A DNA stretch of 64,000 nucleotides from Beroe forskalii (taxonomy: Eukaryota > Ctenophora > Nuda > Beroida > Beroidae): the NCBI GenBank assembly GCA_011033025.1, contig WFMF01000007.1:930001-994000 (forward strand). The letters run 5' to 3'. The stretch's first letter is position 1, and the number at the start of each line of letters is the position of its first letter. Positions 1-64,000 of this stretch are shown piece by piece. The notes under the pieces are model-generated. The model saw only the letters and a list, made by a program, of their open reading frames with translations. It was not told the origin of the DNA and did no database searches. Position numbers and translations under genes: made by a program.

Positions 1-88
1 GTTTGAACAATGTACAGAGAAGGACAAGTTGGTGATTGACACAAACAAAGCAGAGATTGCCAAGCTTCAAGATGAAATTCTGTTAGAG
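1..88 (+). CDS. Coiled-coil protein gene, first visible exon (5' truncated)
   Basis: The window opens inside an exon of a plus-strand gene that I do not recognise. The frame reads FEQCTEKDKLVID followed by a charged helical stretch ending QDEILLE, then a GT. Together with the following exons it encodes a Glu/Lys/Gln-rich protein with strong coiled-coil character, with no catalytic motif seen. The gene runs to about 6518: exons 201-313, 531-746, 972-1133, 1761-1810, ~2045-2192, 2968-3168, 5286-5440 and possibly 6410-6518. Reading phases agree across most junctions. The donor here (gttggt) is not a strong match, so the exon end is approximate. Confidence 0.6.
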
Positions 89-200
89 GTTGGTATCACT
101 GATTGATTATATAAAATGCGCGTCTATGTTATTAATCCCTTCGTCCATTGTTGTTGCATGTGTACACATATATGGGTGAAACTCAATGGAAATCCCCCAG

Positions 201-313
201 AAAACCAAGGTGGATAACGTACAACAGAAGATGGAGGAAGCCTACTCAATCCTGAAGGAGATGGGATACGATACTGAGAAACTTAGTGAAGTCAACGTTA
301 TCAGCGATAAAGA
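201..313 (+). CDS. Coiled-coil gene exon
   Basis: Acceptor cccccag precedes and donor gtaagt follows. The exon encodes KTKVDNVQQKMEEAYSILKE and continues MGYDTEKLSEVNVISDKE, an amphipathic helix. It ends in phase 2, and the first base of the next exon (531) completes a Glu codon, which supports both junctions. Confidence 0.7.
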
Positions 314-530
314 GTAAGTGGATGGAGTTTCCTTCCATTTAACATGATGCCTGGCAATTCTTTATCAGTTTTTAGACCGCCATGAAGACCTTAAGGGGGC
401 TTAGTATTTGATTTTTGAAGAAATTTTCCTGTAACTTCTGCTGTCTTTCTGGCTTACTCTTCGATATAGATACCGAGAAAAAAAACCCGCGATGGGGTAC
501 CACTAAGGGCTTTAATCCACCACTTCACAG

Positions 531-746
531 GAAGTTCCTGAAATACGAGGAGCGGTTGAAGGAGAGTATGAACCACTCGATAAAGATGAAGGAGGAACGG
601 ATAGCTGTCCTGGAGGACAGAGTCAAGGAGAACACTTGCCAGAACGATATCCTGCGACAGGAACTCTCCATCATCAAGGGACAGAATAAGGATGTGAAGA
701 AGCACAATAGGAGTCTGCAGGAGAGTCTGGATGCCAGCATTACGAG
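531..746 (+). CDS. Coiled-coil gene exon with long heptad stretch
   Basis: Acceptor cttcacag and donor gttagt bound about 72 codons beginning KFLKYEERLKESMNHS and including ERIAVLEDRVKEN and LRQELSIIKGQNKDVKKHN. Leu/Ile/Val recur at heptad spacing, so this is a confident coiled coil. The exon ends in phase 2 (ACG AG). Longer open frames over this stretch run into intron sequence on either side and are not the gene product. Confidence 0.75.
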
Positions 747-971
747 GTTAGTGTTTTTAACCTCGTTGTAGGTAGGGCGATGGTTAGAGTGATCATGATT
801 TTGTTGTATTTCCTGTTTCCTGGAGTTGGACAAAAAATCATAGGACAAAAATAATAACCCCTAATCCCCCGCTTATAACGCCTCATCCCCTCTAATAACC
901 CATCGCTCCCTCTAATAACTCCGTCACTCCCCCAGTAACCAAAGTGCCACGCCGCCCACTCGTCGCATCAG

Positions 972-1133
972 TAAGGGAGTACAGTATGAGCACCATGTGT
1001 CAATGTCCTCTACTCCCATCAAACAGAGACCTTCTCTAGTCGCCATGACATCGCCAAAGATAAACATCAGCTCGATCAAGGAGGGTCAAGCAGCTAATGC
1101 GTCCATGAATAGCAATATTCTCAGCTTCGAATC
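972..1133 (+). CDS. Coiled-coil gene exon, Ser/Thr-rich linker
   Basis: Acceptor gtcgcatcag at 971 gives the only frame that joins the preceding phase-2 exon without a stop. The product reads SKGVQYEHHVSMSSTPIK, then a Ser/Ile/Asn-rich stretch ending NSNILSFES. It is not helical and is probably a linker between coiled coils. Donor gtaagt at 1134, phase 2. The intron upstream (840-960) holds short pyrimidine-rich repeats of CTAATAACCC type. Confidence 0.65.
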
Positions 1134-1760
1134 GTAAGTCTGTTAGTTAGTATCTAGGGATGTGCTTCAATATTGAGGAAATTCAAGAGGACAAAATAGA
1201 CAGTAAACAGAACCACTCTAAATATCCCAAAATTACATTTATGGTAACTTCCATTTATGGTAACTCCGAAAAACCCCGGATAAATCTGCACTGATGGTGC
1301 CCTCCCCAACTTGATGACATCACTCACTCGTTTGCCATATACGGTGCCCTTTCAGTTTTCTGAACTGAGGTATCAAGTAAAACTAAATTGCAATGATAAG
1401 GCATTCACCAAGGAGACACGGACCTGAGCGTAAGGAAATTTTTAATATAAATACACTGTCTTTTGGACTATAAAATACTGAGGTAATAGCCAAAGATTGT
1501 AAAGGTCTTTTAAACGGTGCCTCGTTATTTAGTTGTACTGAGATCTGTAAGACACGCATTTATAAATTGATAAAATTCCTTTTTTGGAGATAAAAATTCA
1601 GACTGCAGTTGGAACAGCCAAGATTAATATAGTTTCATTTAAAAAACACGCGTTATTCAGTTGGTACAGATACTCTTTGTGTTCTGGTTGCAAATTTCTA
1701 CCTGCTGTAGTTCTATTTTCTCTCAAAATAATTCAGGAGCTGCAGTTGACTGTTTCCAAG

Positions 1761-1810
1761 GTACCTTGTGGAGATACAGAACCTCAGAGAACACGCCATG
1801 AACCTCAAGA
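1761..1810 (+). CDS. Coiled-coil gene small exon
   Basis: Taking tttccaag as acceptor lets the preceding TC join G to give Ser, followed by YLVEIQNLREHAMNLK. Earlier acceptors run into a TGA in this frame. The donor may be gtaagg at 1811 (phase 1) or gtacac at 1816 (phase 0). The second fits the next exon better, so the 3' limit is uncertain by 5 nt. Confidence 0.45.
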
Positions 1811-2044
1811 GTAAGGTACACAAACTTTCTATTCAAAACAACATGCTGTATTTCTATTTTCTCTCCATATGATCCACCCTTCAATATTCTCCACAAGAAT
1901 AGACATTTCAGCCTTCTCAAGTATCCTCTAGAAATCAAGTTTTTCCATATGAACAAAAAGGGGGAGGGGACAAGGGGGAGGTCTAGTGTAACGAGTAGAT
2001 CAGAATTCCTCACATTTCTTTGGCCAGAGATGAATATCTCGTGA

Positions 2045-2192
2045 GTACAAGAAACAGCTGAACAAGTTAGAGGGTCTGGAGATCGAGCGCCAGGCTTTAG
2101 AGGAGATGAACGAGAAGTTGAAACAGGCATGTGACGAGTTGGTGGAGGACAAGAACTACGCCAATGATCAGTGCCAAAAGGTCCTCATTCAG
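2045..2192 (+). CDS. Coiled-coil gene exon
   Basis: The frame reads YKKQLNKLEGLEIERQALEE and continues MNEKLKQACDELVEDKNYANDQCQKVLIQ up to a gtaaaa donor at 2193. The coiled-coil pattern is clear. The acceptor is unclear: the obvious ggccag at about 2027 would include an in-frame TGA, so the start given is approximate. This may reflect a weak acceptor or a sequence error. Confidence 0.55.
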
Positions 2193-2967
2193 GTAAAAAC
2201 AGTGCAGTGTGTTACGACAATTCCTTCTCACTTTGGAGAGCTCTACAAACGGTTCCATCGCTCGGTTAGGTTGTTATCTGCACAGAACAGACCGCATTGT
2301 TTCGTTGTGCCATCTATAGGGCTGAAGCGTTGCTTTGCTACATCTTTCTTATATTTTTCGACTGATTGCAGTATTCCTGAACTTTTTCCAGCGTTTCTCT
2401 CTGGGATATTCTTGCCTGAAAGATATCACTTATACTTCCACTTTGACATTTCAGGATGCATATTCATTATTTACTGAGAATAGGACTTACACTGCTGTAT
2501 AACTTTCATAACTTTAAATCAAGGTCCTTGCATACAGATTATTCTGCATTGTTTGAATCCCTCAAAATAAGTGCAATTAGAGTATTCAAATTCTTAATGT
2601 TGTTCGGAAACAAACGACCTTTGCTTCTCTTACGCGAGTGTAGTGCATTGATTGGCAGAGTTTCGACTAATCAGTCTAACTTTATGATTTGTCTTGTTTT
2701 ACGCCTCAAACTCCGCCCTTGTAATATTGCGTCTTTCTGTTGCAGTGGCAATATTTATTCAAGAATTAAACTTTATTCCGTTTCTCGAACCTGTTCTAAA
2801 ATCAGGTACTCCTAACTCCTAAGAGAGCGAGTTTAAAACGTTAAATGAACGATCAACTTTAAAATATGGAGATTTCGAAAACCATGTGATTATCTTCGTA
2901 CTCCTAATTGATACTTGCTTTAGAACCAGGAACTGCTGATAAATACTAAACCCTGTACTTGTTTTAG

Positions 2968-3168
2968 AACCAGGAACTGCTGATAAAGACGATGGAGGAC
3001 CAGGAAAAGAACAGGGAAGAAGCGAGGGTATTCCAGGATCAGATCATGTACATGAAGCAGGATAACCAGAAACTTGCCATTCACCTGGCCCTCAAGTCCC
3101 AGCAATCGGAGACGGACAGCAAGAAGAAACCCTTCTACAAGAGCATCTTCAAATCCAAGAAATCAAAG
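2968..3168 (+). CDS. Coiled-coil gene exon, basic C-terminal part
   Basis: Sixty-seven codons in phase 0, beginning NQELLIKTMEDQEKNREEAR and ending in a Lys-rich tail KKPFYKSIFKSKKSK. Acceptor cttgttttag, donor gtttat. About 45 nt upstream (2922-2953) the acceptor plus the first exon bases (TTTAG|AACCAGGAACTGCTGATAAA) are present in a second, near-identical copy, so the splice acceptor is duplicated. An open frame continues downstream into the minisatellite but crosses the donor. Confidence 0.75.
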
Positions 3169-3287
3169 GTTTATATTTTACAGCACTCTTTTAGACTAAC
3201 TCCTAATGGCTGTGAGGGGTCTTTTTTTCTATGGCTCAGCGCATTTGAACACGCATCTGTGTACCCCTTTTTTAAACCTCGTCTACC

Positions 3288-5285
3288 AAGGTTCGAGAGG
3301 ACGGTGGGGGAGGTGGAGGAGTTGGGCTATCCGGTACCCCTTTCTCAACCCTCCCTACCCAGGTTCGAGAGGACGGTGGGGGAGGTGGAGGAGTTGGGCT
3401 ATCCGGTACCCCTTTCTCAACCCTCCCTACCCAGGTTCGAGAAGACGGTGGAGGAGGTGGAGGAGTTGGGCTATCCGGCACCCCCTTCTCAACCCTCCCT
3501 ACCCAGGTTCGAGAGGATGGTGGGGGTGGAGGAGTTGGGCTATCCGGCCCCCTTTCTCAACCCTCCCTACCCAGATTCGAGAGTACGGTTGAGGTGTGGG
3601 GTTATCCGGCACCCCTTTCTCAACCCTCCCTACCCAGGTTCGAGAGGACGGTGGTGGAGGTGGAGGAGTTGGGCTATCCGGCACCCCTTTCTCAACCCTC
3701 CCTACCCAGGTTCGAGAGGACGGTGGGGGTGGTGGAGGAGTTGGGCTATCCGGCACCCTTTTCTCAACCCTCCCTACCCAGGTTCGAGAGGACGGTGGGG
3801 GAGGTGGAGGAGTTGGGCTATCCGGCACCCCTTTCTCAACCCTCCCTACCCAGGTTCGAGAGGACGGTGGGGAGGTGGAGGAGTTGGGTTATCCGGCACC
3901 CTTTTCAACCCTCCTACCCAGGTTGAGGAGGTGGGGTTATCCGGCACCCTTTCTCAACCCTCCTACCCAGGTTCGAGAGGACGGTGGGGAGGTGGAGGAG
4001 TTGGGCTATCCGGCACCCCTTTCTCAACCCTCCCTACCCAGGTTTGAGAGGACGGTGGGGAGGTGGAGGGTTCACCCCTTTCTCAACCCTCCCTACCCAG
4101 GTTCGAGAAGACGGTGGGGGGTGGAGGTGTGGGTCTATCCGGCACCCCTTTCTCAACCCTCCCTTCCCAGGTTCGAGAGGACGGTGGGGGTGGAGGTGTG
4201 GGTCTATCCGGCACCCCTTTCTCAACCCTCCCTACCCAGGTACGAGAGGACGGTGGGGTTGGTGGAGGTGTGGGGCTATCTGGTACCCCTTTCTCAACCC
4301 TCCCTACCCAGGTACGAGAGGACGGTGGGGGAGGTGGAGGAGTTGGGGTATCCGGTACCCCTTTCTCAACCCTCTCTACCCAGGTTCGAGAAGACGGTGG
4401 AGGAGGTGGAGGAGTTGGGCTATCCGGCACCCCTTTCTCAACCCTCTTTAACCAGGTACGAGAAGACGGTGGAGGTGGAGGAGTGGGGCTATCCGGCACC
4501 CCTTTCTCAACCCTCCCTACCCAGGTTCGAGAAGACGGTGGGGGGTGGAGGTGTGGGTCTATCCGGCACCCCTTTCTCAACCCTCCCTTCCCAGGTTCGA
4601 GAGGACGGTGGGGGTGGATGTGTGGGTCTATCCGGCACCCCTTTCTCAACCCTCCCTACCAAGGTTCGAGAGGACGGTGGGGGAGGTGGAGGAGTTGGGC
4701 TATCCGGTACCCTTTCTCAACCCTCCCTACCCAGGTTCGAGAGGACGGTGGGGGAGGTGGAGGAGTTGGGCTATCCGGCACCCCTTTCTCAACCCTCCCT
4801 ACCCAGGTTCGAGAGGACGGTGGGGGTGGTGGAGGAGTTGGGCTATCCGGCACCCCTTTCTCAACCCTCTTTAACCAGGTACGAGAAGACGGTGGGGGTG
4901 GAGGAGTGGGGCTATCCGGCACCCCTTTCTCAACCCTCCCTACCCAGGTTCGAGAAGACGGTGGGGGAGGAGGTGTGGTTCATCCGGCACCCTTTCAACC
5001 CTCCCTTCCCAGGTTCTGAGAGGACGGTGGGGGTGGAGGTGTGGTTCATCCGCACCTTTCTCAACCCTCCCTACCCAGGTACGAGAGGACGGTGGGGGTG
5101 GTGGAGGTGTGGGGCTATCTGGTACCCCTTTCTCAACCCTCCCTACCCAGGTTCGAGAGGACGGTGGGGGTGGAGGAGTTGGCCTATCCGGTACCCCTTT
5201 CTCAACCCTCCCTACCCAGGTTCGAGAAGACGGTGGGGGAGGAGTTGGGCTATCCGGCACCCCTTTCTCAACCCTCCCTACCCAG
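3288..5285 (+). repeat. 72-bp minisatellite of about 30 splice-acceptor-bearing units
   Basis: The unit is nominally 72 bp and each copy contains TTTCTCAACCCTCCCTACCC followed by AG, then GTTCGAGAGGACGGTGGGGG. The pyrimidine tract and AG are those of the genuine acceptor at 5285, and the bases after AG are copies of the start of exon 5286-5440. I count about 30 acceptor-like junctions from 3288 to 5285. A 72-bp unit equals 24 codons and reads VREDGGGGGGVGLSGTPFST followed by LPTQ without a stop, in phase 0, the phase of the upstream exon. Several units carry small indels that would shift frame. The long Gly-rich, Pro-rich and Arg-rich open frames here, on both strands, are by-products of the repeat. 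Confidence 0.9.
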
Positions 5286-5440
5286 GTACGAGAGGACGCT
5301 GGTGGAGGAGGTGGAGGAGTTGGCCTATCCGGCACCCCCCACATTGACGAGTATCTGGACCAACTCTCCCTGGACAGCGGAGAGCGGGTAACGCCTCCAG
5401 ACTACGATAACAACGGCTTCTACCACCGCGACCACTTTGC
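5286..5440 (+). CDS. Coiled-coil gene exon after the minisatellite
   Basis: Starts in phase 0 immediately after the last acceptor of the array and reads VREDAGGGGGGVGLSGTP, then unique sequence HIDEYLDQLSLDSGERVTPP and DYDNNGFYHRDHFA. Donor gtaagt at 5441. The Gly-rich N-terminal end of the exon is the seed of the 72-bp minisatellite. The unique acidic part argues that this is true coding sequence. If an upstream acceptor were used, some multiple of 24 Gly-rich residues would be added. Confidence 0.7.
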
Positions 5441-5559
5441 GTAAGTGAGCATTCATTTCACTGTAGTCAATTGATAGCCCGTTGGAAGGGTTTGAATTTG
5501 TCAATTCCTTGCAATCAAAAATCTTGAACGTTATTTTGGGGGCTGTTGACTGTACTTAA

Positions 5560-6375
5560 AATTCATTAGACTCCTACTCAGTCTCCACTGACCACTGGGC
5601 TCCAATCAGCCTCCACTAGGCTCTAGCCCCATAAGGCTCCATAGTATCCCTCAGCCTCCCACTTGGCTCTAACCAGCCTCCACTTGGCTCACTCAGCCTC
5701 CACTAGGCCCCACAGCCTCCATTAGGCTCCTTCAGATTCCATTAGGCTCCACTCAGCCTCCACTAGGCCCCACAGCCTCCACTGGACTCAACCAGCCTCC
5801 AACTAGGCTCCACTCAGCCTCCACTGAACCACTAGGCCCCACACAGCCGCCACTAGGTTCCACTCAGCCACTAGGCTCCATTCAGCCTCCACTAGGCTTC
5901 ATTCAGTTTCCACTAGGTTCCACCCAGCCTCTACTAGGCTCCACAGCCTCCGCTGACCACTAGGCTCCACTCAGCCTCCACTAGGCTCCACTCAGCCTCC
6001 ACTGAGCTCCACCCAGCCTCTACTAGGCTCCACTTATTCTCCACTAGGCTCCACACATCGTTCATTAGACTCTACTCAGTCTCCACTGACCACTAGGCTC
6101 CAATCAGCCTCCATAAGGCTCCACAAAGCCTCCATAAGGCTCCACTCAGTATCCAGTATCCACTCAGCCTCCACTTGGCTCCAACCAACCTCCACTTGGC
6201 ACCATTCAGCCTCCGCTAGACACCGCACAGCCTCCACTAGGCGTCCACAGCCTCCATTAGGCGTCACAGCCTCCACTAGCCTTCATGCAGCCTCCACTAG
6301 GCTGAGAGGCTCACGCAGCCTCCACTAGGCTCACCAGCCTCCTAGGCGCCACTGAGCCTTCACTAGGCAATAAGC
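5560..6375 (+). repeat. ~20-bp CAGCCTCCACTAGGCTCCA minisatellite
   Basis: About 40 degenerate copies of a 19-21-bp unit close to CAGCCTCCACTAGGCTCCA, intronic between exon 5286-5440 and the possible terminal exon at 6410. There are some higher-order variants (ACTGACCACTAGG). Open frames on the minus strand here (MEADWSLVEA-like) are repeat artefacts. Confidence 0.9.
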
Positions 6376-6409
6376 ATTCTCAACACCGTTGTGTTGGGTT
6401 ATGCTGCAG

Positions 6410-6518
6410 GAATCCATGGAAACTGGTGACCAGTGGTTACGGTGGGGCCTTACCATTGACTTTAGGCTGCGTATGTAGCGTAGATGCTTCGGTTTTAGGG
6501 CTTCATACAACTGTTTGA
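6410..6518 (+). CDS. Possible terminal exon of the coiled-coil gene
   Basis: Acceptor gttatgctgcag at 6409 joins the preceding phase-2 end to give Ala and then NPWKLVTSGYGGALPLTLGC, continuing VCSVDASVLGLHTTV and a TGA. The phase fits and the frame is open to a stop, but I recognise no homology. A gtatgt inside it could instead be a donor. An AATAAA lies at about 6955. Without it, the gene's 3' end is unseen in the window. Confidence 0.35.
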
Positions 6519-6707
6519 TCCGTTGATAGGATTACTTAGTACTTAAATGCATAAAACTTAAAGTAAGACATAGTGAAATATCGTATTTTTTACTGTAGCC
6601 TACTACTTTATTCAATGTGGATGTGCTCTCTGCTACAGCTTCTGGGTAACGTCAAAATGTGAAACAGACCTTGGGAATCGATTCAGCATCCTTGAAAAGT
6701 ATATTAT

Positions 6708-6852
6708 GGGTACTTAAAGTGTTGCCAAAGTGCTCAAAAAGGTGTTTTATTTTTGGCAAACTTTGGCAAACTTTGGCAAATGCTTCCACTTTTTTTGGAG
6801 TTTGCCAAATAAAGTGTTTGCCAAAGTTTGCCATAGTTTGCCAAAGTTTGCC
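6708..6852. repeat. TTTGGCAAAC tandem/foldback repeat
   Basis: Copies of TTTGGCAAAC run to about 6780, then after a short spacer the complementary GTTTGCCAAA follows several times, so the segment can fold on itself. Both-strand short open frames are artefacts. Function unknown. Confidence 0.75.
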
Positions 6853-7053
6853 TTACCTCCCCCCCTTACTACTACGAGCCGCAGCCGAGAGTGTACTTCA
6901 CTAAAACTTAAAAACCATAAAGTGTAAAAATGTAAAATTATAATGCTCTCTCTAATAAAAATTTGCGTTTATGTCGGCACTTAGAAATAAATTCAGTCTT
7001 TTTATTTAAAAGTTTTTGATTGTCCTTAAATTTTATGATTTGGAGCTTTTCGC

Positions 7054-7905
7054 TCAGGCAGAGGTCTGGTTGAGCCGTCCGTTCTGATAGGGCCTGGCAA
7101 ACTGCAAAATCTTCCAATTCAGCACAGGGATACGGCCTTGGTCCTTCATCTCCCAGAACTTCTTGGAGAGTTCAGTGTCCTGTTCGTGCTCCCTGTACTT
7201 CATTGAGTTCTTGTGTTTGGAGACTCTTTTCTTCACTTCTGGCTCTGATATACCAATGTAGGAGAAGGAATCCGTGGTGTCCGATATGGTAGCTTGGTAC
7301 ACAACTGCTTTGGCCCGACATTGGCCGTCCAGGGGGCACTGCTCTTTGTTCCTGCAGTTACAGGGCAGTGTTTGGGTCTCTTCAGTTCTGTCTAGGGCCT
7401 TTCTATTATGGGATTTTATCATACTTCCTATGTTTGGGGTACAAGAGTATGATAGTTTAACGTTGTTCCTGTTCAAGATTTTATGGAACTTGTGTCGCTT
7501 CGGGAAGTGTTTTTCCAAGATCTTGAAAAATTCTTTCCCAATCTTTGTCGTAACATTCTCGCTGAATGGGGGGTTAAACCAAATGATAGCTCGACGACGT
7601 TTAGTGCGTGTGTTCTGAGGGGAAGGGGTGCTTTCGGTCCATTGAAGATGCTCGCTGTAGCCGCTTTTCTGAAGTGCTTCTTGGTATATGATTTTACTAT
7701 CATTAAACACCGTCTCATTGCTAGAGATTGAGTTTAATCGATTGTTAATCATAGGGACCAAGTTCTTTTTGATTGAAGGCGGGTGGTTCGATTCTTTGTG
7801 GATGTAAAGGGGTGTGTCGTTTGGCTTTCTGTATGGTTTGTACGTCCCATCCATCAGGTTGAGTGTGATGTCCAAGAAGTTAGCAACAACCATATCAGTC
7901 TGAAC
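7054..7905 (-). mobile_element. Penelope-like retroelement relic (GIY-YIG C-terminal part)
   Basis: An open frame of about 280 codons with the C-terminal half of a Penelope-like element protein. FLDITLNLMDGTYKPYRKPN and then PLYIHKESNHPPS are the end of the reverse transcriptase/thumb region. Near residue 180 a Cys cluster CNCRNKEQCPLDGQC precedes a GIY-YIG-type nuclease with FSYIGISEPEVKKRVSKHKN. The family normally has the full RT domain upstream. Here the frame meets a TGA just before QTDM, so the RT core (catalytic Asp region) is absent and the copy is 5' truncated. It sits between the coiled-coil gene and XPO4. Family placement rests on motif memory, so a related GIY-YIG retroelement is possible. 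Confidence 0.75.
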
Positions 7906-8187
7906 AAATCATTTTGCCATTATTTTCATGTTACTTGTCTTCTGACGATTGGGCATGAATTCACCCATGAAACTCAAAGTAAAGACGATTAACCTTGTGT
8001 TTTAATTTGTTGTAACTCGCTCGCTTATGCTAGAGCACTTTGTGAAATTGAATTTCAACACACTGGTAAATGTGAATCAGTACGCATAAAATCGCTCCTT
8101 CCAAAATCAGGCCGTGCCAATTAAACTCAAGTTTGAATAGCTCTCAAAGAATCATCTCACCCTAACTGAACTTGTGAATATTTCCAG

Positions 8188-8293
8188 GCGCCACCGTCGG
8201 CTGTTGGAGTTGATCAGAGGAAACAGGCAGAGAATTTCCTGCTGAAATTCAAGAAATCAGACAAACCTTACGCTATCTGCAAGAGGATCTTAG
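8188..8293 (+). CDS. XPO4: Exportin-4 exon A
   Basis: First recognised exon of exportin-4, a karyopherin-beta family nuclear export receptor; its known vertebrate homologue exports eIF5A and Smad3 and imports Sox factors with Ran. Acceptor tttccag, then APPSAVGVDQRKQAENFLL and KFKKSDKPYAICKRIL, matching the N-terminal HEAT repeat of animal XPO4. The true first exon (about 25 residues) was not found between 6.5 and 8.2 kb. Donor gtgagc, phase 1. The plus-strand gene continues with exons 8951, 9435, 10013, 13820, 15828, 16336, 17820, 18071, 18467 and 20525. All its exons are HEAT-repeat sequence. The gene breaks off after 20658, at the inverted-repeat centre. Confidence 0.8.
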
Positions 8294-8429
8294 GTGAGCA
8301 CTTCCTTCCGGATTAAGGAATACAATTAAGAGATTAGGGCAATACTAAGATTCCAGTATCTCTAATTAAGGACCAGCAATGAGTGTAGAATGTATGTAAA
8401 CGATTTCGCGCGCAAATTTTGACGTACGG

Positions 8430-8565
8430 CGCGGTAACGTTTTGTCCTAGTAGCACACTATTTTTATGCGCAAATCTATTTTCATCGCGCGCGCGCGCAG
8501 TGGCGCGCGCGCGCCACGTACGCTCCAAATCGATCGGGGCGGCCTGCGCGCATTTGGCCGGACGG
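8430..8565. repeat. CG-rich intronic segment with (GC)n runs
   Basis: Alternating GCGCGC runs with palindromic GGCGCGCGCGCGCC sit in otherwise AT-moderate intron sequence of XPO4. They have potential for Z-DNA or hairpins. No gene is seen. Confidence 0.6.
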
Positions 8566-8950
8566 GCTACGGATTTTGCAGTCCTGAATCGGGCAGGAGT
8601 ACTGGTCGGTGGACTGCTAGTATGAGTGGTAGGTTTCTACTCGCCATAGATGACAAGTTCGAAGTTCGCTCAGGTAACGTAGGAAGTGCACTGCAATGTG
8701 CTCTGTGCCCAGCATCATCAACATGATCAAACATCGGACCAGGCAGAATTCATCGTACACCATCCGTTTAACCCTTTCAGAGAACCTGTTCCTTCCCCCA
8801 AGAAGCCTTATCTTAGACATCCCCCATCCAAGGCGAATAATAGGAATAAATTTAATTATTTTTCAGGCGAAGTAGTTATCTCTTCGTACAAAAGGCAAGA
8901 CTTTGCGACTTTTCCTTGTACGATAACTAAGGAACTGACAATCATTTCAG

Positions 8951-9092
8951 AAAGTTCTGAAGACCCTTACCTCCATTTCCTTGCTTCGTCGACCCTGAAA
9001 GAAGGTATCATGCGGGAGTGGGCTATGTTGGGAAACGAGGAGATAGACCAGTTGAGAGACTACCTGTTAAACTACACTCACCATCATCTCAA
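8951..9092 (+). CDS. XPO4: Exportin-4 exon B
   Basis: Acceptor catttcag. AA joins the preceding G to make Glu: ESSEDPYLHFLASSTLKEG, then IMREWAMLGNEEIDQLRDYL. It aligns with the XPO4 segment around the conserved VREW motif and following helix. Donor gtaagg, phase 2. Confidence 0.85.
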
Positions 9093-9229
9093 GTAAGGCA
9101 CTGATCAGCTTCCTTCAATCGAGTACTTCTACTTGGTTTGAAATGAAATTCAACAGCTGTAGTTTCTCTGATAATTTTGAAGTAAATAGAGGAATCCTCC
9201 AGTATACAATCCAAATTCCAAATCACCAC

Positions 9230-9433
9230 AAAGTTACCCCCTCTCTCCCAAATTACCACAGTGACCACCTCCTCTCCCAAATCACCAAAAAGTGACCACC
9301 TCTCCCAAATTAATACAAAGTGACCCCTCCTCTTACAAATCACCACAAAGTAACCCCCCTCTTACAAATCACCACAAAGTGACCCCATCCTCTCCCGAAT
9401 CACCACAAAGTAACCCCCTCCTTTCCCCTCCCA
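9230..9433 (+). repeat. Minisatellite running up to an XPO4 acceptor
   Basis: Eight or so copies of a unit near CAAATCACCACAAAGTGACC with CTCTCCC run directly into the acceptor tttcccctcccag of exon C at 9434, so the pyrimidine tract of the acceptor is built from the last repeat copies. Confidence 0.75.
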
Positions 9434-9434
9434 G

Positions 9435-9687
9435 CTCACACACCTACGTGCTGCGTCAGATGCTGCACGTTGTAGCCCTCATAGTCAAGCGGTCCCTCCT
9501 AACCCGGGAGCCAGCGTACCTCCAGGGATTTGTGAGCAACGTGTGCTCTCTCTTCAAGTCTCCCACCACCCTAAATCTTGGTCTGGAGATTGCGGGGGCA
9601 CTCCTGGCGGAGTTTACTGTGGCAGATAAGACCCTGTCTAGTTACATGAGTTACCAGCACAACTTGGACTGCAAGAAAGCGATAGAG
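9435..9687 (+). CDS. XPO4: Exportin-4 exon C
   Basis: Phase 2 to phase 0, 84 codons: NSHTYVLRQMLHVVALIVKR, then SLLTREPAYLQGFVSNVCSL and a third helix LNLGLEIAGALLAEF. It corresponds to the XPO4 segment with the AVIVKRG motif. Donor gtatgt. Confidence 0.88.
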
Positions 9688-9799
9688 GTATGTGGAAATG
9701 TATGGGGCTGTTAGATGACTGCAAGACACAAAATTCACGTATAATATGGTTAAAGCTTTCGCCGCAATCTATATCGAGAGATTCATTTTTTCACAATTC

Positions 9800-10012
9800 A
9801 GGTGCTATTCCCCCCCTTCCCCGAGGATGGAGGGCCCCACTTTTTTCTACTTATTTCCTTAGGGTGACGGATTCGAGTGCTTTGCCGCTACCTGAGGGTC
9901 CTGAGAACCTAAGTCTTAACAAACAATTCTTCCCCTTCAGGGCGACGGTTTGTATTTCAAGTCCAAAGTTTTAACCTTATTCCAGAGGGCTCCCCTAATT
10001 CCTTCCCTTCAG
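9800..10012 (+). repeat. Triplicated acceptor upstream of XPO4 exon D
   Basis: Three degenerate copies of the exon D acceptor and first codons (pyrimidines, AGGGTGACGGTTTGTAT) occur at about 9860, 9940 and 10011. Only the last continues into conserved coding sequence. Confidence 0.6.
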
Positions 10013-10163
10013 GGTGACGGTTTGTATCAGATCTTCGTGTGCACGGTGGAAGTGATAAACCAGCTGCGGGGCGCCACCCCGGTGGAACAGCACCGGAAGG
10101 AGTGGATCCAGGTCATGAACATCCTCTACTCCGTGCTCAGTTGGGACTTCGGGGTCATACTAT
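10013..10163 (+). CDS. XPO4: Exportin-4 exon D
   Basis: Phase 0 start: GDGLYQIFVCTVEVINQLRG, ending in MNILYSVLSWDFGVILC, matching the XPO4 ANQVLSWNF region. Donor gtgagt, phase 1. In other XPO4 proteins about 40 residues (through a conserved W-x-x-x-L motif) lie between this exon and exon E, but I could not find their exon in 10164-13819. The intron holds the repeats at 10216-12460. Confidence 0.88.
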
Positions 10164-10215
10164 GTGAGTAACATGGCTTCTTGAGGGGGGGGGTCGTTCT
10201 CATTCACGGGGAACG

Positions 10216-10357
10216 GACATTTTTACCTCACAATTTTTTACCTCACAAGACTTTAAAACACATGATGTCATGATATTTCAACTATGGGCCTGGGTTACTG
10301 GGTTTAGGTTATGGTTAGGTTCAGGGGAGGGGGATAAAGTGCATTGAGGTAAAATGT
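10216..10357. mobile_element. Short MITE-like element with GACATTTTTACCTCA ends
   Basis: Begins GACATTTTTACCTCA and ends TGAGGTAAAATGTC, which are inverted relative to each other. About 120 bp of its interior and roughly 50 bp of downstream flank recur at 12247-12460, so two copies of one family flank about 1.7 kb. TTAGG-like bases inside (TTTAGGTTATGGTTAGG) are degenerate and not telomeric. Confidence 0.6.
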
Positions 10358-10499
10358 CTGAGGTTGTATGTCGGCCTTCCCCATCCACAGTCACCCTGGC
10401 GGTTAGGATCACCTGTTGTGGGCGATCTGTGATGGGGGCGATTTTAGGTAAAGAAAAATAAGAGGATTCTGTGGTGTATATATTTGAGTCTGAGCTTAA

Positions 10500-10645
10500 T
10501 GCTAGCTCCCACGAGCTAAGAAGAGGGTTCATATAAGTGTGGCCAGCTCCCTTGAGCTGGAAATATAGCTTAGCTCAAAGACGCCAGCTCCCTTGAGCTG
10601 GTAATAGCTAAGACAAGAGGCACCAGCTCCCACGAGCTGGGAATA
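10500..10645. repeat. Four spaced CCAGCTCCCTTGAGCTGG palindromes
   Basis: Four near-identical 18-nt inverted repeats (AGCTCCC[AT][TC]GAGCT core) spaced 30-50 nt apart in the XPO4 intron. Each can form a small hairpin. Confidence 0.65.
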
Positions 10646-10699
10646 TAGGCCCTATGGCAGAGTAACGCCACCCATCTTTCCTGGTTAGAGTCGGTAGTA

Positions 10700-12060
10700 G
10701 AAAATAGGGCCTAGGCATCAGAAGTGGGAATAGTGAATTTAACGTCGACTAAAATCTCATGAATGGAGGGAAACAATGAAACACAAGTTTAGGCACGGGC
10801 AACAATAGTTCAAGTCTCTAACCATACTGATATCAAATATAATCTATGAGCAATAAAATCAATCATATAATAATCAATTCAATAACTAGCAATACTGAAC
10901 TTTAGCAATAGATCTCTATAGACGAATAATATCAAATCATATATAATGTCTCATACTATTAGTCATCCTTTAACTATAGCTACACGAAGGCCGTTATAAA
11001 AATGAGAGACATAGAGAGGGAGTCATGAAATACCTTAGCCACTAACCTAGTTTGGAAAACCTCGAATTTAAAGCAAGGGGGCTAATCACCGAGAAAGTCA
11101 TTCAAACCTAATCAGTCATAGCTATCAACGGCAGAAGTGACTCCCTCTCAGGACGCGGGGGATGTCTCTGATTTTTGCTGTTTAGCACTGGCCTATATTC
11201 TATCGGCTAGGTCACGTGTGAAATCACGTGCTTGAGGAGTGTGTTTCGATCTCCCTAGCTACCTGGCCGTTTTCTCCCTCGAGCGGTGTTTAAAAGAAAA
11301 TCAGTATTCGAGAATAGCTTCAATCGTTTCTATTCAACTTCTAAAACTTTTGGTTAATTTGCTTCGCGGCTTTCTGTTTTCTCCTTGGCTACCAAGCTGT
11401 TTCTTACGTTAAACGGTGTTAAAACCCAGATTTTCATCCGACTAGCGTCGCTGTTGGTCGAACCAACTCCTCCGCGTACGATTCCGTGATGAGTTTAAAG
11501 CTGTTGGACGCTGGCCGGGTGACTATCTATGTGCTTTCAAAACTCGTTACCATTTCACCGAATTAATCTGTTACTATACTTTAAGTTTCATAATTCCAAG
11601 CAAAACATTAACTTCAAAGTGTACGTTTCCATGGCTTTCCATACACGAGTGGCCGTTCTCGTGCGATCTAGTAGTTTAAAGTTATAAATCAGCTTCTATC
11701 TACTCCCCCAGTTTTTATGAATGAACTGGAATCGAAGGAGTAAAACTATAGGAATAAAATGTGCTTCACATCACAACAGTATAGGACTAAAATAGGGACT
11801 ATACGACATGTCCATGCAAATTAAGAAATTGGTCTGCTAATCAGACCTATTTCGTTACGCCCATGCCCGGGGTTTTTATGTTCAATAAGACAATTGAGTT
11901 CTTGTCACATTAGTCCTTTCTCTTTTAAGTGACTGCCTAGGCTTCCATCATATCAATTCTTGCAGCTTTCGGAGAGGTGTTTTGTCGTTTCTGAGATGCC
12001 TATGCCTGAAGAATTTACAGAAAGTCCTTGAAGGTCAGAATATATCAGGGAGGTTGCTTG
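10700..12060. other. Intronic stretch without recognised features
   Basis: Both strands were read between the two MITE-like copies. There is no conserved coding sequence and no long repeat. It might be the interior of a larger element bounded by the 10.2 and 12.3 kb repeats. Confidence 0.4.
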
Positions 12061-12070
12061 AGTTAGTGTG

Positions 12071-12364
12071 GACATTTTCACCTCACATTTTGCCTCCAAT
12101 TGATGAGTAATGATTTATTCTCTTTTGACTCAATTGGTACAGGTACAAATCTAAACGATGTGGTTCTTTAATGACAATCAATTTCGTCGTTCTACGACAT
12201 CTTCAGGTCTCAAATTTGATTGTATAAAGTAGTTTTGTAAAGTTTTTACCTCAAAAGACTTTAACACATGATGTCATGATATTTCAACTATGGGCCTGGG
12301 TTACTGGGTTTAGGTTATGGTTAGGTTCAGGGGAGGGGGATAAAGTGCATTGAGGTAAAATGTC
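12071..12364. mobile_element. Second copy of the GACATTTT-ACCTCA element
   Basis: GACATTTTCACCTCA at 12071 and TGAGGTAAAATGTC ending at 12364 are inverted. The right-hand 120 bp are almost identical to 10239-10357. No coding capacity. Confidence 0.55.
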
Positions 12365-12403
12365 TGAGGTTGTATGTCGGCCTTCCCCATCCACAGTCAC
12401 AGT

Positions 12404-12460
12404 CTCCCATAACAGGTGATCCCAGCCACCAGGGGTGGCTGGGATCACCTGTTGTGGGAG
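12404..12460. repeat. 57-nt near-perfect hairpin
   Basis: CTCCCATAACAGGTGATCCC at the left pairs with GGGATCACCTGTTGTGGGAG at the right around a 3-nt AGG loop, giving a stem of about 27 bp with one or two mismatches. The left half is absent from the related copy at about 10395, which suggests it arose by inverted duplication of the right half. Confidence 0.8.
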
Positions 12461-13195
12461 ATCCTTTGCCGGGGTGTCTGTCATCCTATCAAAGTTAAGC
12501 TGCTTAGAAATCACTCATGAATTAAAGCATATCGCTGCTCAATCTGTTTAAAAGATCTCGATTAAAAGTTGCTATTACACAGTGATAATTATGATCTTTG
12601 AATCTTTGAATCAATCATCAAAAATTCAAATTTCATATCTCATGCCATTGGCTTACTGGGTCGAAAACCTTTTAAATAAATGACAAGAATTAATTTAATA
12701 AGTCTGAGTGGTTGAACTTGAAGTTGGAGAGCAGGTTGCCAAACTACGACTGACAGAAATGGCTAAATTTGGTCGTGTTCCACACCAGGTGCAGTCAGCA
12801 CCCATTCATATTCAGCATCGTACGTACGATAAATTTAATGTCTTACGATGAAGGGAATAGTCGTACAATGTAGGGAATAGTCGTACATGGTTACAAATAA
12901 TATTAGAATATCATTATGTTTCATGACGAAGATTAGCACGTGCTTTTTGCAAGCACCCAACCGCGTGATAACTATAAGTCTCAACAACCCAACAGCTATG
13001 AATGAAATAAAGACTCTCAGACAACCCAACAGTGAAATGCCTGGGAGTGGTCGGTACGTGGCTACGAATGATAAAACTTTTTATTTCATTTCCCGAATAT
13101 TCCTGTAAAAGCTCTATGCTAACTGCAGCTCCCTCTTCTTCTTTCCCTCAGATGTCCACTGTGACATCTATGTATTGCTCACCCCCTCTCATTTC

Positions 13196-13819
13196 ACCAT
13201 TTTCTCCCCTCCCCTCAGCTGTACCGCCTGTTCTCACCTCCCCTCCCCTCAGCTGTACCCGGCGGTCCCTCAGCTGTACCGGTTCTCACCTCCCCCTTCC
13301 CTCAGCACGTGTTCTATCTCTCTCCCTCGAGGTGATCAGCTGTACCGCCTGGACCTCCCCCTTTAGCTGTTCGCCTGTTCTCACCATTTCCCCGAATATT
13401 CCTGTAAATATCTGCTGTACCGCCTGTTCTCAACTCCTGTACCTCCCTTCCCTAGCTCCGCCTGTTTCTTCTTCCCTTTTCCCTTCACCCCCCCCCTGTT
13501 TGCCTGTTCTCACCTCCCCTTCCCTCACTTGTACCGCCTGTTCTCACCTCCCTTCCCCTCAGCTGTACCGCCTGTTCTCACCCCCCTCCCCTCCGCCCTG
13601 TTCTCACCTTTCAGCTGTACCGCCTGTTCTCACCCCCCTCCCCTCAGCTGTACCGCCTGTTCTCACCTCCCCTCTCCTCACTTGTACCGCCTGTTCTCAC
13701 CTCCCTCCCCCTCAGCTTTATCGCCTGTTCTCACCTCACCTTCCCCTCAGCTGTACCGCCTGTTCTCACCTCCCCTTCCCCTCAGCTGTACCGCCTGTTC
13801 TCACCTCCCCTCCCCTCAG
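13196..13819 (+). repeat. 34-bp minisatellite of reiterated acceptors before XPO4 exon E
   Basis: The unit is CTGTACCGCCTGTTCTC followed by ACCTCCCCTCCCCTCAG. That is the first 17 bases of exon E plus its pyrimidine tract and AG. About 16 copies, increasingly uniform toward the exon. 34 bp is not a multiple of three, so inclusion of one or two units would shift frame. The open frames here (Pro/Ser-rich VPPVLTSP type) are artefacts. Confidence 0.88.
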
Positions 13820-13977
13820 CTGTACCGCCTGTTCTCGAGTGACCGGGAGATTCAGCACGTGACCAGGCTGTGTATCGTGCAGCTGGGCACACTTCAGGGA
13901 TCTGTGTTTGATAACCAGGACGAACGGGTAACCTTCCTATCCCAGTACATTGCAGCAGTTGTCAGACTCGTTGTCAG
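13820..13977 (+). CDS. XPO4: Exportin-4 exon E
   Basis: Frame LYRLFSSDREIQHVTRLCIV, then QLGTLQGSVFDNQDERVTFL and SQYIAAVVRLVV. It corresponds to the XPO4 segment containing the ASLHGPIFPDE motif. Donor gtcagt, phase 2. Exon D ends in phase 1 and E starts in phase 0, which agrees with an unseen exon in between. Confidence 0.85.
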
Positions 13978-15827
13978 GTCAGTAACCAATCAGATTGTGA
14001 AATTTAAATCAGCGGGCGCTCTGATTGGACAATGTATCCCAGTGAATTTCAGCTGCTGTTGTCAGGTTATAATATTGCTTGCGGGCATCTACCAATCAGA
14101 GCACGCGATCTCAGATAGCTCGAGTTCTGACTGGTCAATGCCTCGTTCAATGGGGCTGGCAAGTCAATCGAGCCCATGTTTTGGTGCACGAGCTAAAAAC
14201 TCAATTCTGCGGAGCTAGTATGCCTAGTAATATCAAGAGAGCCAGTAACCTCCTGATCCTAGACATGGGTTGTCCTCCACTCATGGCTCTAGTGCAGAAT
14301 GATGGAGCCCACACCTTGGGATAACTAAATATTTGAGGGATCCTCAATATGTGAGGTCTCAAACTGGCGTTTTGGGGCTCCCGTACTTGCAGCTCCATTT
14401 CAATTCGGAATATACTCGCTTTCTTTGCTACACAATGCACACTTTGCTTTGAAAACAGAGCGTTCCATTTTCTAAACCATTCCACCACATCAAGATGAAG
14501 GATAATTGGTTAAAATGGTTGTCTGGTTCCATTGCTGAGTGGTTTTAAATTCTAATATATTTAAAAGTTTAAATATTCTATCGTACGCTACCGTACGTTA
14601 AAATATTTTATGTATTCAGGATTTTAAAAGGAATTATAGCCGAGTAAAGTGGTTAATTTATGCTAAAAGTCTCTCAGTCGTTTAAGGAAATATAGAACTA
14701 TGATCTGAACGTTAATAAACGCGTGCACATGGTTTATGATAATTAATGTATGGTGACTTGAGTTAACTTTACCGATTCAATGATTAATGGCTCTGCTCAT
14801 GAAAATTGTGGGTAAGTCAACTGCTCCTGAACAATAAAAAGTCAGTTTTTAAAAAATAAAATTTTGATCATGTTATGATAAACTGATGATCAAATAGAAA
14901 ATAATTTCTTTATCACCAGCATGAGCAAATACAATATCTTGCCATTTTGCGTACCCCGCAGATCGAGAAACTATGACTCTGCTGGATGCTCAAGACCAGA
15001 ATAAATCTTAAACTTATAGGAAATTCGTAATGATGTAATGATTTATCTTTTTGTGTTCCATTATCTAGTCAAATGATCCCAAGACTGTGTCTGGTTAATT
15101 AATAATCATCGATAGCGATTGGTTGTTGATTGAGACTGCAGTTGCAGGAAATTGAAGTTTTTGGGGGAAATCCTGAGACGCAGCTTAACATTAAAACTCT
15201 GGGAATATCCTCATAAAACCATAAGTAATGTACCTTAATTAGTAAGCAGAATACTGGTTCTATTATTAGGCGACGCATATTATGAATTTTCTCATAAAAC
15301 ACAATTGTTATGCTGTTAAGCTGTCCAGTCCTTTAAATTCTCCTGGAATATGAAGACTAGACACCCATGATTTTCGCCAAAACTTCCTCATATCCTCATG
15401 GGAAATCAAGAAAATCGAAGAAAAGCGTATTTGCTGTTTTGAGTGCATTATCATGATCTCTTAGGGAAGAATTGTCTCGGGAATTATTATTCCAATCGGT
15501 TATTATTCCGATCCACACATCATTATCACAAATTTATTTTCAGATCCACGTCTCCTTCTCCATCTTGCCAGAAACTTCCATCCCATTCCATTTCTACAAA
15601 TAGCCTTGCTAAAACTTGAGAACTTTATAGGTTGATCACTAGCGGAATTATTTGACAGCCCCGCGGCCCACCTCATCTCCACATCAGCTTTTCAGGCTGA
15701 CGATGATAATCACATGATTTTCGAAAGCTTCTGATGATGACTTCCCCGTACCAATTAAACGTTGAAGTCTTGATTCATACTTATCAGGGCTTTTTTGAGG
15801 AAGTCTTGACATCCCCATCCTTTTCAG

Positions 15828-16063
15828 GGCTTGTGAGTTGCCAGGGAGTGAGGAAGATCACGGCCTGGCTCTGGCAGTCCGCCAACTCCTGTGGGCCAAC
15901 ACGTGTCAGGACCTCAAGAACATCCACGTGTCACTCTTCAAGGAATTCCTTGCTGCTCTCACGGAGCTGTCTCTGAAAGTCTTCCTTAACTCTTCCAGGG
16001 ATACTGAGGAGAACCTTGCTTTTTATTTCATTGATCTGGTAGTGATCTTAGCTCCTTTCTCAG
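15828..16063 (+). CDS. XPO4: Exportin-4 exon F
   Basis: Phase 2 joins AG to G for Arg: RACELPGSEEDHGLALAVRQ, then LWANTCQDLKNIHVSLFKEF and LAALTELSLKVFLNSSRDTE. It matches the XPO4 PSELFSSFVNCLTHL region. Taking gtaata as donor ends in phase 1, but exon G starts in phase 0. A weaker donor, gtagtg after FYFIDL (16041), would be in phase and fits the usual length better. The acceptor with TCAGGGCTT is duplicated about 40 nt upstream. Confidence 0.82.
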
Positions 16064-16335
16064 GTAATAGTCCTGTCTCGTGATTCCGGCAAATTCATAA
16101 GTACCCTCCCTTTCTGTATGACTTACTATTCATCGACTTCCCTCCCCTAACCCAGTGAAATACAAATACTTTTCTTCACGTTAATAAGTCCTAACCTTCC
16201 TAAGTCCTAAATCTTTCATGCCTGTACGGGGAATAAGAGGAATCTTAACATAGTGCAGCCACTATTTCACACGAAGTCGCTGTCGCTTTGCGTGCTATGA
16301 TCATGGCGCCATTCCAACCACCATTTCATTTCCAG

Positions 16336-16515
16336 GAGAACACGGAGGATGTTGTGGACGTGATTCTGGACGTGTGGCTGACCCTGAACCAGATGATGGA
16401 CACCCTGCCCCGGTCCCCCCTCGACACTTGCATGCTCAGAGTCGTGGAGTGCTACCTTAACTGCCATCTGGCTCCCCCCGTGGGAATAAGGGATGATTCT
16501 ACTGACCTAGAGGAG
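16336..16515 (+). CDS. XPO4: Exportin-4 exon G
   Basis: Sixty codons, ENTEDVVDVILDVWLTLNQM and then a helix ending VVECYLNCHLAPPVGIRDD with STDLEE. It aligns with the XPO4 LLESWLTLVQ and CHLAAPDGTRN motifs. The donor gtgagt belongs to the first unit of a 58-bp repeat. The first eight codons differ from the minus-strand copy. Confidence 0.88.
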
Positions 16516-16862
16516 GTGAGTGTCATCTGGCTCCCCCCGTGGGAATACGGGATGATTCTACTGACCTAGAGGAGGTGAGTGTCATCTGGCTCCCCCCGTG
16601 GGAATAAGGGGTGATTCTACTGACCTAGAGGAGGTGAGTGTCATCTGGCTCCCCCCGTGGGAATACGGGATGATTCTACTGACCTAGAGGAGGTGAGTGC
16701 CATCTGGCTCCCCCCGTGGGAATAAGGGATGATTCTACTGACCTAGAGGAGATAGGTGTCATCTGGCTCCCCCCGTGGGAATAAGGGATGATTCTACTGA
16801 CCTAGAGGAGGTGAGTGTCATCTGGCTCCCCCCGTGGGAATAAGGGATGATTCTACTGACAT
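16461..16862 (+). repeat. 58-bp repeat reiterating the exon G donor
   Basis: Seven copies, the first inside exon G. The unit includes CATCTGGCTCCCCCCGTGGG, GATTCTACTGACCTAGAGGA and the donor G|GTGAGTG. Six copies carry the GAG|GTGAGTG-type donor; one has GAT|AGGTGTC and the last is truncated. The other arm (28200-28390) has only three copies. Confidence 0.9.
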
Positions 16863-17149
16863 TGAGAACTGACACGTCAACTAACAAGTAACCACTTTGC
16901 GCGTTAATGTAGTGATTTCAAGCCAGTCGCCATTTTCCCTATAATATCATCTCCTCACGTTGATAAATCATTCATTTCACACAACGTTTCTGCCGATTTA
17001 CTAAAATGCTGGTGATTAGTATCATTTAAAATAATTCATTTCATATATTATTAGGATTTACACTAATACAAAGTTTCATATTTACCCTCCCGAACCGATA
17101 AAAGCAATTTTTTTGAGATTTATAATCAGTAAGTTCATGCTAATCTCAC

Positions 17150-17815
17150 TTAATGATTCCCCATCCCCCATGGATATTTATTCCCCTTCACACACGATTC
17201 CCCTTTCCCACACGATTCCCCTCCCCCCATCATTCGAATTCCCTTTTCCCCATCATTTCCCTTCCCCATCCCCCAGGCCCATGAGTCCCTTCCCCCCACA
17301 TGATTTTCCTCCCCCACCATTCCCCTTTTCCCCCACCATTCCCTTTTCCCACACCATTCCCTTTCCCCACACCATTCCCCTTTTCCCACCATTCCCTTTT
17401 CCCCACCATTCCCCTTTTTCCCATCATTCCCCTTTTCCCATCATTCCCCTTTTCCCCATCATTCCCTTTTCCCATCCCCTTTTCCCACCATTCCTTTTTC
17501 CCCCCACCATTCCCCTTTTCCCCACAATTCCCCTTTTCCCACACCATTCCCCTATCCCCCACCATCCCCCTTTTCCCACACCATTCCCCTTTTCCCACAC
17601 CATCCCCCTTTCCCCCACTATTCCCCTTTCCCCCACCATTCCCCTTTTCCCACACCATTCCCCTCCCCCACCATTCCCCTTTTCCCACACCATTCCCCTT
17701 TTCCCCCACCATTCCCCTTTCCCCCCACCATTCTCCTTTTCCCACACCATTCCCCTTTTCCCACGCCATTCCCCTTTTCCCACCATTCCCCTTTTCCCCC
17801 ACCATTCCCCTTTTC
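17150..17815 (+). repeat. Polypyrimidine CCATTCCCCTTTTCCCA array before XPO4 exon H
   Basis: About 40 copies of a 15-17-bp pyrimidine unit (CCATTCCCCTTTTCCCACA) run directly into the acceptor cttttcccag of exon H. Nearly pure polypyrimidine on the plus strand, so it can act as an extended pyrimidine tract and may form triplex (H-DNA). The open frames in it ([10 protein letters not shown]) are artefacts. Confidence 0.92.
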
Positions 17816-17819
17816 CCAG

Positions 17820-17894
17820 ATAGATCTGGACACTGAAGAAGATGACCGTGTGAAGTATCGGGATCAGCTGGACATTGTGGGCAGCTTAGCCCGG
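17820..17894 (+). CDS. XPO4: Exportin-4 exon H
   Basis: Twenty-five codons in phase 0: [20 protein letters not shown] and GSLAR. This is the XPO4 signature EEDDRDQFSDQLASVGMLGR region. Donor gttagt. Confidence 0.92.
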
Positions 17895-18070
17895 GTTAGT
17901 TGGACGAAGTTGCGAAAATTGAACTAAAATTGGGATAAAATGAGCTTTTGATAAACTTTTTGGCGATTTACTTGAGGTCATAAACGTGCACGATATTATC
18001 AAGTTTCATGAAAATTGGAAGTGCATAAAACTGGCGTTTACAACTGGCTTTTAAAATCCTATTCGTTTAG

Positions 18071-18169
18071 GTAAACATCGCCTCCACCCTCAAGCACTAC
18101 AACCTGCTGCTGCTGGATCGCACCCGGCACCTCAAGTCAAGAGTAGAGGCTCAGGAGGAGTGTAATCCT
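18071..18169 (+). CDS. XPO4: Exportin-4 exon I
   Basis: Thirty-three codons, VNIASTLKHYNLLLLDRTRH and LKSRVEAQEECNP, phase 0 at both ends. It matches the XPO4 helix following the GRIAAE motif. Acceptor attcgtttag, donor gtgagt. Confidence 0.88.
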
Positions 18170-18466
18170 GTGAGTTTTACTCGACATTGACTTATCAGCG
18201 AGGGAGTTGATCGTGAACTCGCACCTTGATTGGTCAATGTCATGAAGATTTCAGGATCCTACGCATGCAATCTCCAGTTCCAGAGAACTCTCAGTACCTT
18301 TATCGACTAAATCTTATTGTTCATCCTTTTCAAAACCCCCAAAATGTCAGTGTCCCAGATTGTATGATTTTACTAATAAGCCATCCCCTAATCCCCATGC
18401 CCAACCTCCTTATCACCATCCTCTAATCCCCTCATCCCTTGCTGACATTATTCACACCATATGCAG

Positions 18467-18626
18467 TTGTTTGAGGACATCCACTGGCTGGTGATGCTCC
18501 TAGGCTACACCCTCTCTGATGCCCCTACTGACACTGACCTTACCATCCCTGCCCCCATTCTGGAATACTTGGCTAGCTGCCAGGAAACCAGTCAGTCCGA
18601 CATGGAGGCTCTCTCCCACTACACGC
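18467..18626 (+). CDS. XPO4: Exportin-4 exon J
   Basis: LFEDIHWLVMLLGYTLSDAP, then TDTDLTIPAPILEYLASCQE and SQSDMEALSHYT. The EDIHWL motif followed by an acidic loop and IP-x-x-I-x-EY is diagnostic of XPO4. Donor gtgagt, phase 1. Confidence 0.93.
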
Positions 18627-19019
18627 GTGAGTTTTTGTTTTGTTTTTTGTTTTTTTTGCAATATCCACAGACCATCACGATCTCTTGCGAGGTGCGATGG
18701 CAACTTTCCAAAGGGGAGTGTTCTGCTGGAACCCACCTGGCTCGCTACTAGTCTACTAGAACCCCTTACCGGTTACCAGGTGGTGAAACCCTCTCGGGCT
18801 TGAACTGAGCTGGTGCCCCTCCGAAGTTTGACTACTTCGATCTTTTTGTAAGTACCTATTTCGTTGACAAGCTGTACCTCTAACGCTGTGCTTTGAGAAA
18901 GGCGAGAAACACGTGAGTATTCATCCTATTTCACTATCTGATGGTTTCTAGCCGAGCTAGAATCTTTACTATGTAGCATTGTAGCCGAGCAAGCCGTTCG
19001 GCTATTTCCCCTCATACGA

Positions 19020-20330
19020 TAAAAAGAGCATGTAAATGTGTTTAACTTATCAATTGTGGAACTGGAACGTTGAGCGCACAATTCTGTTTTGGTTCGATTA
19101 TTTTGAAGTTTTGAATTTTGAGAGTTTTTTCAATACAGATACCACCAAATTGGTTCCATTTTCAAAACTGCTGGAATTTGGAAATCGGCGCGAAAATTCT
19201 TGGAAATCAAGCCTAGTTCCACCTACAGTTAATTTGCAAGTATTTTTCGTTAAATACTTGCAGTTATAGTTTTTCTCTTCGACTTGTCTGGTGTCTGGGG
19301 GTTATCAACGTCATAAACGCCATCTTGTTATATTTACATGATGGATTATTAGCGGCTATTTGTTCCCACCCAGGTTACCATATCGCCAATATCGGTGAAA
19401 TGCAATTATCCAATAAACCCCCCACTTTCCATAGAGATTCTACGCGGCTCATTCCTACAACCAGTTCCATGAAATGTAACGATAATATTTGTTCAAGGAT
19501 TTGTCTATATTCCTTGAGCTATTCCTTGGCCAACCGGAAAGTTGGTTGACTGGTTGAGACTGCTGTACATGAGGAATTAAACAGGCTTTCAGGTAGAATG
19601 AAATATACCCGATTCAAAGCTCGATTGGGACATGATTTCAAGGTAAGTGGTTAGCGGAAATGGCAGTGGTTATGGCAGTGGTTATGGCAGTGGTTATATA
19701 ATACTGGTAAATGGTTGTGGTGAATGGCCGTAGTATTCGGGATTTTTAAATGGCCGTGGTATGTGGTCGTGATAGATGGTAGTGGAATAATTAAATCTAT
19801 CAGTATCTCTAAATTCAGGTCACACGAAGAGTTATAGAGCTCTTCCGGGCAAATAGTTTCAAGAAAAGTGTTTTAACAAATTAACACTCATAGTATTAAC
19901 TGTAAAAGTATTAACATTATTTTCGCACATATTATTTCAGGAAATATCGCTTGAGATATTCAGATATTCTATTCAGATATTCTATTAGATATTCAGTATC
20001 ATTTCAGTTAAATTATTTCAGTTGAATTTCAGGACACAAGAAAGATAGTGAGCTCTTCCGGCTTCGCACATTTTATTATGCAGTAAAATATTCAAAATTA
20101 TTCAGTAAAAGTATCAACTATTTGTAAGATTATTCGACATTATCACTGTTAAATTATTAAATATCCGGGAGAATTTCTCATGCCTTACTCAGTTCAGCGA
20201 ACTAAGAGACTTTAGATATAGCGTTCTAAGCAAGTTTGAAAATAAAGTGAACGACTAACTGACCAAGTAAGGGATCAAACTTCGTTTTCTCTATTCTCAA
20301 ACTTAAGCGGACGTCATTCCTTCTTCATTT
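19020..20330 (+). other. XPO4 intron without coding features
   Basis: Read on both strands: no conserved exon. It contains a small GTGGTTATGGCA repeat (19655-19700) and AT-rich GATATTC-type repeats (19940-20010). The whole stretch is mirrored in the right arm with small differences. Confidence 0.5.
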
Positions 20331-20334
20331 CTAG

Positions 20335-20524
20335 ACAATTCTGTGGGTCAGTGCAGTGGACTTTATTCCCCCTCTATTTCTCAGAGAACTATCTGCGCTC
20401 CTGTTCTTATAATGTCTCTTATTTCCAGAGAACTGTGTGGGTCAGTGCAGTAGACTTCACTCCCCCTCTACTTTCAGAGAACTGTGTGGGTCAGTGCAGT
20501 GGAATTTACTCCCCCTATTCTCAG
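20335..20524 (+). repeat. Reiterated acceptors before XPO4 exon K
   Basis: Four upstream copies of the exon K acceptor region: pyrimidines, CAG, AGAACTGTGTGGGTCAGTGC, then GTGGACTTCACTCCCCCTCT. The copy just before 20525 is the one continued by conserved coding sequence. Confidence 0.85.
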
Positions 20525-20658
20525 AGAACTCTGTTGGTCAGTGCGGGGAGTTGCCGCCTGTTAACGACGTGTTGTCTGCCCTGCTGGTTCTACTGGAGCT
20601 AAGTGCGGTGTATCAGGACATGCTGAGCAAGGGGGGTCGCCACTTCCTCTCACCGCAG
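20525..20658 (+). CDS. XPO4: Exportin-4 exon K (last on the plus strand)
   Basis: AG joins the preceding C to give Gln: QNSVGQCGELPPVNDVLSAL, then LVLLELSAVYQDMLSKGGRH and FLSPQ. It aligns with the XPO4 RLLSAILRVSEVE and HLLSPQM motifs. Phase fits exon J. Donor gtactt, phase 0. No plus-strand continuation exists: the following exon is found only on the minus strand at 21457-21577. Confidence 0.9.
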
Positions 20659-21003
20659 GTACTTGCAGTGAATGTAACGTTCAATCGGAGACTCAGTCCC
20701 GATCAGAATATGTGTTCCTCGGTTCTAGGGTCCACGGAGTACTCGGCTTCGGTTTTTACTTTTACCGAGAATTAACGGCGTATCGAAGTGCCTAGATCTC
20801 GGTCAAAAAACCTGCTCTCGGTCGATTAACGGTTATTTTTGCATAGATTTGTGTATTGGGAGGGATTCACTTTTTTAGGGACACAGCGTAGTTGGCGTGA
20901 GACATGAGACTTTCTCTCACCGCAGGTTTCTTATTTAACGTTCTATCAGGGACTCACAATAAAAATAAACTCCCCTAATCTAATTGGGCGCGCGATTTGA
21001 AAC

Positions 21004-21925
21004 AAAGGGCAAAAGGGTGCGTGTGAGGGTAGCTGCATCATTGCCATGAATAACAGGCATTAGGACCAGTGGGTGCAATTCTAACTTTATACATCAAGGC
21101 AACCGTAAATAAGTTTTCAAACGGCTTATTAGTTGTCAATAAAATTTGTCCAAATTTTGAATTGAGAACTCTTTTCAGCTCAGAGGCCAAAAAATTATTA
21201 AACCAGCTGATAAAAGAATTATGCATCTTTTAGATTGAAGAGGTATGACGCACTCACTCTATTGTAATTCGTTAAAGATGTTGAGTTGACCAGCAAACTT
21301 TATCAATGGGGTGGGAATTGGAAAAAAATGCGGGGGAGTGGTTTCATTGACGACGAAAATCACACCCGAAATCTTCTGAACCCTGATCTCTTACATCAGT
21401 TTAAAGTTAAACTTGAACTCCAGTAATAGAGGGTAGTTTTAGAGTTACCTACGTACCTACTGGCGACTCCTCTGCTAGGGTATGAAGGGTCTGGGGAAAG
21501 TATTCGTATTCCTGTTCGTTAGGCATGAGATAGCTCGCTGAGATACGCGTCAGAGACCACATCACGCTGCTGTACACCTGGAAAATGTAGAATCAGTTAA
21601 CGATATATTCAGTTAGTCACATGATATATATTCGACTATTTCTGATCTTATTAACAAAATATCTCATGTCTTTACACATGCGTCCTCATCTCTCGTAGCA
21701 GTCGAACAGTTCATCTTTTGCTTCTACCTTTGAAAGGACAAAAGAATTCGTGAAATAAATCGGAACATCATCTCTGAGAACAATAGAATAGAGTGAAGGT
21801 ATGAGAATGACCCTGTTCTCGATACCCAATACCTTAAATGTGTAGTGTGTACATACCAATTGGTTATATTGGGGGGGGGGAGGAAGGTAAGTCAAAGACG
21901 CACGATAGCATGCGCGCGCACAACA
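21004..21925. other. Spacer between the inverted-repeat arms
   Basis: About 0.92 kb with no counterpart in the other orientation. It contains XPO4 exon L on the minus strand, so it belongs with the right-arm copy. Homology between arms fades between 20905 and 21003. Confidence 0.75.
21457..21577 (-). CDS. XPO4: Exportin-4 exon L (minus-strand copy only)
   Basis: On the minus strand, acceptor cattttccag is followed by VYSSVMWSLTRISASYLMPN, then EQEYEYFPQTLHTLAEESPV and donor gtacgt, phase 1. It aligns with the XPO4 segment right after LLSPQ (DIVWFLKRWAKTYLL...FSTAFG). It starts in phase 0 as exon K' requires. No further XPO4 exon follows, because the next sequence is the plus-oriented left arm. 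Confidence 0.82.
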
Positions 21926-22231
21926 TTCAAATCGCGCGACTTAATTGATAAGATTAGTGGATGTTTATGTTGTGCAATATCTCACACCGATTACGCGGTG
22001 TCCCTAAAATAGTGAATCCATCCCTATTCACGAATCTATGCAAAAATAGCCGTTGATCGACCGAGAGCAGGCTTTTGAACGAGGCCTAGGCACTTCGGTA
22101 CGACGTTAAATCTCGGTAAAAAGTAAAACCGAAGCCGAGATCTCCGTGGACCCAATGTTCCCTGGAACCGAGGAACACATATTCTGATCGGGACTGAGTC
22201 TCCGATTGAACGTTAGATTCACTGCAAGTAC

Positions 22232-22365
22232 CTGGGGTGAGAGGAAGTGGCGACCCCCCTTGCTCAGCATGTCCTGATACACCGCACTCAGCTCCAGTAG
22301 CACCAGCAGGGCAGACAACACGTTGTTAACAGGCGGCAACTCCCCGCACTGACCCACACAGTTCT
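22232..22365 (-). CDS. XPO4: Exportin-4 exon K' (second copy)
   Basis: Same 134-nt exon as 20525-20658 with a few substitutions (NCVGQ for NSVGQ, VNNVL for VNDVL). Acceptor tttccag and donor gtactt are kept. Reiterated acceptor copies lie at 22366-22600. Confidence 0.9.
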
Positions 22366-22600
22366 CTGGAAATAGAGGGGGAGTAAAGTCTACTGCAGTG
22401 ACCCACACAGTTCTCTGAAAGAGGGACATTGTAATAACAGGAGCGCAGACGATAGGGGGATGAAGTCCACTGTACTGACCACACAGTTATCTGGAAATTG
22501 AGGGACATTATAAGAACAGGAGCGCAGATAGTTTTCTGAAAATAAGGGGGTTGAAGTTCACCGCACTGACCCACAGAATTGTCTAGAAATGAAGAAGGAA
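22366..22600 (-). repeat. Reiterated acceptors before exon K'
   Basis: Five degenerate copies of the AGAACTGTGTGGGTCAGTGC acceptor unit, one more than in the left arm. Confidence 0.75.
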
Positions 22601-24144
22601 TGAAGTCCGCTTAAGTTTGAACTGATAAGAGAAAACGATATTTAAGGTCTTTAAAATAATTTCATGATCTTAAATAGTTTTGATCCCTTACTGAATAATT
22701 AGTCGTTCACCGTATTTTCAAATAAAATGTGCTAAACCGGAATATCTTACTATCCTTCTTTAGTTCGCTGAAATTTATACATGAGAAATTTCACCGGATA
22801 TTTAATTTGAATATCTAATGTCGAATATCTAATACGAATATTGATTTTTAATGAATAATTTTGAATATTTTACTGCAAAATAAAATGCGAATATAGAGCT
22901 CACTATCCTTTTGTGTCCTTTTTAACTGAAATGATACTGAATATCTAATAGAATATCTGAATATTTAATTAAATTTGTTAAAATACACTTTTCTTAATTT
23001 GTTAAAACACTTTTCTTGAAACTATTTGCCCGGAAGAGCTCTATTACTCTTCGTGTGACCTGAAATTAGAGATACTGATAGATTTAATTATTCCACTACC
23101 ACAGTACCACTTAACACGACCACATACCACGGCCATTTACCACAACCGAATACCACGGCCATTCACCACAACCATTTAAAAAAAACCACTGCCATTTCCG
23201 CTAACCATTTACCTTGAAATCATGTCCCAATCGAGCTTTGAATCGGGTATATTTTAATTAATTTCTCATGTACAGCAGTCTCAACCAGTCAACCAACTTT
23301 CCGGTTGGCCAAGGAATAGCTCAAGGAATACAGACAAATCCTTGAACAAATATTATCGTTACATTTCATGGAACTGGTTGTAGGAATGAGCCGCGTAGAA
23401 TCTCTATGGAAAGTGGGGGGTTTATTGGATAATTGCAGTTCACCGATATTGGCGATATGGTAACCTGGGTGGGAACAAATAGCCGCTAATAATCCATCAT
23501 GTAAATATAACAAGATGGCGTTTATGACGTTGATAACCCCCAGACACCAGACAAGCCGAGGAGAAAAACTATAACTGCAAGTATTTAACGAAAAATACTT
23601 GCAACAGGTGGAACTAGGCTTGATTTCCAAGAATTTTCGCACCGATTTCCAAATTCCAGAAGTTTTGAAGTTGGAACCAATATGGTGGTATCTGTATTGG
23701 AAAAACTCTCAAAATTCAAAACTTCAAAATAATCGAACCAAAACAGTATTGTGCACTCAACGTTCCAGTTCCACAATTGATAAGTTAAACACATTTACAT
23801 GCTCTTTTTATCGTATGAGGAGAAATAGCCGAACAGCTTGCTCGGATAGATAGGAAAGATTCTAGCTCGGCTAGAAACCATCAGATAGTGAAATAGGATG
23901 TATACTCACGTGTTTCTCGCCTTTCTCAAAGCACAGCGGTACAGCTTGTCAGCGATATGCTTACAAGTAGAAGTAGTCAAACTTCGGAGGGGCACCAGCT
24001 CAATAGAAGCCCGCAGGGGTTTCAGCACCAGGTAACCGGTAAGGGGTTCTTGTTGGCAAGTAGTGCAGCCAGGCGGGTTTAGAAAGTTGCCATCGCACCT
24101 CGCAAGAGATCGTGATGGTCTGTGGATATTGCACAAAAACTCAC

Positions 24145-24304
24145 GCGTGTAGTGGGAGAGAGCCTCCATGTCGGACTGGCTGGTCTCCTGGCAGCTAGCC
24201 AAGTATTCCAGAATGGGGGCAGGGATGGTAAGGTCGGTGTCAGTAGGGGCGTCAGAGAGGGTGTAGCCTAGGAGCATCACCAGCCAGTGGATGTCTTCAA
24301 ACAA
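24145..24304 (-). CDS. XPO4: Exportin-4 exon J' (second copy)
   Basis: 160 nt, same protein as exon J (LFEDIHWLVMLLGYTLSDAP). Splice sites intact. The adjacent intron at 23930-24120 differs strongly from the left arm (18690-18900). Confidence 0.92.
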
Positions 24305-24558
24305 CTGCATATGGAAATTGGAAACAATAGGAGGAATTGGGGATGAGGATAAGGGCCAAGTGCTTCGGGGGAAGGGGGTTAGGCGATGCAATTAGAGTCG
24401 GTCAGCATCGCAGAAATTTAGGGTGTTTTGAAAAAGTATGAACAATAAAAAATCGTTGAAAACACGACTGGAAATTCCCTGAAACTAGAAATTGCGTTGC
24501 AGTAGCTTACTCGCAGGTTCCTGAAATTGGCATGAAATTGATTGAATCGATAACTCAC

Positions 24559-24657
24559 GGGATTACACTCCTCCTGAGCCTCTACTCTTGACTTGAGGTG
24601 TCGGGTGCGGTCTAACAGCAACAGATTATAGTGCTTCAGGGTGGAGGCGATGTTCAC
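24559..24657 (-). CDS. XPO4: Exportin-4 exon I' (second copy)
   Basis: 99 nt encoding VNIASTLKHYNLLLLDRTRH and following residues as in exon I. The acceptor tctag is followed by GTGAAC, and the donor is gtgagt. Confidence 0.88.
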
Positions 24658-24861
24658 CTAGACGCATAGGATTTTAAACGAGCTTTTAAACTTTTAAACG
24701 CCAGTTTTATTTATTTCCTATAGTTCCATTTTCATGGAACTTGATAATATCGTGCACGTTCATGACCTCAAGTGACTTGCCAAAAAGTTTATCAAAATAT
24801 GCTCATTTTATCCCAATTTTAGTTCAATTTTCGTAACTTCGTTCTATGTGTCGCTACTTAC

Positions 24862-24936
24862 CCGGGCTAAGCTGCCCACAATGTCCAGCTGATCCCGATA
24901 CTTCACACGGTCATCCTCTTCAGTGTCCAGATCTAT
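24862..24936 (-). CDS. XPO4: Exportin-4 exon H' (second copy)
   Basis: 75 nt with the same [20 protein letters not shown] protein as exon H. Donor gtaagt (gttagt in the other copy). A 592-codon frame running through it is mostly the pyrimidine array. Confidence 0.92.
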
Positions 24937-24939
24937 CTG

Positions 24940-26546
24940 GGAAAAGGAGAATGGTGTGGGAATAGGAGAATGATGTGGGAAAAGGGGAATGGGGGGGAAT
25001 GGTGTGAGAAAAGGGGAATGGTGTGGGAAAAGGGGAATGGGGGGGAAAGGGGAATGGTGGGGGAAAAGGGGAATGGTGGGGGAAAAAGGGGAATGGTGGG
25101 GGAAAAGGGGAATGGTGGGGGAAAAGGGGAATGGCGTCGGAAAAGGGGAATGGTGTGGGAAAAGGGGAATCATGGGGGAAAAGGGGAATGGTGGGGGGGG
25201 AAGGGGAATGGTGGGGGAAAAGGGGAATGGTGTGGGAAAAGGGGAATGGTGGGGAAAAGGGGAATGGCGTGGGAAAAGGGGAATGGTGTGGGAAAAGGGG
25301 AATGGTGTGGGAAAAGGGGAATGGTGTGGGAAAAGGGGAATGGTGGGGGAAAAAGGGGAATGGTGTGGGAAAAGGGGAATGGTGGGGGAAAAGGGGAATG
25401 GTGTGGGAAAAGGGGAATGGTGTGGGAAAAGGGGAATGGTGGGGGAAAAAGGGGAATGGTGTGGGAATAGGAGAATGATGTGGGAAAAGGGGAATGGTGT
25501 GGGAAAAGGGGAATGGTGTGGGAAAAGGGGAATGGTGTGGGAAAAGGGGAATGGTGGGGAAAAGGGGAATGGTGGGGGAAAAGGGGAATGGTGGGGAAAA
25601 GGGGAATGGCGTCGGAAAAGGGGAATGGTGTGGGAAAAGGGGAACTGGGGGGGAAAATGGGGGGAAAAGGGAATGGGGGAAGGGAATGGTGGGGAAAAAG
25701 GAAATGGTGTGGGAAAAGGGAATGGTGGGAAAAGGGAATGGCGGGAAAAGGGAATGGTGTGGGAAAAGGGGAATGGTGTGGGAAAAAGGGGAATGGTGTG
25801 GGAAAAGGGGAATGGTGGGGGAAAAAGGGGAATGGTGTGGGAAAAGGGGAATGGTGGGGGAAAAGGGGCATGGTGTGGGAAAAGGGGAATGGTGTGGGAA
25901 AAGGAGAATGATGTGGGAAAAGGGGAATGGTGTGGGAAAAGGGGAATGGTGTGGGAAAAGGGAATGGTGGGGGAAAAGGGAATGGTGGGGAAAAAGGGGA
26001 ATGGTGGGGAAAAGGGAATGGTGGGGAAAAGGGGAATGGCGTCGGAAAAGGGGAATGGTGTGGGAAAAGGGGAATCATGGGGGAAAAAGGGGAATGGTGG
26101 GGGGAAAGGGGAATGGTGGGGAAAAGGGAATGGTGTGGGAAAAGGGAATGGTGGGGAAAAGGGAATGGTGGGGAAAAGGGGAATGGTGTGGGAAAAGGGG
26201 AATGGTGTGGGGAAAAGGGGAATGGTGTGGGAAAAGGGGAATGGTGGGAAAAGGGAATGGTGGGGAAAAAGGGCATGGTGTGGGAAAAGGGGAATGGTGT
26301 GGGAAAGGGGGAAATGGGGGAAGGGGAATGGTGTGGGAAAAGGGGAAAAAAGGGGAATGGTGGGAAAAGGGGAATGGTGTGGGAAAAGGGGGTGGGGGGG
26401 AATGGTGGGGAATGGGGAAAAGGGAATGGTGTGGGAAAAGGGGAATGGTGTGGGAAAAGGGGAATGGTGTAGGAAAAGGGGAATGGTGGGGGAAAAAGGG
26501 GAATGGTGTGGGAAAAGGGGAATGGTGGGGGAAAAGGGGCATGGTG
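24940..26546 (-). repeat. Expanded polypurine/polypyrimidine array (right arm)
   Basis: About 100 copies of GGGGAATGGTGTGGGAAAA on the plus strand, i.e. the pyrimidine array preceding exon H'. With the piece at 27525-27935 it totals about 2.0 kb against about 0.67 kb in the left arm. All long open frames here are artefacts of the repeat. Confidence 0.92.
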
Positions 26547-27524
26547 CCCAGTGGAATAATACGAGGATTGTGGGAGCGACAATCCCAGCCAAAACTTGTC
26601 CCAATAGAAGCAAAAAAGCCAATTTAGGTTGACATTAGTATTCGCCTATTTTACGCCGCGCATTTATTTATATCGTCTCAACTTGTTAGTTTTGATGAAG
26701 GAGTAATTTGCAAACTGCGTCAGAATCCAATTAACGCGCACAGAACGCGCGTCATTCACTCTAAAAAGAGCTGTCACACCCAAAAAAGCCATAAGACTCT
26801 TAAAAGCTGCAGGATCCCAAAGTAGCCATGAGACTCCTGCAAGGGAGTGCAAGGCTACCATCGCTTGTTAATACAGCCAGAACTAATTATGTCATCTTAT
26901 TGTCGTAAAGTAGTGTTTATCTGATTCATAGTGAACAATAGAAGCCATATACCATATATGGCCCGAAATAATGTTATAGTAAGGTCGACGTCGAGATTTT
27001 GGTCTGGATAGTGAAATCCCCCATGACGACTCAAAAAGGCATTTAAATTGCTTGATTAAAACTCCAGTCTCCATGATAGTATAAATTGTAATCAACATTC
27101 AGCTCTTTGCGTTATGGCACCAGAGTCCCAAGCTTAATTTGATAAGTTAATTTGTAAAGCGACGCGTACCCACTGATGATTACACTAATTGCTTTGTACA
27201 CGTAATATGTAAAAAAGCATTTAGTGTAATCATCGAGTAAAAGCGTCGCAACATAATACTTCCTACTTTGCCTGAAACACTTAAATCATGCGTGCACGTT
27301 GCACAATGTGAAAAGTAAGTCACGTTGCATTATTTCATTTGCATCTGTGGAGCTGTAACTCTTTAAATTAATCGTGTAAATATGTTGCGTAGTGAAGATA
27401 TGGAATTCCACATGATAGAGATATGATATCATGACTGAAACTGAAGAGACGCCGCTAAACAAAAAAGCCTTTTTCTCCTGCTAAATCCTTATTCCCAGCC
27501 ACTTTTTAAAATTATTCCACTGGG
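26547..27524. mobile_element. hAT-like non-autonomous transposon inserted in the pyrimidine array
   Basis: A 978-bp insertion starting CCCAGTGGAATAAT and ending ATTATTCCACTGGG (14-bp terminal inverted repeats), flanked by the exact 8-bp direct repeat GCATGGTG at 26539-26546 and 27525-27532. An 8-bp target duplication and a CAGTG-type end are hallmarks of hAT elements. No transposase frame. Inside, GATGATTACACTAATTGC and its complement (27172-27235) form a hairpin. The insertion is absent from the left arm. Confidence 0.85.
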
Positions 27525-27935
27525 GCATGGTGTGGGAAAAGGGGAATGGTGTGGGAAAAGGGGAATGGCGTGGGAAAAGGGGAATGGTGTGGGAAAAGGG
27601 GAATGGGGGGGAAGGGGAATGGTGTGGGAAAAGGGGGATGGTGGGGAAAAAGGGGAATGGTGTGGGAAAAGGGGAATGGTGTGGGAAAAAGGGGAATGGT
27701 GTGGGAGGGGAATCATGTGGGAAAAGGGGAATGGTGTGGGAAGAGGGGAATGATGGGGGAAAAAGGGAATGGCGTGGGAAAAGGGGAATCATGTGGGGAG
27801 GGGAATCATGGGGGAAGGGGAATGGTGTGGGAAAAGGGGAATGGTGTGGGAAAAGGGGAATGGTGTGGGAAAAGGGGAATGGTAGGGGAAAGGGGAATCG
27901 TGTGCGAAGGGGAATAAATAATCATGGGGGATGGG
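27525..27935 (-). repeat. Remainder of the right-arm pyrimidine array
   Basis: Same unit as 24940-26546, split off by the hAT-like insertion. Ends near GGGGGATGGGGAATCATT as in the left arm. Confidence 0.9.
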
Positions 27936-28199
27936 GAATCATTAAGTGAGATTAGCATGAACTTACTGATTATAAATCACAAGAAAATTGCTTTTATCGG
28001 TTCGGGAGGGTAAATGTGAAACTTTATATTAGGTAAATCTGTGAATTATTTTAAATGATACTAATCACCAGCATTTTAGTAAATCGGCAGAAACGTTGTG
28101 TGAAATGGATGATTTACCAACGTGAGGAGATGATATAATAGGGGAAATGGCGGCTGGCTTGAAATCACTACATTAACGCGCAAAGTGGTTACTTGTTAG

Positions 28200-28390
28200 T
28201 TGATGTGTCAGTTCTCAATGTCAGTAGAATCATCCCTTATTCCCACGGGGGGAGCCAGATGGCACTCACCTCCTCTAGGTCAGTAGAATCATCCCTTATT
28301 CCCACGGGGGAGCCAGATGGCACTCACCTCCTCTAGGTCAGTAGAATCATCCCTTATTCCCACGGGGGGAGCCAGATGGCAGTTGAGGTA
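28200..28390 (-). repeat. Exon G' donor repeat, three copies
   Basis: Same 58-bp donor-bearing unit as 16461-16862 but with only three copies (two intact donors plus a truncated one). Confidence 0.85.
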
Positions 28391-28495
28391 GCACTCCACC
28401 ACTCTGAGCATGCAAGTGTCGAGGGGGGACCGGGGCAGAGTGTCCATCATCTGGTTCAGAGTCAGCCACACGTCCAGAATCACGTCCAGAATCAC
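28328..28495 (-). CDS. XPO4: Exportin-4 exon G' (second copy)
   Basis: 168 nt, 56 codons, starting VILDVILDVWLTLNQMMDTL. Relative to exon G it lacks ENTEDVVD and has a tandem duplication of GTGATTCTGGAC at the acceptor edge. Frame and both splice sites are kept. Confidence 0.88.
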
Positions 28496-28738
28496 CTGGA
28501 AATGAAATGGTGGTTGAATGGCGCCATGATCATAGCATGCAACGCGACATAGATTTGAAATGGTGTTGAATGGCGCACTTTTTCACGTACAGGCATGAAA
28601 AGATTTAGGACTTAGGAAGGTTAGGACTTATAAACATGAAGAAGAGGTTTGTATTTCACTGCTGTCGATGAATAGTAAGTCATACAGAAAGGGAGGGTAC
28701 TTATGAATTTCCCCGGAATCACGAGACAGGACCATTAC

Positions 28739-28974
28739 CTGAGAAAGGAGCTAAGATCACTACCAGCTCAATGAAATAAAAAGCAAGCCTCTCCTCAGTA
28801 TCCCTGGAAGAGTTAAGGAAGACTTTCAGAGACAGCTCCGTGAGAGCAGCTAGGAATTCCTTGAAGAGTGACACGTGGATGTTCTTGAGGTCCTGACACG
28901 TGTTTGCCCACAGGAGTTGGCGGACTGCCAGAGCCAGGCCGTGATCTTCCTCACTCCCAGGCAACTCACAGGCC
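28739..28974 (-). CDS. XPO4: Exportin-4 exon F' (second copy)
   Basis: 236 nt encoding the same protein as exon F with ERLAFYFIEL for ENLAFYFIDL. Upstream exons A-E have no second copy because the arm ends at the gap before reaching them. Confidence 0.88.
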
Positions 28975-30173
28975 CTGAAAAGTAGGAGTCAAGACTTCAA
29001 AAGGTTGAAGTTTGAACGTTTAAAAGGTACGAGGAAGTCATCATCAGAAGCTTCTGAGAATCGTGTGATTTTCGCTGTCAGCCTGAAAAGTAGGTGTGGA
29101 GATGAGCAGGGGCTGTCAAATAATCCCGCTCGTGATCAACTTGTCGAGTTATCAAGTATTAGCAAGGATATTTCTAAAAATGGAATGGGATGGAAGTTTC
29201 TGGTGAGATGGAGACGGAGATGTGGATCTGGAAATAACTTTGTGATAATGATATTCAGATCGGAATAATAACCGATTGTAATAATAATTCCCGAGACAAT
29301 TCTTCCCTTTGAGATCATGGTAATGCACTCAAAACTGCAAATACGCTTTTCTTCGATTTTCTTGATTTCCCATGAGGATATGAGGAAGTTTTGGCGAAAA
29401 TCATTGGTGTCTAGTCTTCATATTCCAGGAGAATTTAAAGGACTGGACAGCTTAACAGCATAACACTTGTGTTTTATGAGAAAATTCATAATATGCGTCG
29501 CCTAATAATAGAACCAATATTCAGCTTATTAATTAAGGTACATTACTTATGGTTTTATGAGGATATTCCCAGAGTTTTACTGTTAAGCTGCGGCGGAGTC
29601 TCAGGATTTTCCTCAAAAAATTCAATTTCCTGCAACTGCAGTCTCAATCAACAACCAATCGCTATCGATGATTATTAATTAACCAGACACAGTCTTGGGA
29701 TCATTTGACTAGATAATGGAGCACAAAAAGATAAATCCTTACATCATTACGAATTTCCTATAAGTTTAAGATTTATTCTGGTCTTGAGCATCCAGCAGAG
29801 TCATAGTTTCTCGATCTGCGGGGTACGCAAAATGGCAAGATACTGTAAGTGCTCATGATGGTGATGAAGAAATTATTTTCTATTTGATCATCAGTTTATC
29901 AGTTTATCATAACATGATCAAAATTTTTCTTTAAAAAACTGACTTTTTATTGTTCAGGAGCAGTTGACTTACCCACAATTTTCATGAGCAGAGCCATTAA
30001 TAATTGAAGCGGTTAAGTTAACTCAAGTCACTATACATTAATTATCATAAACCATGAGCACGCGTTTATTAACGTTCAGATCATAGTTCTATATTTCCTT
30101 AAACGACTGAGAGACTTTAGCATAAATTAACCACTTTACTCGGCTATAATTCCTTTAAAAAATCCTGAATACA

Positions 30174-30273
30174 NNNNNNNNNNNNNNNNNNNNNNNNNNN
30201 NNNNNNNNNNNNNNNNNNNNNNNNNNNNNNNNNNNNNNNNNNNNNNNNNNNNNNNNNNNNNNNNNNNNNNNNN
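30174..30273. other. Assembly gap of exactly 100 N
   Basis: A 100-N run is a conventional scaffold gap of unknown true size. The palindrome arm ends at its left edge, so sequences on either side may not be adjacent in the genome. Confidence 0.99.
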
Positions 30274-30900
30274 ACCAAAAATGTTGGGTGGGTGATTCTC
30301 CTAATTTATATCTGTAAGTTATTTATTTATTGTTGATTTATATTTGAAATAAAGCTTATTACCTAATTTACCATTTGCAATTTATAGTAGCCCAATTGGC
30401 ACCATTTATAAACAAATTCTCCATATTCTAAGATACTACTGCATCAGCTGTAAAGTTTTTAATGAAAAAACAAATCTCAACATAGCATAAGTAAAACTTT
30501 AGCACAAATTTCAACTACCACTTGCCCAGTTGGTACTCAAAAACAAACTAATCTGTCAATTCTGTTCAGGTTCGCACTATAGCAACAGCCTGTGTGTTTC
30601 CTTTCCCCAGAATTTGACAACCTTTTGACATGTTGAAATTATGCCCTCATTGTGAAATGTCTCCCTCTGAAAACACTCCAAAAAATACTTCCAAGTTAAG
30701 GTTCAACACTTAATCATAGGATACATGGTCATGAAAAACTTTGTCAGTTTTAAACTCTTGTTACAGATGAGTGCATTATGTATATTGTTAACTGAGTGTA
30801 AAATTAGGTTTATAATAGATTGTAAAATGGGATAAAAATTTGATTACTTGTTTCACTTGATTACTTGTTTCACTTGAGTTTCCGCTAACTTTACCAGGTG
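30274..30900. other. AT-rich sequence without recognised features
   Basis: Start of the second contig. No exon, transposon end or tandem repeat of note was seen on either strand. Confidence 0.5.
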
Positions 30901-31500
30901 CTAACGCTGATCGTGAAATGCACGACGACGGCGCGCGCCGGGCCGCGCGCAAAAGAGGGCGCTGCATTTGGTTTGCTTCCCCTAACCAGGGGTGTCGCGT
31001 CGTTTTGGTTTGGAGCAAGGCGCGGCGTGCGCGTAAAAATAGGTGTCTGGTTAGATCAACTGGTTTGCTAAACACGTATACCCTGTTATCGTCGCGCGGC
31101 GCCTTTCCTCAGCTGGGAAGCGCGCGGCGCGTTCATACACACATGTACAACTATGCGGGTTTAGGATGCATCTGGTTAGATGGTTACCAGGTTACCTAGT
31201 AACGTTGCGCGCGGCGCGTACATTACACACAGCTAATATGCTTGCTAAACACGTATACCCCTGCTATCGCGATCGCGCGGCGCCCATCCTCAGAAGCGCG
31301 CGGCGCGTACACACACTTGTGCGGGCTTAGGAATTATTATGCAAATACCCCTTTTGTGTCGTGCGGCGCGTACTCACACCTATAATCTATATGCAAATTT
31401 TCCCCTAACCAGGGGTTTAGCGCTTGCCGCGCCGCGCACTCTGTGCGCGTAACCAGGGTCCTGGTTAGGGCAAATGCAAATTGCGAGCTTAGGAAATTGA
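30900..31500. repeat. GC-rich degenerate repeat block
   Basis: GCGCGCGGCGCG-containing units recur three to four times with TGCTAAACACGTATACCC and TTCATACACACATG between them (31066-31380). CpG is abundant. GGTTACCTAGTAACG at about 31189 resembles an RFX X-box. No gene recognised. Confidence 0.65.
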
Positions 31501-32205
31501 CCACGACCAAAATGATATGATATTATCATTTCTATTGTATTCTTTTAGTCAATTACACGGATCAAAAATAAATAACAATAACATAATTTTGTAGGGCGAT
31601 GAACATGAATATTAAATATATACATTAACTAATAACTTATTAAGGCATTTATTTACCACTATATCAGCAATTTTCTCATACTTGTTGCCAGCTGTGACGG
31701 CAATGTTTTGATTACAATTTAAATCTAATTTATGTTCTCGACTTAGTCATGCTTTTATTTCATCTTGCTGGTGCTGAGGGTTTGACACTTTTCGATAAGC
31801 TTACCAATGACATATATTTATCACCTAATTATTTGAATTAAAAAGGTCTGCATGAAGTTTTTTGCTTTCTATCCAGTTTTAATTGTTATTTCACTGCTAT
31901 CTCATAAAACTATCAACAGTTCTAGATTAATTCTGTTATTTGATTTTTAAATGCTCTTGAAATTGAATAAATGGACACCTGGGTTAAAAGGTGTGTTTTT
32001 AGTGGAAGCTATTGTTTTGATATAATGAAAGGAAGCGTGATGGTTTAATACCATAATTTATTCTATTTCTATTTTTTTAAAGAAATCTTTCTTCAAGACA
32101 TCAATTAATTGTTTATGAATGTTTTTAATGTATTTAATGGGCACTTGAGTTGAATGGTGTGTAATAATGTTACCAATGTTATTTATATATTGTTTGTGTA
32201 AATTG
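31500..32205. other. AT-rich stretch, no features seen
   Basis: No coding sequence or clear repeat found up to the inverted repeat at 32206. Confidence 0.45.
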
Positions 32206-32276
32206 TTTGATGTGATTGATCATTGATGCAGTGAAACAAACAACTTTCAATAAAGTAATCTAACCCACACACTATA
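32206..32276. repeat. Outer inverted repeat, left copy (71 bp)
   Basis: The 71 bp starting TTTGATGTGATTGATCATTG and ending CCACACACTATA recur as a near-exact reverse complement at 37751-37821, one difference seen. Together with the inner repeats they frame a 5.6-kb composite structure. Confidence 0.85.
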
Positions 32277-32303
32277 CTCCACTATTCGGCTATATACTGG
32301 GTG

Positions 32304-32740
32304 AACTGCAGTTCATATGAAGTCGCCGCGCACTTCATTTGAATTCATATGAATTCATATGAGTTCATATGAATGCGTTTACCAGTTCAATAAATTTTTA
32401 TATGAATGAACTTCATATGAACTTCACATGAATTCATATGAACTTCATATGAACTCCACCAAGTTCATATGAACTTCATATGAATTCATATGAATTCATT
32501 AAACACGGATGAACTAGTTCACCAAAATTTAGTGAACTGAGATGCATATGAATTCATATGAATAAACTAGTTCATTTAAGTGAACTACGGGATGAACTTT
32601 TGAGATGAACTCCGTTGAACTGCGTTGAACTGCGTTGAACTACGTTGAACTGCGTTGAACTGCGTTGAACTGCGTTTGAACTGGAGTTCACCTGAGTTCA
32701 TTTTGAGTTCACCTGAGTTCATGTCACTCAATGCAAACAA
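32304..32740. repeat. Inner inverted repeat, left copy, of TTCATATGAA/GTTGAACTGC units
   Basis: Begins AACTGCAGTTCATATGAAG and is packed with ATTCATATGAACTTCATATG variants, then about eight GTTGAACTGC units. The reverse complement is at about 36295-36702 with the same order of sub-blocks. Looks like long, internally repetitive terminal inverted repeats of a foldback-type element. Confidence 0.8.
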
Positions 32741-32999
32741 CATATGTTATTTTGGAAAAACTTAGCTTTGCAACAGAATAGACCTAAACGACTTTATGTT
32801 GCTGTAAAAAAGTACAGTAACATACAGTCGTTTAGGTCTGAGGTCTTACTGTTAGTGTTACCCTACCCTCCACTGTGAGCACTTATTTTACGCAACACGT
32901 CCTTCCAAATTTCCAATTCCATTAGCTCATTAGGAATGAGAAAATAATAATGTAAATAGAAATGTTATCTGACAGCTGAGGTGCCAGGTGGTCAATGAC

Positions 33000-33140
33000 T
33001 TGACTCAACAAAGCTGGACTTTATGACTTGACTCGACTCGACTCGACTCGACTCGACTCGACGACTCGACGACTCGACGACTCGACGACTTGACTCGACG
33101 ACTCGACTCGACAACTTGACTCGACGACTCGACAACTCTT
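33000..33140. repeat. ACTCG / ACTCGACG microsatellite
   Basis: Runs of CTCGA (5 bp) and CGACGACT (8 bp) units inside the composite element. An Arg/Ser open frame on the minus strand is an artefact. Confidence 0.85.
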
Positions 33141-33726
33141 AGTCTTAGTCTTAGTAAAACGGCCAAGGTCGGTTTAATCGACCAGGCCAGTGCAGCCATG
33201 CTGAGCATAGAGACTATCCCTAATACACTAGGCTAAGGGTGTGAACTCCTGGGTGGTTTTAGGCCACCCGACTACAGGGTTATATCCTGGGCTGAGAGCA
33301 GAATCCAGTCCTGGACCACACAGTCTGGGGATTCTACCAACGCCCCTGGCTTCAAACGGACTGCAAAACAAGTCAATGCTTGCCTGCAGATTAGGTCAGC
33401 TATCAGCCAAAGGTGGCTATGTACCACCTCCCTTCGTCTAGTGGATCACAGAGTGGCCTGACCCAACCAGACTGTGAAAATCATATTCCCATCGATTGGG
33501 GATTTAACTGGGCTCAATGGGCAAAGCCCAGTTCAGGAAACTGCCTGGAACAGAGAGACAAAGAACTGTTGAAAATATTTGTAAATGTTGTTAATATTGC
33601 CGTTGTTATCCTTATATCTGTTGTTGTTGCTGTTGATGTTGTTTTGAGCAGAGCATGGGTCCTTTGGCTATCCTTTGACGTTTCCTTTGATCGACTCGAC
33701 GCCTCGACGACTCGGCGGGCTCGAAG

Positions 33727-34215
33727 TATATAACATGGTTAAATAATATTCTTGTGTTTAAGAAAAGAAATCTTAAATGACGTTGTCAAGCTAACATTGA
33801 GGCAAAAATATCGACAAATTATGAACATATACAGTTTTAAGTCATTTTATAGCTGTAAAAGTAAAGCATTGATTGGAGGCAGTCTACTAGCTGTGTGTTT
33901 AATGGGACAAGAGCTACATTACAAGTTACACGCATGAAAATACTCGCAGCATTATCATAAATTACAAAACCGTTATCAGTGTAATACCAACTATAAAGGC
34001 TGAGTGTGATACACAAATTACTCGGCGATTCGAATCGAAATAGACACATAAATCTTTTAGGAATAAGATAAGCGTAAAAAACTTGTCATAATATGTTAGT
34101 GTATAGAGATAATTGAATTAACAGTGGTTTGAGAGTTGAATGGTTGGATTGATAATGTTTAGTTTGTTTTCAAATGCTCTCAAGGGCGGGCGGTCAGCCT
34201 GGCGGTTCTGACATG
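33727..34215. repeat. Direct repeat, copy 1
   Basis: About 490 bp starting ATATAACATGGTTAAATAAT, repeated at 34264-34750 with roughly 90-95% identity. Confidence 0.8.
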
Positions 34216-34263
34216 TGTACCAGAATGTGAATGACAATGCAGTCTTAGCTCGGGCTAAGCAAG

Positions 34264-34750
34264 TATATAACATGGTTAAATAATATTCTTGTGTTTAAAA
34301 CTCGACTTAAATGACGTTGTCAAGCTAACATTGAGGCAAAATATCGACAAATTATGAACATATACAGTTTTAAGTCATTTTATAGCTGTAAGTAAAAGCA
34401 TTGATTGGAGGCAGTCTACTAGCTGTGTGTTTAATGGGACAAGAGGCTACATTACAAGTTACTGCATGAAAATACTCGAGCATTATCATAAATTAAAACC
34501 CTTATCAGACTAATACCAACTATAAAAGGCTGAGACTCGTACACAAATTACTCGCAGGTTATTCAGAATGAAATAGACACATAAAATCTTTTAGGCGATA
34601 AGATAAGCTCGTAAAAAAACTTGTCATAATATGTTAGTGTATAGAGATAATTGAATTAACAGTGGTTTGAGAGTTGAATGGTTGGATTGATAATGTTTAG
34701 TTTGTTTTCAAATGCTCTCAAAGAATCGGTCAGCCTGGCAGTTCTGACAT
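34264..34750. repeat. Direct repeat, copy 2, with interspersed ACTCG bases
   Basis: Same sequence as 33727-34215, but at several sites CTCG or ACTCG replaces or interrupts the copy-1 bases (for example AAAACTCGACTTAAATG against AAGAAATCTTAAATG, and GAGACTCGTACAC against GAGTGTGATACAC), just before the ACTCGACG satellite begins. Confidence 0.7.
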
Positions 34751-34754
34751 GTCG

Positions 34755-35160
34755 ACTCGACGACTGAATGACAATGCCGACTCGACAACTCGACGACTCA
34801 ACTCGACGACTAGACTCGACGACTCGTCGACTCGACTCGACTCGACGACTCGACTCGACTCGACGACTCTACGACTCGACAACTCGACGACTTGACGACT
34901 CGAATCGACTCGACGACTCGACTCGACTTGACGACTCGACCGACTCGACGACTCAACTCGACGACTGACGACTCGACGACTCGACGACTCGACGACTCGA
35001 CATCTCTCGACTCGACGACTCGACTCGACTCGACGACTCGACTCGACTCGACGACTCGACTCGACTCGACTCGACTCGACTCGACTCGACGACTCGACGA
35101 CTCGACGACTCGACGACTCGACGACTCGACGACTCGATGACTCGATGACTCGAAGAATAA
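34755..35160. repeat. ACTCGACG satellite, forward half of a palindrome
   Basis: About 400 bp of GACTCGAC and GACGACTC units in one orientation; the orientation switches at about 35170 to the complementary CGAGTCGT units. Arg/Ser/Asp/Thr open frames are artefacts. Confidence 0.9.
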
Positions 35161-35174
35161 AATCGAAGACTCAA

Positions 35175-35670
35175 AGAATGAACTCGACGATTCAGTCGTC
35201 GTGCGAGTCGAGTCGAGTCGAATCGTCGAGTCGAAGTCGAGTCGTCGAGTCGAAGTCGTCGAGTCGTCGATCGTCGTCGTCGAGTCATCGAGTCGAGTCG
35301 AGGCTCAGTCGCTCGTCGTCGAGTCGTCGGTCGTCGAGTCGAGCTCGAAAGCTCGAAGTCGAACGACTCGACTCGACGTCGACTCGAAGTCGAGGATCGA
35401 AAGTCGTCGAATCGTCGAGTCGTCGGTCGCTGAGTCGTCGAGTGTCAATTGAGTCGTCGAGTCGACTCGAGTCGTCGAGTCGTCGAAGTCGTCGAAGTCG
35501 TCGAGACTCAAATCGTCGTCGAGTCGATTCGTCGAGTCGTCGAGTCGAATCGAGTCAGGAGAGTCGTCAGTCGTCGAGACGAGTCGTCGAAGTCGAGTCG
35601 TCGAGTCGAGTCGTCGAGTCGTCGAGTCGAGTCATCGAGTCGATTTGAGTCGTCGAGAAACTGGTCGTAG
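35175..35670. repeat. CGAGTCGT satellite, reverse half of a palindrome
   Basis: Complement of the 34755-35160 array, degenerate toward its middle, ending with GTCGAGAAACTGG. The two halves could pair to a roughly 400-bp hairpin. The Arg/Ser/Val/Glu-rich open frames (SSRRVVES) are artefacts, not an SR protein. Confidence 0.9.
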
Positions 35671-36011
35671 AGTGACTCGAGTTAATTCATGACGTAAAAA
35701 GTGAAATTTTTTTAGTTGTCACGTGACTGTACACTTAACAAGAATACAAAAACCTTTTATGGAAGAGCTCAAGACTTGAGTCTGATTTAACTATTTAAAG
35801 AGGGGTTTAAATTTAATGGCCAATATTTGATTTTGGAAGCCCTTTTAGTGAAATGGATCAAGATGCAGCTAATTTGGTGAAGTTTAACGGCCTCTTTGAA
35901 ATTGAAAAGCCATTCAATAGGTGACGTCACTCAGCAGTCAACCGGAATGAGACTTATCGGGCATAGATCAGAGCAGCAACGTCACAAAGGGCCCCATGGT
36001 ATTGGTAGCGC

Positions 36012-36207
36012 CACGTTGACGCCAGGGCAGTGCTATGGTGTAAGCCACGAGGACGCCACTAGGCGCCACGACGAAACATGAAGATGCCATGGCTTCACAG
36101 TGGCACTGCTGACTGCCATGATGTCACCGTGGCGCCCTCGTGGCTTCATCGTTGCCCAGTAGTGGCGTCCTCGTGGCTTCACCATGGCACTGCCCTGGCG
36201 TCACCGC
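36012..36207. repeat. Inverted repeat with 45-bp arms, GTGGCGTCCTCGTGGCTTCA
   Basis: Left arm 36012-36060 (contains GCCACGAGGACGCCACT) and right arm 36163-36207 (AGTGGCGTCCTCGTGGCTTC, ACCATGGCACTGCCCTGGCG) are near-complementary with a 100-nt loop. Located between the satellite and the right inner repeat. Confidence 0.75.
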
Positions 36208-36294
36208 GGCACTGCGGTGCCGCCCTCGTGGCGTCGCTGTTCCATGTTTTGATCCATGCCCGAAATATCTGTTAAGTTATCATTTTGACCTTCT

Positions 36295-36702
36295 AGATGA
36301 ACTTCGAGATAATTCGTTGAACTCCGTTGAACTGCGTTGAACTGCGTTGAACTCCGTTGAACTGCGTTGAACTCCGTTGAACTGGAGTCCGAGATGAACT
36401 TCCTAGTTCATATGAATTCAAGGCGAACTGGAATGCATGTGAGTTCATATGAATTCATATGCATCTCAGTTCACTAAATTTTGGTGAACTAGTTCATCCG
36501 TGTTTAATGAATTCATATGAATTCATATGAAGTTCATATGAACTTGGTGGAGTTCATATGAAGTTCATATGAATTCATATGAAGATCATAGAAGTTCATT
36601 CATATAAAAATTTATTGAACTGGTAAACGCATTCATATGAACTCATATGAACTCATATGAATTCATATGAAGTCTTGCGGCGACTTCATATGAACTGCAG
36701 TT
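36295..36702. repeat. Inner inverted repeat, right copy
   Basis: Reverse complement of 32304-32740: GTTGAACTGC/TCC units first, then TTCATATGAA blocks, ending CATATGAACTGCAGTT. Confidence 0.8.
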
Positions 36703-37750
36703 TGATACATGGTGTTATGAAAGCTAACACTGTGGCACACGGACTTGCGACCGTGTTGTGGGGTTGAATGCATTTGACGGGCGCCCAACGCTCCCCCAAC
36801 CCATGCCATTACACACTTTTTCGAGCTAGTGGGGGACAAGGCCCCCCCTAGATTTTTTCTAGGGGGGGGGGCCTTTTGAAAACTATGGGGGGCCAAAATT
36901 TACATAAGCAAATTTTAATTTTTCATAGCCCTACTTTTCACTTTTTTGCATAAAAATACAACAATAATCATATTTTATTCATTGATTCAACTCTAAAAAA
37001 GGTGAATTTCAGGAAAATCTCTGTCTAAATGACGTAAATTTTCACTTCCTTTCTATGTACAAATTTTTTTGAGAAAATCTTTGGTAGGGCCAAGGCCCCC
37101 CCCCCCCTAAGATTTTTCTAGAGGGGGCCTTTTGAAAACTAGGGGGGGGGGCCTGGCCCCCTAGGGGGGGCGTGTAGTCCCATGCCCCAACCACAAGATG
37201 TAGTGTGTTAGTTTCAGAAGCTCCAAGTTCATGGAGGAAATTAAGTTCATCAATGTCTTTATCCAGTGTAGGGAAGATAAAGTTCCATCTGGTCCAGAAA
37301 AGATCAGAAGATCAAGTCAACTGTGTTTACTTGCAAACATAAAGAAGGCTGTGACCCTTTTATCATTTTTATATTATTATTGACACGTTGACATAGTGTG
37401 GTTAAATTGACTAATTGCATTTACCTTAAATACCTAGCTCAGCTGCTCAGGCCTTTGGATGCCATCAAGATTCTAGAAGTGGTGACTGCATAGCTGATTC
37501 CAGTATTTTGTTTTATCCACGAAGGTATATGAATCATTTGATTATCCAGTGTTGTTGTTGTTGTTGTTTCTTAATTGTTTTCTTATCCAGTAAGGTACAT
37601 ATATCATTTCCTTCAAGTCTTCCATCCTTTAAAGCTGTGAATACTGTACTCAGAATAATTTTGTGGAATGGAAATGTTTGATATAAAACAGGCTTGTTTG
37701 CTATTTTCTGTCAATTTCGTTGGCATGCATTGTTAAATGTTGCCTTCTTG
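36703..37750. other. ~1.05-kb insertion between inner and outer right repeats
   Basis: On the left side the inner and outer repeats are 27 bp apart, but here they are 1.05 kb apart. The stretch includes two G/C-homopolymer palindromes (36830-36895 and 37087-37175, CCTAGATTTTTTCTAGGGG type) and a CTTTTGAAAACTA motif repeated with them. No coding sequence. Confidence 0.6.
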
Positions 37751-37821
37751 TATAGTGTGTGGGTTAGATTACTTTATTGAAAATTGTTTGTTTCACTGCA
37801 TCAATGATCAATCACATCAAA
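37751..37821. repeat. Outer inverted repeat, right copy (71 bp)
   Basis: Begins TATAGTGTGTGGGTTAGATT, reverse complement of 32206-32276. Confidence 0.85.
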
Positions 37822-37839
37822 AAATTCTTGTTAAAATTG

Positions 37840-39380
37840 TTTCAAAATGTTCACAACTTGTACTTCATTCAGTTTTTGTTGCTCTCTTTGATGTTCCTGG
37901 TGGCAGGGATATTAAATTTGCTTCAAAAGTAGGCAGGCTGTATTCCCACTGATTATTTCTAGGTGGAATTTTGCTAAAAATATCTTTAGTACAATTGCAG
38001 TTTCAGATTCAAATTACCTTCGTTTATTACTCATGGAATAGCTTGCAAAGCAGTTATCAATGCCTACGTTTCATTTCATGCCCACAGACTGGAGTTATTC
38101 ACTTTTTATGTGAACCTCCTGACTCTCTTGAGGTTATATATATTTCCTCTTGAACCTCTCACGACCCTGATGACCGTTTTTCTTTCTATTCACAGCTTTT
38201 ACCCAAAGTCCAAACTCATCTCTGACTCTTTTATCCCTGTTGACTGCTCACATCTATCACTCACGGCTGTAGACTGTAGCTCCTGTTCATATAATATTTC
38301 ACCCACTTCTCACTCTTATCAATATCATTCAGAGCAGAAGACTATATGGGAACAACCAAAATAGCTCAAATTCTGAAACTGGCTAAAATTATTCGACAGT
38401 TTTTGTTCAATTTTTGCAACTTTAAATCTATCAGGCAGGAAACTTCTCCATACTGATGGCTGATTCCTGTTTAAGATTATTCTCTAACTCTGATTGTGAT
38501 TGTGGAAAGGAAAATAGGCAGTTAATGAAATGTTGTTATCACCTTAGTGAAATATTGTTATTTAAACTGCCTGTTTCTGTGGGGTTTACATAATAATGAT
38601 GTTATAATTTCATGATATATGGCATAAAAGTATGCAAGTAGGTAATGGAGAGCGCCAACAAGATGTGAAAGTGAAAATTTAGGGAGCAGTGGCAATGGCT
38701 TTCTAATCCCCCTGAGTGTCTGTACTCATCAGGCCGTTTCAAGCAGTCTTTTCGTTTTGCTAGTTGCATGTGCCGAAAATACATCAATTTTTTGCCACAT
38801 TTGAACGAAATGAACAATCTTGATCAAAGTGGAACACTTAAGCCATTTGGGGCCCAAAATCAACCTCGAGTTTTCAGTTGATTATAAACTGGAATTGCAC
38901 GAAATGCGGAGTTATGAAAGAATATTTTGCCTACCTCACCGGAAAGTGCTCAAAATTTGGCCCTAAGAAGGCCGAATTTTCCTGCCAAAATCAGCCACGT
39001 AAATGAAATTCGCCCAAAAATGAAATTTGCCCAAAACTTGGTATTATTTGTATTTTCAACCGAAAAACACAATGGGGTTGGAATTTTGGAGCTATCTCAA
39101 AACGAAAAGTCGATTTTGGTCGAGTTTATGGATTTTTGCCAAATTCAATATGGCGAATGATGAGTCATTTTTCAAGATATTGGGCTGAAAATTCGTATTT
39201 CGCTTATTTATCGAACAATGAATAACGGCAAAAATTCGAGATGGGTTTGATGGGTTCGGCTGGATTTGGGTGTACAGTTGCTGTTGCTGTGTATACTATC
39301 GTTCCTCTTGCATGGGAATACCGTTTACCATGTCGAAGGAGAATAAATCAAACAATTAGATTTGTCGAATTGAGGCGGTT
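37840..39380. other. Stretch without recognised features
   Basis: No conserved exon or clear repeat on either strand. Short open frames have no recognisable similarity. Confidence 0.45.
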
Positions 39381-39386
39381 CGTGTA

Positions 39387-42300
39387 ATGCACTCATAGTT
39401 GCCAATTTGCCCTTCTTTCGCAGGGTGCCCTGCTTTGCCCTGCTTTTTGCCCTGCTTTTTGCCCTGCTTTGCAAACCGAGCCCTGCTTTAGCAGGGCAAA
39501 TCAGTCCGAAAGGTACCCATATTTTCATTGGAATAAGATAATCAAATCCATGAGTTGGAAAGATAAATGCACACTTGATTATTTATACCTGTAAGCTGAT
39601 TCAGTGATTCATTAATCAATCATTGCTTCATTAGGATTACAAGCATCTTCATTGATAGCTTCATTGAATTTATGCAAAGTTGTGTATTTTTTAAACAAGG
39701 AAATGCTGAAGATTCTTGAAGAGGTTGGTATCGGCACTATTTCAATTTTAAAAAGTACTTATATTGGTATGGAAGTTAGTAGAGTTAAAAAAGTATTCTT
39801 AGCAGGATGAGCATAAGTGTCTTTTCAAAAACATACCTAATGCCCAAAGTGGTTGGTGTAACTGGTGGTTTAGAAAGGTACCCATAATTGGTTGGTGTAA
39901 TTGGTGGTGTAACTGGTGGCTCAGAAAGGTGCCCATAATTGGTTGGTGTAACTGGTTGTTCGAAAAGGTACCCATAATTGGTTCGGCGTAACTGGTGGTT
40001 CAGAACAGTACCCATAATTGGTTGGTGTAACTGGTGGTTCAGAAAGGTACCCATAATTGGTTGGTGTAACTGGTCGTTCAGAAAGGTACCCATAATTGGT
40101 TAGTGGAACTGGTGGTTCAGAAAGGTACCCATAATTGTTTAGCGTAACTGGTGGTTCAGAAAAGTACCCATGATTGCTTGGTGTAACTGGTTGTTCGAAA
40201 AGGTACCCATAATTGGTTGGTGTAACTGGTGGTTCAGAAAGGTACCCATAATTGGTAACTGGTTATTGAAAGGTACCCATAATTGCTTAGTGTAACTGGT
40301 GGTTCAGAAAGGTACCCATAATTGGTAACTGGTGTAACTGGTTATTGAAAGGTACCCATAATTGGTTGGTGTAACTGGTGGTTCAAAAAGGTACCCATAA
40401 TTGTTTGGTGTAACTGGTGGTTCAAAAAGTTACCCATAAATGGTTGGTGTAACTGGTGGTTCAGAAAAGTACCCATAATTGGTAACTGGTGTAACTGGTT
40501 ATTGAAAGGTACCCATAATTGGTTGGTGTAACTGGTGGTTCAGAAGGGTACCCATAATTGGTTGGTGTAACTGGTGGTTCAAAAAGGTACCCATAATTGG
40601 TTGGTGTAACAGGTGGTTCAGAAAAGTACCCAAAATTGGTAACTGGTGTAACTGGTTATTGAAAGGTACCCATAATTGCTTAGTGTAACTGGTGGATCAA
40701 AAAGGCACCCATAATTGGTTGGTAACTGGTGGTTCAAAAAGGTACCCATAATTGGTTGGTGTAACAGGTGGTTCAGAAAGGTACCCATAATTGGTAACTG
40801 GTGTAACTGGTTATTGAAAGGTACCCATAATTGGTTGGCGTAACTGGTGGCTCAGAAAGGTGCCCATAATTGGTTGGTGTAACTGGTTGTTCGAAAAGGT
40901 ACCCATAATTGGTTGGTGTAACTGGTGGTTCAGAAAGGTACCCATAATTGGTTGGTGTAACTGGTCGTTCAGAAAGGTACCCATAATTGGTTAGTGGAAC
41001 TGGTGGTTCAGAAAGGTACCCATAATTGTTTAGTGTAACTGGTGGTTCAGAAAAGTACCCATGATTGCTTGGTGTAACTGGTTGTTCGAAAAGGTACCCA
41101 TAATTGGTTGGTGAAACTGGTGGTTCAGAAAGGTACCCATAATTGGTTAGTGTAACTGGTGATTAGGAAAGGTACCCATAATTGGTTGGTGTAACTGGTG
41201 GTTCAGAAAGGTACCCATAATTGGTAACTGGTGTAACTGGTTATTGAAAGGTACCCATAATTGGTTGGTGTAACTGGTGGTTCAAAAGGTACCCATAATT
41301 GTTTGGTGTAACTGGTGGTTCAAAAGTTACCCATAATTGGTTGGTGTAACTGGTGGTTCAGAAAAGTACCCATAATTGGTAACTGGTGTAACTGGTTATT
41401 GAAAGGTACCCATAATTGTTTAGTGTAACTGGTGGTTCAGAAGGGTACCCATAATTGGTTGGTGTAACTGGTGGTTCAAAAAGGTACCCATAATTGGTTG
41501 GTGTAACAGGTGGTTCAGAAAAGTACCCAAAATTGGTAACTGGTGTAACTGGTTAGTGAAAGGTACCCATAATTGCTTAGTGTAACTGGTGGATCAAAAA
41601 GGCACCCATAATTGGTTGGTGTAACTGGTGGTTCAAAAAGGTACCCATAATTGGTTGGTGTAACTGGTGGATCAAAAAGGTACCCATAATTGGTTGGTGT
41701 AACTGGTGGTTGAAAAAGGTACCCATAATTGGTTGGTGTAACTGGTGGTTCAGAAAAGTACCCATAATTGGTTGGTGTAACTAGTGGTTCAGAAAGGTAC
41801 CCATAATTGTTTAGTGTAACTGGTGGTTCAAAAGGGTACCCATAATTTGTTAGTGTAACTGGTGGTTCAGAAAGGTACCAATAATTGGTTAGTGTAACTG
41901 GTGGTTCAGAAAGGTCTAGGTACCCATAATTAGTTGGTGTAACTGGTGGCTCAGAAAGGTACCCATAATTGGTGAGTGTAACTGGTGGTTCAGAAAGGTA
42001 CCCATAATTGGTTGGTGTAACTGGTGGTTCAGAAATGTACCCATAATTGGTTGGTGTAACTAGGTGGTTCAGAAAGGTACCCATAATTGTTTAGTGTAAC
42101 TGGTTGTTCAAAAGGGTACCCATAATTTGTTAGTGTAACTGGTGGTTCAGAAAGGTACCAATAATTGGTTAGTGTAACTGGTGGTTCAGAAAGGTCTAGG
42201 TACCCATAATTAGTTGGTGTAACTGGTGGCTCAGAAAGGTACCCATAATTGGTGAGTGTAACTAGTGGTTCAGAAAGGTACCCATAATTGATTAGTGTAT

Positions 42301-42678
42301 CTGGTGGCTCAGAAAGGTACCCATTATTGGTTAGCATAAGTGGTGGTTCAGAAAGGTACCCATAATTAGTTGGTGTAACTGGTGGTTCAGAAAGATACAT
42401 TAATGGTTGGTGTAACTGTTTGTTCGAAAAGGTACCCATAATTTGTTGGTGTAACTGGTGGTTCAGAAAGGTACCCATAATTGGTTGGTGTAGCTGGTGT
42501 TCAAAAAGGTACCTAAAGCCTATAGTAGCATGCGTTCATCAGGTGATTCGCCTGCTAAATTGACCAATTTTGCTCCGCAAAAAGGTACCTATTGCCCTTC
42601 TTTTTGCCCTTCTTTTCGTCAAAAATCTTGCCCTGCGACGGTTTTTTCAAAATTTGGCAGCTATGAATGCACTTATGT
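39387..42678. mobile_element. Possible element with imperfect inverted ends around a minisatellite
   Basis: Left end AATGCACTCATAGTTGCCAA with TTTCGCAGGG 25 nt on, and right end (reverse complement) AGTGCATTCATAGCTGCCAA with CGTCGCAGGGC, form imperfect terminal inverted repeats. GCCCTGCTTT-type repeats sit just inside the left end. No transposase. Could also be a chance arrangement of two copies of a dispersed repeat. Confidence 0.45.
39840..42515 (-). repeat. 39-bp minisatellite (~65 copies)
   Basis: The unit is GGTTGGTGTAACTGGTGGTT followed by CAGAAAGGTACCCATAATT, with 30-bp variants (GTAACTGGTTATTGAAAGG) and higher-order repetition: the block around 39890-40200 recurs at 40850-41100, and 41730-42050 at 42040-42360. 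Since 39 bp is 13 codons, minus-strand frames stay open and read PVTPTNYGYLSEP repeatedly (up to 189 codons), but frames shift and there are no splice or gene signals, so I treat it as non-coding. Confidence 0.9.
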
Positions 42679-42679
42679 G

Positions 42680-43448
42680 TGAATATACCTATAGGTACCT
42701 ACGTGTATAATCATCTGTATTACTGATGTGATATACAGTACAGTTTGGTTCCTACTTTGACTGAAGTATCATCTTTCGTATATCATTATTATCTAATTCA
42801 AATAAATGTTATTTATGAGGCTCCTCACACCCCATCACTCGCATTTTGCCGTGAGTAATTCATCCAATGTAGATTCGTGGGTAAAAAGTGCTCGAGTCAA
42901 GTGATAAAAAGACATGTCTCACATGACACAAGGCTGCTCGAAAATTGCACACGTTTTGTGATGACATGATTGCCACGTTTTAAAGTGTTTTGTCACGGTG
43001 AATCCCTCCCAGTTAGGCTTCAATGACACATGGTTGTAGGGGAGGGGGTGTAATGTGATATTAGTACATCCCGTGATAGCCTCACTTCTCACATTTACAT
43101 GAGCTAATGTAATATTATATTTTAACTCTGTATACTCATTTAACAGCTGGTGTGTCTGTATCATTGGTTTTTAGTGCAGTAGTGTGGAGTTTTCCATTCA
43201 TTCTCTCATTGTCTCATGGGGTATATCCTTTTTCTTTTTTTTCTCATCCTGATTTTCAGCAATTCTGTGGTGTTTGTTGGTTTCTATACAATTCTCTAAC
43301 GCCCAGAAAGCAGCTCCCCATTTCTCCATTTTCCTCTCATGTTTAATTCATAATTGTGAATTGAATTGGACTCTAGTCGGATATCCTGTTCTAGTCGGAT
43401 GTCCTGTTCGAATTTACATCGATACCTATGTAATTGTGACACAGATAT
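42680..43448. other. Upstream region of the ABCG-like gene, no features fixed
   Basis: No exon recognised. A 5' non-coding exon and promoter for the gene below may lie here. Confidence 0.35.
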
Positions 43449-43640
43449 TCGAGATCTCTACCCATTAGGGCATTATTGTTAGAGATTTCTACCCATCTAG
43501 GGGCATTATTGTTAGAGATCTCTGTCCATCTAGGGACGTTATTGTTAGAGATCTCTACCCATCTAGGGGCATTATTGTAAGAGATCTCTACCCATCTAGG
43601 GGCATTATTGCAAGATATCTCTATCTAAGGGAAATTATTG
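43449..43640 (+). repeat. 34-bp tandem repeat upstream of ABCG exon 1
   Basis: Five to six copies of AGAGATCTCTACCCATCTAG plus GGGCATTATTGTT just upstream of the acceptor at 43677. AGAGATCTCT in each unit is palindromic. Confidence 0.85.
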
Positions 43641-43822
43641 TTTCCCTGTGACAATACTCACCTCCCTTTCCTTGCAGCAGCATGTTAATCAAAGTCCTGT
43701 GAGATGGAAGTCTCTTGAACCAGATTCATATCGTTTCGTGAATTTGTGATAGTGATAGAGCGAGATTGGACAGAAGATTGGGCTGACGGATCCCACAGAA
43801 ACACAGAAAACTGACCACTGAG

Positions 43823-43907
43823 ATGACAGTTCAAACGAACGGTGGTAACGAGATAACCCCCGACGAGGCGGCAGACTCCCTCTTTGATGGCACTGACACT
43901 GATGGGG
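43823..43907 (+). CDS. ABCG-type ABC transporter, coding exon 1
   Basis: ATG at 43823 has an in-frame TGA upstream (43784), within an exon that may begin after the acceptor ctttccttgcag at 43677. It encodes MTVQTNGGNEITPDEAADSL and FDGTDTDG, ending in phase 1 at a GT. Spliced to 61576 it gives GYISDSEAKKG without a frame break, which ties it to the ABC exons. The gene encodes a half-transporter of the ABCG subfamily (nucleotide-binding domain first, then six membrane helices; lipid or sterol-type substrates in the family). Only the N-terminal part lies in the window, and the exact member is not determined. The link across a 17.7-kb intron is inference from phase and acidic linker character. 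Confidence 0.6.
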
Positions 43908-44492
43908 GTTTGTACTTTTGTAGTTTGCATGCCATTTTATAGTTTAGCAAAAGGGCGCTGTAGTTCGACCAATGAGCACACAAGATTCGTATGATGCTGG
44001 GCCCTTTTTGGTTGAGCAATGGTGCGATATCTCATCGATCCTATGGCATGCGCAAACAGGGCAAAAATGGGCGTGGCCAAAACTCGGTGTCGTCATCAAA
44101 ATAAAAAATGTCAGCATTGCTAGATCGATTCAGCATAGCCTAAAATACCTAGAACCACTCCTAACTGTCCATTAACACGAAAAAAGCACGGAATTTCTAT
44201 ATTGGTCGAATTGGACCCTGACTATACATTACAACAAATTATGCGACATCTCACTTTTAAGCACCTAGTCCTAATTAAGGAAAAATTATAAATCAGGGAT
44301 TTCACCAACTTGTGCGATAATTGGCACAATTTGAACTAAAAACTTCTTATTGGATTGCTAGAACAATTTGAAAAATATATTATATTATATAATACTGTAT
44401 TTTTAAAGTGAAATTTTATAGTTTAATGAATTATTTTACTTCACTAAAATGAGCAGATGAACAAATAATACTAAAAGTATGGTTCATAGAGG

Positions 44493-44498
44493 TTTATT
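44493..44498 (-). promoter_or_regulatory. Polyadenylation signal AATAAA for the antisense membrane protein gene
   Basis: AATAAA on the minus strand about 235 nt past the stop codon at 44732, a plausible 3' end for that gene. Confidence 0.5.
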
Positions 44499-44594
44499 AT
44501 ACATCAGTTTATGTAGGATTTTGAGCAGGTCCGATGATTGTTCGATGTAGCCTTTATATCCTACATTTTACATAATTCTTGGTGTTCGATCACT

Positions 44595-44745
44595 TGCAGA
44601 CATTAGCTAATCTTCTGGTTGCAGACATTAGCTAAGCTTCTGGTTGCAGATATTAGCTAAGCTTCTGGTTGCAGATATTAGCTAAGCTTCTGGTTGCAGA
44701 CATTAGCTAAGCTTCTGGTTGCAGACATTAGCTAAGCTTCTGGTT
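44595..44745 (-). repeat. 25-bp repeat copying the stop codon of the membrane protein gene
   Basis: Six copies on the minus strand of CAACCAGAAGCTTAGCTAAT plus GTCTG. The first copy (minus orientation) contains the last codons Gln-Pro-Glu-Ala and the TAG stop at 44732-44734. The other five lie in the 3' UTR. Confidence 0.9.
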
Positions 44746-45205
44746 GCTCTTCCCCTTCTTTTCGAAAGAGGGTGCATTGAATTAATAAGCCCAAAGCCAA
44801 GCCGAGCCCAGCCAAAATATCAAATGCAAATATAGCACAGCCTTTGGGACCTAATTTAATATTATTGGCTACAAAATAACCAATAATTGTGATGATCCAA
44901 TCAATACAAGTAAGAAGAGTGAGAAGCCCAGCCAATAGAATGCCACAACAGATCCCAATTCTCAACAATTTTCTCACCGATCGCAGAGCCTCCAGCTTTC
45001 CAGCATCAATCAGAACCACTGCTATTGACAAGAGGGTGGCACCCCCTGCGAAGAAGAAGGCGATTAGGTTTGTGACTGGGAAGGCGCCACGGCCGATATT
45101 AGCGATGAGGCGGGGGTGGATCCTTCCGAAGATACAGACGGTTAGGAAAAGTGCGAAAGTAGCACCAGCATTGACCAAAGCACCGATAATATTCAACCTT
45201 GTCAT
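44732..45205 (-). CDS. Four-helix membrane protein (tetraspan-like), uncharacterised
   Basis: 157 codons with four clear hydrophobic segments: residues about 6-28 (IIGALVNAGATFALFLTVCI), 46-68 (LIAFFFAGGATLLSIAVVLI), 84-114 (IGICCGILLAGLLTLLTC onward) and 126-147 (AIFAFDILAGLGLALGLLIQ). The tail KEGEEQPEA is acidic. The four-helix plan with short loops resembles MARVEL/tetraspan-type small membrane proteins, but I recognise no family motif. The ATG lies 2 nt after a good acceptor (ctcccaccag), so a 5' UTR exon is likely upstream. It lies antisense inside intron 1 of the ABCG-like gene. Charged residues at loop ends and the lack of stops over 157 codons support coding. Confidence 0.7.
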   Translation of the reverse strand: MTRLNIIGALVNAGATFALFLTVCIFGRIHPRLIANIGRGAFPVTNLIAFFFAGGATLLSIAVVLIDAGKLEALRSVRKLLRIGICCGILLAGLLTLLTCIDWIITIIGYFVANNIKLGPKGCAIFAFDILAGLGLALGLLIQCTLFRKEGEEQPEA

Positions 45206-45214
45206 ACCTGGTGG

Positions 45215-47150
45215 GAGTAAAGGGGTAATTCAGTTTTTCAGTGAAATGCAGCAAATCTACCTCGAATCAAGGCGAGTTTACCCAAATCAAGACGAATCAT
45301 CGCAAATCAAGGTGAATCAAACCAAATCAAAACAAATCGGTCTATATCAAGATTCAAGGCGAATCATCCCGAGTAATAAAGCCGAAGTAATAAAGCCGAA
45401 TAAAGTGAATTCGGGATGTTCCTGCTTTTAGTCTCAACAGTTATTAATAATGCACGACTATAACAGGAATGAGGGATATCGCCAGAGCGATGTGATTTGG
45501 AAAACCTTAGTCCTATAGAAAGAATAGAAATATTTACAATGTCAAATTACAATATCGTAATGTCAAACATATAATCATAGAATAATCATTAATAAAAAGT
45601 TCCTGATAAGAAAAGATGTCGCACAACGGTCTAATTTGAACACACGATGTGATTTGGAAAACGTTAGTCCTATATAACTCCTAGAACTTTTATTAAAGTA
45701 CTAAAGTATTAGCTATGCTGAGTGATGATAGATTTCGAATTCTTTAGTTTCGTTGCATAATGCTTCTGTCAGTGCCAGAGCTCTGCACTGTTAGGGTTTT
45801 AGCGTAGTTTTAACTCCTAGGAATGCAATGTGAGCTGGCGAGCTTTACAACAAATAACTCATACCAATATCTCAATATGACTCATTGCAGGAAAATGTGA
45901 GATATTTCAAACATTATAATTACTATAACAAAAGGATTACTTCTCATATGCAATAACCGGCGCAAGGATTAATGGAGTGGAGTCAACCTGGTCACCAAAA
46001 AAAAATCATCGTTATAAGTATTATATATTTTAATCTACAAACTACATTGCAGAAGTGCTGTAGTTTGATCCGTCCACATCATTTTGTTACACTGTGGGCA
46101 CGGCTTCAAGGTATTCCGCACAGTTCACAGCAGAAAAGGACGTTATGAAGTTTCACTATTTTGGTGTGGAGCAATTATCTACTGATCAGCCAAGTTAGCA
46201 GTGTACCAGCTCTTACAGCAGAAAAGGACGTTCCGTCGTATCACAATTTGGCCAAAGTGTCAAGTAACACCATAAAAATGGCAAAAAACACGGTGTAAGA
46301 GTGGAGTTACATGGTAAAGCTGTAAAGGTTTGTTATGAATTATGATACTAAAACGGGTGGAGTTGTACGACAAAAACTCAAAATAACACTCAAAATAACA
46401 CGTTTCATACAAAGATACAACCGGTTTAACCCAACCACGTGACGATTAATATATCTCATGCTCTCATGCTGAAATTTTACTTCCTCAGACCATTATTTGA
46501 GAATAAAGAGGAAGTTAGAGGTCAAACATTTCATCTCGAAAATACTGACACCTATCTTCAAATCAATACGACCAACGTACCATATTCAAAATACGCACAG
46601 CGTGATTATGTTGATCGGATTGAAACGTTGCAAGGAATATTAGGTTCATTACTTTCGTAACGAAATTCTCGCTAATTTCCTTAGTTGTTCTCTTTATTCT
46701 CAAACTTGCTAAGAACGCTAGATATAATAAATTTAATATAACGTCCCTAGTCAAGTAGTCTCAATACTCGCTCATCTGTCATCAAAATTAAAATATATTT
46801 AGACGGGTCCCGAAGTTCATCATAAATTTACAGTTTACTGCGCCATGTTTTAACTTATAAAGTTGCCCCAACTCTTTTAAAATATGATTACTGCTGTAAA
46901 CAAATCCAACACGTTTCTCATGCATGACTCCGCTCCGTCACATACTCACATGAGCTCATGTGTAATATTCTGGTGTTCACACGAGGAAACAAATTAACTT
47001 CATCATGCTATCATTCTAAACTCTGATAATTATGTCACAACCCATTGACGCTTTCTAATCCGGAATAAGGACTTGAAGCTTTAGAGAGTATACAGTATTA
47101 CTTCAATGTTCTATTAGTGCAGTCTCCAGGCCACATTTTCTACCAAAATA
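45215..47150. other. Intronic stretch with minor repeats only
   Basis: Contains AATCAAG-type short repeats (45260-45370), a duplicated ATGTGATTTGGAAAAC block (45489, 45649) and ACAGCAGAAAAGGACGTT twice (46126, 46213). No exon or transposon end recognised. The 5' exon of the antisense gene could lie here. Confidence 0.45.
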
Positions 47151-47156
47151 TTATTA

Positions 47157-47300
47157 ACTAGAAGGCCCGTTCGGCGCTGCTACGCGCAGCGTCGCGTTCG
47201 CAAATTTCGGACCTATGCAGTTCAAATTAATGAAAATCATTTTACCGCATGGAAAAATTCGAATCAGAACCAAAGTTATGCACTCCAGGGGTGTAGCGTA
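47157..47300. mobile_element. Dispersed repeat, ACTAGAAGGCCCG copy
   Basis: Degenerate copy of the GCAGGCCC-hairpin family also seen at 47608 and 59490-61470: GGCGCTGCTACGCGCAGC, then TTTACCGCATGGAAAAATTC and AAAGTTATG. It lacks the intact hairpin. Confidence 0.65.
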
Positions 47301-47384
47301 ACAAAACAAAAAAAGCAAGAAATGAAATTCACACATTATACATGTTACCATAGTAACGCAAGCATTTTTTACTATCTGCACGTG

Positions 47385-47585
47385 CATGCCGACACAAATC
47401 CATACACACATCGACACAGTGTCCATACACACGGTTTTTCCATTCTAATCTATGATGCCGACACAGAGTCACACACACACACGCCGACACGAATCCCATA
47501 CACACATCGACACAGTGCCCATACACACGGTTTTTACCATTCTAACCTATGATAACGACACACACGCCGACACGAATCCCATACA
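47385..47585. repeat. ~115-bp tandem duplication with CACACACG runs
   Basis: CCGACACGAATCCCATACAC, ACATCGACACAGTG and CATACACACGGTTTTT recur two to three times. Frames on both strands are artefacts. Confidence 0.75.
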
Positions 47586-47607
47586 CTCACTTGACTTTAT
47601 ATATAAG

Positions 47608-47775
47608 ACTAGCAGGCCCGTTGGGCCTGCAAAAACACAGCTCACTCGGCGCTGCTACGCAGCACCTCGTTCGCAAGTTTTAAACACTGCCATTCGAATT
47701 GATTCTTTGATTGGATACTTTTTACCGCATCAAAAGCTTCCAATTTGGTCAAAAGTTATGCGCAAAAATAAAATA
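47608..47775. mobile_element. Dispersed repeat with GCAGGCCCGTTGGGCCTGC hairpin
   Basis: ACTAGCAGGCCCGTTGGGCC start, CTCACTCGGCGCTGCTACGC block and TTTTTACCGCATC block as in the 59-61 kb units. Read on the minus strand it ends with an 8-bp hairpin followed by CTAGT, reminiscent of a Helitron-type 3' end. Confidence 0.6.
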
Positions 47776-47819
47776 TTCAGAAAAATTTTTATGAAGGAGC
47801 AGAGTGGAAAATAGATCGA

Positions 47820-48290
47820 AGGCCTCCTGACACACGGTACCCCGTCAAAACCTGTCTCAATTGAGTTTAAAACGGTCCTAAACCCGTCTAAAACCGTCAC
47901 AAACCTGTCCAAAACCTATTAAGAACTCGTCCCAATCTTCTAGAAAGTAAATCGAAATCCCGTTCAAGACCTGTCAATAACCTGGGCTAAACCTGTTGAG
48001 AACTTGTCCGTAAAATTTTCTTAATCTGTCACGAACTCGTTCACAACCTGTCACAAACTGTCGAAATCTTTGTCGAAACCTGTTTTAACCCAGTTTTGAA
48101 CCTGTCAAAAACCCGTCATGAACCTGTTTAAAACCCGTCCAAAACCCGTCATGAACCTGTTCAAAACCCGTCCAAAACCCGTCCAAAACCCGTCCAGAAC
48201 TTGTCCGAAACCCGTCCAAAACCCGTCCAAAACCCGTCATGAACCCGTCCAAAGCCTGTCCAAAATCCGTCCAAAAACCCGTCAAAGTTC
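47820..48290. repeat. AAAACCCGTCC ~11-bp tandem repeat
   Basis: About 40 degenerate copies of GTCCAAAACCC and GTCATGAACCT. The same family recurs in the same orientation at 58670-58985, in both cases close to the hairpin-type dispersed repeats. Confidence 0.85.
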
Positions 48291-48549
48291 ATTGAATAAT
48301 ATGCTAATATTTATAAAGACCGTAGAGTTATTAAGAACAAAGATGTTTATAATAGTAATACAGCATATGCTTATAAATTTATATAAGATGAGATCAATGA
48401 TCTTCTTTTATTTGCCTTAAAATTCAAAACTTATCTAAGTATTCATTTTTGCTAAACGAAAGTATTCATTATTGCAAAACGAAAAAATAAAAAGTGTATG
48501 TGCTGATATAGAAATTCCCGCCCTGGCCAGTGCAGTCATTCCCCGCATA

Positions 48550-50580
48550 AAGAATAGAATTCGTATACTTATAGAAGTTTTAGTTAAGTTTAAGCCCCCC
48601 CACTGGTTTTTTGAAATAAGTAAGCAGATATTTTGTATCAAGAAAAAATTTTTAGAATTCATCTTTTTGCCAATTCTTCAATGAATCAAAATTTATTTTT
48701 ATTTTAATGAAAATTTTTGATCGGTCTTAACTTTTGGGAAAATTGTTGTTGAATAGCGAAGTGATTACAACGAAAAATTATTCTGAGTGGGTTACAAAAG
48801 GGTATTTTTTAAAATTCCTCTTTCAAATTTTAAAATTGGGAAGCACTGGGAAAAATAAGATTATTAATTATTTATTTTGTAAAATTTTGGTTTTTAAATC
48901 CCTCTATAAAAAAGGTTTAAAATATTATTTTACAGGGGGAGACAACTGATAAATTATTGTTTTTAGCGTGATTTTCGATGGGGGTTTTTTTCCCGCTTTT
49001 AAAATGATTGTTAAAAATTTTTCAGAAAATGATGAGAGAACAGATTAGACCCAAACAAATAAAAATGAAAGGATTTAATAATTTAAAATTAAAAGTTAAA
49101 ATAACTTCAAAACATGAGTTTTCCGAGAGGTTTTAAAATTTTTTTCATCCAAAAGAAGGAAACTTGAAAACATTTGGGGGTTTTTAAAAATTAAGTTCAC
49201 AACAGAAAATGGGTTTTGGTTTTAATAAAATAAAAAAAGTTCATTTTTTTGAAAAGTTTAGGAATTTATCAAAAGGTAAAAACAAACAACTTTTTAAACC
49301 CCAAAATTTTGTTCAAAGGGCATATAATACCTGTTTTTAATTTTTCATACTTTATTTAACCCCCTCCACCCCCCGCCGAGTTTTGAAACCGTTTTGGGGG
49401 GCAGTCACTTTTTTCATCGTTTTTTTTCCCCTTCTGGGCCTTTTACCCTTGCCTCGAGAAATCCCCAAACCACACCCAAAAGGGGAAAAAATAATTTTAA
49501 TTGAGATTTATAGTGTCTTCAAACTAGAAGTCATTATTATACCAGATCGTTTATTTTAAAATTTCAAAACAATTTTTTCGCCGTTCCCGATAATTTTTAT
49601 AAACCAAGGGGGTTTTTAAATTTCCTTTAACCATTTAAGAAAAAATTCTTTTTTAAAAAAAGGAACCCAAAAAAAAAAATAACCAGTTGATAAAAAAACC
49701 ATTTTTGGATTTAAAATTTGTTTTTCAAAAGACCTTCATGGGGGGAGATTTTGAAATAACACTGGGGTGAAGACCCAGATTTACACTGAAAAACAGAGGC
49801 ACTTTTTTTAAAAAGATCAAAAATAGAAAAAAATAACACTAATATTCTCAAATTTTGTTGAATTAAATAAACAAAAAATAATGTATTGTTTGCTAATTTT
49901 TTTGAATCGCAAAAAAGAAAATTCCATAAACCCCCGGCCTCCTTAATTTTGGTTTTAGCCTCGCGCCGGTCGGCATAATTCGGTTTTAATTTTGCATTTA
50001 AAAATTTATTATGCAACTTTTAAGGAGGTTTACGGGGCCCCAACCCATTATGATTTTAAAAAGTTAATTTTAAAAAAGGAAAAGGCCCAAAAAGGGGAAA
50101 TACAGTTAATAAAAAATTTTGATTTTCCTGGGGGTTTTTCAAAACGTGAAATTTTTGGAGGGAGAGGTGTTAGAAAACTGGGGGGACAGACCGGATTTCA
50201 CTGAAGGGGTAAAAGGACTTTTCAATATTTAAATACCAGAAAAACCAATAAAACATATTTTAATTCCTTTTTAATTATACATAATTGAAAAAAAATTTTT
50301 TGTCTTGAATTTGTTTTTTAAAACCAAAACTGAAACCTTCCATAAAACTCCCCCGGGGCCCTTTTTAAAGGTGGCCTGGTTCCCAAACGTGGTTTGAATT
50401 TTGCTGTTAAAAAACCCCAAGGAACTTTTAAGGGGGTTTAAGTCCTTTATCCCCTTATGAGAAAACAGTTTACTTTAAAAAAGGCAACAAGGAAAAGGGG
50501 AAAAAGTTGATAAAAAAACCATTTGATTGCCCTGTTCTTCAAAAAGCCACTATTTATTTGAAGGTAATAAAATTTTTTAA
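48550..50580. repeat. Low-complexity, poor-quality AT-rich tandem block
   Basis: Homopolymer-rich sequence (long runs of T, A, G) with weakly repeating blocks about 400 bp apart: GTTGATAAAAAAACCATTT at about 49685 and 50509, a similar GTTAATAAAAAATTTTGATT at 50107, and GGGGGAGA or GGGGGTTTTTCAAAA near each. It looks like a collapsed or badly polished consensus of diverged repeats. No gene. Confidence 0.5.
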
Positions 50581-50626
50581 AATATGTATATTATGATATG
50601 ATCAACTTTAAAACAGACGCATTTAA

Positions 50627-52128
50627 AGGGCCCACAAGCTCTAGAAACAACTTTATCTTAATAGATAGATATTAGCTTGATGTAGAGAATGCGCTTTGTC
50701 CCACCCTCTAGAGTTAATTGGATTACGAGATATTAGGGCGCGTAGTTGCTTGTAATCCGAGAGGGCCAGCATGTTGCGCTATAGTGTAATGTGTGATACG
50801 TGTTATACAATAGTACAATGGATAATCGTTTATTTTTATGTGAACTTATTATGTAATTAGTGCAATATAGAATGTTTGGGCAGGTCATGGAACTAATTAG
50901 TTCAAATTACCAATATGTTTATATGAATATAACATGTCTGAAACATCCATTATAGTATTTGGGACACATAATATATGACATATCCCTCATGTAGTTATTC
51001 TATCACCCGTACATCATGATAACCCTCATAGGAACCATCTTCTTGCGGGTATTTTACTCTGATCTTGCCAACAACACAGCTTGGGATAACAGTTCGATTA
51101 TTTTTGCCTAATGTCCTTTGTTGGCCATTATCACGAAGGTACGATAAAGTAAATGACGTTTTAGGCCGTTATTCAAGGGCTTAGAAAGATACTCATCCAT
51201 TTTTGAGAATCCTTGATTGATGAACCGTGTATGAAACGGGTGTACTCTAGTCCTTGCGAGACCAAACCGTCAAATATATTCGTTTCTGTTACGCAATTGT
51301 ATAGCTCAGATATAAGGTCAGAGAGTTCATCACACTTCCTACAACATACAGCTTCGCTGAACTTTACTGTCGAAACATTGGTCACATTCGCAAAATGATG
51401 CTTTTGAGACAGTTTGTGAATCCGTTTGAGCATGATGCATAAGAACAAAACGAACCACCAGACTTTTGCTTCTTCTTCAAAGGCTCAAAAGAAGAGGATG
51501 ATTCAGCATCCATGTGGACAGTGATCGCAGACAAACCAATAAATGCAGTACTTGATACTTGGCTAAATTTGTGTGGTTTATGACGATTAAATTCATAATA
51601 GTTTTAAGTTCAAAACTATGTTAAGTCTATTAGTATTAAATCAACGGATAGGTAAATTTAGAATTTGAATACCGAATTATGGTGAGTAACTTCAGGTGTC
51701 TAATCTAGAACTCTAGAACTCAACAAATTGGGATATTGAATGATACTGTTATGAATTCTCATTTATGACCCTATTTATTACACTTATTATGACATAATTA
51801 TACTTGACTGAGACAATGAGATTAACTTCAAAAACATTGCAAAAGCAATATGCGAATATTTAATCCACAGTTGCTTGTATTGAATGTATAAAATGGAACA
51901 AAACAAGAGAAACGAACAGCTAAACACAGTAGATATGTAAAGATGTAAGATACGTTTGTTATTCTTGCCGGTACATGCTGGCCCTCTCCAATCGCGCGTG
52001 TATTAGATTACGCCCTGTCGCTAATTGGATTATTTATGTACTGTTCTTTTACGCTAGATCGACTCAGTACATGTATACGGTAATTTCGTGACATAATTTG
52101 AAATTTCGACCTAGAGCTTGTGGGGCCT
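50627..52128. mobile_element. piggyBac-like non-autonomous transposon with TTAA target duplication
   Basis: Ends AGGGCCCACAAGCTCTAG and CTAGAGCTTGTGGGGCCT are inverted (18 bp, one mismatch), each bordered by TTAA (50623-50626 and 52129-52132). Subterminal inverted repeats AGAGGGCCAGCATGT (about 50760 and 51990) strengthen the call. TTAA duplication is the piggyBac hallmark. At 1502 bp it is too short for the transposase. A 91-codon minus-strand frame (51173-51448) with VCCRKCDELSDLISELYNC is not recognised. Confidence 0.8.
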
Positions 52129-52504
52129 TTAATATGTATAAAGTTGTATCTTGATTATAATATACCTATTTGATACAATTACCTGAAAGCTATATACACA
52201 TTACACATCGTATAATGTAACATTGATTTTATTTTAATTTCAAACCAACATCTTCATTTGTTCTGATTTGGTGAACATTCAATATTCATTAACAAATCAC
52301 CCAATGCTTTCAAGTTTCCTGTAAAATACGTTTGGATGAAATAAAGTATCTGGCTCGCCTCTCAGCAGAACAACAGGACTCATGTTTGAGTGACGAGTGT
52401 ATGTGTGTAATCTAATTAACACATAATGTTATGATATGATATAAATGCCTTTCATTGTTCTATTGCTGTTTAGGTCTGAATGCTATAATTTACTCTACTT
52501 GATC

Positions 52505-52935
52505 GACTTCCTAGTGCAATAATATCTCTAACAATGCATTTATAATTGCAAGGGAAGGATTATATATAGCTCCATCCATTTGCAATAATCCACGCTACAA
52601 AGCAATAATTATGGCATCAAGTTGTAATCTACTTCCTAGTGCAATAATATCTCTAACAATGCATTTATAATCGCAAGGGGAAGGATTATATAAAGCTCCA
52701 TCCATTTGCAATAATCCACGCTACAATGCAATAATTATGGCATCAAGTCGTTATCTACTTCCTAGTGCAATAATATCTCTAACAATGCATTTATAATTGC
52801 AAGAGGAAGGATTATATATAGCTCCATCCATTTGCAATAATCCACACTACAATGCAATAATTATGGCATCAAGTTGTAATCTACTTCCTTGTGCAATAAT
52901 ATCTCTAACAATGCATTTATATTCCCTAAGGTACT
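52505..52935. repeat. ~122-bp tandem repeat, 3.5 copies
   Basis: Copies beginning CTACTTCCTAGTGCAATAAT at about 52507, 52629, 52750 and 52876 with only a few substitutions. GCAATAAT recurs within the unit and continues in degenerate form to about 53110. Confidence 0.9.
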
Positions 52936-53164
52936 GAAGATCACAAAAAGATGCAATAATTTCGATAGTGAGGCAATAAAAATACAGTGATATGATTGCA
53001 TTGTAAGAAAGATTATTGCGTTCATTTGATTTAAGATGCAATAATGCCTAACCATGCAATAATTTTTCTTAGAATGCATTTAAATATCTACGTATGCTAT
53101 AATTTTGCTTGATATGCGAGAGCCTGCATGAAATGGGGGCTTATATAGATATATGATAGCTTAA

Positions 53165-54990
53165 AGTGGGTAAATCGTGGCCGATCAGGGCTGATCTTAG
53201 CGCCGATCGGAAATTTAAAGATTCTTATCGGCGGTCATAGGCGCTGATGGTCTAAAATCAGCGCTGATCACTTGATCAGCGCCGACCAAAACACCTGCAT
53301 AGGAGCCTTGTAAACGCCATTTTCCCTCATCGGTGCCGATCAGCGCTGATCGCTAACTTGTTAAATTTGAACTGATATGGACATTTGGGCGTGTTTCCCT
53401 TAATAAAAATATAATTTTTGCTGGCCGTGCAGGTGATATTTTACGGTATTTCCTTGCACAGGGCTGTAACATTAACACTAAACAGCATCAACAATCACAT
53501 CAACAACAACATGAACCAGTTTTACGATACAGTAGACGTGACAGTAGAGCGATACAACACAGTTTCATTTCTACGAAACATGTTACACCTTAGCAGCACA
53601 GTAGCGTCGTTACGAAACAATAACACCGTTACGACACAGTTACGCAGTTACTGCACAGTAACGCCGTTACGACACAGTAACATTGTTACGACACAGTAAG
53701 GACGTTACTACACAGTACGGCGTTAAACGACACATTCAGGCCGTAATTAAGTGCTAAAGTAAGTAGCACGTAAGTAGCGCTGTTACGAAACTGTCAGTGT
53801 TACTGTGCTGTAAAGGTGTTATTGTCAGACATCATCTGAACATTATTTCAGACGCCCCCCCCCCCCCGTCGATTCGTCGAAGGCAAGGGGGGGGGGGTCA
53901 AACATGTCTGACAACGGTATCACTGTGTTGTAACGGTGTTACTGCGGTTACTGTGTCGTAACGGTGTCACTGTGTCTTTATAACGGTTCTACTGTGTCAT
54001 AACAGTGTCACTGTGTCGTAGAAATGAAACTGTGTTGTACTTGTAACGTTTCTATTGTCACGTAAAGGCATTACTTTATCTTAAAACCGTTTCATGTTGT
54101 TGTTGATGTGATTGTTGATGCTGTTTTACATAAGTAGGGAGCCGTCACATATTACGTCATCACTCGACCCGGGGGAGGGGGTTTTCAAATACTGACAGGT
54201 GATGACAGGGAGAGGGAGGGGGTTTGAGGTTTGCTGACGGTCAGTAAAAATTATCAATTTCTGGTTTACGATTTCGAACTTTTTCGTTCACAATATTTAG
54301 TTTTGGAGTACCCATTTCATTTCTGCAGTATGATATCTATGTCACCGGACTAACTGGGCACGTGAAAGGCCATTTTATGATTGGATGAGGTTCTTCTATT
54401 ACAATTCGAAACAATTTTTGCTTGTTTTAAACGAGTTTAAGAATATGAAACACACCACACGTTCATGATTGATATTTCATGTCTGTTGTTTCGATTTGAA
54501 ATAACCAAAATTTGTTTTGAAAAAGGAGGGGGGTTTGGTCAATGCTGACGTCAGCATGGGGGAGGGGGTCAGCCAATGATGACAAATGATGACAGACGGG
54601 GGGAGGGGGTTGGAAATGGGCTAAAAAGTGATGACGTAATAATAATATGTGACGGCTCCCATACCTTTGCGAGGAATTACCGTAAAATGTCACCTGCACG
54701 GCCAGCAGAAATTATATTTTTGAGGGAAACACGCCCAAATTCCCATATTAGTTCAAATTTAACAAATTAGCGATCGGCGCTGATCAGCGCTGATCGGCGC
54801 CGATGAGGGGAAAATGGCGTTTACAAAGGCTCTTATGCAGGTGTTTTGGTCGGCGCTGATCAGCGCCGATCAGCGCCGACGACCGCCGATGAGAATTTTA
54901 AAATTTCCGATCGGCGCTGATCAGCGCTCATCGGCGATGTTACTGATCAGCGCCTATCGGCGGTGAATCGTCGCTGATCAGCGCTGAACA
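53165..54990. mobile_element. Large foldback element with GATCAGCGC-rich arms
   Basis: The left arm (53165-53460) and right arm (54665-54990) are reverse complements: GCTGGCCGTGCAGGTGA at about 53420 against TCACCTGCACGGCCAGC at about 54688, and multiple GATCAGCGC/GCGCTGATC units. The symmetry continues inward: CAACAATCACATCAACAAC (53487) against GTTGTTGATGTGATTGTTG (54096), GTAACGCCGTTACGACACAG units (53580-53740) against complementary units (53930-54060), and GTCAGACAT/ATGTCTGAC around a C/G-homopolymer centre near 53875. The only asymmetric piece is a nested MITE. No transposase. Confidence 0.85.
54137..54660. mobile_element. MITE nested in the foldback element
   Basis: 524 bp with ends GGGAGCCGTCACATATTACG and TATTATATGTGACGGCTCCC type (inverted; the right one reads ATAATATGTGACGGCTCCC), flanked by TA on the left and ATA on the right, compatible with a TA-target (Tc1/mariner-type) element. 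Inside are G-rich GGGGGAGGGGG tracts in both halves. Confidence 0.78.
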
Positions 54991-54999
54991 GTGCTGAAT

Positions 55000-55540
55000 T
55001 CAAAGTCAAAATCTGCCGAAAAATTTAGATGCTATATTTTCTGCTTCTTTTCCAAAGCTTAATTATAATTAGCAGCTTCATATTCACTGAACAGATTGAT
55101 TCATCACAGTTCAAACGTCGTTCAACTGTCAAGTAATTGAACCTCAGTTATACCTTATAATTATAGGCAGTAAAGAAGTGAAGCAATGAGTTGCTGTCAA
55201 GATTTTGTACTTCGTTAAGACAAGACGTTTTGATCATTTGAAACAATAAATAATGATAAAAAATACTAAGTACCAAGTAAATAGGTATTGGTCTAGTAAA
55301 GAAAGGAACTGCTTAAGTAAATAATTATAAAAAAAAGATCGGCGAATTATAATTCGTCCCTGCTTCCTTGGCATCATTTCAAATTATCATTAAGTGAATA
55401 CAAAGTGTTAAAAATGTGTCCCAGGGGCCGACAATCCGACATACCGACATAGTGCATACAATTCAAATTCAGTGACTTCACATTCATCTATAAGATTATA
55501 AGAGGACGTCTGAATAAGTAAATGGTGTTGGAAACGTGGA
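55000..55540. other. AT-rich stretch, no features seen
   Basis: No coding sequence, transposon end or tandem repeat recognised. Confidence 0.45.
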
Positions 55541-55545
55541 ACTGT

Positions 55546-55665
55546 AAAGCAAAGTAGCTCTCGAGTTTTGAAGTAAAGAAGTAGGTATTAACCCGAAAAG
55601 TACTCGAGTAACTTTCAGGTTAATGCCTACTTCTTTACTTCAAAACTCGAGAGCTACTTTGCTTT
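55546..55665. repeat. 120-bp hairpin with 48-bp near-perfect arms
   Basis: Left arm starts AAAGCAAAGTAGCTCTCGAG and right arm ends CTCGAGAGCTACTTTGCTTT. The arms pair over 48 bp with one G-T type mismatch around a 24-nt loop. Very low divergence implies a recent origin or selection. Candidates are a tiny foldback MITE or a small-RNA hairpin precursor; the perfect pairing is more like an inverted-repeat element than an animal microRNA. Confidence 0.85.
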
Positions 55666-56312
55666 AGTTTGTAAACTCATGAAGGGACGAAAGGTACCGC
55701 AGAGGGCTTCTAAACAAAATATGATAATTAATGAACTAGTTACGAGAATAATAAAACCTAAAATTTGCAATTCCCAAACCTCAACTTATTAACCGAACAA
55801 TAGAGTGAATTTCTGACTTAAATAACTTAAGTTCTCCTTACTCTCAGGAGGTTGAAGTATGAACGTCTTAAAGTTATAACTGATAGTGATACGAGAATGT
55901 TATCATCTATCAGGAGCTTTCCAAAATCATGTGATTATATCGTCGAACAAATACAATTCGTCGTAATGAAAGAATATAAAATCACAAATCTTCTCGCGGT
56001 TATATATGCAAATCGAAATTTTTGAGGATTTGGGAGGAATCATCACAGCTGCACATCTATTACAACGAAATAAATTGATGAGTTTAAGCTGACATGTGAG
56101 GCCATGTTGGCCCTCTTCACAAATTCAACAGAGATCCTAGTACAGGACCCTATGGCCTATTCGCTTAGGGCTTCATAGAAGAAAAGACCCACTTGGGAAG
56201 TTGTGAATCCCCTCAATTTGTTAAAGCCAGTAAGATGTGCAGCCAGTAAGTTTGAAAGTCCGTGCACGAGCAGCAGGACAGGGAGCTTAATCGTTCGGAA
56301 TATACTCATATA

Positions 56313-57300
56313 GGGGGGAATGTCACTGTCCCAAATGTCCCTGTCCCAATTTACTTTTTTTGAGTTAGGGACTGTCATTTGAGACATTTGGGACAATTGG
56401 GACAAATGAAAAAGTGGGGAAAAATAAGTGATTTTCAAATTTGTCCCTGTTTTATCATTCAAATAATTTCTGTCTATTTCTGTCAGAAATTTATATCTAT
56501 GCTACTAAACCATGGTAAATTGAGCGATCTGTTTAGTCCCAGTAGCACGCCAGTAGCAGGTACCATTATTGCGCCAGTAGCACTTTAGTATCACGCCAGT
56601 ACCGCGCCAATAAAGCTTAAAGCCAGGCCACCAGTAACACGCCAGTATATGATCTGATACTGGCGTGCCACTGGCATGTTACTAGCGTGATACTAGTGTG
56701 ATACTGGTGCGATACTGGCGTGGAGCTGGCGTGATACAGGTGTGATACTGGCCTAAACGGATAGCTCAATTTACCTAAAGCATACTTCTACTCTACTATA
56801 CTAGGTAAGTTAATAGGTCAGTTCAACTGATATTTAACATTGAAGCAGCTGTTGTTGCATTGGAACTGCCATCTTTCTCATATCATAATATGTTGTGAGG
56901 AAAATAATGCTAAAATGCTGATCACAAACACAACCATTTGAGTCCCATTTATCTCAGTCCTTAACGTCATATTCCTCCCAAATGTCACATTTGTCCAAAA
57001 TGTCACATTTGTACCAAATTTCACATTTGTCACAAATGTCACATTTGTCCCAAATGTCACACTTTTCCTTGTCGAAATTCATTTTTCTAGACCCATTTTT
57101 TCTGTTTCATGTGTCCCAATTGTCCCATTTGTCCCATTTTTTACCAGTTGCAAGTCACTTTTTGAGTCCAAATTGCCCCATTTTCTCTGCCCCAATTGTC
57201 CCATTTGTCCCAAATGTCTCATTTGTCCCAAATGTCCCCTTTCTCCCTGTCCCAATCCACTTTTTTTGAGTTAGGGTCAATTGGGACAGTGGCACCCCCC
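56313..57300. mobile_element. ~1-kb MITE with GGGGGG...GTCCCAA ends
   Basis: Ends GGGGGGAATGTCACTGTCCC and (reverse complement) GGGGGGTGCCACTGTCCCAA are inverted and flanked by ATATA on both sides (56308-56312, 57301-57305). TTTTTTTGAGTTAGGG recurs near each end, and ATTTGTCCCAAATGTC units fill both subterminal regions. No transposase. Superfamily not settled. Confidence 0.75.
56511..56775. mobile_element. Foldback nested in the 1-kb MITE
   Basis: GGTAAATTGAGCGATCTGTT at the left is mirrored by AACGGATAGCTCAATTTACC at the right. Between them CACGCCAGTA units switch to TACTGGCGTG units at about 56650, so the whole 265 bp is a palindrome of tandem 11-12-bp units. Confidence 0.75.
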
Positions 57301-57305
57301 ATATA

Positions 57306-58660
57306 GGGCCATTTTCATTAAACGTTGAATAGTTCTATTGGTCCGCTGTTTTGGCCTTTATTTAGCCGGCTTTTTTAACAGCCCAGCGGACAAAAATCGA
57401 ATAATTTTTGAGCCATTTTAACCGGCCCCTTGGACAAAAAAGCAGTTGTCACACGGAGAAATTTTTACTCAAGAAAGCCACGAAAACGAACTAAGTAAAT
57501 TATGGCAGCAAAAAACTCAAGTCGAAGTCTTATATCAAGATTCAGGTCATTACTTCATTATCTATGCTATATAATGCCCTGATTTCTCGCGAAATGAGAA
57601 AATAGAAACCTAAAACGTATGAAGGTAGATTCTTCTCTGTTGTAATTATAACTTGTTAGGCAAGGATGCTGCGGTTAATAGATGAGGAGAAGATGTGCCA
57701 CTAAGCTAATAGGTATCTATAATCAAATAGGTAGCTACTGCCACAGCCCACAAAGGAGCAAAGGGGTGGGTATGACTGTCTGTAAATAAGTAGATTGGTA
57801 ACTCAAGAAAAGTGAAAACGGACACAGACAAATCAGCAAATCGGCGAATTACAGTTAATTATGAATGAACGGACAAAACTTAATTTAAACGGACAGGAAA
57901 ATTTGTCCGCAGGGGTGCCAATCCCCACTTTCGAAACCCAATGAGCCAATATGACCAACATCCCTTATTTTATACTTTTAGACTGCTATCTCAGTATCTC
58001 TGCTTCTCTAAAAGTTACATTTCAACCCGAATCATTACACTCCCTGATCAACGCTTTTAAGCTATACCTAATGTATTGACTATTGCGACTATTTAGCTTG
58101 CTGATCGTTTGGCAGTTGGAAATATTCAATAAAGCTGAAAGCAATGATAAAGCAATAATAACTTAATTTCCTGCTTGGGAACCTCTTAGTCCTCTATGTG
58201 GGTGTCAAATTTATCATCACCATTTACCCCCAGCATTCACCTCCCAGAATTCTTCTCAATAATTTTTAATATTGGTACCTACAGGGACTGATTAATTCTT
58301 TAATTCTTTAGTTCTTTACTTGATATTCATATTGATATACATAGTTATTAGTTATTAGGTTCATAGTTTAAAATTAATCATTTAGAGATTTAGGGACCTA
58401 CTTACCGAGCTTTTAACCATTTCCAATCTTAAAAATTCATCTTCAGTACCTCTCTATGTTCTTCCGTATATTACAATATGTAGGTACATATGTCCTGTCT
58501 TCCTGTTCTTTCTCATTATGGCTTGTTTTCGTGGAATGAAACGACTTAAAAATCTCCTGCACAGCTCCACAGGATTGAAGAAAGAAAGCTCGCGCATGGA
58601 GAATGTAACTCGAGTGTGTAACAAAATTAATATAATTACATTCAATTAATTTAACATGAA
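57306..58660. other. Intronic stretch, no features seen
   Basis: CGGACAAAA-type words recur at 57340-57440 and 57870-57905 but no element ends were defined. No exon recognised. Confidence 0.4.
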
Positions 58661-58669
58661 ATGCACCAA

Positions 58670-58985
58670 AACCCGTCCAAAACCCGTTCAAAACCTGTCA
58701 AAAACTGTCTTAAATCTCTCCAAAACCCGTCCAAAACCCGTCAAAACTTGCAGAAAAACCCGTTCAAAACCCGTCTAGAACTTCGTTAAAATATGTCTAG
58801 AACCCGTCCAAATCCTGTCGAGAACCTGTCAAAAACCCGTCAAGAACTTGTCCAAATCCTGTCCAGAACCCGTCAAGAACCCGTCAAGAACCCGTCGGAA
58901 ATTTGTTTAAAAAATATTGAAACCTGTTTTAATTCAGTTCAGAACCTGTCTGCAATTTTTTTCGAACCTGGCATTCGCCTGTTAA
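58670..58985. repeat. Second AAAACCCGTCC tandem array
   Basis: About 28 degenerate 10-11-bp units of GTCCAAAACCC and GTCAAGAACCC, same family and orientation as 47820-48290. Confidence 0.85.
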
Positions 58986-59489
58986 CAACCTGTCGATCAC
59001 TGACATTGGATAATTTTGTTTTTTCACAGGCCAGGAACTGTCCTCGTAATCTGCTTCACCTACATTCGACTCGATTGAATTGTACACAATTTGTAACCTT
59101 AACGGTTAATTTTACAATTTCAGTTACTACTGTTTTCACCAACTAAACTTTGATTATCGACCAACCTCTGCCACACTGAAAGCAATCCAACTGCAATATC
59201 CTCCGTTATTCAAGTTATACCCATTCCCAATCTTGAGATCTTAAATTTGAAGGAAACGTCAATAAATCTCAAAAAGCTGCAGCACAGCATTAAACAGTAG
59301 TAGCGTAATAGAAAGCTCTCGCATAGAACTGATTGTAATCTGCACGTGCAAAAAATTGGTTCCCATAGCAACAGCACCAATATGCACCACTTCGCCTTCG
59401 TTTTCCTTGATATTTTCTTGGCATGCTCAAATTTAAACTGTGCGCCCGCACAAACAGACATTATTCACGTGCTCTTACGAAATTATATA

Positions 59490-61475
59490 TAAGACTAGCA
59501 GGCCCGTTGGGCCTGCAAATACACAGCTCACTCGGCGCTGCTACGCAGCACCTCGTTCGCAAATTTCAAATCAACTCAATACTTTTTACCGCATCAAAAA
59601 ATTCCGACCACATCAAAAGTTATGAAGCTCCAAAATTAAAACATCATTAAACAGAAATGAACGCGCGCACAGTTAATCTGCACGTGCAATTTCCCCAATT
59701 GCGCGCGCGTTGCCATGGGGCGTGACGTACAAAGAAAAAACACAATTTGCGACTTTATAAGTAAGACTAGCAGGCCCGTTGGGCCTGCAAATACACAGCT
59801 CACTCGGCGCTGCTACGCAGCACCTCGTTCGCAAATTTCAAATCAACTCAATACTTTTTACCGCATCAAAAAATTCCGACCACATCAAAAGTTATGAAGC
59901 TCCAAAATTAAAACATCATTAAACAGAAATGAACGCGCGCGCAGTTAATCTGCACGTGCAATTTCCCTATTGCGCGCGTTGCCATGGGGCGTGACGTACA
60001 AAGAAAAAACACAATTTGCGACTTTATAAGTAAGACTAGCAGGCCCGTTGGGCCTGCAAATACACAGCTCACTCGGCACTGCTGCGCAGCACCTCGTTCG
60101 CAAATTTTCAAATCAACTTAATACTTTTTACCGCATCAAAAAATTCCAGCCATATCAAAAGTTATGGAGCAGCATTAAAGAGAATTGAACGCGCGCAATA
60201 TGTTATCATAGCAACGCGCGCGCATATATCCATACTGCACGTGCAGGCTTCAAAATGTGCCTACAAAAGGACAAAAAACGTTACGGACGTACATAATACA
60301 GAGGTTACGAAATTATATTAGAGACCAGCAGGCCCGTCGGACCTGCAAATACGAAGCTCAATCGGCGCTGCTACGCAGCACCTTTTTCGCAAGATTCAAA
60401 TCAACTAAATACTTTTTACCGCATCAACATTTTCCAATCAGATCAAAAGTTATTACGAATCAACGGATTCAAGTATTCAAAACAGCTTCAAACAGAAATG
60501 AGCGCGCGCGCAATATGTAACCATAGCAACGCGCGCGCATATATCCATACTTCACGTGGGCGCCCCAAAATGTGTCTACGAAAGGACAAAAAACGTTAGT
60601 GTTACTACGTACAAAAAATAATAATATTACAGAGGTTCCGAAATTATATTAGAGATTATGTGCACAGCGTGGCCATAGGATAAAAGCGAACAGAAACACC
60701 ACAAATTACTACGTCGAAGTTCAATTAAGTTGAAGAATAGAAGGATGGAAGATGGGTGTTGCAACGTTTGGATGATGGATAACATCACGTGATTAGCATA
60801 TGTATGGAAGGTGATCGCTGTTCTATTCATCATTAATTTTGCTCAATTACTCTCGGCTCTTACTCTTGTCTGCATTATAATCAACTAGCAGGCCCGTTGA
60901 GCCTGCAAATACACAGCTTACTCGGCGCTGCTTCGCAGCAGCTCCTTCACAAATTTAAACCCCTACAATTCGTATCAATATTAGTTGAATACTTTTACCG
61001 CATCGAAAAATTCGAATCAGATCAAAAGTTACGGAGCAACGTATTCAAAACAGCATTTAACAGAAATGAACGCGCGCACAATATGCAGCCAGAGCAACGC
61101 GCGCGCTTATATCCATACTGCACGTGGGCGCCCTAAAATGTGTCTACAAAAGGACAAAAAACGTGACTTACAGAAAACATACAGAAAGCGCGAAATTATA
61201 AGTAAGACTAGCAGGCCCGTTAAGCCTACAAATACACAGCTCACTCGGTGCTGCTACGCAGCACCTCGTTTGCGAAATTCAAATCAACCAAATACATTCT
61301 ACCGCATCGAGAAATTCCAATCAGATCAAAAGTTATGAAGCAACGCGCGCAATATGTAACCATAGCAGCGCGCGCATATATCCATACTGCACGTGGGCGC
61401 TCCAAAATGTGTCTACAAAAGGACAAAAAACGTGACGGAGGAACATAATACAGAGGTTGCGAAATTGTAGTGTTT
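59490..61475. mobile_element. Head-to-tail array of six GCAGGCCC-hairpin repeat units
   Basis: Unit starts at about 59493, 59765, 60034, 60323, 60884 and 61205. Each has ACTAGCAGGCCCGTTGGGCC (hairpin), CTCACTCGGCGCTGCTACGC and AGCACCTCGTTCGCAAATTT, TTTTTACCGCATCAAAAAAT, AAAAGTTATG, then a CG-rich tail with GCGCGCGC, ACTGCACGTG and ACAAAAGGACAAAAAACGT. The first two are about 97% alike and the others more diverged. Tandem arrangement and the minus-strand hairpin plus CTAGT end suggest a Helitron/Helentron-type non-autonomous family; a SINE is an alternative. Open frames are artefacts. Confidence 0.75.
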
Positions 61476-61575
61476 CTCCTAATTATAGCGTTTCAACTTA
61501 AATCTAAAATGTTTCTACCTCTTTTTTTGAAAGACTTCAATATCAAATAATTTCTTGACATATAAAACGACGCAG

Positions 61576-61698
61576 GTTACATCAGCGACAGTGAAGCTAA
61601 GAAAGGTCTCTGTAATGGCGAGAGCAAAGCTCCGATGGTGGAACAGAAACTCTACCCGGACAACTGCCTCAGATTCGACCTTGTCTGCTGTGCCACAG
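61576..61698 (+). CDS. ABCG-type ABC transporter, coding exon 2
   Basis: Acceptor aaacgacgcag; GT completes the Gly codon from 43907: GYISDSEAKKGLCNGESK, then APMVEQKLYPDNCLRFDLVC and CAT. The LRFDLVC part matches the start of the ABCG nucleotide-binding domain, where a beta strand of the VEFKDLSY type precedes the Walker A. Donor gtacgt, phase 1, in frame with exon 3. Confidence 0.75.
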
Positions 61699-62466
61699 GT
61701 ACGTGGCTTCAGATAAACAGGGTACAACAGTTACATACGTTTGATGCGCATATCCATATGTATTTATGTAGGGTGTATGTAAATAATTTATCTCCCGTTT
61801 TCTCCCATTTGAATTTTGCATCTGGCAACTTATCTACTCTACATATTCTGTTGGAAGTATTGCAACAATCTGCTCGACATCTGTTGGAAGTGTTGCAACA
61901 ATGTAAAATCTTCCATTGTACACAGAATTATATCATGAAGCACCTGTTCACTTGAGTTGATGTATTATCATACTCACAAAGGGCTTCCTCGGTCAATGTG
62001 CAATGTACAATGTACATCATACAATGATATAATCAAGGACGTGTCAAGTTGTAATATTTTACACATGCTGAAGCCATTCAAAAGCTCAGATATCATAGAT
62101 TTATCACTTTTAAACTTATTTTATTTTAAAGATAGCCACACTTGCATCACTGTCCTGAATCAGCACAGCAATCTCAGTTTTCAAATTTAAGCAAATTCGA
62201 TTATTCGATTTTACTCGATAACAAAAGTTGATTTCAAACGCTCTTTGAAATTTAAACTTTTTTAGAGATAAGGATTTTTCTAGTCTCGTGATCAACTGGT
62301 ATGCAATTGGTTGAGCAGAGAAAAATGCAATTTTGTACGCTATCGAATCACCATTCTCAGCCTTGATAATGACCCTACACTCATATCAATCACCTATTAT
62401 TTTATCATACTACGTACTACTTATTATCCGTTCTGTAACCTATGTCAACCGTACATTTCCCTTCAG

Positions 62467-62584
62467 ACCGTGGCATAAAGCTGAACAAATGTTACGGCGA
62501 GTTTTACGGGAAACAAGTGACTGCGATCATGGGACCTTCTGGATCCGGGAGATCTACTCTCCTCAAGATCCTTGCTGGTGTCAA
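62467..62584 (+). CDS. ABCG-type ABC transporter, coding exon 3 (Walker A)
   Basis: Joined to exon 2 it reads DRGIKLNKCYGEFYGKQVTA and IMGPSGSGRSTLLKILAGV. AIMGPSGxGxST-L-x-ILAG is the ABCG Walker A context (P-loop, ATP binding). The invariant Lys of GxxGxGK is Arg here (AGA). Gene order and the beginning of the fold fit an ABCG half-transporter. Donor gtgagt at 62585. No later exon lies in the window, so the signature motif, Walker B and membrane domain are not visible. Confidence 0.88.
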
Positions 62585-62686
62585 GTGAGTCAACTTAATA
62601 TCAATACACTTGCTGGTGTCAAGTGAGTCAACTTACTAAGCTACTATCAAGCCACTTGCTAAATGCTGGTGTCAAGTGCGTCAATA
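62566..62686 (+). repeat. Triplicated donor of ABCG exon 3
   Basis: TTGCTGGTGTCAAGTGAGTC at about 62569, a second copy with an intact GTGAGT about 42 nt downstream, and a third (GCTGGTGTCAAGTGCGTCAA) with a changed donor at about 62663. The exon's last bases plus donor are the repeat unit. Confidence 0.85.
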
Positions 62687-62834
62687 TCTTGGGAAAGCGC
62701 CCAAGCTCATTAAAACAGAAAAGTTGAATTTTGAGCGGCTTTGATTCCACTTCATTTTGTATTAATAGATAAAACGGTTGTAAATTTGAAGATATCAAAT
62801 TTACGATATTAATTTGAAGATTTTGTCTTATTTT

Positions 62835-62977
62835 ATCACCACCAAAACCGTTGGACGGTTGGTCTAGTAACCCCCGCTGGTTTGGATGTTATCAGCCCAT
62901 TTTGTCTCTTTTAGGTTCCGTTGTCACATCCAAACCTGGGGTTACTAGACCAACTGTCCAACGGTTTTGGTGGTGAT
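62835..62977. repeat. Hairpin with ~54-bp arms
   Basis: ATCACCACCAAAACCGTTGG, then GGTCTAGTAACCCC and GGTTTGGATGT, mirrored by ACATCCAAACCTGGGGTTAC and CCAACGGTTTTGGTGGTGAT. Loop about 35 nt, few mismatches. A foldback/MITE-like unit in the ABCG intron. Confidence 0.85.
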
Positions 62978-62997
62978 ATCTGACAGATGTATGTAGT

Positions 62998-63235
62998 TTA
63001 AACCCATGTTACTCAACCGTTATTCGGACCCCCTTTATTCGACCCCCGTTATCTGACCCCGTTATTCGACCCCGTTATTCGGACCCCGTTATTCGGACCC
63101 TGTTATTCGGATTCTGATTGGGCCCCTGTTATGCTGGACCCTGTTATTCGACCCCGTTATTCGGACCCCGTCATTCGACCCCCGTCTGACCCCTGCTATT
63201 CAGACCCCCGTTATTCAGACCCCGTTAGTCGTATT
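62998..63235. repeat. CCCGTTATTCGGACC tandem repeat
   Basis: About 15 degenerate copies of a 13-15-bp unit (GTTATTCGGACCCC or GTTATTCGACCCC). Confidence 0.9.
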
Positions 63236-63311
63236 TAAACTCATTTCAACATAATCAAGTCGAAAATCCTGTAAACATAAATTTCTTCAAATCCCTAATA
63301 ATTCAGAAAGA

Positions 63312-63978
63312 TTGAACTGCGCACGTGCTCGGATTGTAGGCAGTGAACGTCAAATCTTCCTGAATGAGCATATTAAAATTAGAAAAGTTAATGCAGCAAG
63401 ATTCCTTGGGATTATAATTGATGACAATCTACGATGGGATATGCATCTGGAGCATCTTGAACAAAAACTTAACAGTGCCATAATAACAATCAAGAGAATT
63501 AAGAAGTTTATACCCAAGGAACATTACATCAAACTTTACCACAGCTTATTTGCATCTCACCTTTCTTATGGTATTTCATGTTGGGGATCCTCTTGCAAAG
63601 CAAAGCTTGAAAAAATATTCTGTATCCAAAAACGGTGCATTCGTCTTCTTTTTGGCAAAGAGCTTAATTTTGACCATGCAGAATTTTACAAGACATGTGC
63701 CCGAGTCAGATCCATTGATGAGCATGTGGCTCCCAAAAATTTTGAACTTGAACATACCAAACCACTGTTTAATGAGCACAAACTTTTTGACTGTCCATAA
63801 TTTGCATAAGATGTTTTTATTGAATGAGCTTTACAAAATTCAAAAATTTCGATATCCTATCCCATTGTCTAATTTTCTTCACAAAACACCTGACTCAGCT
63901 AGAATGGGTAGGAAGAACAGCTATATCCTACCCCCATTATCATCTCAATATTTCAAGAAGCCAATTTCTCTATTCTAG
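63312..63978 (+). mobile_element. LINE reverse transcriptase C-terminal fragment, frameshifted
   Basis: The first frame (63312-63800) contains FLGIIIDDNLRWDMHLEHLE, then LYHSLFASHLSYGISCWGSS and IFCIQKRCIRLLFG, the typical region after the catalytic motifs of non-LTR reverse transcriptases. A -1/+1 shift near 63785 moves the reading to another frame that continues NLHKMFLLNELYKIQKFRYP to a TAG at 63976-63978. No catalytic motif is in the window, so the copy is 5' truncated. It lies in the sense orientation in the ABCG intron. Confidence 0.82.
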
Positions 63979-64000
63979 CATTTCTGTCTGGAACCGAATT

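Follow-up and report, generated by a model that had tools for sequence, protein, structure and literature searches.

Mirage-like tandem repeats over exon-intron junctions in several genes of the ctenophore Beroe forskalii

Tandem repeats whose unit straddles an exon-intron junction were found in several genes of the ctenophore Beroe forskalii, within a stretch of 64,000 nucleotides (hereafter, the window) and in the 200 kb adjoining it. The COX1 of this genome matches that of B. forskalii without a difference over 507 aa. The repeats are of a kind already known, the "mirages" of amphioxus, in an animal group that appears to be new for it, and we think it likely that they arise by ordinary tandem duplication of local sequence, in a genome rich in minisatellites, and are tolerated since splicing keeps the exon-proximal site. 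The initial annotation of the window had placed eight junctions in such repeats, and seven of these stood (2967, 5285, 10012, 13819, 16515, 20524 and 62584). The eighth, 15827, did not; its best repeat partner scores 11, and 38% of random positions in the window score at least as much. The copying of a stop codon at 44732 was borne out, in a 25-bp array on a minus-strand ORF (Table 1). Four more junction-straddling repeats were detected in the adjoining 200 kb, all of them (4/4) at donors and one in a MAP2K4 orthologue. The 11 clear cases thus comprise 6 donors and 5 acceptors (2 and 5 in the window, 4 and 0 in the adjoining 200 kb), and slippage at the pyrimidine tract, a mechanism proposed earlier, is not favoured because donors are affected about as often as acceptors.

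Table 1 Genes, exons and repeat arrays located in the window (positions within the window).
Feature	Position	Strand	Remarks
HOOK-like coiled-coil gene, two-copy repeat over acceptor 2967/2968 (exon 2968-3168)	2912..2991	+	copies 45 nt apart
72-bp array over acceptor 5285	3263..5338	+	29 fuzzy-matched copies
Exportin-4 (XPO4) gene	8188..20658	+	exons read by eye; PDB 5dlq, E 6.2e-47
XPO4 exons, first	8188-8293, 8867-9092 (start uncertain), 9435-9687, 10013-10163	+	by eye
XPO4 exons, next	13820-13977, 15828-16063, 16336-16515, 17820-17894	+	by eye
XPO4 exons, last	18071-18169, 18467-18626, 20542-20658 (or from 20525)	+	by eye
XPO4 acceptor 10012, low-copy repeat	9854..10027	+	copy 72 nt upstream; weaker third near 9854
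XPO4 acceptor 13819, 34-bp array	13502..13836	+	9 matched copies
XPO4 donor 16515, 59-bp array	16465..16860	+	6.7 copies
19-bp C/T-rich array adjoining XPO4 acceptor 17819	17310..17817	+	acceptor not copied
XPO4 acceptor near 20524 (or 20541), ~47-bp array	20327..20544	+	4-5 copies; exact AG uncertain
Inverted-arm copy of XPO4 acceptor array near 20524	22376..22580	-
Inverted-arm copy of XPO4 donor array	28220..28381	-	2.8 copies (vs 6.7)
25-bp array copying last codons and stop codon of ORF 44732-45229	44594..44747	-	6.2 copies
ABC-transporter gene donor 62584	62569..62688	+	three imperfect copies

The units combine exonic and intronic sequence in different proportions. The 72-bp unit consists of a pyrimidine tract, a CAG ending at the boundary and ~52 nt from the start of exon 5286-5440. 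Its last copy provides the exon edge at 5285, and the donor of the surrounding intron (3169-5285) lies outside the array. The 34-bp unit at 13819 includes ~17 nt from the start of exon 13820-13977, and the 59-bp unit the last 51 nt of exon 16336-16515 plus 8 nt of intron. Unit lengths range from 20 to 72 bp in the window and the adjoining 200 kb and differ by locus. The earlier view that this is not one transposed family was upheld, because the units also differ in sequence. In searches that give lower bounds, every match to the XPO4, MAP2K4 or ZER1-like unit lay in the gene it came from or in the inverted copy of that gene, and the 72-bp unit was present in its own gene and in an allele-like copy on contig C714; none of these four units recurred at many loci in the manner of introners or a transposed family.

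For most exon edges the evidence is the reading frame together with the splice signals, to which homology adds at some of them. The alignment of XPO4 to the solved Exportin-4 (PDB 5dlq) crosses the edges at 10012 and 16515 without a break and ends before the last exon; it is gapped at 13819, so an exon before 13820 is possibly missing from the gene model. At the MAP2K4 donor, the protein alignment continues across the exon-proximal site.

According to two reports (PMC3087553, PMC3902484), mirages are minisatellite-like tandem duplications over intron/exon boundaries, affecting 5' as well as 3' edges, with units of 10-160 bp and copy numbers that differ between haplotypes, described in the amphioxus genes for Adh3, globins, PGBD5 and troponin C. 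A matching name thus exists where the initial annotation knew of none. The Beroe units likewise span the boundary, involve both its 5' and 3' forms, fall within the mirage size range and are locus-specific, and their copy number differs between inferred alleles. The phylum differs, and Beroe also has the stop-codon array. In amphioxus, splicing seemed normal from the Adh3 data and from RT-PCR of globins, whereas splicing in Beroe is deduced from open frames and homology. Somatic instability of copy number is a further trait of mirages, and in amphioxus they have also been proposed as a source of new introns.

Three other systems share part of this pattern. In human segmental-duplication genes, minisatellites at exon-intron boundaries can alter splice patterns, with 27 intron modifications reported (PMC2812944); those internal tandem repeats sit at the same place as in Beroe but give rise to alternative transcripts or to new introns, in paralogues of recent origin, whereas the Beroe genes are conserved and not known to be recent duplicates. 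The human IFI6 (6-16) minisatellite also carries splice donor sites in its units, but it concerns one gene and its units are reported to be in use as donors (PMC4526556, citing Turri et al. 1995). Intron gain by AGGT tandem duplication, in which an exonic segment gives rise to a new intron (PMC4974935), shares the tandem copies of a segment bearing AG/GT; in Beroe, by contrast, each unit lies across an edge, and the introns as read extend beyond the array.

The repeats had been described as lying always at an exon edge, which does not hold: most of the 62 merged TRF arrays in the window straddle no annotated edge. With 40 annotated edges and straddling defined as an overlap of at least 8 bp, 3/62 do so, plus the stop-codon array, in a count that took 20541 as the edge of the last exon (array 20327-20544 counts if the edge is 20524) and to which unannotated exons could add a few. 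By position, at a score of at least 20, no excess at edges was found in the window (6/39 edges against 23.6% of 8,858 positions) or in the 200 kb (11/92 predicted edges against 18.2% of 5,348 positions, and 4/80 against 18.2% after removal of six dubious predicted exons). Because this test weights long arrays heavily, a seed-level test with one seed per array was added. In the 200 kb, 5 arrays straddled an edge against 1.39 expected under a uniform null (~3.6-fold, P=0.006), two of the five being marginal (units of 24 and 16 bp in 2.8 and 2.2 copies), and at an overlap of at least 12 bp there were 3 against 1.05 (P=0.07). The window, pre-selected for the trait, gave 3 against 0.66 (P 0.02), and both regions combined, with the window so selected, 8 against 2.05 (P 0.0005). 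A cruder earlier version returned 5 against 1.08 (P 0.005) for the 200 kb and 3 against 0.87 (P 0.06) for the window. The enrichment sought over a null is therefore modest at the level of seeds and absent by position in these two regions, and purely uniform seeding predicts fewer straddling arrays in the 200 kb than were observed.

These numbers depend on how the exons of the 200 kb were obtained. An ab initio coding search did not outperform a reversed-sequence control at most thresholds. Exon prediction was therefore confined to eight gene spans, a non-random set chosen by hand from recognisable or consistent frame runs. Six of the 46 predicted exons were dropped before the seed counts (three inside arrays, one array-copied in MAP2K4 and two of low confidence); other low-scoring ones were retained, and some retained edges are surely false, as where an SLC7-like frame, open throughout, was split in two. 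Edges of that kind inflate the number expected under the seed test and lower the rate per position. The MAP2K4 donor was not counted as straddled in the seed tests because the TRF array there falls short of crossing it by 8 bp, despite repeat copies that are plain in the sequence. At a 20-bp array the prediction put the donor on the second copy, and the frame test used the first, 20 nt upstream.

The seed-level excess, seen in 200 kb not chosen for the trait, is what would be expected if exon edges were hot spots of tandem duplication, targeted through co-transcriptional R-loops, breakage or sequence features of exon ends. Arrays of the 200 kb that stop short of an exon also have their near end within 100 bp of it somewhat more often (10 in 7.6 kb, against 27 in 44.8 kb), a result confounded because short introns push near ends toward exons. 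The counts are small, however, and the excess is not robust to the stricter overlap; in the 200 kb, arrays take up a smaller share of the bases near exons (0.10-0.12 within 100 bp) than far from them (0.28 beyond 800 bp). We regard a targeted process as unlikely; a mild bias toward edges is possible.

Selection for spare splice sites, or for useful alternative exon edges such as the in-frame Gly-rich repeats at 5285, is very unlikely. It would fit the intact AG in 29/29 and 15/15 copies of the 72-bp array (its two allele-like copies) and the intact AGGT in 10/10 copies at MAP2K4; AG is, however, broken in 3/9 copies at 13819, and many other unit columns are invariant too. Relative to the rest of the unit, splice sites are better kept in the 72-bp, MAP2K4, ZER1-like and 20-bp arrays and worse kept in those at 13819 and 16515 (the latter the 59-bp array), and splice-site constraint was rejected as a sign of selection on this mixed outcome. 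Reading frames divide similarly. Of the eight copies tested upstream of the acceptor in the 72-bp array, the nearest three add 66, 135 and 207 nt, in frame and stop-free, and use of the upstream copy at 10012 would insert 72 nt that are open and in frame; against this, the frame is shifted by the remaining 5/8 copies of the 72-bp array and by 4/5 upstream copies at 13819, and at 2967 the upstream copy would bring in two in-frame stops. In all six donor arrays tested (6/6), translation continued beyond the exon-proximal donor runs into a stop within 52 nt. Distal donors could therefore not lengthen the protein, a weak result since stops soon after donors are common in any intron.

Copy number varies between what we infer to be alleles. 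The 72-bp array has 29 matched copies against 15 on contig C714, and the 59-bp array 6.7 against 2.8 between the two arms of an inverted XPO4 duplication, which adjoins an N gap in the window and is probably two haplotypes joined. The least probable reading is that noisy long reads or merged haplotypes created most of the arrays during assembly, despite this duplication, the N-filled gaps and the poor-looking sequence nearby, given that recurring variants distinguish the copies and that arrays with different units occur at independent genes and in two allele-like copies of one gene.

Ordinary local duplication with tolerance remains the preferred explanation. The genome is dense in tandem arrays, which cover 24% of the window and 19% of the adjoining 200 kb, so seeds are plentiful; arrays are no denser in genes (7.0 vs 8.4 and 6.7 vs 11.0 per 10 kb, gene spans vs outside). 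A local tandem duplication would sometimes begin with a unit that by chance straddles an exon edge, and further duplication and unequal exchange would lengthen or shorten the array into the intron, so that copy numbers come to differ between alleles. Such alleles would survive because the exon-proximal copy keeps a splice site with an intact frame and the spares are intronic, whereas duplications within exons would mostly be purged by selection. The copied stop codon would be what the same events produce where a coding sequence ends, and spare sites would need no function. Tolerance had rightly been listed as an option in the initial annotation and is now part of this reading.

The arrays can also mislead gene annotation, as the end of an exon copied in a repeat resembles an extra exon; exon prediction yielded one such false exon in MAP2K4. 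That exon edges in Beroe are true hot spots, with seeding linked to transcription or splicing several times above that of other non-coding DNA, seems to us rather doubtful; if true, it would mean a steady supply of junction copies for exon-edge shifts and intron birth, in animals as far apart as ctenophores and amphioxus. That mirages turn up in several genes of a ctenophore suggests that animal genomes rich in minisatellites may generally produce them and that they may not be an oddity of amphioxus; with Beroe there is now another genome, far from amphioxus, for questions about seeding preference, the neglect of the copies by splicing and the birth of introns.

Tandem repeats that straddle exon junctions are a real feature of this Beroe forskalii DNA, and they are of a known kind. 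The window was drawn from a 216-Mb assembly of 1,134 contigs, and its exons were called manually, guided by reading frames and splice signals. The assembly's COX1 (contig C1134) was 100% identical to Beroe forskalii COX1 over 507 aa; the next named matches were Tjalfiella sp. and Vallicula multiformis (61% each), which we take to be ctenophore genera, and insects reached ~50% among the best 120 of 7,999 matches. The window is accordingly nuclear DNA of a ctenophore, very probably Beroe. The COX1 gene opens a 2.8-kb stretch of contig C1134 and has TGA read as tryptophan.

An Exportin-4 (XPO4) orthologue spans 8188-20658: its joined exons matched PDB 5dlq (E 6.2e-47), unbroken across 9687|10013 and 16515|17820; an alignment gap precedes the exon starting at 13820, and the last exon was unmatched. 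A coiled-coil gene occupies 1-5440, and its exons presumably form a single gene with those in the 2 kb before the window; together they gave a weak Pfam HOOK match (E 2.8e-8; 33.4 bits, cut-off 35) that sits in the upstream exon. The exon 62466-62584 matched ABC_tran (E 1.1e-6), and the minus-strand ORF 44732-45229 had no Pfam match at E 0.1.

TRF returned 116 rows in the window, which merged into 62 arrays (60 with 10-bp gaps bridged). The initial annotation had listed eight exon junctions straddled by repeats. Repeats do cross seven of them (acceptors 2967, 5285, 10012, 13819 and 20524, donors 16515 and 62584), but acceptor 15827 has a weak partner only; the copying it described of the stop codon at 44732 was confirmed. 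We also observed a 39-bp unit in 67 copies at 39898-42513, where no neighbouring exon was identified.

Tandem repeats at or near exon edges in the window and in the adjoining 200 kb
Location	Edge	Unit or spacing	Description
3263-5338			Largest array, of 72-bp units made up of a pyrimidine tract, CAG and the opening ~52 nt of the exon that starts at 5286; 29 matched copies
16465-16860			59-bp unit, the last 51 nt of an XPO4 exon followed by 8 intronic nt
17310-17817	acceptor	19 bp	Abuts the acceptor without copying it
44594-44747	stop codon	25 bp	Contains stop-codon copies
200 kb, ZER1-like gene	donor	39 bp	
200 kb, unnamed gene	donor	20 bp	
200 kb, MAP2K4 orthologue	donor	~61 bp (spacing)	PDB 3aln, E 2.8e-101; alignment spans the donor
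HOOK-like gene immediately upstream of window	donor	52 bp	Two copies

Another contig (C714) holds a second, allele-like version of the 72-bp array with 15 matched copies. Part of XPO4 recurs inverted within the window (14611-16630 versus 30173-28214, 90% identity), where the 59-bp array has 2.8 copies versus 6.7 in the other arm. The inverted duplication takes in the 3' half of the gene (14611-30173) and is centred by eye at ~21.4 kb, and an N gap at about 30174-30273 adjoins it. The assembly has probably fused two haplotypes head to head here, since no other site in it yielded the XPO4 donor region. Within the limits of the search, the XPO4, MAP2K4 and ZER1-like units gave no matches beyond their own genes and the inverted XPO4 copy.

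Other elements were also observed. At 32304-36702, 260-bp inverted repeats (97% alike, ~4 kb apart) surround mirrored short tandem arrays of TGAACTGCGT and CGACT types; this looks like a foldback-type mobile element, and no target-site duplication was identified. The ORFs 7054-7908 and 63255-63800 resemble retroelement remnants by eye (GIY-YIG-like and reverse-transcriptase-like) and had no Pfam match at E 0.1. Exons at 5868-9106 of stretch L015, which we take to be the start of PRPF8, are followed by frames that appear broken, as in a pseudogene or poorly assembled copy.

The adjoining sample (C802:730001-930000) was picked without regard to the trait, and its last gene extends into the window. 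TRF arrays make up 19% of it, and the share of bases inside arrays is lower close to exons than far away. Eight hand-chosen gene spans gave 46 predicted exons and, with six dubious ones dropped, 80 edges, some surely false. Reading the repeat-positive edges individually revealed four more junction-straddling repeats, all at donors; the Pfam ZER1-like match (E 6.4e-28) falls in exons after the repeat-bearing one. Two more straddles in the TRF output were marginal: 2.8 copies of a 24-bp unit at an acceptor and 2.2 copies of a 16-bp unit at a donor.

A comparison with chance, made on the window and the 200 kb, gave an excess by array but none by position. At scores of at least 20, the per-position test showed no edge enrichment in the window (6 of 39 edges versus 23.6% of 8,858 positions) or in the 200 kb (11 of 92 edges before the drops and 4 of 80 after, versus 18.2% of 5,348 positions). 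A second test treated each array as a single seed, as long as its repeat unit, with uniform placement across the non-coding DNA of the gene spans; here the 200 kb gave 5 observed versus 1.39 expected for overlaps of at least 8 bp (P 0.006), 3 versus 1.05 at 12 bp or more (P 0.07) and 5 versus 1.79 at 5 bp or more (P 0.02). The window, chosen for the trait, gave 3 versus 0.66 (P 0.02), 0.46 (P 0.006) and 0.89 (P 0.05), respectively. There may therefore be a modest true excess of edge-straddling arrays, judged on small numbers and predicted exon edges.

The most parsimonious account of these repeats combines local tandem duplication, in a genome rich in minisatellites, with tolerance. A unit straddling an exon edge would leave the exon-proximal splice site intact, and additional copies would land in the intron; we infer the duplication itself, the growth of arrays through unequal exchange, and that splicing is correct. 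In all six donor arrays, a frame read on beyond the exon-proximal donor runs into a stop codon within 52 nt. Acceptor arrays were mixed, with some upstream copies adding open in-frame sequence and others shifting the frame: three of eight copies tested at 5285 add 66, 135 and 207 nt open and in frame, the copy at 10012 adds 72 nt likewise, one of five does so at 13819, and the copy at 2967 brings in two stops. Splice-site columns within arrays showed no consistent extra conservation over the remaining columns.

The initial annotation knew of no matching named system, and here it was mistaken: mirages, minisatellite-like tandem duplications spanning intron/exon boundaries, are described in amphioxus (PMC3087553), and PMC3902484 adds PGBD5 and troponin C as examples. 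Repeats at exon-intron boundaries are also described in human genes (PMC2812944), IFI6 being a further case (PMC4526556). A literature search confined to one collection turned up no earlier description of ctenophore mirages. On present evidence the mechanism is ordinary; there is a hint, one that can be tested, that arrays are seeded preferentially at exon edges. Ctenophores are apparently a new phylum for mirages.
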